Shown one piece after another: positions 1 through 64,000 of a stretch of DNA of 64,000 nt. Both the position numbers and the translations under genes were made by a program. Source of the stretch: Fasciolopsis buskii (taxonomy: Eukaryota > Platyhelminthes > Trematoda > Plagiorchiida > Fasciolidae). Under the pieces are notes generated by a model, which ran no database searches, was not told the origin of the DNA, and was given only the letters and a program-made list of their open reading frames with translations. Where the stretch lies: NCBI GenBank assembly GCA_008360955.1, contig LUCM01010546.1, positions 158,560-222,559 on the forward strand, given 5' to 3'. Within the stretch, counting starts at the first letter, position 1, and the number at the start of each line of letters is the position of its first letter.

Positions 1-1477
1 CTTGACAATAAACCGTTACGAGTATCGGGCGTGTTACCAATGGAGATACTATGGGTAGGCAGAAGGGGCAAACTGATTGGGTTGGAGGCAGAAGAGACAG
101 GTTGAATAAAAGAGAGAACTATGAGCAGTAGCATACATATCACTACCCACCCCACCCGTGCTCGATGCAATGGGCAGCGCGGTCCTGATTATCCTGCGCG
201 ATGACCGATGCAGTATGGAATTATTTGTAGGCGTGTAACTCACGGGGATTGATGGACTGGTACTGCTAGGGAGTCCAGCCACTAAGCAGAAGGACGATTA
301 GGGTTCTCAACCAAAGCCTTTGGTTCTGACACGAGCCTGACCTCACAGCAGCGGGGAATAGCTGAGTGGGCGCCCATCTACTCGGATCAATTATTCTTCC
401 ACTCGTTTTTCCGACTGAGCTGCTAATCACACAAGTACTATGACGGAAATTTTATTTTATGTCCGAAGCACTGAGTGAATTCAAAACAAAACAATACGTG
501 TGACCCGATTCTGATCTGAGACTCGTCATTGGCTTTTCTGCTCCCAGTCAGCTAATAACATATGAATGTGCATGCGGATTGTCATACTGAATAACAGACG
601 AAGAGTTGTTATGAACGAACCTTAGAATGGAATGGAAAAGTATGCAAGCTATGACACAAAATGGTGTTTTCCAACTGAACATGCATGGGGTAATTGCATG
701 TGTTATGGTGGCCGGAGAAACTTCTAAATTTGCCATACATTAGGCTTATTCGTGTTTATGATGTCATTGGGACAACAATAACTACCATGCCTGACCTGTC
801 ATTGGCTCCATAACCTGTGCTTTGGTTGCTTGCACTGTCCGATGCTTGGAAGTTCAACTAACTGCTCATGCAATGTGACATAATTAGGCGACCGAGAGCA
901 CACGGATTTCATGTATGGCATCACATCTGCTCCCAATTAAGTCCCAGTAGAGCATAAACAAGGGTTAGTCAAACCGAGTGCAAAACTTCGGCAAGGAATA
1001 GCAGCCTTCCGTTAACAAAGCACAAAAATTCTCTTGTATTCAGGTAGCATCCAGATATCATAAGTGGTAAAAGTCTACCTTTCTTCAAAGAGAAATATTT
1101 ACCTCCTGATTTTACTCGATGCATTTTTGCATCCTTTTATCCAAAGAATTCAGTGCGAATTACGAAAAGGGTACGTTGACATGGGTCATAACTCACTATT
1201 TGCTTCTCGGATTTGTAATCCCTTGAAAATAACGTGTTCAGTGCCTACAATATCAAATGTGGTCGAAGCGATTTTGGAAACTAGATTACACGTTTACAAA
1301 ATGAAGTCCCACTCATATTTTGCATTATTGAATTTGTAAGTACTGACCTAGCCAAGTACAGGATTACCAACACAAAAACTTGTTTGTATCCAATTAGAAT
1401 CATTTAGGCAATTCCAGAGAGTTCTTCCACCGGGCTGGCTATCTGAAGCTGCTGGAATTTTGTTTTCATTTTCCCAG
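1..1477. other. no recognisable feature
   Basis: Unique-looking AT-rich sequence. I looked here for a promoter or signal-peptide exon for the micro-exon gene and found none. A GTAAGT at 1336 follows a short open stretch (M-K-S-H-S-Y-F-A-L-L-N), but it exits in phase 2 and lacks an acceptor. Confidence 0.4.
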
Positions 1478-1498
1478 TTCTAGCTCGCGTATTAGTTA
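1478..1498 (+). CDS. micro-exon 1 (21 nt)
   Basis: The acceptor lies behind a long T/C tract (about 1457-1477, ending CCCAG) and the donor is GTAAGT at 1499. The exon is open in phase 1 and reads L-A-R-V-L-V between split codons. It is the most upstream member of the series I found; no signal-peptide exon was found between it and the window start. Confidence 0.62.
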
Positions 1499-2428
1499 GT
1501 AAGTGTGAACAGTAAGCTGATCACTTGGTTGCCTTGCTCACTTTCAATGTGGTTTCAACCAACAACGCGATAGACGAAGACCGGATTTTCGATACTTATG
1601 AATCACCGGGGGAATGATAGCAGTGGCGATCAGCAGTGAGTTATTTGGTCCTGACAAAAAATTCACAGTCATGACGTGACGTAGTTTAATATTAGTGGAC
1701 AAGCATCTCGAACGTCGTTTAAAAAAGTAGTTATGAATTCTGAGCATGAAATCCGGACCCACTGTTACCTGCTTCGAATCAACATCCATACAATCGAGTT
1801 ACGCCTAGATTCCTAATTCCAAACCTAATGAGAACGGCGACTCTCATCGTACGGTACTGTTGGTAAAGGCGAGAGATTAATGTGACAAATCGTGCGAACC
1901 CCAAATCGTGAGTTGTCTATTCCACGTAATGCTACCCAAGGACATTCAAATGAGAGTACATCCTTTAGATGACAAAATAAGATGAGAATTCACAGCGCAC
2001 TGTGTCCGTTGGGGGAGCAATCTGAAGGTTTGCAGCTTGGCAACACTGAGTCAGACACGCCTAGTAAGCTCCACACATGCATACACATGCACACACAAAA
2101 CCCACTCATAAAACAAGTTCATTGGCCAGTGGGAAACCTAAGGTAACTGTAACCCTAAACGAGACAGATCGAATCAATCACAGGCGCGTGTGTGTGCGTA
2201 CGCGAGTGCATGTTTGCGTGTATGATCAACGATAGGTTAACTCGCCGGAAGAGTAGTGTGAGTCAGGCAGAAGGTTTCCTGTGAACGTCTATAGGGGAAC
2301 TTCGAAAGTAGTATCGGCGTATGAATGTCAGAAGGCCACTTCGTTTGTTCCTTTCTAGTTTTCGTGCATACACTGTACTAGATGAGACGGCCATCGTAAA
2401 CTCTTGTCACCATCAGGACCAAATGACT

Positions 2429-2578
2429 TAAGGAGTGTATCGAAAAATCAATGTTTCATGTATTGGTTTTAATTGTGAATGATGAGGTGTTAATAATACC
2501 GCGTCGTTGGTAGATGTAATGCGCCAACGTTTCGACTACCGTGGGTAGTCTTTCTCAAAGCAAGTTTTACAATCAAAT
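2429..2578 (+). repeat. Penelope-like repeat unit, direct copy
   Basis: Contains A (GGAGTGTATCGAAAAATC), B (CGTCGTTGGTAGATGTAATG) and C (CAACGTTTCGACTACCGTGG to CAAGTTTTACAATCAAAT) in direct order. It is the least rearranged of the four copies. Assignment to Penelope-like elements rests on the C hairpin and the fold-back copies elsewhere; no RT is attached here. Confidence 0.6.
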
Positions 2579-3705
2579 TATATCATTCAAGTTATCATCT
2601 TTGTCGGAATGCGTGCATTGGACGAATTACCCCTAGTCTTCCCTAAGGCCTATCGTTCGGGATGGAAGCTGATAACCAATTCTGTGAAACGTGGACGTCC
2701 ATTGACATGAGGTGTAGTAAAGAACCCGGGATTAACAAGTACAGATTCTTAGGATTCCACTAGGAGATGCATCTGGGAATATTTAACCCATGCATTCAAA
2801 ATTTGTTCCAAAGTACCGAGTGACAAAAGTACGGAAAGTGAACTCACTGAAATACCCTCATATTGGGAACAGAACGAAAAACAGAGTGGATTCTGGAATT
2901 TAATTCCGTGTATAATTTTATGTGAAATTTAGACTTCTCAAGAAGAGTAAAATTTTGTTTAACCGTAGTGATTGGAGAGCCTGCAAATACCATAAAAATG
3001 CCCCAGGCATTTCTAACATCCATTTTTCTCTTTATTTTCTTCATCAATTAAACAAAAACTTGTCATTTTCATGAATAAGGTCGAGTCAAACAGAAGGCTG
3101 CCATGACCTGATGAATTGCGTCCTCTAAACAGAACCTTAAAAGCGAGCACTTTGAATTTTCGTGAAAAGACCATTGTGGTTGTATATAAAATTTTCAAAT
3201 CAAACAAAAACCATACCAAAGCAGTCAACTGCTGAAAGCAGCTTAATTGACAAGCGTTCCTTCTAGATAACGCTTCATTTACCATACTTTCGGCTTCATC
3301 ACTTCATGATGGCATCGTATGACATTTGTGGTTGGCCAGTTTCGGAAAAAAAGATAGGCACAATTAACAGATGCTCGAAATCCATACTTGGTAATGTGCC
3401 ATTGAGTTTAGTTGCAGAATGGACGTTTTCAATGTGAGCTATGGTTTATATTGCCACTACAATGCGTCTGTGCAGTACGCCGTTAGAAAACTCGATTCGT
3501 CCCAGATAGCAAACGTCCAATCCGAAATCGACAATGATTTCGTCCCCCAAAAATACATAAAGAAAATATGTTTTCGACAATGTCCACAACAATCTGTTGA
3601 CGATACAATAGCTAATAAATCGTTAATTTCGTAACCGAGCACAACATTCACTTGCCAGTGCACTAAGCAAAGCAAAGAAAACTTATACGAATTTTTCCCC
3701 CACAG

Positions 3706-3735
3706 ATACCGGGATAAAAAAATTCAGGATAATTT
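3706..3735 (+). CDS. micro-exon 2 (30 nt)
   Basis: A very good acceptor (TTTTTCCCCCACAG) precedes it and GTAAGT follows at 3736. Entered in phase 1 it reads T-G-I-K-K-F-R-I-I with split codons at both ends. It lies between unrelated chance frames and carries no repeat similarity. Confidence 0.64.
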
Positions 3736-4359
3736 GTAAGTTTGAGGTATCTCGGTACGGATGAAACCTAGTCACCACTAATCATTAAAATATGAGAATG
3801 CCACGATTTCGGCTAGTACGTGGTTGACAAATTTTGGTATTGTATTGCTGTGATAACTCTGTCAATGTTTTTTGACCAACTGCGCGGAGTTATGTACAAT
3901 GAAATCTGCTAAGACAATTGTTAGTACCAGTAGAGTCTGATTGGGTCTGATTCAGTATTTAAATGTGCACGATCAGGGACAATTTCATCTGCAGCAGATT
4001 TGTGTCCAACTGTTGGCAAGCACTGTTCTGTTTTGAAATTCTAGTTTGAATAGCCAGCAGACCACTACTACCCGCGACTTTGATCCGATTATGAAGTCAT
4101 AGCCAAAAGATGGTGCATTTCTGTACTCAATACTCTGGAGCAAAACGGAGTGGGGAGAAAGGATCCAACGTTGTGAATGAAGAAATTTCAGTAAACACAA
4201 GATATCAGGAGAGAATGAATTCCACCTCCCATAAACTCGGAATTATTTGTGAACCGATAACCAAAACCCGTGTCGCGCAAATATATCGGAACTTTCTTGT
4301 TTTCCAGCGGTACCTAACAGGGTGCATCGATTAGCTGGTTGGTTCTATTGCTATTTCAG

Positions 4360-4395
4360 ACAGAAAAGATAAAAATGCCTCCGCGTTAGCAGAAG
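4360..4395 (+). CDS. micro-exon 3 (36 nt)
   Basis: The acceptor is TATTGCTATTTCAG and the donor GTGAGT at 4396 (consensus AAG|GTGAGT). The phase-1 reading is R-K-D-K-N-A-S-A-L-A-E; the other two frames contain stops (TAG, TAA), which supports the phase assignment. A short signal-peptide-like ORF starts 18 nt downstream of the donor. Confidence 0.6.
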
Positions 4396-4413
4396 GTGAG
4401 TTGACATTTCAGA

Positions 4414-4533
4414 ATGGCCGGAAAATTCAATTGTTTCAAGTTTGTCGTTACTGTCCTTTCCTTGTGCTTGCTGTTCGCTTTAATCCTGGCACAAGTCACG
4501 TGTTTCAGTAGATGCAAAATCCAGTCACACTGA
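4414..4533 (+). CDS. small ORF with signal-peptide-like start (39 aa)
   Basis: ATG in good context (CAGAATGG) opens a 39-residue frame ending in TGA. Residues 1-9 carry two lysines, residues 10-26 are an unbroken hydrophobic run (FVVTVLSLCLLFALILA), and a short Cys-containing tail follows. An acceptor-like ACATTTCAG ends one base before the ATG, so it could begin a spliced or trans-spliced mRNA. A weak phase-1 donor (CA|GTAGAT) near codon 32 could join it to the micro-exon series as an alternative first exon. It may equally be a chance ORF in an intron. No family recognised. Confidence 0.3.
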   Translation: MAGKFNCFKFVVTVLSLCLLFALILAQVTCFSRCKIQSH

Positions 4534-5681
4534 GTGACCAACTTTCCAATCTTTTCAAGGTGATCGTTTGTTGCTTTCTTATTTCTGCTCCATCAAATCG
4601 CTTTGCCTGTAGTCTAAGTTCTGACACAAGACAACTGATGTCGTGAACATTAAGCCGAATGGCAAATTGCTCCGTAATTTGTTATGATGGAATAAGCCTG
4701 TGTAATCCAGTTTTAATCAACGAAATCGCCAAAATACTTGGAGGTGACATGATTGCCCAAATAACACCGAAATGATTTGCTTGTCGGTTAGACACAATCA
4801 CCAGATGCCGTGAAAGATTCCCTTCAGGTTGTTGAATAAACACCAACAATGTCCGAGACTATATTTTAGTTGTGAGTTACTAAAGCATGAAAAACCTCAT
4901 TCCAATTCATATTCTACTCACGAAACCTGAAGCAATCCTTTGAAAGGAGTGGACCGCATGGCTTCAGCTTAAAGGACAACATAAAAGGATAGGTGGAAAA
5001 GATAATTCTGCGGTCTTAACTGGACTATAAAGGTTGCCCATGCCAACTGTTGTACAAACAGAATTCTACTGAATTTCGACAGTGACGCTTTGGTGATCAG
5101 TTATTTTCTGTTTTTATTTCCGAAACTGGGTGTGTCCAAATACTTCAAAAAAATGCCAAGGGTCAATCAATTATTTTGTATGCTACTCTTCGGACATGGA
5201 AGATGCTAGGCTTGACTATTCTCCATCCATTGTTTTGAAAAAGTCCTTGAACGATTCACTCAGGCGATAGAACTACACTTGTACAAAATGATACAAGGCT
5301 TCTACCGTGAACCTTTGTTACGATTTTAGGCTTCGCTGAATGGTAATTAGATCACTCTTAATTCTGTTATGTCTCAAATTCTATCTGGTAGTTTGAGCTT
5401 TTGACGGCTGATAGACTGCATTAGGAGTTTCCGAATGCATTCACTCGTGAGTTAGCACTACTCGTGTTTTCATAATTGTTCAGTAACATCCATTTTTATA
5501 CATTTTATCAAAGGATACAGGAACGGCCATATCCACGACATTTGTGAGTCTATAGGGGAATTCGGTGTCCAATATCTGACCGCAATCAACAAACGGTTGA
5601 CGATGTATAAAACTGTACCATTACATCAGACAAAAAATAGGATTTTCATGTTTTCTTCGTAGTCCGATAGTCACCGTGCAG

Positions 5682-5711
5682 AAAGACGCGTGCAACTGCT
5701 AGACCAGAAAA
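5682..5711 (+). CDS. micro-exon 4 (30 nt)
   Basis: The acceptor is GTCACCGTGCAG with a moderate pyrimidine tract upstream (TTTTCTTCG); the donor is GTAAGT at 5712. The phase-1 reading is R-R-V-Q-L-L-D-Q-K, strongly charged. Confidence 0.55.
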
Positions 5712-5982
5712 GTAAGTAGATACAATCAAGAATCCCAGTTAGGATTCTCAATAAATGCAATATAAGGGAGTGTTGAAAATACCAGTGGTATGTGTGCGTC
5801 GGTGTTCCAAACTGATGATACACAAAGTAGACAAGGATCGATTGCGAAAAAGTGAGAATATGAGGCATTTTGCGAAAAGCATATTGCTGACCTAGAAAAT
5901 AATGAATAATCCTGTTATCCTTGTCTAAAAATTGCTCTTAGATACAACTACCCTCCGGAATATGAGGGTGGCTTCGATCTTT

Positions 5983-6022
5983 ACATATATGTATATACGC
6001 ATATACATATATATATATATAT
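5983..6022. repeat. (TA)-rich microsatellite
   Basis: About 40 nt of ATATGTATATACGCATATAC followed by a pure TA run. Confidence 0.85.
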
Positions 6023-7036
6023 TGCACATAATAATGATCGCCGAATAAAATATGAAACAAGCAGTTTTGAGACTAACTCAAAATGTTCTTACATAAGTTA
6101 CGGAGCTCTGTGATCGTACAGCTCAGCGTTCAGATCGCAAACCTTTCGTCAGCCAGGATGATATTATCGGAGCGCAGGCCCTGACATATCCGCGCACTTG
6201 TTTGTAGACTGTCCCTATTTTTCATATACGAAATGAAACCATCCAGTTAGTCGACGCAAAAAAAATTATTGAATTAGAAAAGTTTCCAGTTTAGCATTAT
6301 TCTGAATTAATTCTACATCAAACTAAACTAGAAATTCGACCGTGAGTATGATCAGTTATGCACAAACTCACAAACGTTATTCCCAGATCTCGTTTCATTC
6401 ATTCCAACTTCGGAAATATAGATTATTCACAATTTTTAGCTAACGATCGTTAAGAATTGAACAGTTTAGCGATAAGTCAGTGAAAACTGAGTCCACTGAA
6501 TCAGGTGCTTCGGCACAATAATTCTCTGTCCTTGCGCTTCCCTACATTGCCTATTCGGTCAGGTTCAACGTACTTGGGTTGAATTTTGGGGGGAGTTCAA
6601 TAAATTCTCGTGAACTTCTTGTGTGTCCGTGTGTTTAGTTTAGAAAGTGACACTCGCCTAGAATGAACCCGAGCCATTTGTGATCCGGGTGAACGGAACA
6701 TAATTCTCACTTCGTCTCGACAAACATGCCCACGTTAATCGGTACGTAGTACAAATATGTTCAGCAGCTCAACAGTGGGTATCTCACATGGACCTCAACA
6801 TATGCTCGGAAACCTGAATGTCACATCTTTACCAGAGTACATTCTTCCAAGTTATTCGGAATGACGCAACACAATAATTTAACTCTGCATAACCTGATTC
6901 ATCATTAGTTGTAAGTCATTTTGTACTTAGGGAGATACGGCTAAATGATATTTTCAACTTTTCGTTTTTGGTTAGATCACACAATCAGTCGATGAATTAA
7001 TTTAAAAAAGGTGCTGAGAGAACTATAGACACTCAG

Positions 7037-7063
7037 TGGATGAGAATAATAACGGTTCACAAG
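7037..7063 (+). CDS. micro-exon 5 (27 nt)
   Basis: The donor CAAG|GTAAGG is good; the acceptor (GACACTCAG) has little pyrimidine tract. The phase-1 reading D-E-N-N-N-G-S-Q is very hydrophilic. Included because length, phase and position fit the series. Confidence 0.42.
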
Positions 7064-7626
7064 GTAAGGCCACAGCGAAACTGTAGCAGACGAGCTCTGA
7101 AGCAATTCAGAAATGCGCTAACAATCATTCGAGCCCAACAGGAAAGCGCTTCCATTGTTTCGAAAAAAACCACCGTAGAATTAACACTCATAAGATAACA
7201 ACAAACGTACCGTTTTGTATACATCTTTAGACATCAGAAAAAAGATAGTCTTGGCAATACAAGAAACAAAAAATTAAAAAGCATCAAAGCTCACAATGAA
7301 CATAATCATAGCAGATACCAGTTAAATAAAGTCGATAGTTATCTATTCCAACCAAATGATCAAATGACAACTAGCAACATAAATTAGTGATTGCCAAAGG
7401 GACGTTTAATACATGCATAATATAAATAACCGATGAACGATCTGAAACAATAAAATCGTTAAGGCAGATTCAGATGAATCGCATTGTGAAGACTTTTGTA
7501 TAAAATAAGTGCTGCTGCGTTGCAGTCAAAAATGTTAGGATAAACATGAGACAGGAAAAAAACATTTACACTCATCACTTTGTAAAAATATGAAGTATCT
7601 CATTCAGTAAATATAAAAGCACATCA

Positions 7627-7968
7627 TAACAGGTCGCTCAGGAATTCGGCCGAAACCCGGTCACGGTTGGTCAAAATTCGTGCTAAATATTGGACAGCGG
7701 AATTCCTGTAGATATTGATTCTAGACGGTATAGAATGAAAAGCGGACCGTGTAGAAACATGAGAGTAGGACTTTGGAAGATTGTTTTGCAGAGGATGCGT
7801 GGGATCTGAAAGAATTTTGTTAGCAAATTTCTCACATGCTGATAAGTATTCATCACATGGATTAAGGGACAATTCAGTTAGTGGTACGAAGGACATATGG
7901 CTAATAATTGATAGCATCCGGCGAGCAATTTTAGTCTTTTTTGAGTAAACCTGGAAAAATAATAGGAG
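7627..7968 (-). pseudogene. LINE-like C-terminal domain fragment
   Basis: A - strand open segment of about 110 codons has the layout of the region after the RT in Jockey/CR1-like LINEs: R-R-M-L near the start, C-E-K-F-A-N-K-I-L-S-D, T-H-P-L-Q-N-N-L-P, then S-R-I-N-I-Y-R-N-S-A and a short charged tail before the stop. A pyrimidine tract ending TTTTTCCAG sits at its 5' edge, so a host terminal exon is the alternative. Confidence 0.42.
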
Positions 7969-8653
7969 GACAGTAAAGAAGGATTGAAAACACATTGGTA
8001 TGCAAATCGGGAGATGGTGATTTGTTTTACATTATGGTGCCGAGGCTTTTTGATTTCAGATGAAACCGATTGACAGTGCTGTGATCATGTCAAACGAATA
8101 TATCTGGAATACTGAATGATGTCACGAGATCAGACTTCTTGTTCTCTATTCTCGGCAACTTGGTTTTCATTCACTTCATCGGCCATGCCAACGGAGATTT
8201 TTGCACGCTTCTGTTCGGACCGACCAGATTGATGTTTGGATTGGCCAAGGCAATTTCTCGTAAACGAATGATTCTAAAGTATTTCGTCCTTCGCCTATTG
8301 TTCATTTTGTTGTTCGATCTGCACTGCCTATCATGAAACGGGCCTTCATGAGGTACCAGCAGGAGAAAAGTTGTCCGTTTAAGCTTATCCATCATGTGCA
8401 ATAACGAATAAAATGTGTTCTAATTTTCATTGGTTCGGCGTTTAATTCACTTAATGAAACCCTCCCACTTATTTGCATGTCAATAGTGAAGAAACAGATG
8501 GAAATGTTTAGTAAGTCAGCTCATTGCCTGAAATGGTTATTTCAGTCACCAACTGACTAGTCTGAAACATTTCATTTCACACCGATTGGAACGTGGCTCC
8601 GTGATAAATAGTACTAACTAATGTGCTACCTTTATAATCCTTATGTTTTCAAG

Positions 8654-8674
8654 TCAAAATTATGAGGTCGAATC
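8654..8674 (+). CDS. micro-exon 6 (21 nt)
   Basis: The acceptor follows CCTTATGTTTTCAAG and the donor is GTAAGT at 8675. The phase-1 reading is K-I-M-R-S-N. Confidence 0.58.
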
Positions 8675-8980
8675 GTAAGTAAAATTCCGATCTAGAAACT
8701 CCTTTGCTACTTTCTGCGTATACCTTTGAAACGTTTTGCTCATACAAATCATTGTGTAAGTACTATTAGGAAACCACAATATATTTACTAATTAATTAGT
8801 AATGGCCACCTAACTGCAGCCCATGTTAACATGGAAATGCCATACACCTGAGTGATTCATTTTCGGACTATATTTATCATGCAAGGACCTCGGATCATCC
8901 AGTTATCTTCACTTTCGGAAAGCTCCAGAATCTGGTTCCGCTTTTACTGGACTACATCTGCAGTGCATACTCACATTCAG

Positions 8981-9010
8981 CCGTGCGGTATGAACTCTTC
9001 TCATATTCCC
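8981..9010 (+). CDS. micro-exon 7 (30 nt)
   Basis: The acceptor is CTCACATTCAG and the donor GTAAGT at 9011. The phase-1 reading is V-R-Y-E-L-F-S-Y-S. A second good acceptor 17 nt upstream (CATCTGCAG, exon from 8964) would give a 47-nt exon that changes phase, so the shorter form is preferred. Confidence 0.58.
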
Positions 9011-9630
9011 GTAAGTCAAGTGTGTTGGCGCTGCGTCACTCCACCCCTATCTTGGCTGAACAAAATCTCCTAGTTAACCTTTTTGGTAACGCCCTTGGTG
9101 ACAAGCAGCAGTTCACAGCAAGTCCAAAGTGGGACACAGCAGTTGTCCTTTTAGCTGCAACCCACCGCCTCCTACCAGTGCATCCTTATCACAAGTCCAC
9201 TTGCAACAGCCAATGAACACTACTCGCAAAATGCCTCATTACCACGAGATAGACTTTTAGGAAAGCTTATCTGTTCGTTAAAAGGAGTTTTGAACGGGGT
9301 TTCTAGCTTTCAGCCAGAATTGCGTTTCCCTAGTGTGTTCGGTGCTCTGTAGGCAAACAAAAGGCAAACTGACATCACAATTAAGCCAGGATTAGACTGA
9401 GAGACCACCAGTAGCCTAATCTTGGACCATTTAGTCAAAGCAAGGTTGCAAGCCTGATCGATAAAATGCATTTGATATGTCCCATGGCGTCCCAAGTGAT
9501 CAATAGCGATTTGACTGCGTGGGCTTGCTACTACAGAATCCAGCACAACTCAGGTATTATTTCTTGACTTGCTGCGGGCGCTTTAATTTCCAACCATGAT
9601 CAAGGATGACTTATAAACAAAGGCAAGTAG

Positions 9631-9660
9631 ACAACCCAAAACCGACTGGCTCATGGAGTG
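9631..9660 (+). CDS. micro-exon 8 (30 nt), weak acceptor
   Basis: The donor is GTAAGA at 9661 and the acceptor GGCAAGTAG without a clear pyrimidine tract. The phase-1 reading is N-P-K-P-T-G-S-W-S. One of the least certain members: length and phase fit, the splice sites are mediocre. Confidence 0.33.
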
Positions 9661-10050
9661 GTAAGAATTACATTCTTTCCCTCACACTTATACGTTAGAT
9701 GAATTTTTGTCGTTCCTTCTATTCGAACTTACATGGCAGTTGGACCGTACGTGTGATTACAAAATTCGCTCGGGACTGTTAAACAAAGGGGAACAAATAT
9801 TGATCATCAAAGAATTTTTGATCAAGATAGATTTGCTGTTACCGTGCTACGTAGTCTGACGGCGTTCCACCGAATCAGGGAGCCAATGGATCAAGAAGGT
9901 CGTTTGTCGTACACAGGCCTTGCGAAAAGGGAAATAATTCTTGAATTTGTTTTATCGGGATCTGTACCCACAAAAGGAAAAAACTGATTGTAAAATCAAT
10001 CGAATGCTCTCAAAGGTTCGGATAAACATGATCCTATTCCTCGTTTGCAG

Positions 10051-10071
10051 CCATGATTTCTCGATCTATCT
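10051..10071 (+). CDS. micro-exon 9 (21 nt)
   Basis: A textbook acceptor (CCTATTCCTCGTTTGCAG) precedes it; the donor is GTGAGT at 10072. The phase-1 reading is M-I-S-R-S-I. Confidence 0.65.
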
Positions 10072-10828
10072 GTGAGTTAAAAGATCATTTTCTGAGTGTT
10101 TGGTTTGTGCTAATTGAAAAAGAATGAAAATCCATTTCAGAGGGAACGGAACCGTTTCACCGAGTCACATAATCAAGCGGATTATTAACTGCACGTTCAC
10201 AGTCATGGGTGTCCGGTGAAAGGGTCGAAACGTCACTTTTACTGATGTCGATGTCGGCGGATTGCGCTTTGGGTTAGTGGTAGTATCACTTGGGCCAAAC
10301 TTACATTACGGTTGGCACATAGAGCAGCCATGTGAACTCAACCAGATGGACACTCATAAAGGCCCACAGGTGTGTCGAGCAAAGGATAGTAGAATTTAGA
10401 CTCGACCTGGCTGAGCTCGGAAGCCAGTAAACGTACTCGGTATGCTCGGATTAGCAAAATTGAGATGTGTGAGTGTGGGGTGATTGAAACAAAGGCAGAG
10501 GTAGCAAAGTTTTGCAAAGCAGGAGACTGGTGCCAACAGGTCAGCCAAGGAGACTTACACCAACATACCGTCTTTGTCTATTTCATCTTTATACTTTTGC
10601 ACCTACAGACTGACTAAGGCAAGAGAAATAAACGGTAAAACGAAGGTCCGAGTGCTTGGGTCACACAATGGCGCTGATCTCGGCATTTACATGATACGAT
10701 TACTTTGTCGGCTGCTTCTAAAAATTAGGCCTCGGCAACACAAGCTCAAGCAATGTTTGGGCCCCCAATAAAATAAATGTCCAAGTCGCTGTTTTTATTT
10801 TTGTACTGACTTCAATGTTTTTTTGTTT

Positions 10829-10853
10829 GCGCGCGCGCTCATGCGCACGCGTG
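10829..10853. repeat. alternating GC/CA purine-pyrimidine run
   Basis: GCGCGCGCGC followed by TCATGCGCACGCGTG is an almost perfect purine-pyrimidine alternation and stands out in AT-rich DNA. Such runs can adopt Z-DNA; no function is implied. Confidence 0.6.
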
Positions 10854-11669
10854 TTCTGTGTTCTGTCTACTGATAAGTCTATTTACTTGCAAAGAGTTGC
10901 CCAAACCTTGTTTGTTCACGATTGCAGCGAACTGTCAGTAGATGTTTATAGTGCGTAAATGTGCATTCGGATAACTAATCCGATTAAGTCGATTAAGTCA
11001 ACACGTGCCAGTGTTAGAAGTTACCGGCCACATATATGTTTTCTCGGGTTTATAAGTTTGGCGGTAAAACGACTTTTTCCTAACAAACCGGGAAATCCGC
11101 TTTGTTAGGATCATTCTGTTGTGTCTTATGATATTGCTTACTAGAGTCAAAGAAATTGTTTTACGTTTAACAAGGTGAACTGTTAATTGGCTAGAAAACA
11201 GGAAGAATGAGTAGAAATATGTTGGCTAGGATGGTTGTTGCTACAGGAAAGATAGCTCATATTGCTCACAAAGATCCCGATCGGGATGGTGAATATCTAC
11301 AGAATTTGAAAATTCAAGTAATTCCCTGTTGTTGAGGGAGCAAATGACCATATATTCCTAGTGGGCAACATTACGAAATGCACGCTTTTCAACAAGTTGG
11401 ACATAAAGTGACCTAGTGTAACTTCTCTTTGCCGGGGACATCACTATAATGTAATCGGACTTGACCAACATTTTGTAGTCACAATCTAGACATACTATTC
11501 CAAAAAAGGCCGTGGTTTCTTTCGAATCTCCAAGCAATCACTTTAACCTCCGTGTTTACACTCTCTTGACATTGGTTCTCACCAACAACTGTATTGCTTC
11601 AGGCAAACTGACGGCGTTAGGAAGACGAAGTGAACACCTTCAAATCACGGGATTTCTAGGAAGCCAGAA

Positions 11670-12725
11670 AGCTTTCTTCCTTGTTTTCCTTATATATAAG
11701 ACAAATAGCTTGTTGAATACAAGGCGAATCCTAACCAAATGCAACTGCACACGCCAATAACAAGGAATTCGGCTTTTGCTTGAAAGGAAAAATGAAATGA
11801 GTAGCCCGTATTGCAGATGTAGAGAGTATCAACCGGGCGTTCAGTTATCCACGCAGAGATTCTGTAGTTTCATGGGCTCTGGATGAATGTGCTGATGTGG
11901 AATTCTCTTTCAGGGAAGAGATGTTCGAACTCCTTCGTTTAACCACAATAACTACAGGCTTAGGTACTCTTGGTATGTCTTCATTTCTAAAGTGAGGTGC
12001 CGCTTCAATGATGGATACGTTTGTTTCTCTTTTTAGTACAGCCTTTTACAAGCATTCCATTCCCGATTGCAACAGACTTGCCATTACTGTGCTTGCACTT
12101 ACATGTAGTCAGTCCCGTATTCCAGACAAACATTTCCATCCCATCGCCCCTTCATCCTGAGGTCTAAAGCTAAAAGAAACTGCCATCCTAAGACACAAGC
12201 CAAATGGCTCTTTTCGGTTTGCCTACAAACCAAACACCTCCACTGCATTACCCAACCTTTGGATGCACCAGATGTTTTCTCGAATTTTTCACCTGCATTC
12301 GATTCTGTTAAACGGTCCTTAATTGTTAGCAAATCAAAACAGTTTGGCTGTCTCAAAAGCCTCTTGGCATGGCCATCTCAGTAATTCACAAACAGGATTC
12401 AGTGTGCAAAATTGAGCCGAAAAATCTACACCATTGGTGAATAACTCTGAGGTACTCGAAATGAGCGGTCCTTTCTCCTTACTCGTCTGCAATACATGTC
12501 AGCGACTTATCTACTTGTTCCTTTGATCAGTCATTCAAACACGCAGGTGACGTTGCCTCCTGCTGATTCGTATTTGGAAACGAGGACTTCCTCAAATTTT
12601 CTAGCAACTTGTCTCCCATTCATGATACTTCTTCGCCTTCTGGTTCAGATTTTAAATTGCCAAAATACGGTCAATGCCTTTCACATATTATCGGTCTGTT
12701 TACCTTTGTGAATACTTTTCACCAA
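11670..12725 (+). repeat. decayed CR1/Jockey-like LINE relic, + copy of an inverted pair
   Basis: Most of this block recurs in reverse complement at about 24065-25200. The clearest shared blocks are at 11720-11760, 11800-11960, 12110-12180, 12270-12450 and 12480-12700. From about 12260 the + strand reads D-V-F-S-N-F-S-P-A-F-D-S-V, about 33 residues later F-T-N-R-I-Q-C, then a decayed G-T-R-N: the order and spacing of the FSKAFDSV, LTNR-Q and SGxPQGSVLGP blocks of CR1/Jockey-type reverse transcriptases. Several in-frame stops show it is dead. The part before 12200 was not recognised. The two copies look very roughly 80% alike by eye; identity was not computed. Confidence 0.6.
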
Positions 12726-15563
12726 CACTGAACAACTTACTAGGGTAGATTCTATCATGTAATTAGGAATTCTTATCGGCAAATACCAGATGGTCGTCTC
12801 ACATTTTTATTTATGTAAAGGAACTTCGAAGAAAATCTTCACACAACAATACTGAAGCGTTCCTAGGTTAAACAAAACGTTATCCGCCTATTTGTTTACG
12901 AATGGTTTTCCCCATCTCTTCTATTATTTGTTCTTCATTTTTGCTGCTTTAACAGAGGCAGACCTCAGATCCCTTAGTGGAAGTCTGTCAGTTATCAATG
13001 GTGCAAATTTTAAACTGCTGAAGGAACTATGCGTCCAGCAGTAATGTGCATCTTTCCACATGTGAAAAATTTGCCCGGGAAATTTTTGACTGACATGCGT
13101 ACACGTGCGCAAGCAAAACTCTATGTACAAAACAACATATTACACTGCACTGCACTGTAATATAATACAGTACAATACAACACAGTACAAGCCAATCCTT
13201 GTGGAACAATTCTAGATAAACGCTCGTTCTGGTTGTATCTATTGTCCTTTTGTTCGCTGTTGGTTTAGACTGTTCACGGATGAACGGTATCGGATAGTCC
13301 TTCGTAAGCACTAACCTCTTACGAGTTGCATCGTCAATTCTCAGGGAATCGGGCATTACCTCAATTCGAACGGAACCTTTCGGTAACCGAAGAACTTTAC
13401 TCAATTATACCGAAGCTCTATCTGTTCGCTATCTAAATCTTGATGTTTGTCAACCACGTGAGGCACTTTTCACATCGGTAATAAGCATTAGAACTGATAC
13501 AATTTTCTATCCCTCCCCCTCGCTATTGAACCGTTTTCTCCTTTGATAATCATGAAATAAATGTCACGGATGTAGTTAGCCTTTTGTGAAGATGTATAAA
13601 AATAACAGGGCGTTGTATGCAAATACATTTCATTGCCTCCTTGAATAAATTTGACTGAAATTAGAAGCAGAGTCGTGTACGATAGTTTCAACGAAACGGC
13701 CTATGCGTCGGTCCTGTAGAAGTTTGAACGTCAATTGTTACTGTGTAGCGTGTGCAGTAAGCAGTGCAACAGAACACGATGAATTTGATATATTGGATGA
13801 GCTAAGATTGTCCTCATAAAAGCAAATAATTGGTCGAAAATCACGTGGCATAGAAGTCTAAGTCCATTTTTGCGGAACTGAGTGAATCCTAGGTTATTGC
13901 TATTTTTGCAACTTAGAATCTTACTACTGTTTCAAAATAATTTTAAGGTTTTTCAACGTAGCACCCTCAAAACTTGCAGTTTTATCATTTTTCTTTAAAC
14001 ATGCCTGAATGAACATCAATGTAAATAGGGCTTCAAAATGAGTACTTGATTGGCTGCGGATCCTAACGTCTGACTGATTTAATTTAGTTATCTAGGGTCG
14101 ACCTTGGACGCTACTCAAGTCCAAAGAATCGTCGTGGTGTCCGCACTGGGAAATCAGTGTACTTCTGATCTCTGGTTGAAGAACAGAAAATTTACGGAAT
14201 ATCAAAAACTGAAGATCCTGCAGTTACACAAAGGCAACGTAAACCTTCGTGACGAAACACTAATGTTTCGCATAAAATAGCAGAAGATTTCGAGAGATTC
14301 CTTTGGTTGCTTGTAAATTTGATACAAAGGATAATTTGTGGTTCACGTGTTCTCATTTGTACAAAGTCTTATCAAGGCAAATCGATCCTAGTCCAGTTAA
14401 AGAGTGATCCCTGTCTTCGCAACTCGGCGAGCGCAGCATGGCTAATCAGCAAGTGCCATTATGAAGACGAATCAAATTAGGTGTATGAAAGTACCAAAAA
14501 ATTGTGTATGTGCTGGGTAGCAGCAAGCAGCAGTATGCCATTAGATATTTTAGAACGAAACCGAGAATTCAGTTGCACTGATGGTCCTGTGGAAATTCAT
14601 ATCAAGCTTAAAAGCCTGAGAGAAATGGGGTAGAAAACAGACCAACTGGAGAATGGAAAAAAAACCTAAGGTGCTAATCGTTTAGCTCACACATCCTGGC
14701 TGCGAAAAGTAACTGAGTTGTAGGCCTATGAGGCGGCCAGATGAACTATAAAGGAAAATGATGACTCAAGAAATGGCCATCACACGGACACTGACAGTCA
14801 GCTGGTAGTAGCGGGTGGGACCACAGAGAGGGAGCTTAAAGTGAATCGGAAAAAGGCGTTTTGGACGATCGGAATTGTAGACGCCACGAAAGGAGAGACA
14901 AATAAAAGGAGCGTGACATTCAAAGGTGGTAGAGTTACACTGCACAGTAAGTGGTGACGGAAGCAGGAGGTTATTCGGGGCGAAACGGCGGATGGCTTGG
15001 TGCTGACAAGAATGCGGATGGGTGCAGCATTAGTTTAGGTGAGAGAATCTGCTTAGATCACAAGAGGGACATAACAGAAGGCAGGGCCCGTGTTTAGATG
15101 ACTACTTCCGTCATGACCAACGATTGATTTCCATTGAAACTTTAGAGCCATGAATAAACATCAAATGGTAAATTCGAGCATGAAGTATGGAGGTCCTCAA
15201 GGTCCGTTGAGAGAGGTGACGTGGACTTGGAGCAAACAAGCAAACTGCAAGAAGGTTCGGAGACTACGACAAGAATATTCCACGCAATCAAATTAAGCGA
15301 TGAAAGTTAGCAATTGTCGGTCGATAATAACTGAGAAGCATGGAAAAAATACGAGCGCGGCAACCAAAGTCATTCAAGTACGCGGGAATTTTCAATAATG
15401 TAACCCGAAATTGTTCAGAATAATACTTGACACAGATGAGCCTGGCCTTGACCGTTCCGAGCTTAGACTGCTTCTTTAAGCAAATTGTGAACAGACCGCG
15501 AACGGATACAACTACTGAATAGGCACACACTACTTGCCTACGCATGAGGACGTTGGTTCCTTT
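12726..15563. other. intron-like sequence, nothing recognised
   Basis: No splice-bounded exon or repeat was recognised apart from the low-complexity tract at 13137-13192. About 14.6-15.3 kb is more purine-rich and less AT-rich than its surroundings and could be an unrecognised repeat. Confidence 0.4.
13137..13192 (+). repeat. low-complexity ACT/ACA-rich tract
   Basis: An imperfect array of short CACTG, ACAGTA and ACAATACA units, probably a degenerate microsatellite. It creates the odd Cys/Val-rich open frame on the opposite strand. Confidence 0.5.
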
Positions 15564-15705
15564 CCGGTGGTTGTCGGTGGCCAAGTGGATAAGGCCGGTC
15601 TTCTTGACGTGAAGGTCGCGGGTTCGAATTCTCCCACCACCGGTCAAATCCTCCACTTGGCCGCCCTCTATTGGACATGGCCCCTTCCCTGAAAAATGAT
15701 TTGCA
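15564..15705 (+). repeat. tRNA-derived SINE, family A (best copy)
   Basis: The head folds like a tRNA: a 7-nt acceptor-like pair CCGGTGG (15564-15570) and CCACCGG (15637-15643), a Box A-like TGGCCAAGTGG (15578-15588) and a perfect Box B GGTTCGAATTC (15621-15631). The tail ends near CCCTTCCCTGAAAAATGA. A decayed copy with the same tail lies at 28391-28520, and the head recurs inverted near 42.1 kb. Read on the - strand it gives the G-G-R-I-R-T-R-D-L pseudo-protein typical of tRNA-SINE translations. Confidence 0.75.
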
Positions 15706-17180
15706 TTGCTATTTTATTTATAAACGAATTAGAAATATAAAAACGTCTAGCAGCCGCAGTCGTCGGTGGGAAAGGAGTGAAATATATCACTTTGTGCACG
15801 TCACGACAGAGAGTCCTACTCTTCATAAGTTCGATAACCATCGAAAATGATGACCTCTTAATTGCAACTACCTTCTCGAAAATAATAAATGAAACTGACA
15901 GAACCAAGTTGCTTGAGGACTGAAGGAAATTCAGCCTACGGGAAACCATTTATAACGTGTTACTAGGGATGAGATCGCTAAAATGCAGCAACGACTAAGG
16001 GGGGATTTTAGAATTTACGATCAACAGACTCTTATAGCGGCATGAGTAAAACCAACATAGATTAACGTTTACTCATACTAACTGGGAGTTCGTTGGTGCA
16101 AAAAGGTCGACACTAATCGTCCTCTTAACATGAATTTCCAACAGTGAAATGGCCCAAATCAATAGTCCATGTCTAGCCAACAAAACGAAGGATATCGTGG
16201 TAACCTTAAACAAGGGTTTTGTCTTGTGATTGTTAAACCGTAGGGATAACAGACGGTTAATTAACGAACTGGAAAACACAAGTCATAGGATAAATCGAAC
16301 CAAATGAGCGGAGAGAGGGTGATTGGGGGCTGCGCGTGCATAACCGTGAACAATGTAGTCTTTCCAAGCGCAGATTTTATTTGCTAACTTATCAATAAAC
16401 AGCAAATTTTCTGGCTGTAGTTCATTCACAAAATTCTCACGATCCTGGTTTTTAACTTCTCGTAAGATGTGATCACTATTAGTTGTCATATAGAATATTT
16501 TTCTCCTAATTGTTGTTCTGTTGCTTTTATCTCCCCTCGTTAGTAATGTATAGTGTTGTGTGTCGTTAAAAGCATGAACGCCTGAAATCGTTCGGTTTTT
16601 CTCGGTATATTACGAGGAACTCCAAATGGAAATCTAGCTGTCATTCAACTTATGGCAGAAGATATTAGAATCACTTGGAAATGTTTCATTCTTATTCTAC
16701 CTAGTGGCTAGTGTATAGATCAGGTTCAGTACCCGCGAGACGAAAATCGCAATGCACCTTAAACTTTTAGCGAACTGTCACACGAATTAGGCAATTTGTT
16801 AGCATGCCACTCGAGGAAGAAAAACACTACAGAAGCAAGTATAAAGGAGGCGAACAGTTTCGCATTAAACTGATGCCCCGGTTCTTTGAATCAGAGAAAG
16901 TGTCATGGGAATTAACCTATTTGCAACTGAGTAGCATGAAAACTTACTGTGCTAGTAATGCAAATAAAACAAACTTATTTATTAACCTCCGATTCAAAGA
17001 ACGTTGAACGCAGCTTTCTTTGTTGCGTTCTTGACATTTCTTCCTCAGTACCTGTTTGAGGGGCATAGTGAAGTTAGTGTATCTATGCTTATGGGAATTG
17101 ATTCGCATGAACGGATAGACTGATCGGCGCCACTCTGGAGAGCAATAGAAACACTAAACAGAATACGTTCCGGCATACAG
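15706..17180. other. intron-like sequence
   Basis: Nothing firm. A - strand stretch near 16283-16489 reads N-H-P-L-S-A-H-L, faintly like the LINE C-terminal fragment at 7.6 kb. A short hairpin GAACGCA/TGCGTTC lies near 17007-17032. Confidence 0.35.
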
Positions 17181-17204
17181 GAAACCGGTTTCTGTCCGGC
17201 AATT
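17181..17204 (+). CDS. possible extra micro-exon (24 nt), weak
   Basis: The acceptor is CCGGCATACAG and the donor GTGAGC at 17205. It is open in phase 1 (N-R-F-L-S-G-N). It fits the series between micro-exons 9 and 10 but both sites are below average, so it is not counted in the 27. Confidence 0.25.
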
Positions 17205-17466
17205 GTGAGCCACGGTACAAACGTGCATTAGTCCGTTAACTCTGGATGGAAAACTTGCTTATCTCTAGCGAATGAAATTCAATTAGAAAACCTTTCACTA
17301 CTACGAATTCTTTCAAATTTGGCAGTCGCATAAGATATACACATTCTTGTTCTTGAGCCTTAGTTCGTTTTAATTAGAGAAAAGTTACTGATTTTCAGAC
17401 GACTGCATAATTTCGGTATATTTTCACTCGTGTGACTCCATCTGTTATCGCATACCCTGTTCTCAG

Positions 17467-17481
17467 ACAACGACTCTCTTC
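17467..17481 (+). CDS. micro-exon 10 (15 nt)
   Basis: The strong acceptor CATACCCTGTTCTCAG and donor GTGAGT at 17482 bracket 15 nt, which read N-D-S-L in phase 1. Confidence 0.62.
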
Positions 17482-18380
17482 GTGAGTTTACAAGAACGAG
17501 TAAATCCTTCGTTTTTCACATATGGCAAACTGACTCACCAAGAATCTACAAGCAGCATCTGTATCTCCTTCGATATGTTGTCGCTCATTGAGGAATACAG
17601 TTTAGCAACTACTGCGTACAATGCAGCAACTTTCCACGTTGATCGATGTCGAAACAGCATTCGGTATGTTCACAAGCAAGGAACATCATTTTGCAAAGCT
17701 GCACAGAAAGCTTAGACGTAAACAAACACCATTCCCTCATTTCCTAGAACATACTGCAATCCATCATTTCTTTTTCAAGTTATTTGGTCCAGTTTCACTC
17801 ATTCTAGCTGATACAAAAAACCGGTAATAGTTGAGAGTTATCAAATGCGTAAAATTTCTCGGCTTCGGCACTAAACTTGTTGGAAAAATTCGACACCCTT
17901 ATGCCTAGCATTGACCAAAGTAACCGCTGTTTTCTTATACATTTGTGGTTGAAGAGGTAGCAAGAGCACAAACAAGGGTGCTGGGGTATAAATGTTGGTT
18001 GAATTTGCGATGTAATCTTGTAGTGATCACACTTCTGGACCGTGTTCTCCTAACTGTAATGCGGCTTTGGAATATACTCCATGGAGAACAGGGAGCCAAC
18101 GTTGTTGCAGTAGATTAAACACAATTTTCCAGATTTACCTTATTTTGAATAGAATGTTTATTTTTTTGATACTCGGTTGTACACATGTACAAGGCATATA
18201 TTTACAAATAACCTCAAATGCTTACACATGCACTCCATTATGCTAATACCGACGTTGGGAAAGAGCTGCACACAGATAAGTGATTGTGTAGTTATTGGAC
18301 AGTTATGTCTCTGCTACGGGTGAGCTGAGCGTTGTCATACTCTGACTGTCTCATTTTAATTCCATTTTTTCTCTCCAAAG

Positions 18381-18416
18381 CATCAGAACCGAAAATATAT
18401 CTATACCAAGTATTTT
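18381..18416 (+). CDS. micro-exon 11 (36 nt)
   Basis: This has one of the best acceptors in the window (CCATTTTTTCTCTCCAAAG) and donor GTGAGT at 18417. The phase-1 reading is S-E-P-K-I-Y-L-Y-Q-V-F. Confidence 0.72.
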
Positions 18417-19137
18417 GTGAGTATAAGTTGCACCGCTTTATTCAATCTCAATTTTTGCGCGGAAACACTGTTTCTCAAATCCTAGACTTGATCTCAGAGC
18501 CAGAATCTGCTGGGTTTGTTTTTGTTTTTCGATGCTCCTTTGCAGTTTGGGTTCGAAAAAGCACGGAGTTGCAAAATTTGGGGAAAAAAATGAAATTTGA
18601 GTAGAACGGCATTACATAGAAGGAAACTGGCCAATGACCCGTTTTCAGGTTCACTCTGGGCTCTTTTTTGAAGTGTTTCTAACTTCATACGTCTCAAATT
18701 ACTGTTTACTGGCGCATAGTAATCGTTTTAGGGACACCATAACTGCGTCGTCAAAGTTTCTTACGGATTGGACATCATCGCTACCACAACAAATCGAACA
18801 TTTCTCAACTATTAAGTCTAATATTTAAACTGTGTACTACGCCATCGGTCCACCAAATTGAACTGAGCGAATGGAGTGGATCTACCGATCTTGTCATTCG
18901 GATATAGAGCACTGGTCAGGGAGTGAACCTGATATTACTGTTACCAGTGTTAGTTGAAAAGTTGATCATTCATCCCATGTCGAAGCACAACATTCTGCGG
19001 TCGACAGAAGTGACCGCGGATAGGAGGATTAAATGTCCCAACGCCTAGAATTACTTCATCACGTCTTTCAATGCATGAATTCTGATTTATTGATTTTGTG
19101 TTCAATTTTATCCTTTCTGGACATGTGCCTACGATAG

Positions 19138-19155
19138 CGGCTAATATTTACGACT
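19138..19155 (+). CDS. micro-exon 12 (18 nt)
   Basis: The acceptor GCCTACGATAG has a T/C-rich stretch 20-35 nt upstream; the donor is GTGAGT at 19156. The phase-1 reading is A-N-I-Y-D. Confidence 0.5.
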
Positions 19156-20384
19156 GTGAGTACAATGGAAGTTTTGTGCACTTACAACTAGTATATCACC
19201 TAAAAACTTCACAGTATCCGTAATTTTGAGAGGCCCAATCTGAAACTATTTCTTGGTGCAGAAATAAGTCACATTTTTCACTAGTTTGATTGATATGTTG
19301 TGAGTGCGTAGATAAAAATCTCCTGTTACTAAGTGTTTTTATCACAAATTAACATCTAAAATGCAATTTTGAAGAGAATTTGATCAGCTAGCATCAAATA
19401 ATAGATTACCAATTGGAAATTAACTTTCCATCACAAACCCCGGACTATCTGGTCAATTTGAATTCCGGAGGTATCTAACTTGAGTCTCTCTCTTATCAGA
19501 GTTTACCTTCTCCAGCGCACCCCAGCTTGTGTACCGGTGCTTTCCAAATGGAAGACCTATGTATTATCGCTGCGTCACCAGTTCCCGTCTAGGCTAATCA
19601 GAACAGCCTAGTTAAGTTCGCTTTTTGGCACAATTCTCGCTGGCTAGAAGGGGGCTGGTAGAGCTGCGGTAATAAGGATGACTTCCAGTTGGAAAGCAAG
19701 GGTTCGCACCCCATTTGGAATGAAGCATATGAACCAGTAGTGAAATCTAATGAGAGCGAAATTTGAGTATGATATTTTCCAAGTCTTGAAGTTTGTATGT
19801 GAAAGTTGTAATCCGAACGGGAGTACGTCAAGTGAATAAACATTAGCTGCGCAGTCTATTCATGTTGAATGACGTGTATTCACTGTTCTGAATTCTACTT
19901 TTCAGTCAGCTAATCCTAAATCTATATCGTCCCTCCGCACTAGCGCAAGCGTGAAAAACCAGTCACCCGGGCAAGAAATTTTGCTTATTAGGTGAAATAA
20001 CTGCATATTTGTTGACTACATTTGCGACTTCCATTTGTGGTATCCGGATCGCTCATCTTGACTGGTTGGCCCAACTCACGATGTGACCTTCTCAGGTTGC
20101 ATATTCGCACTGTTGCCTTCTGACCACATCACTATTTTCGTTAGCCGACGGTAGATTTTGGGATGATGCTGTTTAATCCTGGCCTTGCGATCTGCACTTA
20201 ATGGATGTCTAGCAAGACCGGGTCACATCCACGAACGTGCATTGACTGCGATTTGTCTGCCAAGGTCCACCGACAGACCCGTAACTATGAGACAGCTTTA
20301 TTAGACTCTAGAGCAACACCAATTACATTACCATTTCTTGACAACCCACAAGTAATCATAGGGTAAGAACAAAAGAATTAGAGA

Positions 20385-21288
20385 ATATGTCCCGCTCTTT
20401 AAAAAGGGGTTGTTCAGTGACTGAGCTAACTATAAGGGTATTAGCCTAATCCCGAAAGCGTCAGAGCCTCTTCCGTCAGTCATCCTTAGCTTGTTATGGA
20501 TGCGCTGATGAAATCTTTGCCCTTTGATAGGTGTTGGTGCACCGTAATCCTTTCGAAAGTCTAACGATCACCGTGTTCGTAGAGATTCGCATATCCTTTG
20601 ACTCTGTTGATAGGTGTGCATTACGGCACTGTTTGTTGAGGAAGGCAGCACCTAAGGAGTGTTTTTCGGTCATCACAGAGTTGCACCATAATACACCAGG
20701 TCCGATTAGGACATACAAACAGCTTTCGCCTCGCTTCGTCGTATCCAGCGGAGTACAGCAAGAGTAGTTTTAGGAAATGAAGTTCAGGTCCTCCAAGGAA
20801 AAAGATATTGCCTCAGAGTTTGCCGATAATAGTGCCTTGCTGATTAACAGCGCACCGGCAATTCAGCGTGCGCTGGACCGTTCAGCGAATGGGGTCTGTA
20901 GGTATGGCATGCTCTTTGCACCACCAAATAAGGAGGTACTTCTTCAAGACTGGCAAGAATCTGTGCTTACACTCGCAGTTTGTGGTGATCAGTTAGGGGT
21001 AGTTAATAGTTTCGAGTACCTCGGTAGACTGTTTACACCTGGGAGAAGTGTTGTGGAGGAAGTCACATCACGAAATGCGACAATCAGCGCAGCTTTTGTC
21101 AACGTGCGACACTTCTGGGAGCACTGCAACATCCAGCTTTCCCTCGAGCGCAGGATTTAAAATGCCATATTTCGTCGTTTTCTTCTTTACAGTTGCGAGA
21201 CTTGGCTCGTGCATGTAGTGGGTGCTCGGCGACTTTCTGTTTTCGACCACGGATGTCTCCAAAGCATTGCTCGAGTCTGATAGGAAAA
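20385..21288 (+). pseudogene. LINE ORF2 reverse-transcriptase relic 1
   Basis: Blocks of a non-LTR reverse transcriptase appear in the right order on the + strand, but in different frames. Near 20394 there is L-F-K-K-G followed by A-N-Y-K-G-I-S-L-I-P (RT fingers). At 20594-20760 come F-D-S-V-D-R-C-A-L and V-S-S-G-V-Q-Q (palm). The block after SGVxQG is deleted. At 20818-20830 E-F-A-D-N-S-A-L-L replaces the expected YADD-containing motif. Then come Q-L-G-V-V-N-S-F-E-Y-L-G-R-L and R-R-L-S-V-F-D-H-G-C-L (thumb and C-terminal region). Stops and frameshifts make it dead. It runs into the gap at 21289. Confidence 0.85.
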
Positions 21289-21691
21289 NNNNNNNNNNNN
21301 NNNNNNNNNNNNNNNNNNNNNNNNNNNNNNNNNNNNNNNNNNNNNNNNNNNNNNNNNNNNNNNNNNNNNNNNNNNNNNNNNNNNNNNNNNNNNNNNNNNN
21401 NNNNNNNNNNNNNNNNNNNNNNNNNNNNNNNNNNNNNNNNNNNNNNNNNNNNNNNNNNNNNNNNNNNNNNNNNNNNNNNNNNNNNNNNNNNNNNNNNNNN
21501 NNNNNNNNNNNNNNNNNNNNNNNNNNNNNNNNNNNNNNNNNNNNNNNNNNNNNNNNNNNNNNNNNNNNNNNNNNNNNNNNNNNNNNNNNNNNNNNNNNNN
21601 NNNNNNNNNNNNNNNNNNNNNNNNNNNNNNNNNNNNNNNNNNNNNNNNNNNNNNNNNNNNNNNNNNNNNNNNNNNNNNNNNNNNNNNNNNN
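21289..21691. other. assembly gap (403 N)
   Basis: A run of N inside or at the 3' end of the LINE relic. The left flank is LINE C-terminal coding; the right flank is AT-rich and ends in a TA microsatellite, so the missing part is probably repeat. Confidence 0.95.
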
Positions 21692-21841
21692 ATACGGCGG
21701 AATAACAGAAATTATAAATCAGCTTGTTGTTGCTGATCATCATTAGCATTATTACCATTATTCCTATCTTATCCACTTTATGTATAGTTCCATTTATATA
21801 TTGTTGCAATAGTACCTTGCCTATTTCCAAGCCGATGTCAT

Positions 21842-21884
21842 GTATATATATATATATATATATATAAATATATATATATATATG
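21842..21884. repeat. (TA)n microsatellite
   Basis: About 42 nt of nearly pure TA repeat with one AAA interruption, shortly right of the assembly gap. Confidence 0.9.
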
Positions 21885-23060
21885 CGGTGCATGTATGTGT
21901 GTCACAAAATGCTGATCTGCTCGTCGAGTCAACAGACGTAGCTCCTCGCTTAGTGGAAACTCCGAAGCAGCATGACTGCTTCTGTGGCCCACTAGAACTG
22001 CGAAGAAGTTGGTACTAGTATGATGGAGGATACGTGAACATGAGTAGATCGTGTATTCCCTCCCGTAGCACGAACTAACCAGAAGCAGTCACTTGAATAA
22101 GCAACAACGATTATGTCAAAAGGATTGTTCAACGGTCCAAAGTCAAGTTAGTAAAAAACAAGCGAAAGAAAGGCAAAACGCAGATAGATAACACGAATCC
22201 GCTAACGCGGCCTTTGTCAGCTGAGCACTAATTTTGGCATTGACCATAATGCTTCTTCGAGTGGCTGCTTCTGACCGGTTCATGCTGTTGGGTCGATTAC
22301 CCTCTTCATTCGTTGTGGATGACTTCGGCTAGCGAGGTCAGCCCAACCACTCCTTAGACAATGGCTGTCGAAAATTTCGATATTTTGAGTTTCGCTAAGC
22401 TAAATCAATTAACTGCACAATTGCATACCAAACCTAGTTACATTACTGAAAGATTAGGTGAAATAGGTGGCGCTAAATAAAGGGGGAATATCGACCGAAT
22501 CTAGGTGAGCTCGTACAGATTGATCGTGAGATGTCTGTGGAAAATTCGTTTGACGTACTGATTCCTGACGACTTTCATTTACAAATAAGAGTAATTAGAC
22601 AAATACTTCATTGGTTTCGTTTACTGTACTTCCCCATTTGGTCCTTTTTATTATCGGAAAACCCTGGCTTTTGACGAAAACTATATGGAACAGCCTCTCG
22701 CTGGTTTTATTTCTTTGTTCCGTCCGACTTGCTTTTTCCCTTGTCAGTTAAATCATCTTGCTCTGCTGGTTCGCCAGTGTGAAGGCGTAATATCCATTGG
22801 GTCAAGACCTACAAAATTGAAATCTCAGTAGACTAACGTTCCCAAAAATGTGAACACTGTTCAGATAATGGTGAAGTTTTCTGCAGAGCCTACTGTGAAA
22901 CGGTTTACTCGACATTGTACGTCATATAAGCCCAGTTAATCGATCGATGATACGAACACGCGTATGTATCTAATCAGTGGTGTACATTTTCTCACTACCA
23001 AGCCATGCCACGACCAAAGTCCCATTGCTGTATGCTGGATAGGTACATGTAAAGCGAATT

Positions 23061-23100
23061 CAGGGTGCATCATGTTTCAATTTATGAAATCAGCACCCTG
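23061..23100. other. 40-nt hairpin-forming palindrome
   Basis: CAGGGTGC (23061-23068) pairs exactly with GCACCCTG (23093-23100), and an inner TTTCA/TGAAA pair extends the stem. It lies about 60 nt upstream of the micro-exon 13 acceptor. It could be a remnant of a small inverted-repeat element; no function can be assigned. Confidence 0.5.
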
Positions 23101-23163
23101 TGAAATAACTTCTGTAGGGTATACAAACTCTTCAACTGGTTGACAGGTCTTTCTTCTTCACAG

Positions 23164-23184
23164 TGCTCCGTGATATTCTGCAAG
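23164..23184 (+). CDS. micro-exon 13 (21 nt)
   Basis: An excellent acceptor (GGTCTTTCTTCTTCACAG) and donor CAAG|GTAAGC. The phase-1 reading is L-R-D-I-L-Q. Confidence 0.7.
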
Positions 23185-24064
23185 GTAAGCATCTGTTGCC
23201 TTTCGCCGTGTGTTTCTTAGATTAGAAAGGTACAATAGGAACGGCACCAACTTAGGCAACATGCATGAAATTTGTGTAAAGGCTTTATTTTATGGTGATA
23301 CCCAATGCCAGATCAGCATAGTTGAACCAAACCAGTAAGAATGCTGTTCCATGAGGTACACAATCAGTCGCAGCTATTGGAAGGCAGGAACCAGATTAAA
23401 CAAATAACTTCCCAACCCCTACTCAAAATTACTCGCAAATTTAGCAGTGTGATTTGCTACCGCTGGGACTTCCTTATTGTTAGGCTTTTTCGAACGAACG
23501 ACTTTCGTCTTCCGGTTTCAACATACTTTTTCACTGGTACACGCTCGGGACCATTATGCTGGCATAAAATGATCACGTTGACTAACGGCTTACATCTTTC
23601 CATGATACCTTCGTGCTGCTCAGTATGTCAATTTTGAAAAGACCGGCAAGTTTATCGACAATATCGCGTGATTGGTTAACAAGAGAACCACGTGAAACTG
23701 CCTCACGGTGTACCGATTGTCAGCCCTTTATCTCCGGGACTGGGGAGAAAAAGTGGACCTGTGGTTGAAAGAATATTTCGATAACATCTTTTCCTCGTGC
23801 GAAGTAGATCAATTTGTGGGGTGTGATTTTCAGGCACTCTGAGATTGAGTGGCATCGCATCAAGACTACCCATTGGCTCCGGGAAGTGGCAACGGAACTG
23901 CGGTGAAAAATGTAAATACACCGTGTCCAGAAGTTGTGAGAATACCGCAGTAGAAAAAAAATTTAACGAGTAATTTTAAAGCGAGATACTAAACTCACGA
24001 ATACATCCACATTCGGTGAAACGAAAAATTAGACACAAAGGAATACGAATGTGATTATTTTCAC

Positions 24065-25200
24065 TTGGTAGGAATGTAAACAGACCGATAATATGTGAAA
24101 GGCATTGACCGTATTTTGGCAATTTAAAATCTTAAATCCAGAAAGGCGAAGAACAGTTACCTATGAATGAGGGAGAACAAGTTGCCTAGAAAATTTGAGG
24201 AAGTCCTCCGTTTCCAAATAGAATCAGCAGGACGGCAAACGTCCCTGCGTGTTTGAATTGATCTGATCAACAGGACAAGTAGATAAGTTCGCTGCCATGT
24301 ATTGCAGACGAGTTCAAAGGAGTAAGACCGTACATTTCGGAGTACCTCAGAGGTATTTCACCAATGGTGTTGATTTTTCGGCTCAAATTTTGCACAACTT
24401 GATCCTGTTCTGTGGAATTACTGAGATGGCCATTGCCGAGCTTTTGAGACAGCTAAAACTGTTTTGCATTGCTAACAATTAAGCGACCGTTTAACAGAAT
24501 CGAATGCAGGGTGAAAAATTCGAGAAAAATCTGCGCGTGCAATCCAAAGGATTTGGGTAACTGCAGTGAGGTTTTGTCTTGTAGGGCAAACCGAAAGAGT
24601 CATTTGCTTGTGTTTTAGGATGGCCAGTTTCTTTTAGCTTTTAGACCTCAGGATGAAGGGGCGATGGGATGAAATGGCTCTTGTCTGGAATACGGGAACT
24701 GACTAATGTAAGTTGCAAGCCACGTAATGGCAAGTCTGTTTGCAATCGGGATGGAATGCTTTGTAAAAGCTGACTAAAAGAACACTTATCATTGTAAAAA
24801 AATTGGGAATTGAACAAACACATTGGTTTTGTGAAGCCGGCACCTCACTTTAGAATGAAGACACTACCAAGGTACTAAGCCCTAGTGTTATTGTGGTTAA
24901 ACGTAATGGAGTCGAACATCTCTTCCCTGAAAGAGAATTTCCACAATCAGCACATGTCAATCCCAGAGCCCATGAACTACCAGAATCCTCTGCGTGGAAA
25001 CTGAACCCCGTTGATACTCTCTACTCTGCAATACGGGCTACTTATATTGCATTTTTTTCTTTTCAAGCAAAAGCGCAATTCCTTGTTATGGCGTGGTTGC
25101 AGGTTGCATTTGGTTAGGATTCGCCTTGTATTCAGCAAGTCTACTCGTCTTATCCGGATAAGCCGATTACAAAATATCAAGTAATTCGATAAAACAAGAA
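24065..25200 (-). repeat. decayed CR1/Jockey-like LINE relic, - copy of the inverted pair
   Basis: Reverse complement of the block at 11670-12725, with scattered indels. On the - strand the RT region gives F-F-S-N-F-S-P and, about 65 codons on, G-T-P-K-C-T-V-L, closer to the family motif GTPQGSVL than the + copy. Many stops. The two copies may be independent insertions of one family or a local inverted duplication. Confidence 0.6.
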
Positions 25201-27635
25201 GGAGATTTTCACTCAAGTGATGATTTTGTACCAAAAACGGTCCCTTGTGCAAATTAATGGAAAAGACTCAAATCTGACACACTAAACAGATAGGAATAAG
25301 TAACCAATCAAACAGACCTAACGTGATGATCATTTCAATGGTGGCAGCTTATCTTGCAGAACAGGTGGGAATTACTTTTTACATTTGGGGAGATTTGCCT
25401 GGGGAAGCTGTCAGTTTCCTTCCAATTGTTGCGACGGGCCGTGCACTCCAAGAATGCAGTAAATTTTACAGAGGTTCTACCGCATTTTAATTTCGTATTA
25501 GTTTGCTAACTAGTAATCGATTAGCAATAAGTTGAGGAAATTAGTTCACCTAAAATTATCCGGTTTAATACAGCTAAGTGTTGCAACTTGAAGTTAGCCC
25601 TAACAAGCCTCTTGGTCTAGTCGCAATCTAGTTGGTGAAACTAGACAAATTTAAGTGAGCAGCTTGACTACATTTGACAATAATGGAGCTCTAATTCCAA
25701 TCTCATTTTGTCTGGTCACTGCTTTAGAAAGAGTTGCATTCCATTTTGATGGCAGGTGAAAGCATCAAGACTGTCTGCATTTGGCAAGACTTTTGTTGAA
25801 CACCATTTTTAACTCACAGGTACAAATGCCTCCTTAGTCTGATATCACCCAGCTGAATTTATAAATGGAAGTTTCTGTGCTCTAAAGGAAACTCGTGTTC
25901 ACACCCTGGTTAAATTTCGTCCATGGGTGAGAATAGTTTGTGTATAACAGTAGTAAATTTGGAGGAAGGTAACTGCTTTCCTTGCTCCAGTCAGTTGATA
26001 GCGCCTACATCAGTGAAATGAACACAACCGTTCCCTTTTCAAGTGAAGTAGATTTGTAGGAAATTATATAGATAATTTATCTTCATTTTTGTGGGCTAGA
26101 TTTTCTCTTTCGGTAGCTGACCTCAAATGTGAATACACATAGTGACTCATGAGACAGTCGAGATGTCGTCGGCTGCGGAAGCTAAAACGGCGTAAAAGTT
26201 TACTCAACCACTTGATTTAGTGATTTGATGTCTACAATGTATTTGATTCTGCCTTTATCGTCCATCATCTGTCTCTTACGATTCTGAATCCACACAGCAA
26301 TAAGCATCGTTTGCCTTTTGCTACTAATAATCCCACCTATCTGCTGGCCATGTCCAACAAATTGTGCAGCAGCAAACATGGGACAAGATACGGGATGAAC
26401 TTACTTCGCACCATTATCGTTTTCAATTCATTGTTATTGATATTGTCAGCACGCATACTAAAAATATCGATGTTAAAGTATACATAATACTGTTCTCCGT
26501 TACAACTGATCATCTGACACCTGGTTTTCACTGAAACATACCTCGTACAAACATTTTTGTGACCCATGTTGTGGCCACCCATGTGAGAGCATTATTGGAA
26601 ACCATTCAGATTTATTCATGCAAATATTCCAAAAATCAATAAATCGTTATTATCGAACCGCAAAGGGAAGTCGCTTATCTCACTCTATTGGTAAAATGAA
26701 TTTAATGAATAAAGCAATGCAAATTCAAAGCCCAGGTACGTGTAACCCATGTTCTACGTTTTTGTTTATCGTTGTCTGATGGAAAATGCCGCAATGTTCA
26801 TCATTCTTTCACCAAGCTCAATCGGTAAACGATCTCAACGGGGAACCTCCAAGCTTGTCTAGACATACTCCATGTAGTATCTAAACTGACTGCTAAAATA
26901 CCATCCTTGCTGATCTGCATGGTTGCAGAAAATTTTTTTTATTTCTATGGCTCATACTCGAACTGTTGTTAGATTACACCGGAGGAATTGGAAAAAAGGT
27001 CATGCAACTGTGCATTAATAGCACCAGCCACGGGTAAAGATTTTTTATAACCCATGTTATCACTCTCGTGCGAGTGTTTTCTCTAACAATGTTTGTGTGA
27101 CTGGATTAGATCCCTGGGACACAAAGATCGGGAGCCGATTGTCTAGTATCGACAGCCTCAACGGTCTGTTGATTGCATGGCTACGCATTTTCCTGCTTAT
27201 TTTGGGGGAGAATAAAAGGATAAAAGGTCTGCAGTGACCGTCCTGGATCATATTGCTCTCAGTGTCAACAAGATCCGCTAAATCCGCAGTTTACTGTCAG
27301 TTCTCTCATGCTCTCAATTACAGTCAGTAATGTGTCGCAGGACCCATATTAGATGCACCGAAAATGCATCGGAATGACCAATCAAATACTGACGATGCCC
27401 ACATCAAAAACGAATCATTCTTTTAAACCTGAATTGCAGGAGCATAACACTATGTCAGCATGGAACGTGTATTACCTTGGTCTGCTCAAATATCGGCTTA
27501 GAACTTCGCTACTGGTGCCTTTACATTGTGGACTGATGGATAAGATTTTGGTACATTTTACGGATGGACTACTTTCAAAACACCCAGCCGGTTAGCTGTT
27601 AGCTGACGGTATTTATGCAGAGCAGTCTTCTGTCT
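25201..27635. other. intron-like sequence, nothing recognised
   Basis: The interval between micro-exons 13 and 14 has no consensus donor closing a frame-preserving short exon. No repeat recognised here. Confidence 0.4.
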
Positions 27636-27785
27636 GCGAATGATGTGATGTTAATAACACAGCGTTGTTGGTAGATGGAATATGCCAACGCTTCAAATAC
27701 CGTGAGAAGTCTTTCTCAGGCAGTTTTTACAATCATTCACAATTAAAACCAATACATGGCACATCGATTTTTAGATACAATCCTT
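27636..27785 (+). repeat. Penelope-like repeat unit, fold-back copy (B-C-A')
   Basis: The unit has three parts: A (GTGTATCGAAAAATC to AATTGTGAATGAT), B (GTTAATAACACAGCG to GTAGATGTAATGC) and C (CAACGTTTCGACTACCG to TTTTACAATCA). Here B and C are direct, and at about 27735 the sequence switches to A in reverse complement (TTCACAATTAAAACCAATAC onward), so the copy is a partial inversion. Confidence 0.65.
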
Positions 27786-28079
27786 GCGTCATTTGGTGCA
27801 CTTTTCTCTCTGTCTTTGAAAACGTTTAAACATTCTGATATTTCCATGTCAGCCGTGAATGTCTTGAGAATGAATAATTGAAAAAATCGATTATTTTACT
27901 GGGCTATTGTTCTAACAGCTTTTATTGGTGTGCTCCAAACATTCCCATACTTGCTGTGGAAAGGGCAAACCATGCATGTTCATCAAATTGTCTCATACGA
28001 TAAAGCTATTTAGAAATTAATAATTAGCTTACCACCAGTTCCGTCAAAATATGCTGTCGCTATGGTTTACTGAAATCAG

Positions 28080-28109
28080 ATGGAACTGCAGTTCTCACTA
28101 TTCAAAACG
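28080..28109 (+). CDS. micro-exon 14 (30 nt)
   Basis: The acceptor is GGTTTACTGAAATCAG and the donor ACG|GTGAGT at 28110. The phase-1 reading is G-T-A-V-L-T-I-Q-N. Confidence 0.55.
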
Positions 28110-28390
28110 GTGAGTGAATAAATTTTCTGCCCTATTTCGGAAATGGCCATTTTGTGAAACAGGTTCAACTTTCTATTCGAATTTTGTGTACATTGTGGAA
28201 AAAGCTATTCTTTTCCGGCAATTTTTACTATGAATACGAAATTAGATTATAAATTCCATATGTATTTTGCGCACCCGAAAGTCAAAGCAGTGTACCGTAA
28301 TCAAAAAGACGATTGTCCGCTAGCCTGTCATGTGTTCTGCCCCTAGGCTGAAAAAGAGTAGTTATTGGAATAAGGATACCGAAGGTGATC

Positions 28391-28520
28391 GGCAATGGTT
28401 AATAGGACTCGTTGTGTTTGGACTCGAAGGTCGCAGGTTCAAATTACCCCACTACTGTCCAACTTCCCCACTTGACAGCTCTTTGTTTGCCTCGGCCCCT
28501 TTCCTGAAAAATGACGGACA
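28391..28520 (+). repeat. decayed SINE, family A
   Basis: Shares with the 15.56-kb copy the stretch CTCGAAGGTCGCAGGTTCAA (Box B decayed to GGTTCAAATT) and the tail CCCCTTTCCTGAAAAATGA. Box A is no longer recognisable. Confidence 0.6.
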
Positions 28521-28744
28521 TTGTTATCTCAATAATGAGGGAAATAAAAAGATCAAAGATTGGAGTTAACGTTTGGCTTCCTGTACCACCTTAAATTATT
28601 CTGGCCCCGACTACTATTGTCAAAATTAAGAGCTACGCGATACAATAATTTTCTAGTGCATATCCTTGTACATTTTACAGTCGAAAGCATAGAAGTCGTG
28701 CATAGTTCATTCCTTGATAGAAATCCTCAACAGAGTGCACGTCT

Positions 28745-29175
28745 TTTCCCGAAACTGGTACGTTGACCCAAGATAAACGACTAGGAGTCTGAAGTTGGAT
28801 CCATTAAGCCCACTGATTTACTAGTCTTTATCAGTGCATAAGAAAGCCTTTGACAAAACACCTATCTGTCACCGGACTCTCTTGTTGACAACTCTTCACT
28901 GGTAGTATTCGACTTACAAGGGGAAGGACAATTGGACAATTACCAAAATCAACTCACAATCGATCGTCCAGGATTGGCCACCCAGTATGAGTTCGACTGG
29001 TTTATGCTAATGACTATTCCTGAAGGGATTGTACTGGGTTCCAATAGTTTTCTGTTGTGATTCGTTTGTAGGTAGTACAAGATGAGCTATTTTTCTGACA
29101 CGCTGAAACTCGTATCCCTCAGGTTGATCTAACACAGTCTGTGAACCTATTCCGATGAATCAGGGACTGAGTAAA
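28745..29175 (+). pseudogene. CR1/Jockey-like reverse-transcriptase scrap
   Basis: Three RT landmarks occur in order: K-K-A-F-D-K-T-P near 28831 (family: KAFDKVPH), P-E-G-I-V-L-G-S near 29020 (family: PQGSVLGP) and F-S-D-T-L-K-L near 29092 (family: YADDVKL). They lie in different frames with stops between. Both catalytic aspartates of the YADD box are disturbed. Confidence 0.6.
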
Positions 29176-30017
29176 AAATCTCAAATGAAACGTAGAAAAG
29201 ATCCGAACATCAATTTTTTGTATTCTGTGGCGTTACTGCAATTAATCGGTTTTTAAAACTACTAGAATAGAAGACCCACCGACAAAGGTTTTTGAGCAAT
29301 ATAAAAGTATCATGTAGGTTATCGCCAAAGTGATATTTCACGCAACCAATAGGAAGTGAAGCAGCTGTGACTGCTCGTTGGTGAACACTGAAGTTTGACA
29401 GTGAATTAATCAATTTTACCGCCAACCAGTATTCTATTTTATTCTGAATTTCAAAGCAACCATCACTCCTAATACTGTGATACATTTTTTCATACTAATT
29501 ATGAAGACCACAGTTTGTTGTTAATGTATGTGAAATATTGTACTCAGGATTTAAGGAACTGTCATGTTCGCAAGGAAATTCCGAAATCACTTAGAGGCGC
29601 ATGTCCTATTCTAGTATCAGTAATTATTATTGTGGTCAGTAGGTCGTTTTTTGTAATGTGAGTTTTAAAACAAAACTAATTTCGGGGGTGGAACGTATTC
29701 TCTTGTATTTTCTGAACACAAACTTCAAAGTGGACTTTCGTTAGGAATACATTCACTAATAAATTTTGTCGCACTTCAACAAAACGAATTAAGGCCTCGC
29801 GATTTTTGTGGTCTGTGCCCAAGGAAATCAAATAAAATAAAACTGTGCAAAGTTATACGCATGCCTTTTTGTAATATTACGATTTTAGCCGTGAATCGAT
29901 TTGAAAACAGTAAGTTTTGCCTCTATTCTGGCTTCGTCCAATGAGGCAGTCGATTCCGAAGGGTAAAACAACTTGATAAAGATCTTTCTTGGTACATTTT
30001 AGTAGTAGGAGATTGGA

Positions 30018-30222
30018 TGTTTGCATGAAATAATTCACCATGTGATATCATCGCTCAACTGACCATAAAGAAACCAGGGAAGCACCGTACAGGTGTTTGA
30101 TCCTTGTTAGGAATGATGAGCAGTGCATATGGACCGCGCCCGAACTGGGACGCGAACCCGGGACGAACGATTCTGAGTCGAACGCCTTAGCCATTACGCT
30201 ACCGGGCAGGCTCTGAACGGTT
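30018..30222 (-). repeat. tRNA-derived SINE, family B, left arm of an inverted pair
   Basis: On the - strand the head reads GCCCGGTAGCGTAATGGCTA (Box A), then CGTTCGACTCAGAATCG, then Box B GGGTTCGCGTCC. A body with CATATGCACTGCTCATCATT follows and the end is GGTGAATTATTTCATG. This is the most complete copy here. Together with 30333-30462 it forms a long inverted repeat. Confidence 0.75.
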
Positions 30223-30332
30223 TGTTCAGTTTCACCACATGATGTTGCACCTATCCGTCGTTGATTTGCACGGTTACTGTCCGTTAGTTCACGTGATCCA
30301 CCCCTACTGATAGATGACTTCGCTGCAGGTAG

Positions 30333-30462
30333 CCCAGTTCGGGCGCGGTGGATATGCACTGCTGATGATTCCTAACAAGGATGAAACAGCTGTACAGTGC
30401 TTCCATGGTTTCTTTATGGTGAGTTGGGCGATGATATCACATGGTGAATTATTTCATGAAAA
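30333..30462 (+). repeat. SINE family B, 5'-truncated right arm of the inverted pair
   Basis: Starts inside the element (CCCAGTTCGGGCGCGGTGG), lacks the tRNA-like head and runs to the same 3' end, TGGTGAATTATTTCATGA. It is the reverse complement of the left arm over about 130 bp, with a spacer of about 110 bp between the arms. Confidence 0.75.
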
Positions 30463-30877
30463 TATCTTTCTAACTGACATAAACAAAGTGATCCTTGCAA
30501 CTCTTTGTTTGTACAATAAAAACAACTAAGTTGCCAACTAGTCAAATGAATTTTAATCGGCTAATGTTAGAGCTTGCTGTCCAAATAATCTCCAACTTTT
30601 CTAACCCAGAGACTACTTAAGCAGACTTCATCGCGACAGTCTGTGGACTGGCACATCCTAATTGCGTCAAACTTATGCCAAACTTATGCAACCATGAATC
30701 TTAACTAAACATCTGCTTATTTTCATCTCATGGTAAATTATATCGAGGAACAGGATGTTCCTTAGCTTTAACTTCGGCCTACCAATGAATTGTAAACTTC
30801 CATTTATAAAAGTACTATTATGTTGATTTTGGTTACTAAATGGCATTGAATTTTACTACTTTGTACTGATATTTCAG

Positions 30878-30901
30878 TCAGTGATGGCATAAGAGAAATG
30901 G
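30878..30901 (+). CDS. micro-exon 15 (24 nt)
   Basis: The acceptor is TTGTACTGATATTTCAG and the donor ATGG|GTAAGT. Only phase 1 is open (S-D-G-I-R-E-M); the other two frames hit TAA or TGA, which supports the phase. Confidence 0.66.
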
Positions 30902-31452
30902 GTAAGTAAAATTAATTATTGACGGGTTAGTCTTGGATACGTTTTCTCGTTCAGTGCTCGTTAGATGCGTAACAGGACCTTGCCAGTGGCACATTATTTT
31001 ATTGCATTCCATAATTATTTTGCTTTAGAATATTCGCATTAACGTGTCCTAAGATGAAGCCAGGGAATGACACAAATTTTAGACTAAAACTTGAATTGTT
31101 CTATTGGTTTCTTTGTGTGATTTTTAGCCTTCTTAAAATTAAAATCATTATCTTTCGAGAGTTGTTTTGCTCGGTCCTCAGCTGATTTTGCGCAAATTTA
31201 TGTGACAACGAAAACTATTCGCGTGTCACAGCATAAAACAATTACAAATCTTTTAGTGCTTCAGTCTTTTGGCCATCTGTCAAATTGTCCGTCGAAAAAT
31301 AAACTGCCTTCATTCCCAGACTAAGATACTTTCTACTACCATACTACTGAGGCTTCAATACGACTTTTGGCTTCGATGTTCCGTCGAATGAGCATTTGGT
31401 TGTCTATTTTTCACCTGTTATTTCATAATAATTGGAAAACATTGCTATACAG

Positions 31453-31482
31453 ATTTGGATCAAATGGGCTTCAATAATGACG
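31453..31482 (+). CDS. micro-exon 16 (30 nt)
   Basis: The acceptor is CATTGCTATACAG and the donor GACG|GTGAGT. The phase-1 reading L-D-Q-M-G-F-N-N-D resembles micro-exons 18 and 22 (acidic or amide residue, hydrophobic, Gly, hydrophobic), as if these 30-nt exons arose by duplication. Confidence 0.6.
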
Positions 31483-32789
31483 GTGAGTGGAAACACGCAA
31501 GAATTCATCTGTCATGATGTTTCTAGTAGATGACAGTGGTAATTCACTAGCAGAAATGTTCTTTTCTCTTATTGCACATGCCAGTGAAAACTTTTGACTG
31601 GCTGGTGACCTCTTTGGAGAAAGCGCTGACAAACTAATTTTTTTCATTTATTGAAGTACCATTCACAAGGAATTTCAGCTCTTGCACGCCAACTCGCAGC
31701 AACCATAAATTTATTGGGCACTGAATTGTATTCTGTTTTGGTAGTTAAGAAAAGATCACTGAAACTTCATGAATACGGGATTTTGACTACAAAACACTGC
31801 ATCCAATGGTAAATCTTGAGTCGTTCTACCGATAGTTAAGCTTATTCACAGATAGATTGGAAGTCCCAGCTTCTTAGAAGTGCGATGCACATTCTTCAAT
31901 ACTTTGACTGAAAATGTTCGCAGATGGATCTAGATACGACGAGCGAGACTGTTCCGGCATCAGGTCAAGCACTTCCCTCCAAACAAACATTGCCGCAAGA
32001 AAAAATGAATTGAATTTGCTTACGCAGAAAGCATGTCGCTTATTCAAACCACGAATTTTATGTACATCTCCAATGTCATAGTGGTTTTACTTGCGTGTTT
32101 GCGGACACTGATACTCTGCTGATTGACAAACTGGATACTACTATCCGGAAAGGTCAGAATCCGTGATACACGCCCTCGCCTCTGCAAAGTAAACAGAAAA
32201 AAACAGAACAACTTGTGTAAAAAAAGATCTGTGCAACAAATTTCTCAAGTTTTACATTAATCAACCCTGAATTTTCTTTAAATTCTCTTGTTAACCTATG
32301 AAGACATTTCGGACATTTTCTAATCTTAGCGCCTACAAACGCTGGTGTGGAAGTAAACGGGTCTGTAGCTTTTAAGTGGATTGTGATCACTTTTTGCTCG
32401 GGTAATTATGAGGAAAAACTTAGCATTATTAAATACAGGGCGATATTATTCGCAAACCCTAGCACAAACACGTCCTGGATTGGCCGCGAAGATATTTTGG
32501 TCGAATAATGCTGCAACTGGCCAGGGCTAAACAGGACGAGTTTCTGCTCCACCATGATATGATCATTCGGATTTTACCAAAAATAAGCGTTGTTTTCTAA
32601 TCGTTTACTTAGTTCTGTGAATTTTCTTTCTAACAAGAAAAAAGATTCATATACAAGAGATCTAGCTTGAGGGTCGTTGGCTTATATACAGAATAGTTTA
32701 CACATTTGGATATGAAACTGGAATTTGATATGCTCTCAATCTAGATTTAAGTGAGGTAAATTACAAAGATTATGAAACACACTTGCGTA

Positions 32790-32890
32790 CCGGGCATAAG
32801 AAGTTCGAAACCGTAAGCCGGAATCGAACTGGCCAATTTCCGCTTACCAGACAGAGGCTCTACCTCTTAACGTTTGTGGGCTCGGCCCTA
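32790..32890 (-). repeat. tRNA-like fragment (third type)
   Basis: On the - strand a Box A-like TTAAGAGGTAGAGCC is followed 30-40 nt later by a perfect Box B AGTTCGATTCC. Pairing of an acceptor stem is not evident, so it is more likely a tRNA-derived repeat than a tRNA gene. Confidence 0.45.
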
Positions 32891-33182
32891 GGAAGCTAAT
32901 TACGTAAACGAATATACAGCGTTCAGCGAATCACCATTCCAGTGACACAGCAACTAGCCTGGTTGGATTCACTGGATTAGCCCCGTCTGTGACCTTTCAA
33001 TGGGAACGAATAGCACAGTGGGACAAGATCCAAAAGACATATGGGTTAATCTTCGTTGATTTGAGGTGGTACAAGGAAGAGAATTGAAGATCCCATTCCA
33101 CATAACACCCGGCTGCTTACGTAACTTCAAACAATGGAACATGAAATAAAACGTTTTCTTTCATGCAACATTTCCATCACAG

Positions 33183-33197
33183 CACTCGAAGACAAAA
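33183..33197 (+). CDS. micro-exon 17 (15 nt)
   Basis: The acceptor is CAACATTTCCATCACAG after TTTTCTTTC and the donor GTGAGT at 33198. The phase-1 reading is L-E-D-K. Confidence 0.63.
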
Positions 33198-33934
33198 GTG
33201 AGTATTTTGTAGAATTTAATAACTTACCAATTGATAATTTGTGTAGACTATTAACTTCTTCTTGGCTGGATTCATACAACATGACACTTCACCAAATTTC
33301 GTTCCCTTGACGAAAAATCGACTGAATCAGACAATTAGTGGTCTGATTGGTCTTCATGCTTTACTTGCTGTGGAGGTGGGGAGGTTGCCGAAGGGCTACC
33401 TGGATGTTTTGCTACTTGATCGCTACCGGAAGAATATATATTTAGCGAGATACTTTGATCTGGATTCTTTTCTGTCGACTGAGTTTGGCAAAATAAGATG
33501 CTTTTGATTGTTTTCCGCGGTTGTCATGGAATCTCATTTCTGCAGACGAGGCGAAATATGATTAAATCAGAATTCAGCCCAGAGTACTACAGCACGCAAC
33601 TCATGGCTATATCATAATCCAGTTATTTTACCCTTGATGAGATCAGTTAGGTGTACATTGCAAATGAACTGGAACATGATGTCTGAAAGAACCATTGTCA
33701 GTATGATATCAACGCAGCCAAGGTACTTAAGTTGACTGTTAGTGATTCGATGATCTGCAGCGTGAGACATTTGTTGTTTACTTTCTTCTATGGCCACGGA
33801 CTCTTTTGACAAACTGATTATGGGTTAAAAATTCGACGAATTTTCAGGACCAAACTTAGAACTACTGACTGCTTACTGGTCACGGATTTTATGATGGCCT
33901 TATGATCCCGTTGTATTCCGTTAAATGTTTGCAG

Positions 33935-33964
33935 TTATGAATGAAATGGGAATCTATACCGGCG
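33935..33964 (+). CDS. micro-exon 18 (30 nt)
   Basis: The acceptor is CCGTTAAATGTTTGCAG and the donor GGCG|GTAAGT. Only phase 1 is open (M-N-E-M-G-I-Y-T-G); both other frames stop at TGA. Confidence 0.66.
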
Positions 33965-35941
33965 GTAAGTTAAAAATGTGCAACGAAAAGCGGAACAAGA
34001 ATGTTTAGTAACTGTTACTTGAGATCAAAGATGCCTAAAAGACATTTATTAGTGACGGTAAAAATCGCATTATAATCCAAAATACCGCTTCGGCCAACAT
34101 TACAAATTACGCGCTCCACTGCTCCCAGTTGATGAAGTTAAACAGGATATCAGGAATGAATTTGATAACGGTGCTTTATCAGCGAGCTTTAGATTGGGAA
34201 AATTGTCTCACATTCAACGGTTATTGAAACTTCGAAAACTGTTTCAGACGAGACCAACGAACAGCCAACCTAATGATTGCAACTTTTCATGTGAGCTTAA
34301 ATACCAGCCAATGAGATGGTTTATTCTGGAAGTATAAACTGAAGTCAGGTTGTCATATTTTGGGCTAAACCAGGGTTGCTTTACTAGAAACTGAATAACG
34401 AGAAGGAAGATGCTGTTTCCTAATCCTTTCACCGGTTAATTCTTGATAAATACTGGACCGGTCTCACCGTAAAAGGAAAGGAGCAGTAAACACGGACAAA
34501 ATGATGCAAATCATCAGTGCAACGAATGCATTGTCCCATATCTGCAGTTCCCTAACCTCGGAGGCAGCAGAACAGGAAAGAACGCTGGTTATGATGCACT
34601 TCGATCCTTTCCCGGTGAAATTCAGTCGTTTAAATGATACTTGATAACGCAAATGCCAAAAACTTTAACCCGGAAAACGTTTGTTCCAGCGTACAGTTGA
34701 CCATGGTCATTCATAGATTTAGCCAGCCAGGCAGCAGCCAGACACGTAGTTTGATCGTCAGTCGATGATACATTTATAGGTGGAACCAAACACTCAGATT
34801 TATGATTATCAATCACGTGTTATGAGAACCAAGAAATTGAACTGAAAATAATTCAGCACAAGCCAGTATGAAGCATTTGATAACTACTTACTGAATAACG
34901 GTAATTCCTATTAAAATATCATGTATGCTTGCGCCTAATATAGCAAATTACCCGCAGTTAAATGGCACACCAAGATATTCGACTAAGTACAGCTAAATCT
35001 TTCGAAGTCTATCAGTATTTACCTGACTGTCAGTCTGAAAAGAGGAACGGGGAAGCTGTGAGAAGTGCGAAATTTTAAGTTCATTACTGTCATTCTGAAG
35101 GCTTTCACAGGTATACTTCATCTAATTCGGCGAATCACTAGTACCCTCACCTGTTTTCTTTCGTAAGAAACTAAATGAGGACTATGAGATGGGCGATATA
35201 TTGATGAAAAACGAAAGAGCGGATAGAATTGAACACGGGTTCACTCAATGCGTTACACTAGAGATAAAGAACCTACTGTCGTGGTCGCAGATGAAATTCT
35301 GCATGTTACCAGACAACGCAGTTTGAACTTTTTGTGCGAAAGTCATCATACTAGCAAGAGATATTAAATGGCACATCCGAATGTTAGCTGTCAGACAACT
35401 ATCTCTGTCTGAACGTGGTAGGAAAGAAATAATTAAGATTGTTTAATTACATCTCTGGATGGACTAACCGATATAAACCAGAGATATATCATCCGCGCAC
35501 TTACAAATGATTTTACCTAAAGAGGGATCTGGCCAGGAGAAAATATTGCCGAGGTTAAATTGTCCATAGATCTATGTATACAATTAAAAATTAGCATCGG
35601 TCATTGCGCAGATTTTGGTTTTCACAGGATTCTATTGGCGTCTAATTCGCAAATGTTTCCCCACCAGTCTAGGCGACATCGTCAGTGCAAGCGCGCAGTT
35701 GTCAAGGTTCTTCTTTGTTTATAGGGGTGCCAATGGCCTCCACTTTGAATTATCGCGACGGCCTTCACCTGGAAACCCTGCGTCTGTTTCCTCTTGGCTA
35801 CCGAGGGCTTAAATTTTGACATTAGAAAATTGACATTCCGCCTGAGAAGTTGGATCCGCTTAGTTGTGCACCGTTACTTTTACTTCGAGTAAACAGCCAC
35901 TTTCTGAGATGAACATGCTACCCTGTCACAACAAATCACAG

Positions 35942-35956
35942 ATGACCTGAGACGAC
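35942..35956 (+). CDS. micro-exon 19 (15 nt)
   Basis: The acceptor is CACAACAAATCACAG with CCCTGTC upstream and the donor GTAAGT at 35957. The phase-1 reading is D-L-R-R. Confidence 0.5.
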
Positions 35957-36056
35957 GTAAGTTCCTGTTTCAGATATTCTTTATACCAACCCAAAAAATG
36001 CAAAGATACTACTCACCTTGCGTAATGCAGCCAAAATTGACTAGAACAATGCTTTA

Positions 36057-36273
36057 AGGCGTGTATCGAAAAATCGATGCCCATGCGTTGTTTTTTAATT
36101 GTGAATGATATAATATTAATAACACAGCGTTGTTGGTAGATGTAGTGCGCATTTGACTGTAAAACTTACCTTGAGAAAGACTACCCACGGTAGTCGAAAC
36201 GTTGGTGCATTACATCTACCAACGACGCTGTGTTATTAACATTATACCATTCACAATTAAGAACAATGCTTTC
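36057..36273. repeat. Penelope-like repeat unit, full fold-back (A-B-C'-B'-A')
   Basis: Part A and part B run forward to about 36150. A single C follows in reverse complement (CTTGAGAAAGACTACCCACG onward), then reversed B and reversed A to about 36273. The two B arms (about 36116-36149 and 36207-36240) are nearly identical and would pair into a stem of about 30 bp. C itself forms a 7-bp hairpin, GACTACC-CAC-GGTAGTC. Confidence 0.75.
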
Positions 36274-36430
36274 ATTAGAATCGCTAATGTAAGTAGCAAA
36301 CAACCGCTTCTTGACGTATACATGGGCTTCAGCGCTCTCAGCCTGGCAATAACATCATATTTTGGCATGTCTAAATGAGGTGCCAAGCAACAGCATGCGA
36401 TTACTGTGGATGGCTACAGAATCCAGTCAC

Positions 36431-36625
36431 AAATATGGGTGCTATACCATGCAGTTTTGATGTTCGATTAATCGTTGAGAATCAGCCCGGCTAACGAGAT
36501 AGCAGAGACGTTCAACTCAAAATCGTTCGTCCCGGCTACGCGTCTCATTTGGAGTATGGTGGATATGCACTGCTGATGAATTAGCAGTAAGCTGCTTCCG
36601 AGGTTTTCAATAACAAGTTGGATAT
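36431..36625 (+). repeat. SINE family B, diverged copy
   Basis: Shares with the 40.3-kb copy both an upstream block (GATTAATCGTTGAGAATCAG) and the element itself: a damaged tRNA-like head, GGATATGCACTGCTGATGA, and the AGCAGTAAGCTGCTTCCGAG tail. Box B is decayed. Confidence 0.65.
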
Positions 36626-36972
36626 TGACACTACACGGCGAGTAAAATGGGACATACTAGATTAGTTAAAGCCCAGTAAAGCAAGCTCTGATTCTCATGG
36701 TCTTCTGAGAGCAGTGCGGAATTAGGTCTGTTTGTTGAAAGATTTGCAACTGCTTGTCAGTTGCATATTGGTTATTTATGGTTTTTTTATGCTTAAGCAA
36801 GAAATTCCTTTCACAGGCAACTTTTGTTCATTTTCCCATTCATTTTTTTAGCTGTGATGGGGTAAAGAGCCCCAGTAAATTGATGGTAGTTGAGTCAAAC
36901 CCTTCGGAGGAATCCACCCATTTTTACACCTAAGTTGCTCCATTTTACCACTTTATTTGTTAATTATCGCAG

Positions 36973-36987
36973 AGAACTGGAAAATTA
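36973..36987 (+). CDS. micro-exon 20 (15 nt)
   Basis: The acceptor is TTTATTTGTTAATTATCGCAG and the donor GTGAGT at 36988. The phase-1 reading is N-W-K-I. Confidence 0.63.
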
Positions 36988-37320
36988 GTGAGTGAACTTG
37001 AGGATCTGTAGATCCAACTTGGGAAACGAACAGTATGGTTTGCGGACCTCATTTGGATCTCAGGAAAAACACTTCCACTGTGTGAAGCATTAGGCGACCT
37101 TGGATGTGGAGTAGATGCACCCAATGACCCAATAATTGTTGAAAGGTGTTCACCATTTGAAGTTAGCTAGCATAGCCCTACTTCCAACTTCAATAAAATA
37201 TCCGTCCGAAATTTCCTCTTAGTGGCATGTCATGAAGATAACTGAATCCTACATTTGCCGATTACCAGTGGATTGCTATTAACAGAAACGTCCAATATCA
37301 ATGCACCTTTTTTCCTCAAG

Positions 37321-37329
37321 TGCACCAAG
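37321..37329 (+). CDS. micro-exon 21 (9 nt)
   Basis: A very strong acceptor tract (GCACCTTTTTTCCTCAAG) sits 9 nt before a perfect CAAG|GTGAGT donor. In phase 1 it adds H-Q between split codons. The alternative is a longer exon from 37269, which is also open, behind a weaker acceptor and not a multiple of three. Confidence 0.48.
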
Positions 37330-38242
37330 GTGAGTTTTAAATCTCGAGTCTGATATTTTAGGATTTATATTGACTGTGCTTTGTTACACTGCTTTTCATA
37401 CTGCCAAGAACGTTGCGGAGTGATTTGGGGACTGATTATTTATGATTTGTCTGTTTTTCGCTTATACATAAGAAATCGATTTCTACGATAGATAATGGGA
37501 CCAAATAATTAAATTGAACACCCAAAAATAGCCTGCGATTTGGCAGTTTTGACGAGTACTTTGATATCCAAAAGTAAAACATTTTTCATTTGTACGGAAA
37601 TGAATCCACTGGTAGACAGAAACTGCTCACATTTCTTCCGTTTGGACTTCATCAACTGAGCCACGAGACTGATTTGAATGGTGTTGATATATTCACGGGT
37701 TCTGATGACTGAATGTGGCGTTTAGAGGGCACACGTTTCAAAGTCAGCTGAGGTGACATTCGCACTGCCAAAAATTTATGCCCATTTCAGTTTAACCGAA
37801 AATTGAAAACGCCTAACCATGGATATAAGGCGGGATCGGATTTTGACAAAGTGATTCGAATATCACCTCGCTCCGATACTAACACTTTTCACCGATGAAC
37901 CATTTTCCGTGTTCACGCTATTCCCGGTTGTCGTGCCACTTTATTAGTGAAAGATCAAAACAGACCCAACCTGACAACCTATCTGATAAGCACGAACTAA
38001 TGGAAAGTCAAGTCCCTCATGACAGCATTTTTGGCTTTAATTTATGATTAAAAAATAACCATGCTTGGCTGGGGTCGACGCTTGTTGCTCAGACTCACGA
38101 AAGCGTCAATACCGAGTAAAGTTGATTGCTCAAAAGTGTTACAACGGTAACAACAATTCTAAATCAATAATCTAACTGCTGAGCGGGAATAACTATCATG
38201 CGTGCACAATCTATTTGATTTTCCGACTGTACATTGACACAG

Positions 38243-38272
38243 AGTTGCGAGACTTTGGTGTTTTCATCGATG
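38243..38272 (+). CDS. micro-exon 22 (30 nt)
   Basis: The acceptor is CGACTGTACATTGACACAG after TTGATTTTCC and the donor GATG|GTAAGT. The phase-1 reading L-R-D-F-G-V-F-I-D resembles micro-exons 16 and 18. Confidence 0.68.
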
Positions 38273-38599
38273 GTAAGTGAGAATTTATTGGAATAAATAG
38301 GAATAATTTTGCACAACACTAATCCCAAATTCATCAGCAACACCCTACCAATTGACGGCAATTATTTAACAAATATTGAATGTCGTGATAACAATATGCA
38401 CCCCAAAGCAACGTATTAGCAATATGTGAGCTAGATACTATTCTACCTGATTGGTAGCTCTTCGGAATACATACTGCCCATACAAATTTCAGATGATTGA
38501 GTCAACCTGGAGTTCAGGAGAATCGAATTCGAGTTTCGTTCTTGTGAGAGCCCATCTCTGGTGCATGTTCTTCCTCGCTAGCAAGGTTCAAACCCAAGG

Positions 38600-40301
38600 T
38601 ATTTACCTGGAAGTCAAAATTCATGAAACTCATTGTCGTCTAACTTGGCCTCGCTCATCTTCACAGCTTTGGACCCAGGTTGATCACAGTTATTCGTCAC
38701 CTGTGGTGGGTTTAATGTGAGGAATGTCTATCACTCTGGTCCAAACCTAGATCAAATCATGCTTCGGCCTGTCCTTGTCTTTCTTCTTCTCCTAGTCTAT
38801 GGACACACCAACATGAAAGCCCGGGTCCCACACAAATGATTCTAGATGACAATTGCTGACTTTAATTATAGGCGGAGCTTCCAACGAGGGTGATGTCTTA
38901 ACAATCTGTCCAGAATCCAATTAAACCCGCAGTTTAGATCAAACGAGCTTTGCACTCAGAAGCAAATGCCAGACGGAACTCAACGCAGTGTAAATCTCCA
39001 GAATGATTGATATCCTCATCCTCAGTTGATCTGCTGGATACCTATGAATTCGTCTCTGGGGAGACCGGATACAATGGGACCCGCAAGTCTTCGAGATGTC
39101 AGCTGACTAGGAGCCTGAAAAATGACCGAGAGCAGTGGTGGATGGAGGAATGTAACGGAACTAAAAAGTCTGCCGCTATCGGCAGTGAGTACAAACCTCA
39201 CCAACTGACTGGGAATACTGGTCACTATAAGCGAGATGGTTAAGGCATTCGACGGCACATGGGCTCACCCTCAGGATTTTCAGCTGCAACTTTGGGCAGA
39301 ATACTTTAGGGAGCAGTTTATTTGGTCCGCGGCCACGATGGATCTCCCAATTATACCTGCAGATAAACCAATGCAGGTGGATAAAAGCACTCCATCCATA
39401 GTGGAGATCATCTGAGAAACAGGCATTCACCTAGAGGAATGTTCGTCAGGGTTTTCTCCTTCAACATTTTCAATGATAATGGAGATACTTTCGTCCCGCA
39501 CGTTAATGGTGGCATCGTTATTTCCTCAGATAGGAGCTCGTCTGAGTTAGAATATGCGGACGCCTTTGCGTTACTGAGTGGTGAGGCAATGAAATTGGAA
39601 GTTCTCGATCGTCTGAACGAGGGTGCGAGAATGCCTGAGATATATTTCGCACCTTCAGTTCCAAAAGTCTGTTGCAGGACTGGACAGGCTCAAAGCCGAA
39701 CTTTGTCGCTGTAGGATAACAACAGGGTGAGATGAACAGATCGAGATACCCGAGTAACTATGTCTCACCTGGTGGTCGTATATCGGATGAATTATCTTCA
39801 CGCATTCAGAAGGCCGATTGGCATTTATTAATCTGAGGCATCGTTGGTAGCAGCATAACATGGGATTATCGATCAAAGTTCAGGTATACAAATCAGCAGT
39901 CAGGTCGGTAATGTCATAAGCCCGCGATGCAAGGCCTTTGAGTGCATGAGACGTGCGAAGACTTTCCGAGTTTGAACACCATTATGTTTGTACTACTGGT
40001 ACAATATGATTGGAATTATTTTTCGGCATCTGAGATATACTTTATCTTTAATTGTCCAGTCCTAAATTTCGATCTTTAAAATGGACACTAAGTTAGCATA
40101 GGCTGTGGTGGTTGGGACATGTTTCGCCCACGCTGACAGAACGACTAACTCGTTGAATGCTATTGTCCGAGGGAGGTTATAGTTGGAATGGGCTATTCAG
40201 TTAACCGGTGGACTGGCTCGTGCAGGTGCAGTTAACCCAGTGATCATTCCGTTTTCACCCGGGAGTCGTTCACCTGGTGCGTCGACTGTCGATTGCAATA
40301 T
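38600..40301 (+). pseudogene. LINE ORF2 relic 2 (endonuclease end to C-terminus)
   Basis: The 5' part is uncertain but carries Q-V-D-H near 38676, as in the C-terminal endonuclease. From 39100 it is clear: L-T-R-S-L-K-N-D-R-E-Q-W-W (EN-RT linker), then L-W-A-E-Y-F-R-E-Q-F near 39290. Most of the RT palm is deleted. The C motif near 39553 reads E-Y-A-D-A-F-A-L-L, with the second catalytic Asp changed to Ala. The thumb follows (Y-V-S-P-G-G-R-I-S-D-E-L-S-S-R-I near 39758), then D-V-R-R-L-S-E-F-E-H near 39950, W-W-L-G-H-V near 40110 and G-L-A-R-A-G-A-V near 40210. Multiple stops and frameshifts. Confidence 0.85.
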
Positions 40302-40508
40302 CTAGTGACGAATGGGAACGCTATATCATGTAGTGTTGATGTTAGATTAATCGTTAAGAATCAGCCCGGCTAGCCTAATGGCCAAGGCATTCGACTCGTA
40401 ATCGTTTGTTTCAAGTTCCCGCACGGTGCATATGCACAGTTGGTGATCCCTAACAAGGATTAAACAGCAGTAAGCTGCTTCCGAGGTTATCAATGGCAAG
40501 TTGAGCAA
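40302..40508 (+). repeat. SINE family B copy abutting the LINE 3' end
   Basis: Contains the tRNA-like head AGCCTAATGGCCAAGGCATT, a decayed Box B, CATATGCACAGTTGGTGATC and the tail AGCAGTAAGCTGCTTCCGAG. It begins directly after the last recognisable LINE coding block, and the joining sequence is also present at 36.43 kb. Confidence 0.65.
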
Positions 40509-41081
40509 GTCATTTGGAAAGACTAACAAACTTGCTTAGATGACCTTCACTGGTTCCGTTTGATAGTTACTTTGTTTGACGATTTCTTGAACTTGAGGTC
40601 AAAACTATGCAAAAATCGACACAGATGACGTGAATTCTCAAACATGTTTATGTTCTGCCTTTTTGAACTTTGTCTCAAACTGGCTCTTCCTATGCACCAA
40701 ACTAATTTTGTGGCTTTCGTGGGTCGTCCTATCGACTGCTCAAGCGGCTTGTGGCTAAGTCATACATGAGGTCGTACAAAAATTTCACACGATTTGCTCC
40801 AGTGCCTAACAGCGGCATTTTTGCTAACTACTACTGTATTTATTATCTTAGAAGATTTTATGAGCGCTAACTGGTCACATATTTATAACACACAACACTG
40901 CGCATTCCACATTTTATATTTTAAGATAATTCAGAAAGTAGAGAAGGAAAAATCCTCAGTGGAAGAAAAAATGCACGCCCGAAACGGAATTGTGCTTATC
41001 ACGCATGACCTACGTCAGAATTGCTTTGTTCGTTCATTCAGAACACGGTAAAATTTTGGTCACATTTTTTCACTGGTACAG

Positions 41082-41102
41082 AACATGGAAAAGTTGAGAA
41101 AA
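41082..41102 (+). CDS. micro-exon 23 (21 nt)
   Basis: The acceptor is CATTTTTTCACTGGTACAG and the donor GTAAGT at 41103. The phase-1 reading is H-G-K-V-E-K. A possible 6-nt exon lies 35 nt upstream (41042-41047) behind a good tract, but its donor GTAAAA is poor. Confidence 0.64.
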
Positions 41103-41677
41103 GTAAGTTCACTTTTTCATTGATTTTCCTCCGAAGCAGGCTTAACTTTTTTAATGAATAACAATGACCGGCAAAAGACTCGACTAATCTAATGTGTTCA
41201 TTCTACTCTCCGAGAATAGTTGGTTTTATGCTTAACTGAAGAGTTAACAGTATCCCAATAACGCCTTTTGGGTAAAAAAATGACTTATAAGCGCAACGAG
41301 ATATTTGCATTCGTTTTGTGAAGAAAGTGACAATTACCTTGGAATTCCTTCCCATTCACAAATGAAGGGGATCCAAAAGTGGATTACTGTTGTCTTGGTA
41401 GATAAAATTCTCGAACAAATGATCCGTTTTTGCGGATTTCTCGACAAATAATGATAATCTTTCATCAAAACATTCCATCAAATTTTTCGTACTCGAATTT
41501 TGCACCTCAAATATGGTGTAGTAAAACTGCAAAACAGATTCTTCTGTGCTTTATGTTTCCACATGGTGCCTGTAAGAATATGAAATAATTTAGCTGACAG
41601 AATCCCATGATCCATAATCAGAGGTAATCTGTGGGAATCGTGTGTGTTTTCCTCACCCAATTCCCGATGCTCTATAG

Positions 41678-41701
41678 CTCGAAATAGAATTAATTTGGAT
41701 G
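41678..41701 (+). CDS. micro-exon 24 (24 nt)
   Basis: The acceptor is TTCCCGATGCTCTATAG after TTTTCCTCACCC and the donor GATG|GTAAGT. The phase-1 reading is R-N-R-I-N-L-D. Confidence 0.64.
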
Positions 41702-42082
41702 GTAAGTTATTCAAAACCAATCCTATATCCCTGTTTAGCAACTGAGTGATTTTTGACGATGAAAATCTGACAATTTGCCATCACTTTGACATCCGATGGA
41801 TCTAAAATACGAGTGGGATGAACTGAGTGACAAAATCTCCAACTGTGCTCCATTCTGCATAGTTAACGTTTAATTTGCCGGGTTCATAGTGGGGAAAATG
41901 CGTGTATCTTTGTGCTAGGTTTTATTAAAACTATCAAACTGTCCTATTGCAGAATTTTTAAACAAATTGAACTTTTTCTTTACCTTGTATCTTTTATCCT
42001 GTTGAATGATAACCTAAAATTGTGCGATATTTCCGAAAAAGCGGTTGCTGTAAACAAGGGCTGAACGAGTGGAAAAGTTGTC

Positions 42083-42168
42083 CCTCATTTGGGGATTCGG
42101 ACGCGCTACCTTCACGTTCAAACGCCACTAACCTGTTAGGCTTACCACCGCTGGTTAGCCCATACAGT
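42083..42168 (-). repeat. decayed SINE, family A head
   Basis: On the - strand GGCTAACCAGCGGTGGTAAG stands for Box A and GAACGTGAAGGTAGCGCGTC with CCGAATCCCC for the anticodon arm and Box B. This matches the order and wording of the 15.56-kb element. Confidence 0.5.
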
Positions 42169-43214
42169 ATTTCAAATGAAGTAATATAAAGGAATGCTAT
42201 CACTGTCACTCTCAGAACTGAGGCTGTACTCCATACCGAATCGGTTGAGAGTGAAATAAAAGTCACTATATAAATTCTCAAGTCATTCTGAAGCGGGTAT
42301 AGCGAAAAGCTGTCAGCAGACTTTTAGTTCCGATCAAGTGTTATGTTCTTATTCTGACCTGGTAAAAGGCTGTAACAGGTTTTTCCAGGGAATGTAGAAC
42401 ACTGAGCTTCAACTTAAGGATAGCAAACGTTTCAATATTTTTATTGGTCGTTCCTGGAGTTCGCAACTTCATGAAAAAAGTGAGCTTTGAATAACACCAT
42501 TTGAAACCATTGAGATTTTGACAGATTTGGCTTCAATTTTTATTTACTCGCTCAAGTTGCCGTATTACGCGTAGGGTTAGTCAGCCGCCAGCTTTACTTG
42601 TCTGAAGACATGCGCAAAAACTAAAAATATGAGAACCTTCATTGAGGTACTTTCAAACACTAAAACACCAAAACTTTTCTAAATCTAACCAAAGTTTTCA
42701 AGCTTTGAAAAGTGTCCCAACGTGTTTCCAACAAAGTTGCAGGATAAAATAAATATTACTTTTCCATGTTTTCTTCTTCTTCATGCTTTGAAATCCAAAA
42801 AGTTTGTCAATTTCTAGTGAAGAATGTCCTCAAAAAAACGAGTATCTGTCGCAAAAAGTGATATGCTTAATTGTGTTTACCTCGAAACTAGCATCGAACA
42901 GCATTTTTTTGATCGAGTCGCAAAGTATTTGCGTTGATCAAACAAAAACCAGACGAACAGAATTAAAACAAGATGATTAATAGCTGTGGTAGTGGCCATC
43001 AACAACTTGTAATTGCAGACAACTGGTGATGTGTAGGTGAACGAACGGTGGATCGTGGTAGTCATTCGCCGAAAAAAAACCTGAAAAAAATCGAACTTTA
43101 AATGGGGGCATAAGAATCCAGAGTTGATTCAAAGAACATGTTGTTGTTTAAGTGATTGTATGGCACTCCAAGAAGGTAACAGTTGTGCTTCTTATTTTAC
43201 ACATTATTCAACAG

Positions 43215-43244
43215 GGATCAGGCTGTACGATAATTCGCCAAACA
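43215..43244 (+). CDS. micro-exon 25 (30 nt)
   Basis: An excellent acceptor (CTTCTTATTTTACACATTATTCAACAG) and donor GTAAGT at 43245. The phase-1 reading is I-R-L-Y-D-N-S-P-N. It lies inside the longest chance open frame of the window (from about 43160 to 43645), which simply reads through this exon and its flanking introns. Confidence 0.7.
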
Positions 43245-44800
43245 GTAAGTCAAGTTCTGTGTACGAACATATCGAAGTTCGCTGTTTTCTTAGTTGGCCT
43301 GTTCGTCCGGTGTCAGATAACCAAGTCCCAAAATGTTCACCACTGCCCGTGAGAAAACTTTTATTGGTGAATCTCATGTTCGCTGGTTGCAGACACATGC
43401 ACACTACAAGCGCATTTCGATCGACGGTAACCGTTCATTTTTTTCATTTCTTTCGAACATCCGAAAGCCGTGTGCCCTCTGACCTTCACCACAGTTATCT
43501 ACTACATTTTCGTCAAATATGTGTGTGCCTTCGTTCCTTTCACGATCTTGTGTGCAAATTTGACCGTATGAGCAATTCGCCGGGGCCCTATTCGCTTTGC
43601 ATATGGAGCTGCATTGGAACTCAGCTAATGGAGCTTGCGCACTAGGTACAGTTCAGTGAAAGACTCTGAAATTAAGCCCATAAAGAAGCATTACATTTGT
43701 TACTTGAATTATTCACGCTCCTTATCTAGACCGTATGCATTGTTACTGCCGAAGCGAAGACTTTAAATTTTGTGTCCGTCATGTTTCACGGATATTGGAT
43801 CATTCGCGAAAATTTGGTTCCGTTTCTGAGGACAACCCTAAATCGGTACATGTAGTCGTATGCTTGTAACAATATTAATGTTCGAAGAACTTTTTGTCAG
43901 TAAAATTCATATACCTTTTAGGCTGTTCTCGAGGAGGCAATTATCTCTCAAGAATTTCATTCAAAATGAAAATTTATGGTCTAATCAAAATAAGCAGACA
44001 ATATCTTGTAAATTCAGTAAGACCAAATTACCTATTATGAAAGCAGACGAGGTCCCTATTGAGCATGACCCGGAATTACTTAAACTGGAATTCTAGTCCT
44101 TCAAAACAAGTCACAATAACCGCAATGAAAATCCAAGAGCATACCGAATTCTCGTAACCATACTGGCTTACATTACCTTTGAGCTTCTGCTTGAGTTTCA
44201 CAACACTTCGATTAACCAAGCTGAAACGAGTTTTATATTTGAGTTTTATTAGTCGACTTATTGTCTATTGTACCTTATTCGAATAGGTGAACATGAAAAT
44301 CGATAACTCTTCCAAAATCAGTCTCTGGGTAGACATTTTCAGGAAGATATATCAACTGTGAAAACAAAGGATTGGCTGGTTACCATTGCGTTAGGGTTGC
44401 CATTTGGCATCTGTGAAATATGTGAGCACTTAAGTGGAAAAGTGCATCCGCGTAAGAGGCAAATAGAACCAGTTTGCCATGTATCCTTTTTCCCAATAAA
44501 GTCAACACAAAAATAACCAAACATTTGTCGTGTTTCAACGCGAGCGAACTAAATGAAACAAACAAAAAGTATTTTAAGACATTAAGTGCGAATTTTTCAC
44601 GTAACATTTTCTCGCAAAAGACTGGCGGAAAAATTGATGACAATAATTTGACTCAATAGCCATGTTTCATTCAATGGCTTTAGAATCATTAATGCCATAA
44701 ATCACGAGGATAATCTGCACCGTGTATGGGAATGCAAGATAATTTCATCCCGGTTAGGATTGCTAAACTCGTAGAAGACATGACAGTAGGACACCATTAG

Positions 44801-44812
44801 GGATCCAAGACG
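44801..44812 (+). CDS. micro-exon 26 (12 nt)
   Basis: The donor GACG|GTAAGT is strong; the acceptor GGACACCATTAG is mediocre. The phase-1 reading is I-Q-D. Confidence 0.4.
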
Positions 44813-47070
44813 GTAAGTTTCTTTCGAACACAAGCTTCAATATTGCCCGAGCCATATGAATTAGCCATTCGATTCGTGTTTATGTAAAAATTATTCCCAA
44901 CCTTTTGTTGCCCACTTGGCAACGCAGATCCTTTTGTGTGACGGCAACTAAGCCAAATATGGGATAATAAAAATATCACCATGTTTACCGTTTGCCGGGC
45001 CTAGTAAAATGAAGTTTCCACCTAGTGACCGTGGCAAGATTTGTTTCCTCATTGTACACAACGGTCTTAGGAACATTAAGCTAAGTTGTGAATGGTTTTC
45101 GCGTATGAGTTGCAACCCCGAAGGATAAGAGTTATCGTCATTTCTAGGGAGGAACATTTCAAGTTTCAAATTATCTAGCAAATTGCCAGCTACATATTAC
45201 CTTTTACATCTTAAATTGTAGTCAATTATGTCAATTCAAGACCGTGAGTTAAAGAGCATTTCTATTGGAAATATTCAAGCAGTCATCGATTGTTTTTCCT
45301 CTTAGTTTTACTTTCCCTGATGAAAGTAAATATCTCACCAATATTTTTTTGATTTGATAAGTGAAAGCAATTCCTCATCTCGTTTTTCGAGGTTCGCCCA
45401 ATTAGCTAAGTTTATCCGCGTCACACGTGAAAAAACTTTCCACATTGATCCGATTCTCATTATCGCGAAACTTGCCGCGAAACTGAATTCAGTTCATGTG
45501 AAAAAAATCATACGATCAGAAAATTATAAAAGTGTGCTGTTCTGTCCACATTTGTATGCTTTTTTACAAGCGTATTTGTCTTGGGATAAAAATTGAAGCT
45601 AGTTCACCTGCCCCATTTATCACGATCAATCAACACGCGTGCAATATCCAAATCGTGGTACTCACCTAACACAGCCACACTGAATGACTGTTGGTGTGAT
45701 GAGATACTTGTTGGCACGGTGAATCACCTTGATTAAACCCATCTAAAAAAACAAAATACCACGGGGTTTTATGCAACAACTTTATCAGCAAACTCTAGCC
45801 CAGTTGTAGCTAACAATTATAAATAGAACTATTCGACGCAACCTTCTGTTTGTACTGGTCACCTCATTTTGGGAGGTTTACGGAATTGATTATTTTGATT
45901 TCATTTCAGATACAAAAGGAGAACATAGTCGTCCGGATTGGATTTGATAACCGGCTCCCCCGAATGTGACTTTTGGTCATTTTGTTAATGAGATAATCTC
46001 ACTACTGGACGGTACATCCAGATGAATTGATTACACCTTGATGTCCATGATTTTACTTGCATTATATAACACTGTCTCACAGCATTATAAAGTACCTCGA
46101 TTAAGAGGTGGTGACATTGTGGCTGTTTTGTAAAGTTCGTTATGCTGAGACGGTAATTTTAAGAAATCTAAACAAACTGTGGGAACCGTTCGTTAAACAG
46201 GATGAAAGAAATAATGAACCTCAATGAATTCGTGCTCATTTGCATTCTATAAGAAGCAGCAATCTCACATATGAGCAAAGTGGATAGTTCCCACAGAGTT
46301 CTCAGTAATAATTCATATTTGTCGGGGTTGCCCAATACTTGAGGACAGCTAAGTATGCCTTTTTTTAAAGAGCAAACTGTTTAATGTAGAGCATGCAGTA
46401 TGCTGTGTGGAACTTCTGAGGTGCCTGGTAGGTTTAGTATCTCTGAGCTGATATTCCTTTGTACCCCTCTGTGGTATCCATCGTTCTGGTTTTCATCGGT
46501 ACTCATCTATTATCTGCAAATTCTAAAGCATTGTGGAATGAGTCACTCCCCGGAAGACCGTTTGAAAAGTGGGCTAAGCCAAACTGAGGTTAATCACGGT
46601 CCAAATCTCCGTTGGGATGGCTTTCATCATGCTAAAGCAGTTACCCTTGAATAGGATGCTGAAATTTAATTGCCGATCCAACTGTTGTGAAGTAAGTTTG
46701 TCACTTCGTCAGGGTTTCATAGATCTTTCAGTCGAATGGCAAACGAGATCTTACGGAGCCACCGGCAGCCACGTATTCACAAATAGCCTGCTTGCAGTCT
46801 GTGTATGGCTGTGCAAAGATTAAAAGCGCACTCTCGAAGACAAAACCTGAGTGACGCTGTGGGCATTTGATGTGCCAATTATCATTAAAGCATAATGATC
46901 CTGGCTTTGACTCGTTCTGTTATCTACACTACGCCTTAGTCTCCTTCACGAGCTTGAGAATAAAAATGTAAACCAGACCCTTTGTTTTCCAAAAAACTTC
47001 CAATGTAGAATAGTGGGAAGTGAGGACTCTTTCGGATACGGCTAATCTGGTCGTGAGTGTTTGCTTGCAG

Positions 47071-47082
47071 CACGATTAACAA
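47071..47082 (+). CDS. micro-exon 27 (12 nt)
   Basis: The acceptor is GAGTGTTTGCTTGCAG and the donor GTGAGT at 47083. The phase-1 reading is R-L-T. It is the last member with a consensus GTRAGT donor. Confidence 0.53.
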
Positions 47083-50000
47083 GTGAGTATTGCTTGTTCA
47101 TCCGAAGTCGGACTAAATGCCACTGGCAAGTGTAACATCAAATTCCCCAGTGCAGACAGCCATTACTGGTTTCATCCTGGCAAGGAGGAACTCAAAGTCA
47201 GCAAGAAAAAACAAGATCTATGATTCAACACGGCATTTCCGCTCTACTCTTATGTCAAACTGGGGCACTAGGAATCACCGTGGGATGCTTCAAAAGTTAG
47301 CCGATCAGCCTTACTATGGTTTTGATCTCCGCTCCAACTATCCCGTCCAACAGTAGTATGTGGACGTGATCTTAAAAGCCTCCGTGCTAAATCGAAAAAT
47401 TTACATACTCGGCCAAACCAAGAAGAATTCCGCTGAGACCAAATATTTATCCCCGCAACGTTTAACGTCCTACTCCTGCTTACTTTACCAACATTTGCGC
47501 TTCTTTTCGGTACATAAGTTTAAGGAGGACAACGAAAGATAATGAATCCAGAGGCATTTTCAGCCAAACCAGTCATTCTGATAAAACTATATTATGCTTC
47601 AACAAATGGTATGGGGTTTTGTTCACTTAAACTAAATTATGGAGTATGCAATGAATGCCAGCTATTTTCAGGGCTGTCAAGCATTGCTGTCGATTGGATT
47701 AAGCAACATATAATGGTTGATTATTAGGATGTCCAATTATCTATAAACTGTTTTGCTCCGGATTTCGAGTGTAAACGACATAGCAGTGTTTAGGGGGGAT
47801 TTTACTACGCTTTAGAGAGTTAACAAATGTGCATCGGATAGCGACCATAAGATCAGTGCTATCAAAATAAACTTTTCTTTACACCAAACATTCATACCAA
47901 TCCAGCTTTGCAACTAATTAGCCAGAGAACACAATTTCCCTCAGGGTTAAATTAGCTCGGCCTCACCATCATACAAAGCAGACAAATCGTGAATGACATA
48001 AAACAGCGCATTGATGCGGCCTGAACGACTTTTGCACAAATCCGGTCTCAAAATCAGAGGTTTAATGCAGCCGTTTGGTCAGTGTTATTGAGTAACATTA
48101 AAACCTGGACATTAAAAGCCACGAAAACCAGAAGACAAGTGTTTTTCGATCACTACTGCACTGTCTATTTCAAAATTCAGCTGGCATGGCGGAATCTCCG
48201 ACGGAACGAGTAGAAATCGTCTTTCAGCAAGCACACCACCGTGCCGAATGAGACGGTATGAAAACGTCTTTCGTGGCCTGACTAAGGTTGAACCGCAAGC
48301 TGTCGTGGTCGACGAGAAAAACAACTAAAAATCTGGCTTGATACCGTTTTTGAAGACGAAGCGACTTGGCCTTTGTGCGGCCTGCAGCTCTCGGATAAGT
48401 GAATTGAAGTAAGTTGACTTCTGTAGGCAACTTGCTGCTTGTTGCCATACATGGGCTGCTGGGACCAAAGACAGTCGTAAAGCCGGCTTATCCGATTCAA
48501 GAAATCAGCCGCAGTAAAACTGAAAACAAACAGCCAGTTTTGCTTTCCGTAGTTTTATCTCAGTTTACATTGGATGGAACGAGTCGCAAAGATGGCTACA
48601 ATGCGGCTGAAACTTTTAGTGTGTGGGACGCCGTCCGGATGAAGTTGAAAATTTGACCTAAACCAAAATACTTTTGCTAACTCACCATCTATTTAGGCGT
48701 TTTTGTGTGCCGACTAATGGTCCTAAACGGTACCACATTACATATGATATACTTTTAGATAGGATCCTCGATTAAACTCGGAGACATTTTGCCACTCAAG
48801 TTTGGATGCTATTATCATGCTTCTGGTCATTTAATTTAAGACCCAGGCCCCCAATGACACATACGGACGAGCAAGCCCTTCACAGCTTATAACCATCATC
48901 AGGGGGGTTAATATATCAAAAGCGAACCTGTCAAATTTATACATTGCAACTAAGGCAGGGGCGTTTGTATAGGTAGGGTCGCTAACATTCGGCTTGAGAC
49001 TTGTTCACCCATCCACTTTCCTGACATGCACTATGTGGATCCCCACTAATAAGAAATTCGTTTTATTTCAAAACTGATCGGTTTACGGGTACGCGAACAT
49101 AAAAGATCAATGGAATAAGGAAAGTTGAATTATGGGAAAATTATATCAACAAGGCATTGAAGATTGATAGGCTTTTACTAAGATGGATTAAACGATGGCC
49201 GCATGACTGAGATTTCTTGCATCCTTTGGTAACGAAGGAAAAATTACATAGAAAATACAAGTTCTGCGGCCAAATACCTCACGGGATTTGAACCTAGTCT
49301 AAGAATACGGGATAAACTGGAACGACACACTTCGAGAACGAGGAATCTATGTAACCTTTGGAGTTCAAGAAAATGCCTTGTAGCAAGTTGAAGCGGAGTG
49401 TTTGTAAGAACTAACAACCGACTAATATGCAGCATGTTTATAAACGTCCCGAATGCTGCTGATTGCCAGCCATAGAAGTTCAAATTATTGACTTATAACC
49501 CCTCAAAATTTTGTCAAGATAATATGATTCGTGTTTTTCCCCTGAAATTCTCATATCCGTCACACGGGTGGTCACATTTGTTAATAACACAGTAATCGAG
49601 CACCTGTATGCAAAGGGTGGGACATTGCATGACAGTTTCATGGCTGTAGTGCTCAAATCCTCACAATCTTCGGATCTATGCTGAAACAGTTGCTGTGATA
49701 AAATAGCAAAAATATCCCTAAGATTGGATATCACTGGAACAATAGGGCCAATCAGTTTCATATATGCAGCTGGAGTTGCTTGTGATGGTGCATCTCCTGT
49801 AAGTTCGTAATATGGACCTCAGTATGTTTAGTAAGATTCCAATGCGTTTTTGTCACGATTCCCCTGTGTGGTAAAATAACGTTACAAATACTGAAATGCC
49901 TACTGTGGTTCGGTAAAGTCAGTTTGTCTCTAATGCTGGAAGTAAATTCACAAATCTAGCCTGCCATCAAATGAGTGATTAAACGTTCACAACATACTTT

Positions 50001-50895
50001 GGAATTCATAAGCATCGCTTTACGGATGGAATGAGCCACAAAGTATTTAACAAAATAAAAACGACAAAACTCCAACTTATTCTTCTCTCACACTTGTCCT
50101 ATTCAACTCATTTGTATCATTTCTACCTCAAATGCATTTAACGGTACTCCGTTGGTTGGAAAACCTGGTGACTATTGAACTTGAAAGCCGCAAGTCGCTT
50201 TTTATTCTACTAAAATCCCAGCTCATCCGCCAACCTCGAAAACCTTCAACAATAATGAAAATAGCAAATCCCCTTTCTGTATGCATTAGACACGATGAAA
50301 TATCGTCCAAATACAGAATGATTACGAAAACAGTTAAATCAATCCAGCAACGGTCAATGAACAGAAAAAATTTTGCAGTCGACCGAACGAGATTAGAGGC
50401 GATGAAGTTCATTTTGGGAGTTAACTACTGAAATGCTTTAGGGTAGCCAGTACATTGTAACAAAAATTGAGGAACTGCGAGTGTGTTTGTTGCTGGGTGA
50501 TAAATTGCTATATCACCACCAATAAAATATCGTCGCAGAAACCAGTGTACACATTTGACCCTTGCAATAGTTTACATTAGAAGAAATACGTAAACCACAG
50601 AAATGACACGTTAGCACACTTATTAGTTGTTTCGTCTTTTACTTATTTTTTAAGGACAAGCTGACAACATGGGTACAGTGGAGGGCACTTCCTACAGCCG
50701 ATAGGGTCCAATGAGCGGCGGGAATCCGGAAAACTTGAAGGCGAAAATTGGTAAACATTAGTAAATATAACAGGAACTGTGATTTGATAACAATGTTTCT
50801 ATTTTCCCCTTACGGCTTAGCTTCACATTAGACAGTTCCATGTGACACTAGCTGTAATCGATGGTAGGTTGCTCTCGTTGAAGTGGTTTACACAG

Positions 50896-50910
50896 AAAAT
50901 TCATCAAGCT
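50896..50910 (+). CDS. possible micro-exon 28 (15 nt)
   Basis: The acceptor is GTGGTTTACACAG with TTGCTCTCG upstream and the donor GTAAGC at 50911. The phase-1 reading is N-S-S-S. It would extend the series past 47 kb; not counted in the 27. Confidence 0.33.
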
Positions 50911-51717
50911 GTAAGCTAGCTACAAAAATGTGCACGAGTCTTATCATAAGTCTAATTCAGTTATGTTTGGGAATTCTACTTCAGGAGTTATTGGAGTCGC
51001 TCAATAAACATCTACCGCAGCTTCGTTTGATTTCACTGTTATATTCACGATTATGAGAATAATGCACGTTTGCCTGCAATTCCAATGGGTAAATAGTTAC
51101 GGTTTGTTCGGACAAATGTTTTGAAAATTACAAACAGATCCCCTCCAAAAACTTGTAACCATAAGCAAACCTTAGCTTTGCGTTACGGAAGTTTTTTCCG
51201 TACTATAGAGTAAAGGGTTAATACGACGTCAATGAAAGTCGTTTTTCCACATAGTTACACTCAAATTCTCGGTGATATAATGTCATATTTATGTTTGGAT
51301 GTGTTAGGTTTTGCCATTTGTTTTGACCTAACAGTCTTATGCACAAAACTTACAAACGGATGGCTATTTTTATCCGAAATTTCACTATTTCGAAAGAGGA
51401 GACGAATATAACAGTCAGCATGAACAGTTACACAAAAGCCGACTTTGCTCAAATTCACGTGATGATCCAATCGGCCAAGTAACAATGGTCATCTGAACTC
51501 AGTACGGAATACCAACACGTATATGTTATTCTTGATTCACTGAATTAAGGGGAAATTTTCTCAGTGAGACGTACACACTAGGTGTTTGTTGCTATTTTTG
51601 GGGTACCGAAACTGAACTTAAATCTTAGTATCCTACTACCAGCCGAGTTGTATTTTTGTCTCTGCATGGTTTTGTTGAACTGCTGTCCATTCATTACTGG
51701 CCTGCTATTTCCATTCT

Positions 51718-51788
51718 TCATGGAATAATTCACCACGTGATGTCAACGCTCAACTCACCATTGAAACCTATGGAAGCACTGTACAGCT
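51718..51788 (-). repeat. SINE family B, 3' fragment
   Basis: The reverse complement carries AGCTGTACAGTGCTTCCATA to GGTGAATTATTCCATGAA, matching only the 3' 70 bp of the 30.0-30.5-kb copies. Confidence 0.65.
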
Positions 51789-52529
51789 AATTCATTCTTT
51801 CCATTCACTGGAATCTTTCATTACTGTCAGTGTTTTAGGCTCACGAACTATTCTACCGTCGTTCTAAAGTAAACCCGCTCGATGATTAATTACTAAAAAC
51901 ACTGTCGGTGTGGAAAACCACCAAATCAGCGCCATAACATTCCGACTGAAGCACACATAGAAAAATATCAACCAGTTTTTGGAGACATTTCTTCCGCACT
52001 GATTTTCAGGAATTCCGTTTATTATCCACTATTTTTTCTAAACATAATTTCTTATGAATTTCCGCGTGGCCAACTAGCTCCGGGAAGACTACCAACAGAC
52101 TGGTTTCTGATTCACATTCCGCTTTTGGTTCCGCGCGGAAGTTTGACGTCCATCATCAAGACTTGAGCCGAATGGTGCCAGGAGCTAAATTAACATACTA
52201 TGTAAATATACTCAGCGACTCGATTTACCTGTTTCGAGAAAAAGAAGCAATGCAACTTCAAGTCTCGTTACATTATTGTCATACATCTTGCCATGTGTAT
52301 TCAACTGACAACTTGCTACCTTGTGAATGGTTTTGTTACATCAAAAACATATGAGTTATCGAATTTGTGACAATATTCGTACCCCAACCCACTACTGACA
52401 GAAGCTAGGTTTATTGCTCATTTGCCTTGAAAATGTACGTGAAACAACCTACTATGAGGTAAGCTAATAGAACAAGACAGAAAGGATTAAGATAGACAGG
52501 AGACTAAGAGTGGGACTGGGAATCATGTG

Positions 52530-52870
52530 GAGGTCACACTAACCATTCCATAAGATTGAAGGGGACGTTGAAGTCTATTTTGACCAGTTCATTAAATGCG
52601 GTTTGTAAACTATCACAACAGGAATTACTCATGTGAACTCGTTGTACGATTCTGTGAACAAGATCAAAGAGCATTTCGTCATACCTAAGTGATTTGCATT
52701 TCCTAAGGAAATGAATAAGATGGGTTTGTAAGACCAACCATAGAAGATTGGATCACTTGAATTGGTGAACCGATTAGTTTTGCTATTTGAGCACAATTGT
52801 TGAGCGCAAGGTTCCAGTGTATTTATTAGGCTAATAAACGTGATATAATGAGAGAAAATACCCAATGTAA
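52530..52870 (-). pseudogene. possible LINE C-terminal fragment
   Basis: On the - strand, I-H-F-L-R-K-C-K-S-L-R-Y-D-E-M-L-F and, about 30 residues later, L-V-K-I-D-F-N-V-P-F-N-L resemble the post-RT region of CR1-like LINEs (LSYxERL, then IDFDxFFNL). It is short and shifted in frame, so tentative. Confidence 0.35.
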
Positions 52871-54763
52871 TGGAAGTTCAATACTCGCCTGATTAGCTAT
52901 TTGGTGACATCGTCGGAGGAAGCTGACATTTCTTGTTGTCGTTGTCAGTGATTTAATCCTGATGCGGCAGACTCTTGCCGCGGTTAGAGGCGACTTCTAA
53001 AACGATTTTCTAGTACACGTGGGGACTCGCACACTGTTACTCTGTAAACTGGAAACTACATGTTCAAAGCTCTGCTCTCGTGGTTCACCTCAAAGAATGG
53101 GTGAAATTATGCTATTCTAATTTGAGTGAACCATGCAATAATATTATCATTTAAGTAACATCGCCGTTCCTTTCTCACCAAAACCATTTGATTCTAAAAA
53201 GAACTGCACAGTTATACAATCTTAACGCTGGTGAATACTTTAGGAAGTGAGATCATAACCAGCTGGAGGTCAGTAATTCCACATCTGGTTGGTCGACTTC
53301 GTTTCTCACCGTTCGTTTCTCAGTAATTATTAGCGCCAGCCAGGCAACAAAGTGTGAATTGGAAACGAGTAAAGCAAAGGTCATTAACACGTTAAATCCA
53401 CAAAAAGGACTGAGTGAAAAAATACTAAATAAAACATTGCCAGCCGGATCACTTAGTGAAACGTGTGTGCACCTTTCGACAAAGCACTGACTGCTTTTCT
53501 GCATTTCGTGAAGCAAACGATTATTTTAACGGTCTCAGATTTTGCAAGGTGAATTAAACCGACGAGGAAAAGTTCATCCTGACTTTCTCTCACCTTGTAA
53601 ATACGTTTAAGGACTTATTTCCGGCAAGCGTATACGGCATACTTATTCAACTTTGATTCTGACGGACTATGACTGCTGGATGGTCTTAGCTCATGCATGA
53701 TTGTTCCAACCGGGGATTTCATGAGCACGTGGTAAAATATGGTGAAGGAATGGAATAGCCATTTGGCATCTTGCCGTCCCATGTGACTTCAGTACAGTGA
53801 TTTATGGTGTGAACGCGATGGGTAGCTTTTAGAGCAGAGTTTGTTTCAACCTAAACTCTTCCTGTATCATCCATCGCGTACAACCGACCGTCAATCGTTC
53901 GCTAACCACTTACAATCCGCCAGTCATTGATTACTGACGTCTGATTTCTAGTAGGTCTGGATGTAGACCCAGTTTGATTAAGCGTGAATGATACTGGCGG
54001 TTCCGTCCCTTCTGCGCGTCATTCCACTTCACATTTGCTCCTCGTGAAGTGAAAATTTTTGGCAACCGAGAGCTAATATTGAACAGGAAGTTACGTGCTG
54101 GTTTGTTCATGATACCATCAGCACTACTTATCACTATCAAATAAGTAGCCTATACACCTTCAGATCTTTGGTGGAACTAGCATCGGTATTGGCAAAGTTT
54201 CCACAATCTGGGCGTCTTCTTTCCTTCACAAACTTTCGAGTATTTCCCTAACAAAACAAGTCCTGAGACGTTTTTGTGAAGTGAGTGGACAGAATATTAA
54301 CAGTTATTCACAGTAAAATCCGTGCCAGCTTGCAAAAGAGTTTTGCAAATTGCTTTTCTGTGAAGTATGATTTCATTTTTCGGGGTATTCACAGTTTCAG
54401 TTAGTTTTAAACCGTTTAATCAAAGTTGCAATTACGCTTCGTGGCACTTATTTTCGGCCCTGTAGAAATTCTGCAGAGCAGCTTATTTAACTTGAAAGGG
54501 AAATTCAATTGAAGGCCAATTGTTATTTCATCCACTACCGTTGTTTAATAAACGAGGCACAGTTTTGCGGGATTCCAGAGATAGTTGGTGGAGTAGCTTT
54601 GACAAGAGTAGAGTTGCTTAAAAGTGTCCCCGGGCATATAACGAAAACTGGAACCACTTGGCCTCTCGCCGATACTGCCGTTAGCGTCAGCTTTCAAGTC
54701 CCCCGTTCAACAGCTTTTTAATTATGTGTTCCATGCAAAGCTCACTTTAAGACCGAATGATCT

Positions 54764-54916
54764 AGGGAGTGTAGCACAAAATCGATGCGCCTTGTATTGG
54801 TTTTTATTGTGAATAATAATAATAATAATAATAACAGTCTTACTGGTAGATGTAATACGCCAAAGTTTCGGCTACCGTGGTTAGTCTTTCTCAAGGCAAA
54901 TTTTACAATCAAATGC
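54764..54916 (+). repeat. Penelope-like repeat unit, direct copy with (AAT)n
   Basis: Parts A, B and C are in direct order. The A-B junction is replaced by an (AAT)n microsatellite at 54812-54834. C reads AAAGTTTCGGCTACCGTGG and ends TTTTACAATCAAATG. Confidence 0.7.
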
Positions 54917-55489
54917 AATAATCATTTCATAATCCAACTGCCTGTGGATTTCCACCATCTGTTCAAAATTGGGTGAAATTCTACAATTCCGTGGCAAAGT
55001 TTGTCGCTTATTTCATTCCATTAAGATCCACAGATAGAAAAGCCTCGATTTTGTTCCAATCAAATGTGACCACCGACACATCGTTCCACTCGCGGAGCTG
55101 TTCCAGTACCAGGACAATTCAATCGAAGTAGTGGCCAACAAGGCTATCCAGTAGTTCACTTCCACAGAAAGGGCAAATAAAGTTCAAAGCCATCACGCAG
55201 TATTTTAGCACATTTAACATCATCAAAACTTATCATCTTTGAGCTACTGTTGACTTGGGATCAATTGTAGATTTCCATTATTTTAGTTTCAATTTTAGTC
55301 CTGTTTCACACTCGAATTTGAGATTCATGAGTTGACCTTTTCTGCTTATCAGCCTTCTTGTTCGCTGAGAATGTCCTCTTCTTTGATGCATGAACCAGCT
55401 CAACAAGTTTAGATTGTTCTAAGTGTACTTGGTATTTTTTTGTTCATTCACAAACCCCGTTAGATGGCCTATGAAACTACGAAAACAAA

Positions 55490-55565
55490 TAATCCACTCA
55501 GAATTAATCTTGCCTAAGCTCGTCGGAACTCCGCAGGGATCTGTGCTCACTGCCATCTCACCAGT
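55490..55565 (+). pseudogene. RT motif scrap (GTPQGSVL)
   Basis: The + strand reads L-P-K-L-V-G-T-P-Q-G-S-V-L-T-A-I-S, an intact copy of the RT B/B' motif of CR1/Jockey-type LINEs. No neighbouring RT motif is readable, so only this scrap is claimed. Confidence 0.45.
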
Positions 55566-57357
55566 TTAATCTTCCATTTTGGAAACTGTATTATAGTGCG
55601 TAAAAATCAATGTGCTGATTCCCGCAAACCTGGGAACAGTATCCATACAATTACGAAGGACTTGGACGATTCGAATTACACATTTAGTTCGAGCTCCAAT
55701 GATTTTTCTGGGTGTATTCAAGCCAAAACATTTTAATCGCGATTTGAATTTCGTCACCGCAACAATTTTTTCGTCCGAGAAGAGAAGATAAATATTTTAC
55801 GGAGTAGCAACTTCGTTGAAGTTATTCATGTTTATCAATCGCAGGTGCCAAATCAAAGAGTTGTGGCATTTTTTCATGTCTTTCAATACTACTTCTAATT
55901 TTGTAAAGAAGTGACGCGAAAGTGGAAGCGTCTGCCGTGAGGTTGAAACTACTGCACAATCAAATTTTATTTTGAAATGCTATGAGATGGCCCCAACAGT
56001 CAGAAATTATAAAAAACGGAAAATGTGCTTACTTTTTAGCCCTTGGACGGTTGATTCAAGAACCAGAATTGAACGGTTGGCTGTACCATTCATTTGACTT
56101 CGAACTGACGCTCGAAAGAGAATTACCTAAGCAAACCTTCTACGTTGTGAAAACTGGATATTTTCAGTCTATTTGGATGTGGTTGTTCCAAAGCTAAGAG
56201 CGATGATTTTGAACTCCCTTGGTTAGCGTTTGCATTGACAGGCATGTATCCAATCTTCATTACCACTCGATGAGTTCAACTTGGCAGGTGACTGATAAAA
56301 TTTTTGCTCCTTGGTCACCAGTCACATCAGGCTTTCACAGCCGATGAATAAAACAGAACGGGTCATCAGACGGAACGTTTTAGCCAGTTAAATGCAGGTT
56401 CTATGAGCTGGCTACGTACCACCCCACTGCAATTCGACTACTGTTCACAGCTTTGCTCATTCACCGAATGTTCAAGAATTTTGACCTGAAGATATCTGTG
56501 GCGTACAAGTAAAACAAAGTATGGATGTCAACCGGGCAGAGTACTCTCCATAAATAAGAAATGTGTTCCACATCAGCCCATGGGAAAATCTGCCGAAACA
56601 GAGAGTTATATCGGGCAGTCAGCTGCAACGCAATAATGAAGAAATCTGGAGATTGCTTAGTTCCAACTGGAGACAGGCGAATTTTGCATTGCAGATGACT
56701 GATTTAAACTCGTCTTTTTATTCTTCACTGACATGATGGTCCACTGACTTGGGATCATTTTTCTAATTTTCTTCGATCGGACGGGCTTCACAAATACCCC
56801 GTGGCTCACGGAGTGAAAATGGCAACAGGTCATTTACCCATTGTGGTGGTTGTCTATAACTGAAAATCCAATTCATTCTCATCCACTTGCATCACATCCA
56901 CCGAATTCCGCTCTATATTTTTCTCCTGTAGAATATAACGTTTGTTGACAATCGAACATGAGTCAGGACATTCGGCTCAGGTAATATTTTCAAGGGCCAG
57001 CTTACTGCAAATCAGACGAACATAACTTTTGAAGCTGTGCAAAGCCGACAACTAAAATGTGGCGGATAGATCACACGAAACGTGAAGCTAAGAAAATGTA
57101 CGAACTAGGTGTCATGCACATTGTGGCACCGAAACGGGGCCGATACACCCACACACAAGGAGCGACCCGAAACGGAAATATACCCAATGTATGTTAAGTG
57201 CGAAACTCAAATATATCTCCATTGAACTCGAAAAATTTTCTCTAGTTTAACAAATCCAACCAACAGGATATCACACAGTAGGTCGATCTTCAAACGAAGT
57301 CCTAGTAAAAATGCATCGGAAATTTGTATTTGCTATCCGGATGATCCTTGGTAGATT

Positions 57358-57363
57358 TTTATT
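57358..57363 (-). terminator. possible AATAAA poly(A) signal
   Basis: AATAAA on the - strand about 460 nt beyond the stop codon of the - strand gene, with the gap in between. The hexamer is common in AT-rich DNA, so the support is positional only. Confidence 0.3.
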
Positions 57364-57391
57364 CCGATTCTTTGGCTGGATTTGACAGCAG

Positions 57392-57433
57392 GGCGTTGTA
57401 ATACAAATCGACTCTTGGCACGTACTCTTACCG
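57392..57433 (+). CDS. possible late exon of the micro-exon gene (42 nt)
   Basis: The acceptor is TTTGGCTGGATTTGACAGCAG and the donor CCG|GTAAGC, just before the second gap. It is a multiple of three and open in phase 1 (R-C-N-T-N-R-L-L-A-R-T-L-T). It would lie antisense to the inferred 3' UTR of the - strand gene, which weakens it. Confidence 0.32.
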
Positions 57434-57448
57434 GTAAGCAAAAGCACG

Positions 57449-57808
57449 NNNNNNNNNNNNNNNNNNNNNNNNNNNNNNNNNNNNNNNNNNNNNNNNNNNN
57501 NNNNNNNNNNNNNNNNNNNNNNNNNNNNNNNNNNNNNNNNNNNNNNNNNNNNNNNNNNNNNNNNNNNNNNNNNNNNNNNNNNNNNNNNNNNNNNNNNNNN
57601 NNNNNNNNNNNNNNNNNNNNNNNNNNNNNNNNNNNNNNNNNNNNNNNNNNNNNNNNNNNNNNNNNNNNNNNNNNNNNNNNNNNNNNNNNNNNNNNNNNNN
57701 NNNNNNNNNNNNNNNNNNNNNNNNNNNNNNNNNNNNNNNNNNNNNNNNNNNNNNNNNNNNNNNNNNNNNNNNNNNNNNNNNNNNNNNNNNNNNNNNNNNN
57801 NNNNNNNN
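57449..57808. other. assembly gap (360 N)
   Basis: Interrupts the sequence just 3' of the - strand secreted-protein gene, so most of its 3' UTR is unknown. Confidence 0.95.
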
Positions 57809-57823
57809 TGGCAAGTCTGTTGA

Positions 57824-57904
57824 TCAATCAACCGTATATAAACGTGACTTCAGGAGCAGACCTTCCAAAATAGCTCGATCTTCTTCACATATCTGACCAG
57901 GATT
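57824..57904 (-). CDS. small secreted-protein gene: last exon
   Basis: A classical acceptor (CCCTCCCCTCTTTCTCACAG) precedes 57904. Two readings are possible. Entered in phase 1, as the upstream exons require, it gives a short end (E-S-W-S-D-M then TGA). Entered in phase 0 it is open for 26 codons (N-P-G-Q-I-C-E-E-D-R-A-I-L to Y-T-V-D) up to TGA at 57824. The acceptor quality is the main evidence; the phase is unresolved. Confidence 0.55.
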   Translation of the reverse strand, partial: NPGQICEEDRAILEGLLLKSRLYTVD

Positions 57905-58196
57905 CTGTGAGAAAGAGGGGAGGGAAGTTGCTATCAGAAGGAATACCGTCAAAGTCAGTGCATGGAGAGATTTGTCATTTAAAATCGGCATTAATTCGGC
58001 AAAATCGGGTGTCATACTGCATTCTATACATTTTGGAAAAGCATGTCTTACCATTCTTCATTCAATTTGAATGAAAAGCGGGCCAATAACATACAAATTC
58101 AGAGACGTAACGGTTAAACTTCAGCATCTAAGGGTTAACAAATTAATTCGCTTCCAACCACAGCTCACTGGATATCAAAGTGATGCGTACCGACTG

Positions 58197-58197
<1 letters not shown>

Positions 58198-58234
<37 letters not shown>
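58198..58234. repeat. (TA)n microsatellite
   Basis: 36-37 nt of pure TA, inside the last intron of the - strand gene. Confidence 0.9.
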
Positions 58235-58235
<1 letters not shown>

Positions 58236-59009
58236 CGTAGTTCCAACTTGCAGATCTTAGGTCGTACTCTAGCCTACCGTCTGTCAACTTCTCGGTCTGG
58301 TAGCCTTAAAGTGACCGCGGCTCTCTCCGTTTCAATAGTAGGAGAAGTAGGAAATATTAGATGAAAACTTGAGCTACTTCACTAAAACATTTTGCCATCT
58401 AATCAAAATTTGAAGTAATAAATGACACGTCTGTGGTCTTAAAGAAGTTGCAAAACCTCCAAATGACCTAAAAGCTGAAATTCTCGAACACACTATTTAG
58501 AAATCTCCTGTTCAACCCTTTCCGGTATTTTAACAACAGTTTCAACTTGATTGGCAATTCTTGTGCCTTTGTTCATGTGTGAAAGTTAATCGGCAGCAGT
58601 ATTCACCACAGGAGAGCAAAGCCCACATTCTTGCAAACAAAATTTTTCGCGGATAATCCTATCTTTCTTTCAGTCGTATGAAGAGTTCCCGCAGAACTGT
58701 CCTAATTAACGCGACATGTTGCATACGACTTAGTTAACCTAATCCGCATTAATCCTGTTAGAAAGCTTCTGCTAAATTAATTTGCTCTTAAGTCAATACA
58801 TTTGGTGTTTCTATGCTAAATCAGGCTAGCTTCCAATAAGACGGTTTACGTATGTCTTCCATCAGCTAACGAATACATATAACTGAACCAAAAAACTGGA
58901 AATAATTTTCTTCCGGTGGTACATTGTTCTGTAGAACCAGTAACACTCGTTGCTGTGTCAACTTATAAACTGAGCCGAACAATACAAAATAAAGTACGGC
59001 AAATATCAC

Positions 59010-59060
59010 CTTACAGTTGTCTACGATTCGGCTAAGATCATGGTCCCGCAGAGTCATTGG
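59010..59060 (-). CDS. small secreted-protein gene: possible exon 3 (51 nt)
   Basis: The acceptor is CGCGAGTTTTAG and the donor AAG|GTGATA. It is open only in phase 0 (P-M-T-L-R-D-H-D-L-S-R-I-V-D-N-C-K) and symmetric. It does not fit the phase-1 exit of exon 2, but does fit the alternative frame of exon 2 and the long reading of the last exon. Either an alternative exon or not an exon. Confidence 0.3.
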
Positions 59061-59279
59061 CTAAAACTCGCGTTGAACAGCTGATCAATTAGTAACACGC
59101 CTCACAACTATTAGTCAACCACTTCGGTTCCGTGCCCATTCGCTAAAGTTTGAAAAGCCGGGTGCCATGGTTAAAAATAGTATTATTCTTAGCTTTCACC
59201 TATGGGTTGAACGATTAATTAATCGCATTTTGCACGTGTGTGTATGGGTGATTTAACGAAATTCAAATGTTTCATTTAC

Positions 59280-59393
59280 CTTCATTGCCTCCTTCACATA
59301 GTCCAACATGGGGATACAACGCAAGCCACGACGGATTCGAAAGAAGTGATACGCCCGTTTGATGTAGTCTTCCGGGTCTTTTTCTGCTTGAAC
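59280..59393 (-). CDS. small secreted-protein gene: exon 2 (114 nt)
   Basis: The acceptor is TTTACTAATAG and the donor AAG|GTAAAT. Length is 38 codons, phase 1 in and out. Joined to exon 1 it continues V-Q-A-E-K-D-P-E-D-Y-I-K-R-A-Y-H-F-F and then S-N-P-S-W-L-A-L-Y-P-H-V-G-L-C-E-G-G-N-E. A second frame, offset by one base after H-F-F, is also open (R-I-R-R-G-L-R-C-I-P-M-L-D-Y-V-K) and would suit exon 3 and the long last exon. The offset falls in a run of four T. No family recognised. Confidence 0.7.
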
Positions 59394-59624
59394 TATTAGT
59401 AAACAACAACATATATTCATATAGCACAGTTACAACGCAAGTCTTTTACATTGGAATAAATAAAGTTTGACGTCTATAGATGTGTCACTGATAAAGTTCA
59501 CCGGATTTCAAGGGAGTCAGAGAGCATATAAGAAGTGGACAAGAATCTGCAATCTACTCATGCCACTAAAAACAGCGACTGTATTATCAACAGTTTACAA
59601 CTGGACAAATTGTATAGCATTTAC

Positions 59625-59694
59625 CTGAACTGACAGCGTCAAGAACGAGGACAGTGAATACCGCGACCAGCAGCATTGAACGCATTTGGCTCAT
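59625..59694 (-). CDS. small secreted-protein gene: exon 1 with signal peptide
   Basis: ATG at 59694 opens 23 codons with a textbook signal peptide: a short basic start (M-S-Q-M-R-S-M), hydrophobic core L-L-V-A-V-F-T-V-L-V-L, then D-A-V-S-S with an A-x-S-type cleavage context. The exon ends CAG|GTAAAT in phase 1. A TATA box lies about 110 nt upstream. With exon 2 and the phase-1 last exon the product would be about 68 residues, secreted, with one cysteine in the mature part. Short secreted proteins of this kind are common in parasite flatworms; the function is unknown. Confidence 0.72.
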
Positions 59695-59800
59695 AGGTTG
59701 ACCAGTTGGTGCTGACCGGGGCAATTCGAAATAGCTTTCCTTCACACCTTCAGTTGTATTAAACTTCCTAGCATAAAAGACTTTCGTTCAGTTACGATGA

Positions 59801-59808
59801 CTTATATA
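59801..59808 (-). promoter_or_regulatory. TATA box of the - strand secreted-protein gene
   Basis: TATATAAG on the - strand, about 107 nt before the ATG, leaving room for a start site near 59775 and a leader of about 80 nt. Confidence 0.5.
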
Positions 59809-60067
59809 CGGCTGATGAGCTGTTTGCCCACTTCTACAATGAATGTGTCAAGACTGGCGTGAAATTTACCTTGTTATTCAGTGGAGAATGAGAAAGGCCG
59901 CATGATTCGTTGGAAAAGATTATCGAGAAGGGGCCGGATTGGAATTGAATGTCATCGTGGATACACTCCCGAACTCCGAGTCTTTCGAATCACTCAGTTA
60001 ATGACTAGACTTAAGCATATACACAAGCACAGACACAGACATGTGCGCCTGGGTATTTCAGGATGCG

Positions 60068-60102
<35 letters not shown>
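60068..60102 (+). repeat. (GT)n microsatellite
   Basis: About 17 uninterrupted GT units, flanked by CACA-rich sequence on the left. Confidence 0.95.
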
Positions 60103-60104
<2 letters not shown>

Positions 60105-60131
60105 CACAAACCCCGTGCGCCTCTTGATCTA

Positions 60132-63100
60132 GTGTCCACCAGATAAACTCAAACTCGGGATTTGGAGAAGCACCGATTTGTGGTTGACTGGTTGAACCAA
60201 TCAGAGTTGACACAGCAATTTTTCGACTCTCACCACATCCCCACAGTAAGGTTTGCAAACACTCCGGAATGACTTTTACAGTTGGAAATGAGTTTCTAAC
60301 ACCAGAACGAGAGTGAACGTAGTTTAGACCTTACCATTAGTAATCTTTAATGCAGAAACAAGACACAAAATAAGTCGACGGATTTCGTGTTATTTATCTG
60401 ATATATCAACACACTGAAAGAATATATTTTAACTCAAAAGATACACGCCTCGATACTCTTGCCTGTCATTTTCGACATGAAACAAACTTCGCTCTACATC
60501 ATCATCCTGAAGAATTTAAATCAATTTTCTCTCCCGTTTGAAGAACATAACTAAACGTTCGTCTAGCGCAATCACAGATTCAAACAAAACTAACAGTCAC
60601 GCAAAGTAGGGATTTATTTTTCATTTCAGACATTACCGACTGTCAGATTATCAAATTCTATGGACCTGGCGGATAGACTGACGAGGTATCACGAGTCCAC
60701 AAATTGTGATCAGGCTAATAGGAGACTCAGTGTCTGGGTGAAACGGATTTGGAACTTTGGCTATCTAAACTAATTCAATGCAAGCGATTCGCGCAGCACA
60801 TGAATTGCCTTGTACTCACATTTTTCTGTTGACAAACTGCAAGCCAGATGGCTGTTGCAACTATTAAATGCCTCCTTCACTCTTAAAGATTATGGCCTCA
60901 TAGTAGTATAAAGCCGGAGTTCCTCAGGTTATAGAACGGGTTCTTCAGCTACGGAGTTATCAATTTGCGGGAATCGGATTTAAGATGCAATTAGACTTTC
61001 AATCACACAAGTATTATTCCGATTCTACCCAGCGGCTGCCCTGTATCGTAGATACTGTGCTTTCGGTTGATAGATGGACAGGACATCGGTCAACTCAAAA
61101 ACATTAGAGGTTCGAACTCCCGTAGGCCGCTTTCGTGGTAGACGTAAATTTGCCTTTGTTCGGATGAACATCCCACCTTACAAATTGGCATTTGGTGTGG
61201 TTCTCTCCAATTTCACATTATATTTTCTCCATCGCTGCTTTGTTTGAATCCCCCGCCTTGTGTACTGCAACAAGGCAGCTATGCAGCATGCCCTCGCGCT
61301 ACGCTAGTGCGCGAAGCATGTAACTGAACAGTATCGAAAAGACATTTCAAAAAACCAAAAATGTCGCTTGAAGGGCATTTGAAAATTTTAGAATACACTA
61401 TTAATGAAGTTTTACGGTTGGAAAAAGGCTTCCCCTAAGGGAATGTTGGAGAAGACCAACACTGCAGGCTATTTGGGCTTCGTATCACTGTTCAACCACT
61501 TAGGTAAACAAATCGGTGAACTATACAGTAATTAGTTATAAACTACAAAGGCTGCATTTGCATTCTGACACTCGAACTCTGTGTGCACGGTTTTACTTTA
61601 CACCTTATGGGGCAGATCTCATCATATAAAGCTTAGTTTACCAATAATTTTAAGCAACAGAGTGGCCTGTCTAAACAATGAACTGAACCGACTACATGAG
61701 CACGGTGATTTCGTGGTGAGGATTTTCTATACAACAATATGCGCTCCTGGAAAAGGAGATACGAAATGAACATGTAGAATGTTGTTTGTGGTTATTGCTT
61801 TGAAACAGTAGCCTTTCAACCTGAAGATTAAAGGTTTGATTTCTTCCTGTGTTGGTTAGGTTTTCCAATTCTTAGCCCTCTGTTGGTCACGAACTCATTT
61901 TTAACAACCAGGAAATAATAACTGTCAAAGATAGTTTTCCACAAATAAATTATTGGCTTCTTCTTACAAATGGGGAGAACAATTTTTCCATTCAGATGTA
62001 CAATGTCCTCAGTGGTGTAAGGGAAGCGAACGACAGTTGTAAAGCGATTGGCATACGATTTGAATTTGCGCCCTCACGAGGGCCGAAACATTCACTGTTC
62101 GCCCAGTAAGTCCAAATTCATTTGGATGCGAGATTTTTGTGTAGACGTCTCCAGTTGGGATCTCCAACCACGGACTCATGATTAAACTACGTTCTAGGCA
62201 GAGTATATCTATTACAAAATCTCAAGCACTTCTCACCGGCTTCACCCACCCTTCACATTACAGTTAATGTGCATATTATACGCACAATTCAATGTAATCC
62301 CAGTCTAGTATCGTTCAATCTTACATGAGCACCTATATAGTTACCTCTGTATCTTTCCCTGTCCCGATTACCATGATAAAAACTTCCATGGACCAAATCT
62401 TTTTCTTTATCCAGGTTTCTTCTCAATAAGTTATGTTTTCACGTCGAACATTTTGTAAAAGTTGAGTTTCATGTGGAAATTTGGCTTCCTTAGACCAACA
62501 ACAATTACGGATCTCCGTGTTGCGAATGCCTGGGTCATGACATTTTGAGAGTCGGTAGAAAAATTCCTTCCAGAGCATCTGTGTGCTTTGAACCCGAAAT
62601 ATGTATCCGTTGTGGCTGGATTCTTATTCTACTTTGTTAAAAAGATAGGGTATACTTGAAAAACAAGCTTTCATAATCCGTAACAGAAGATTCGGATTAC
62701 CATGTGAAACTTTCACGTTTGTATGCCGAAGCCTGTTCAAGAAAAAGTCATTTTTCTAGGCAAACATTTACAAGTCCCACTAGGATCTGAATAATCCTGA
62801 CTCATTCAACAATTTCTTGGTATCGTCTACTCAACTGTGAACAGTTTGACGTTAAGTACGACATATTTTCGCAATCATTATATCATTGTAATGTTTTGTA
62901 TAGTTCGTCCAAAATTCTGCTCCCGCAGTGGAAGTGCTGAGAATATCGGAACCACAATTTGGCCGATATGACTGTTCTTTGGTTTTGTTCTGATAAAGAC
63001 TTCCCTTCCGGATTCAGTCTGCTTGAAAACACTGTAAAGACCGAAATCAGACTTTTTCCAACATTCTTCGACTAAGTTGAACTCGGGGAAGCTTGTTGAA

Positions 63101-64000
63101 AACGACATCACCTTGATCCCAAGGGATGATAATCACTTGTTCTTTCGCGTGAAGGCCCAGAATAGGAGGATTAGAGTGTTGAAATATTGCTTCACTTTTG
63201 AGGATTTTGTTTTTGCTAATTAAGGTGAACAATCTTCTAGCGTACAAATTTATAAATAGCAGTCCTGAAATTTCGAATTCATCGAGTCCGCTGTTGTGAA
63301 GAGAGAATTCAGAATCATTATTGAGTTCTTCAATGGACTGGCTGTCCAAAGCATTTCTCATCCTGTCCTAGGTGGCCCCTATTACAATTTCAGACGTCTC
63401 GGACTGTCAACGCACACTTTACCCTTTAGCAGTTCCACTGATATTCATTGGTTTGTTCATGTATCAAAGGTGAAGGACCAAACTGACACATTATCTACCA
63501 TGAGCAAAACTCTAAGTGCGCATGAGAACTGGGGAGTTGGCGAAAATATGAACCGTGTTCACGATACTATTTTGATTATGTGATTAGTGAAAAAATATAC
63601 TCACCTGAATCATACTATGGCAAAACACTAAACAAAATATAAGTAGAAAGGCGTATGGATGCATGCATTATTATAGATTTAGGAGCTTCATTGTGCTACT
63701 GCAATTTGCAAATTATTGTGAAATTCAATTTAGGTTGCAGATTCTGATGATTCTTAGGTGTGATATGAATTCGCACATACACAAAGAGAGTGAGAGAGAC
63801 AGAGCACGTTACGGAGTTGCAACTTTTGATTCGACAACTGAACCTAGGGTCTGTGTCATCTCAGAATAAATGTAATTGATTTCAGTATTTATTCACTTTC
63901 CCCGAATCTGTTAACACCAGCATTGTTGGAAGTGACCTGGCACAAAAGTATATCATTCGCGAGGACACTTGGCTAGCAAAAACCGCGTGCAGGCAGCCAT
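60132..64000. other. mostly unrecognised sequence
   Basis: Apart from the tRNA-like fragment near 61.1 kb, nothing is recognised. On the - strand at 62878-63361 two overlapping frames (104 and 77 codons) could be one interrupted coding stretch, but no motif or splice evidence supports it. Confidence 0.35.
61061..61131 (+). repeat. tRNA-like fragment
   Basis: A Box A-like TCGGTTGATAGATGG is followed by a perfect Box B-like GAGGTTCGAACTCC about 35-40 nt later. No convincing cloverleaf; probably a tRNA-derived repeat. Confidence 0.4.

Follow-up and report, generated by a model that had tools for sequence, protein, structure and literature searches.

Micro-exon genes (MEGs) are defined, in the accessible text of PMC7653826, by at least 7 exons, with micro-exons (shorter than 70 nt and a multiple of three, or 3n, in length) making up at least half of them and occurring in runs of at least 4. 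According to the available portion of PMC5825161, about 80% of MEG coding sequence lies in symmetric exons of 6-36 nt, and the products are almost always secreted or membrane-anchored. In the MEG-26 family, as presented in the same portion, the exon pattern has been duplicated internally. The MEGs of S. mansoni have 10-20 short exons separated by introns of 0.1-5 kb (PMC10526429, accessible part). The available part of PMC4350168 reports that one VAL gene of S. mansoni comprises 38 coding exons, and that VAL-6 has a MEG-like portion; that these are one and the same gene is our own reading. The accessible part of PMC11727788 does not mention micro-exon genes.

The window, i.e. the whole stretch of 64,000 nt analysed here, corresponds to positions 158560-222559 of LUCM01010546.1 (contig C6199). 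On its + strand, the region from about 1.5 to 43.6 kb quite probably holds one gene, or two neighbouring genes, with some 17-21 symmetric phase-1 micro-exons of 9-36 nt laid out according to the MEG design.

The contig comprises 295,961 bases (GC 0.413) of an assembly of 703,196,239 bases in 6,974 contigs, and the background scan for length and phase covers this one contig. Directly upstream, the window is adjoined by 4,888 N bases. Elsewhere the contig carries an exon resembling the 2OG oxygenase OGFOD1, and 2 of the 7 ORFs submitted are fragments of reverse transcriptase; both point to an animal-type genome, which, from the look of the retroelements, may be that of a flatworm. Inverted repeats are found near 12 and 24 kb of the window, and the ORF at 20774-21160 is presumably a transposon-like remnant. 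Rfam at gathering score and ARAGORN each returned 0 matches, as did one 36-nt pattern compared with viral_contigs. A search with PF08034 (trematode eggshell family) also gave no match, and neither did its positive control.

Excess of phase-1 segments on the + strand

Candidate segments were collected by a rule that is blind to length modulo 3 and to reading frame: a [C/T]AG acceptor with at least 9 pyrimidines in 15, a GTRAGT donor, and 6-39 nt between the two. The + strand of the window yielded 24 candidates, with lengths modulo 3 of 18/2/4. The 18 of 3n length were open in phase 1 in 16 cases, in phase 2 in 11 and in phase 0 in 8. On the - strand there were 15 candidates, distributed evenly (5/5/5), and all five 3n segments were open in phase 1. 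In 300 dinucleotide shuffles the number of phase-1-open 3n segments averaged 1.95 (sd 1.45, maximum 7), against the 16 observed. Replacement of GTRAGT by six decoy hexamers gave 2/1/2, 3/6/4, 4/3/3, 2/7/1, 0/2/0 and 2/3/5; pooled, 13 of 50 decoy segments were 3n, which is no excess.

The same bias stands out against the rest of the contig. With at least 8 pyrimidines, 22 of the 30 candidates at 1-44 kb (+) were 3n, the figures for the rest of the + strand and for the - strand being 19 of 61 and 20 of 69 (39 of 130 pooled). Fisher p for this difference was 1.6e-5, and 4.8e-7, 4.6e-5 and 1.4e-4 at pyrimidine thresholds of 7, 9 and 10, values that are flattered by the 44-kb border and the region limits having been drawn after the data were seen. 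Across the window, 3n segments at threshold 8 accounted for 9 of 12 candidates at 1-11 kb, 3 of 4 at 11-28 kb, 10 of 14 at 28-44 kb and 2 of 5 at 44-64 kb.

A splice-site score was then built from 22 chosen exons, each of which was left out of its own model (leave-one-out). At 14 bits or more, 21 phase-1-open exons were obtained at 1-44 kb against 2.6 expected, the expectation being 14 control exons (10 on the + flanks, 4 on the - strand) scaled to 43.6 kb; at 13 bits or more there were 23 against 4.1 expected by chance. The same scoring model gave lengths modulo 3 of 14/15/14 on the upstream flank and 41/12/9 inside the region, the latter count being partly circular. Past 44 kb no 3n excess was seen, either at 44-64 kb (2/2/1) or on the scored downstream flank (8/10/7). 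Upstream there is a smaller phase-1 bump at -38.6 to -18.6 kb (6 candidates, plus 6 of non-3n length), and the 5' border is therefore blurred. On the + strand of 1-44 kb, 3n AG...GTRAGT segments open in phase 1 are enriched.

The first-pass annotation had counted about 42 GTRAGT donors on the + strand and about 30 on the - strand; there are 51 and 33. Its estimate that about 24 of the former close a 3n phase-1 exon becomes 30 of 51 under a loose rule (any AG acceptor, 6-39 nt, GTRAGT donor, 3n, open in phase 1), and its background of 2 on the - strand was too low, since the same rule gives 12 of 33. This last figure might suggest that short AG...GTRAGT segments are simply common and that fitting ones had been picked, as might the fact that at least one claimed exon (30398-30418) is a dispersed repeat, the same 21 nt and flanks being found again at -6268 upstream of the window; that exon was rejected. 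However, chance and selection are a very improbable explanation in view of the excess over shuffles, opposite strand and contig flanks and in the leave-one-out comparisons, and of decoys that lack a 3n excess. Shuffled sequence and the opposite strand were the checks that the first-pass annotation had itself proposed, and both backgrounds proved lower than the + strand. The micro-exon signal is real, though smaller and less clean than first claimed.

Candidate exons and their coding character

The predicted exons are listed in Table 1. Together they hold 561 nt (267 + 294), less than the 211 or more micro-exon codons originally proposed.

Table 1. Candidate micro-exons of the two groups (A and B), all read in phase 1. 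Scores are leave-one-out splice-site scores; positions are those of the window.
Exon	Position	Strand	Length (nt)	Score (bits)	Remarks
A1	1478..1498	+	21	19.8	
A2	3706..3735	+	30	14.6	
A3	4360..4395	+	36	16.4	phase 1 sole open frame
A4	5514..5543	+	30	14.2	AAG acceptor
A5 (weak)	5703..5711	+	9	<13	GTAAGT donor; alternative acceptor 5682
A6	8487..8510	+	24	14.3	
A7 (weak)	8654..8674	+	21	<13	AAG acceptor
A8 (weak)	8981..9010	+	30	<13	within a 128-aa open frame; surroundings single copy in genome
A9	10051..10071	+	21	17.8	
A10	17467..17481	+	15	16.1	
A11	18387..18416	+	30		36 nt from acceptor 18381, that form 15.9 bits; surroundings single copy
B1	28080..28109	+	30	14.7	
B2	29889..29909	+	21	17.3	
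B3	30878..30901	+	24	<13	phase 1 sole open frame
B4	31453..31482	+	30	<13	LDQMGFNND; similar to B6 and B10
B5	33183..33197	+	15	17.1	
B6	33935..33964	+	30	16.6	MNEMGIYTG; phase 1 sole open frame; single copy
B7 (weak)	35942..35956	+	15	<13	phase 1 sole open frame
B8	36973..36987	+	15	19.1	
B9	37321..37329	+	9	15.4	AAG acceptor
B10	38243..38272	+	30	14.8	LRDFGVFID
B11	41082..41102	+	21	15.3	
B12	41678..41701	+	24	<13	TAG acceptor
B13	43215..43244	+	30	15.4	
B13, alternative form	43215..43645	+			putative 3'-terminal coding exon; 142 codons, phase 1, to TAG

Seventeen of the 24 listed exons score 13 bits or more. The 7 below this value are five exons of the model (8654, 30878, 31453, 35942 and 41678) and two from outside it (5703 and 8981). 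Five further segments (469, 10928, 11958, 23164 and 27263) reach 13 bits and are not listed; their donors are mostly other than GTRAGT. At 14 bits or more, 17 of the 21 exons belong to the list, the repeat at 30398 being among the other four. Because of these 17 of 21, and because 13 bits is not reached by 5 of the 22 exons behind the model, the true exon number is put at roughly 17-21. A gene of many symmetric phase-1 micro-exons, of MEG type, is the best reading, though not the 27 exons initially annotated.

In the phase-1 frame, 107 of the 163 codons of the 24 exons begin with a purine, a value reached by 3 of 2000 sets of random phase-1-open segments (mean 86.0, sd 6.6), and their overall codon-position information is equalled by 9 of 2000. 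Among 26 exons, which were chosen for phase 1, there are 0 stops in that frame and 12 and 14 in the others. In a search for splicing-enhancer words near the exons, the pyrimidine-rich TTTTC upstream was the sole standout.

The peptides of B4, B6 and B10 resemble one another. In a comparison made post hoc, 2 of 2000 shuffles contained a trio whose summed similarity was as high; taken alone, the most similar pair of 30-nt exons was not significant (155 of 2000). The introns beside these three exons are unlike (16-25 of 60 bases the same), and any duplication would therefore be old. The surroundings of 33935, 8981 and 18387 (3 of the 24 exons were checked) proved to be single copy in the genome, and these exons are therefore not transposon copies.

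Codon-like composition and partly repeated peptides would suit any coding gene, and the window gave no convincing signal-peptide exon. The locus might instead be a conventional gene with very short phase-1 exons, encoding a conserved cellular protein, in which skipping has no role. This is distinctly unlikely, however. Searches with the exon peptides separated by X gave 0 Pfam families per group up to E 10 and one PDB match (E 0.9, group B), although such queries are weak because the pieces have 2-11 residues. Moreover, exons of 9-36 nt throughout are unusual for conventional genes.

Extent of the locus and gene ends

The candidate MEG exons fall into two groups. Group A consists of 11 exons at 1478-18416 with introns of 143-7,395 nt, and group B, 9.7 kb away, of 13 exons at 28080-43244 with introns of 333-2,809 nt. 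Introns between predicted exons are thus 0.1-2.8 kb, plus two longer ones of 7.4 and 9.7 kb. A single gene over 45 kb had been proposed, and the enrichment does extend over 1-44 kb, but the exons are split by the 9.7-kb break and the last two of that model are unsupported: 44801 has a weak acceptor, and 47071 lies beyond the enriched part.

The break raises the possibility, less likely than not, of two neighbouring micro-exon genes at 1.5-18.4 and 28.1-43.6 kb. Exons ending in T are present in group A and absent from group B, and the MEGs of S. mansoni are clustered according to the accessible part of PMC10526429. Against this, strand and phase are common to both groups, neither a phase-1, signal-like first exon at 18-28 kb nor a convincing last exon in the gap was found, the transposon-like remnants found there could have stretched an intron, and the junction of 18387-18416 with 28080-28109 reads TAT, not a stop.

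Both ends of the putative gene or genes were searched for. Among 18 hydrophobic candidates on the + strand of the window, 7 of them in phase 1, there was no convincing first exon with a signal peptide; the same scan of the - strand gave 20 candidates, 5 in phase 1. Upstream, 22 candidates were obtained, 6 in phase 1, including -22004..-21950 with a strong donor. The latter is a mere lead, since the sequence from -22.5 kb to the window has no 3n excess (6/1/7). At the 3' end, 43215-43645 is the longest phase-1 run behind any of the 503 + acceptors. It has no codon-like period 3 (rank 109 of 291) and no second copy found in the genome; Pfam gave no hit at E 0.1 or below, and the PDB one weak match (E 0.93). 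The ORF at 50051-50431 was rejected as a terminal exon: it has no Pfam match, its GC by codon position is ordinary and its length is within chance (by estimate).

Schistosome VAL-6 is a known gene that is MEG-like in part (PMC4350168, available portion), and the size would fit; the locus could also be a composite of this type, with a CAP-domain protein followed by a micro-exon tail. A six-frame genome search with PF00188 argues against this: it gave 32 candidates and 2 exons (on C3401 and C2965), none on C6199, although CAP exons that are short or divergent may have escaped it, as may an exon lying within the upstream Ns. We regard a composite of this kind as scarcely probable at all.

Possible exon skipping and comparison with known micro-exon genes

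With MEG-like genes as the preferred reading, a pre-mRNA of tens of kilobases would be spliced through tiny exons, and the micro-exons would be joined into one message. Exons may be skipped to yield variants: because all exons are 3n and share one phase, omission of any one keeps the frame and alters few residues, so that besides the loss itself the junction residue alone would change. By analogy with MEGs, the product may be secreted.

The absence of stops at exon junctions, as annotated earlier, holds for the neighbouring exons of the list, where the junction codon is sense in 23 of 23 cases. It fails for the longer form of A5, 5682-5711, which gives TAA when joined after 5514-5543; this form was discarded and 5703-5711 taken instead. 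Among all pairs of 26 segments (including 44801 and 47071), 16 of 325 make a junction stop, i.e. 4.9% compared with 6.4% in the null. Within group A, where exons ending in T occur, 4 of 55 pairs give stops. Within group B, where 0 of 13 exons end in T, 0 of 78 pairs do so, with a null chance of 14.5%. These rates are not clearly off chance, and free skipping is therefore not specially protected. Combinatorial skipping is compatible with the layout, but that it has been selected for is not proved by the sequence.

As predicted, the candidate fits the published structural definition of a MEG. There are 24 predicted exons, of which 17 reach 13 bits leave-one-out; all 24 are of 9-36 nt and 3n, in a search built for such exons; they form predicted runs of 11 and 13, between which longer exons may exist; and they share phase 1. 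With the MEGs of Schistosoma, Echinococcus and Hymenolepis, as far as the accessible texts describe them, the locus has in common many 3n exons of 6-36 nt, their arrangement in runs, introns mostly of 0.1-5 kb and a single orientation. It differs from those reported for S. mansoni in having more than 10-20 exons and two introns above 5 kb, and from known MEGs in that no signal peptide was found and no sequence family matched. With VAL-6 it shares an extended series of short symmetric exons, whereas a CAP exon was not found on this contig. The recurrence of similar exons within one gene recalls MEG-26, as described in part, but here it concerns three 30-nt exons alone, and the similarity is weak. 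The size of the gene, presented earlier as larger than usual, is a weak claim: with 38 coding exons in VAL-6 (PMC4350168, available part), exon number alone is not new.

We suggest that the gene is real and probably MEG-like; it looks like a new and large member of a kind already known, not like a new kind. A stronger version, in which a single gene of at least 42 kb with at least about 24 micro-exons, all in phase 1 and in part derived from a repeated 30-nt exon that codes for a short module [LM]xx[MF]G[FIV], represents a MEG family without known relative, is unlikely. If it were true, the choice of exons would assemble proteins out of decapeptide blocks that can replace one another.

Gene finders overlook MEGs, and their annotation is poor outside Schistosoma and a few tapeworms. 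The signal used here (3n length, one phase, one strand) is read from raw sequence, with an error rate for which flanks and shuffles served as the yardstick, and could be run genome-wide without RNA. If confirmed, the gene would rank with the longer MEGs and offer a test of the number of micro-exons that one message can carry.

Repeated elements in and around the window

Within a dispersed repeat whose 134-nt inverted arms are 91% complementary lies a splice-like 21-nt segment, which the first-pass annotation had listed as an exon and which mimics a phase-1 micro-exon (a short exon, a multiple of three nucleotides long, of the putative gene).

Five pairs of inverted arms, each of 47-78 nt, are 72-97% complementary at a spacing of about 11.4-12.9 kb, and represent one element in two copies of opposed orientation. 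These copies are located within or next to the long introns (the predicted 7.4- and 9.7-kb gaps between micro-exons). Elsewhere on the contig, the same two open frames, 173 and 223 aa long, occur several times over and in both orientations; we take them to be retroelement-like.

The upstream flank

A run of 4,888 Ns adjoins the upstream edge of the window. Further upstream, a single open frame looks, by eye, like a seven-helix receptor; a search of 305 of its residues against Pfam and PDB returned no matches. The flank also contains a candidate first exon in phase 1, whose start is signal-like and whose donor is GTGAGT.

Features on contig LUCM01010546.1 (C6199), in window coordinates (negative, upstream of the window) unless marked "contig"
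Feature	Position
Dispersed repeat; recurrence of its 21-nt segment	30016-30466; -6268..-6248
Opposed element copies	11936-12706; 24073-24903
Run of Ns	-4887..0
Candidate first exon	-22004..-21950
354-aa open frame	-50141..-49080
173- and 223-aa open frames	contig 42263-62642
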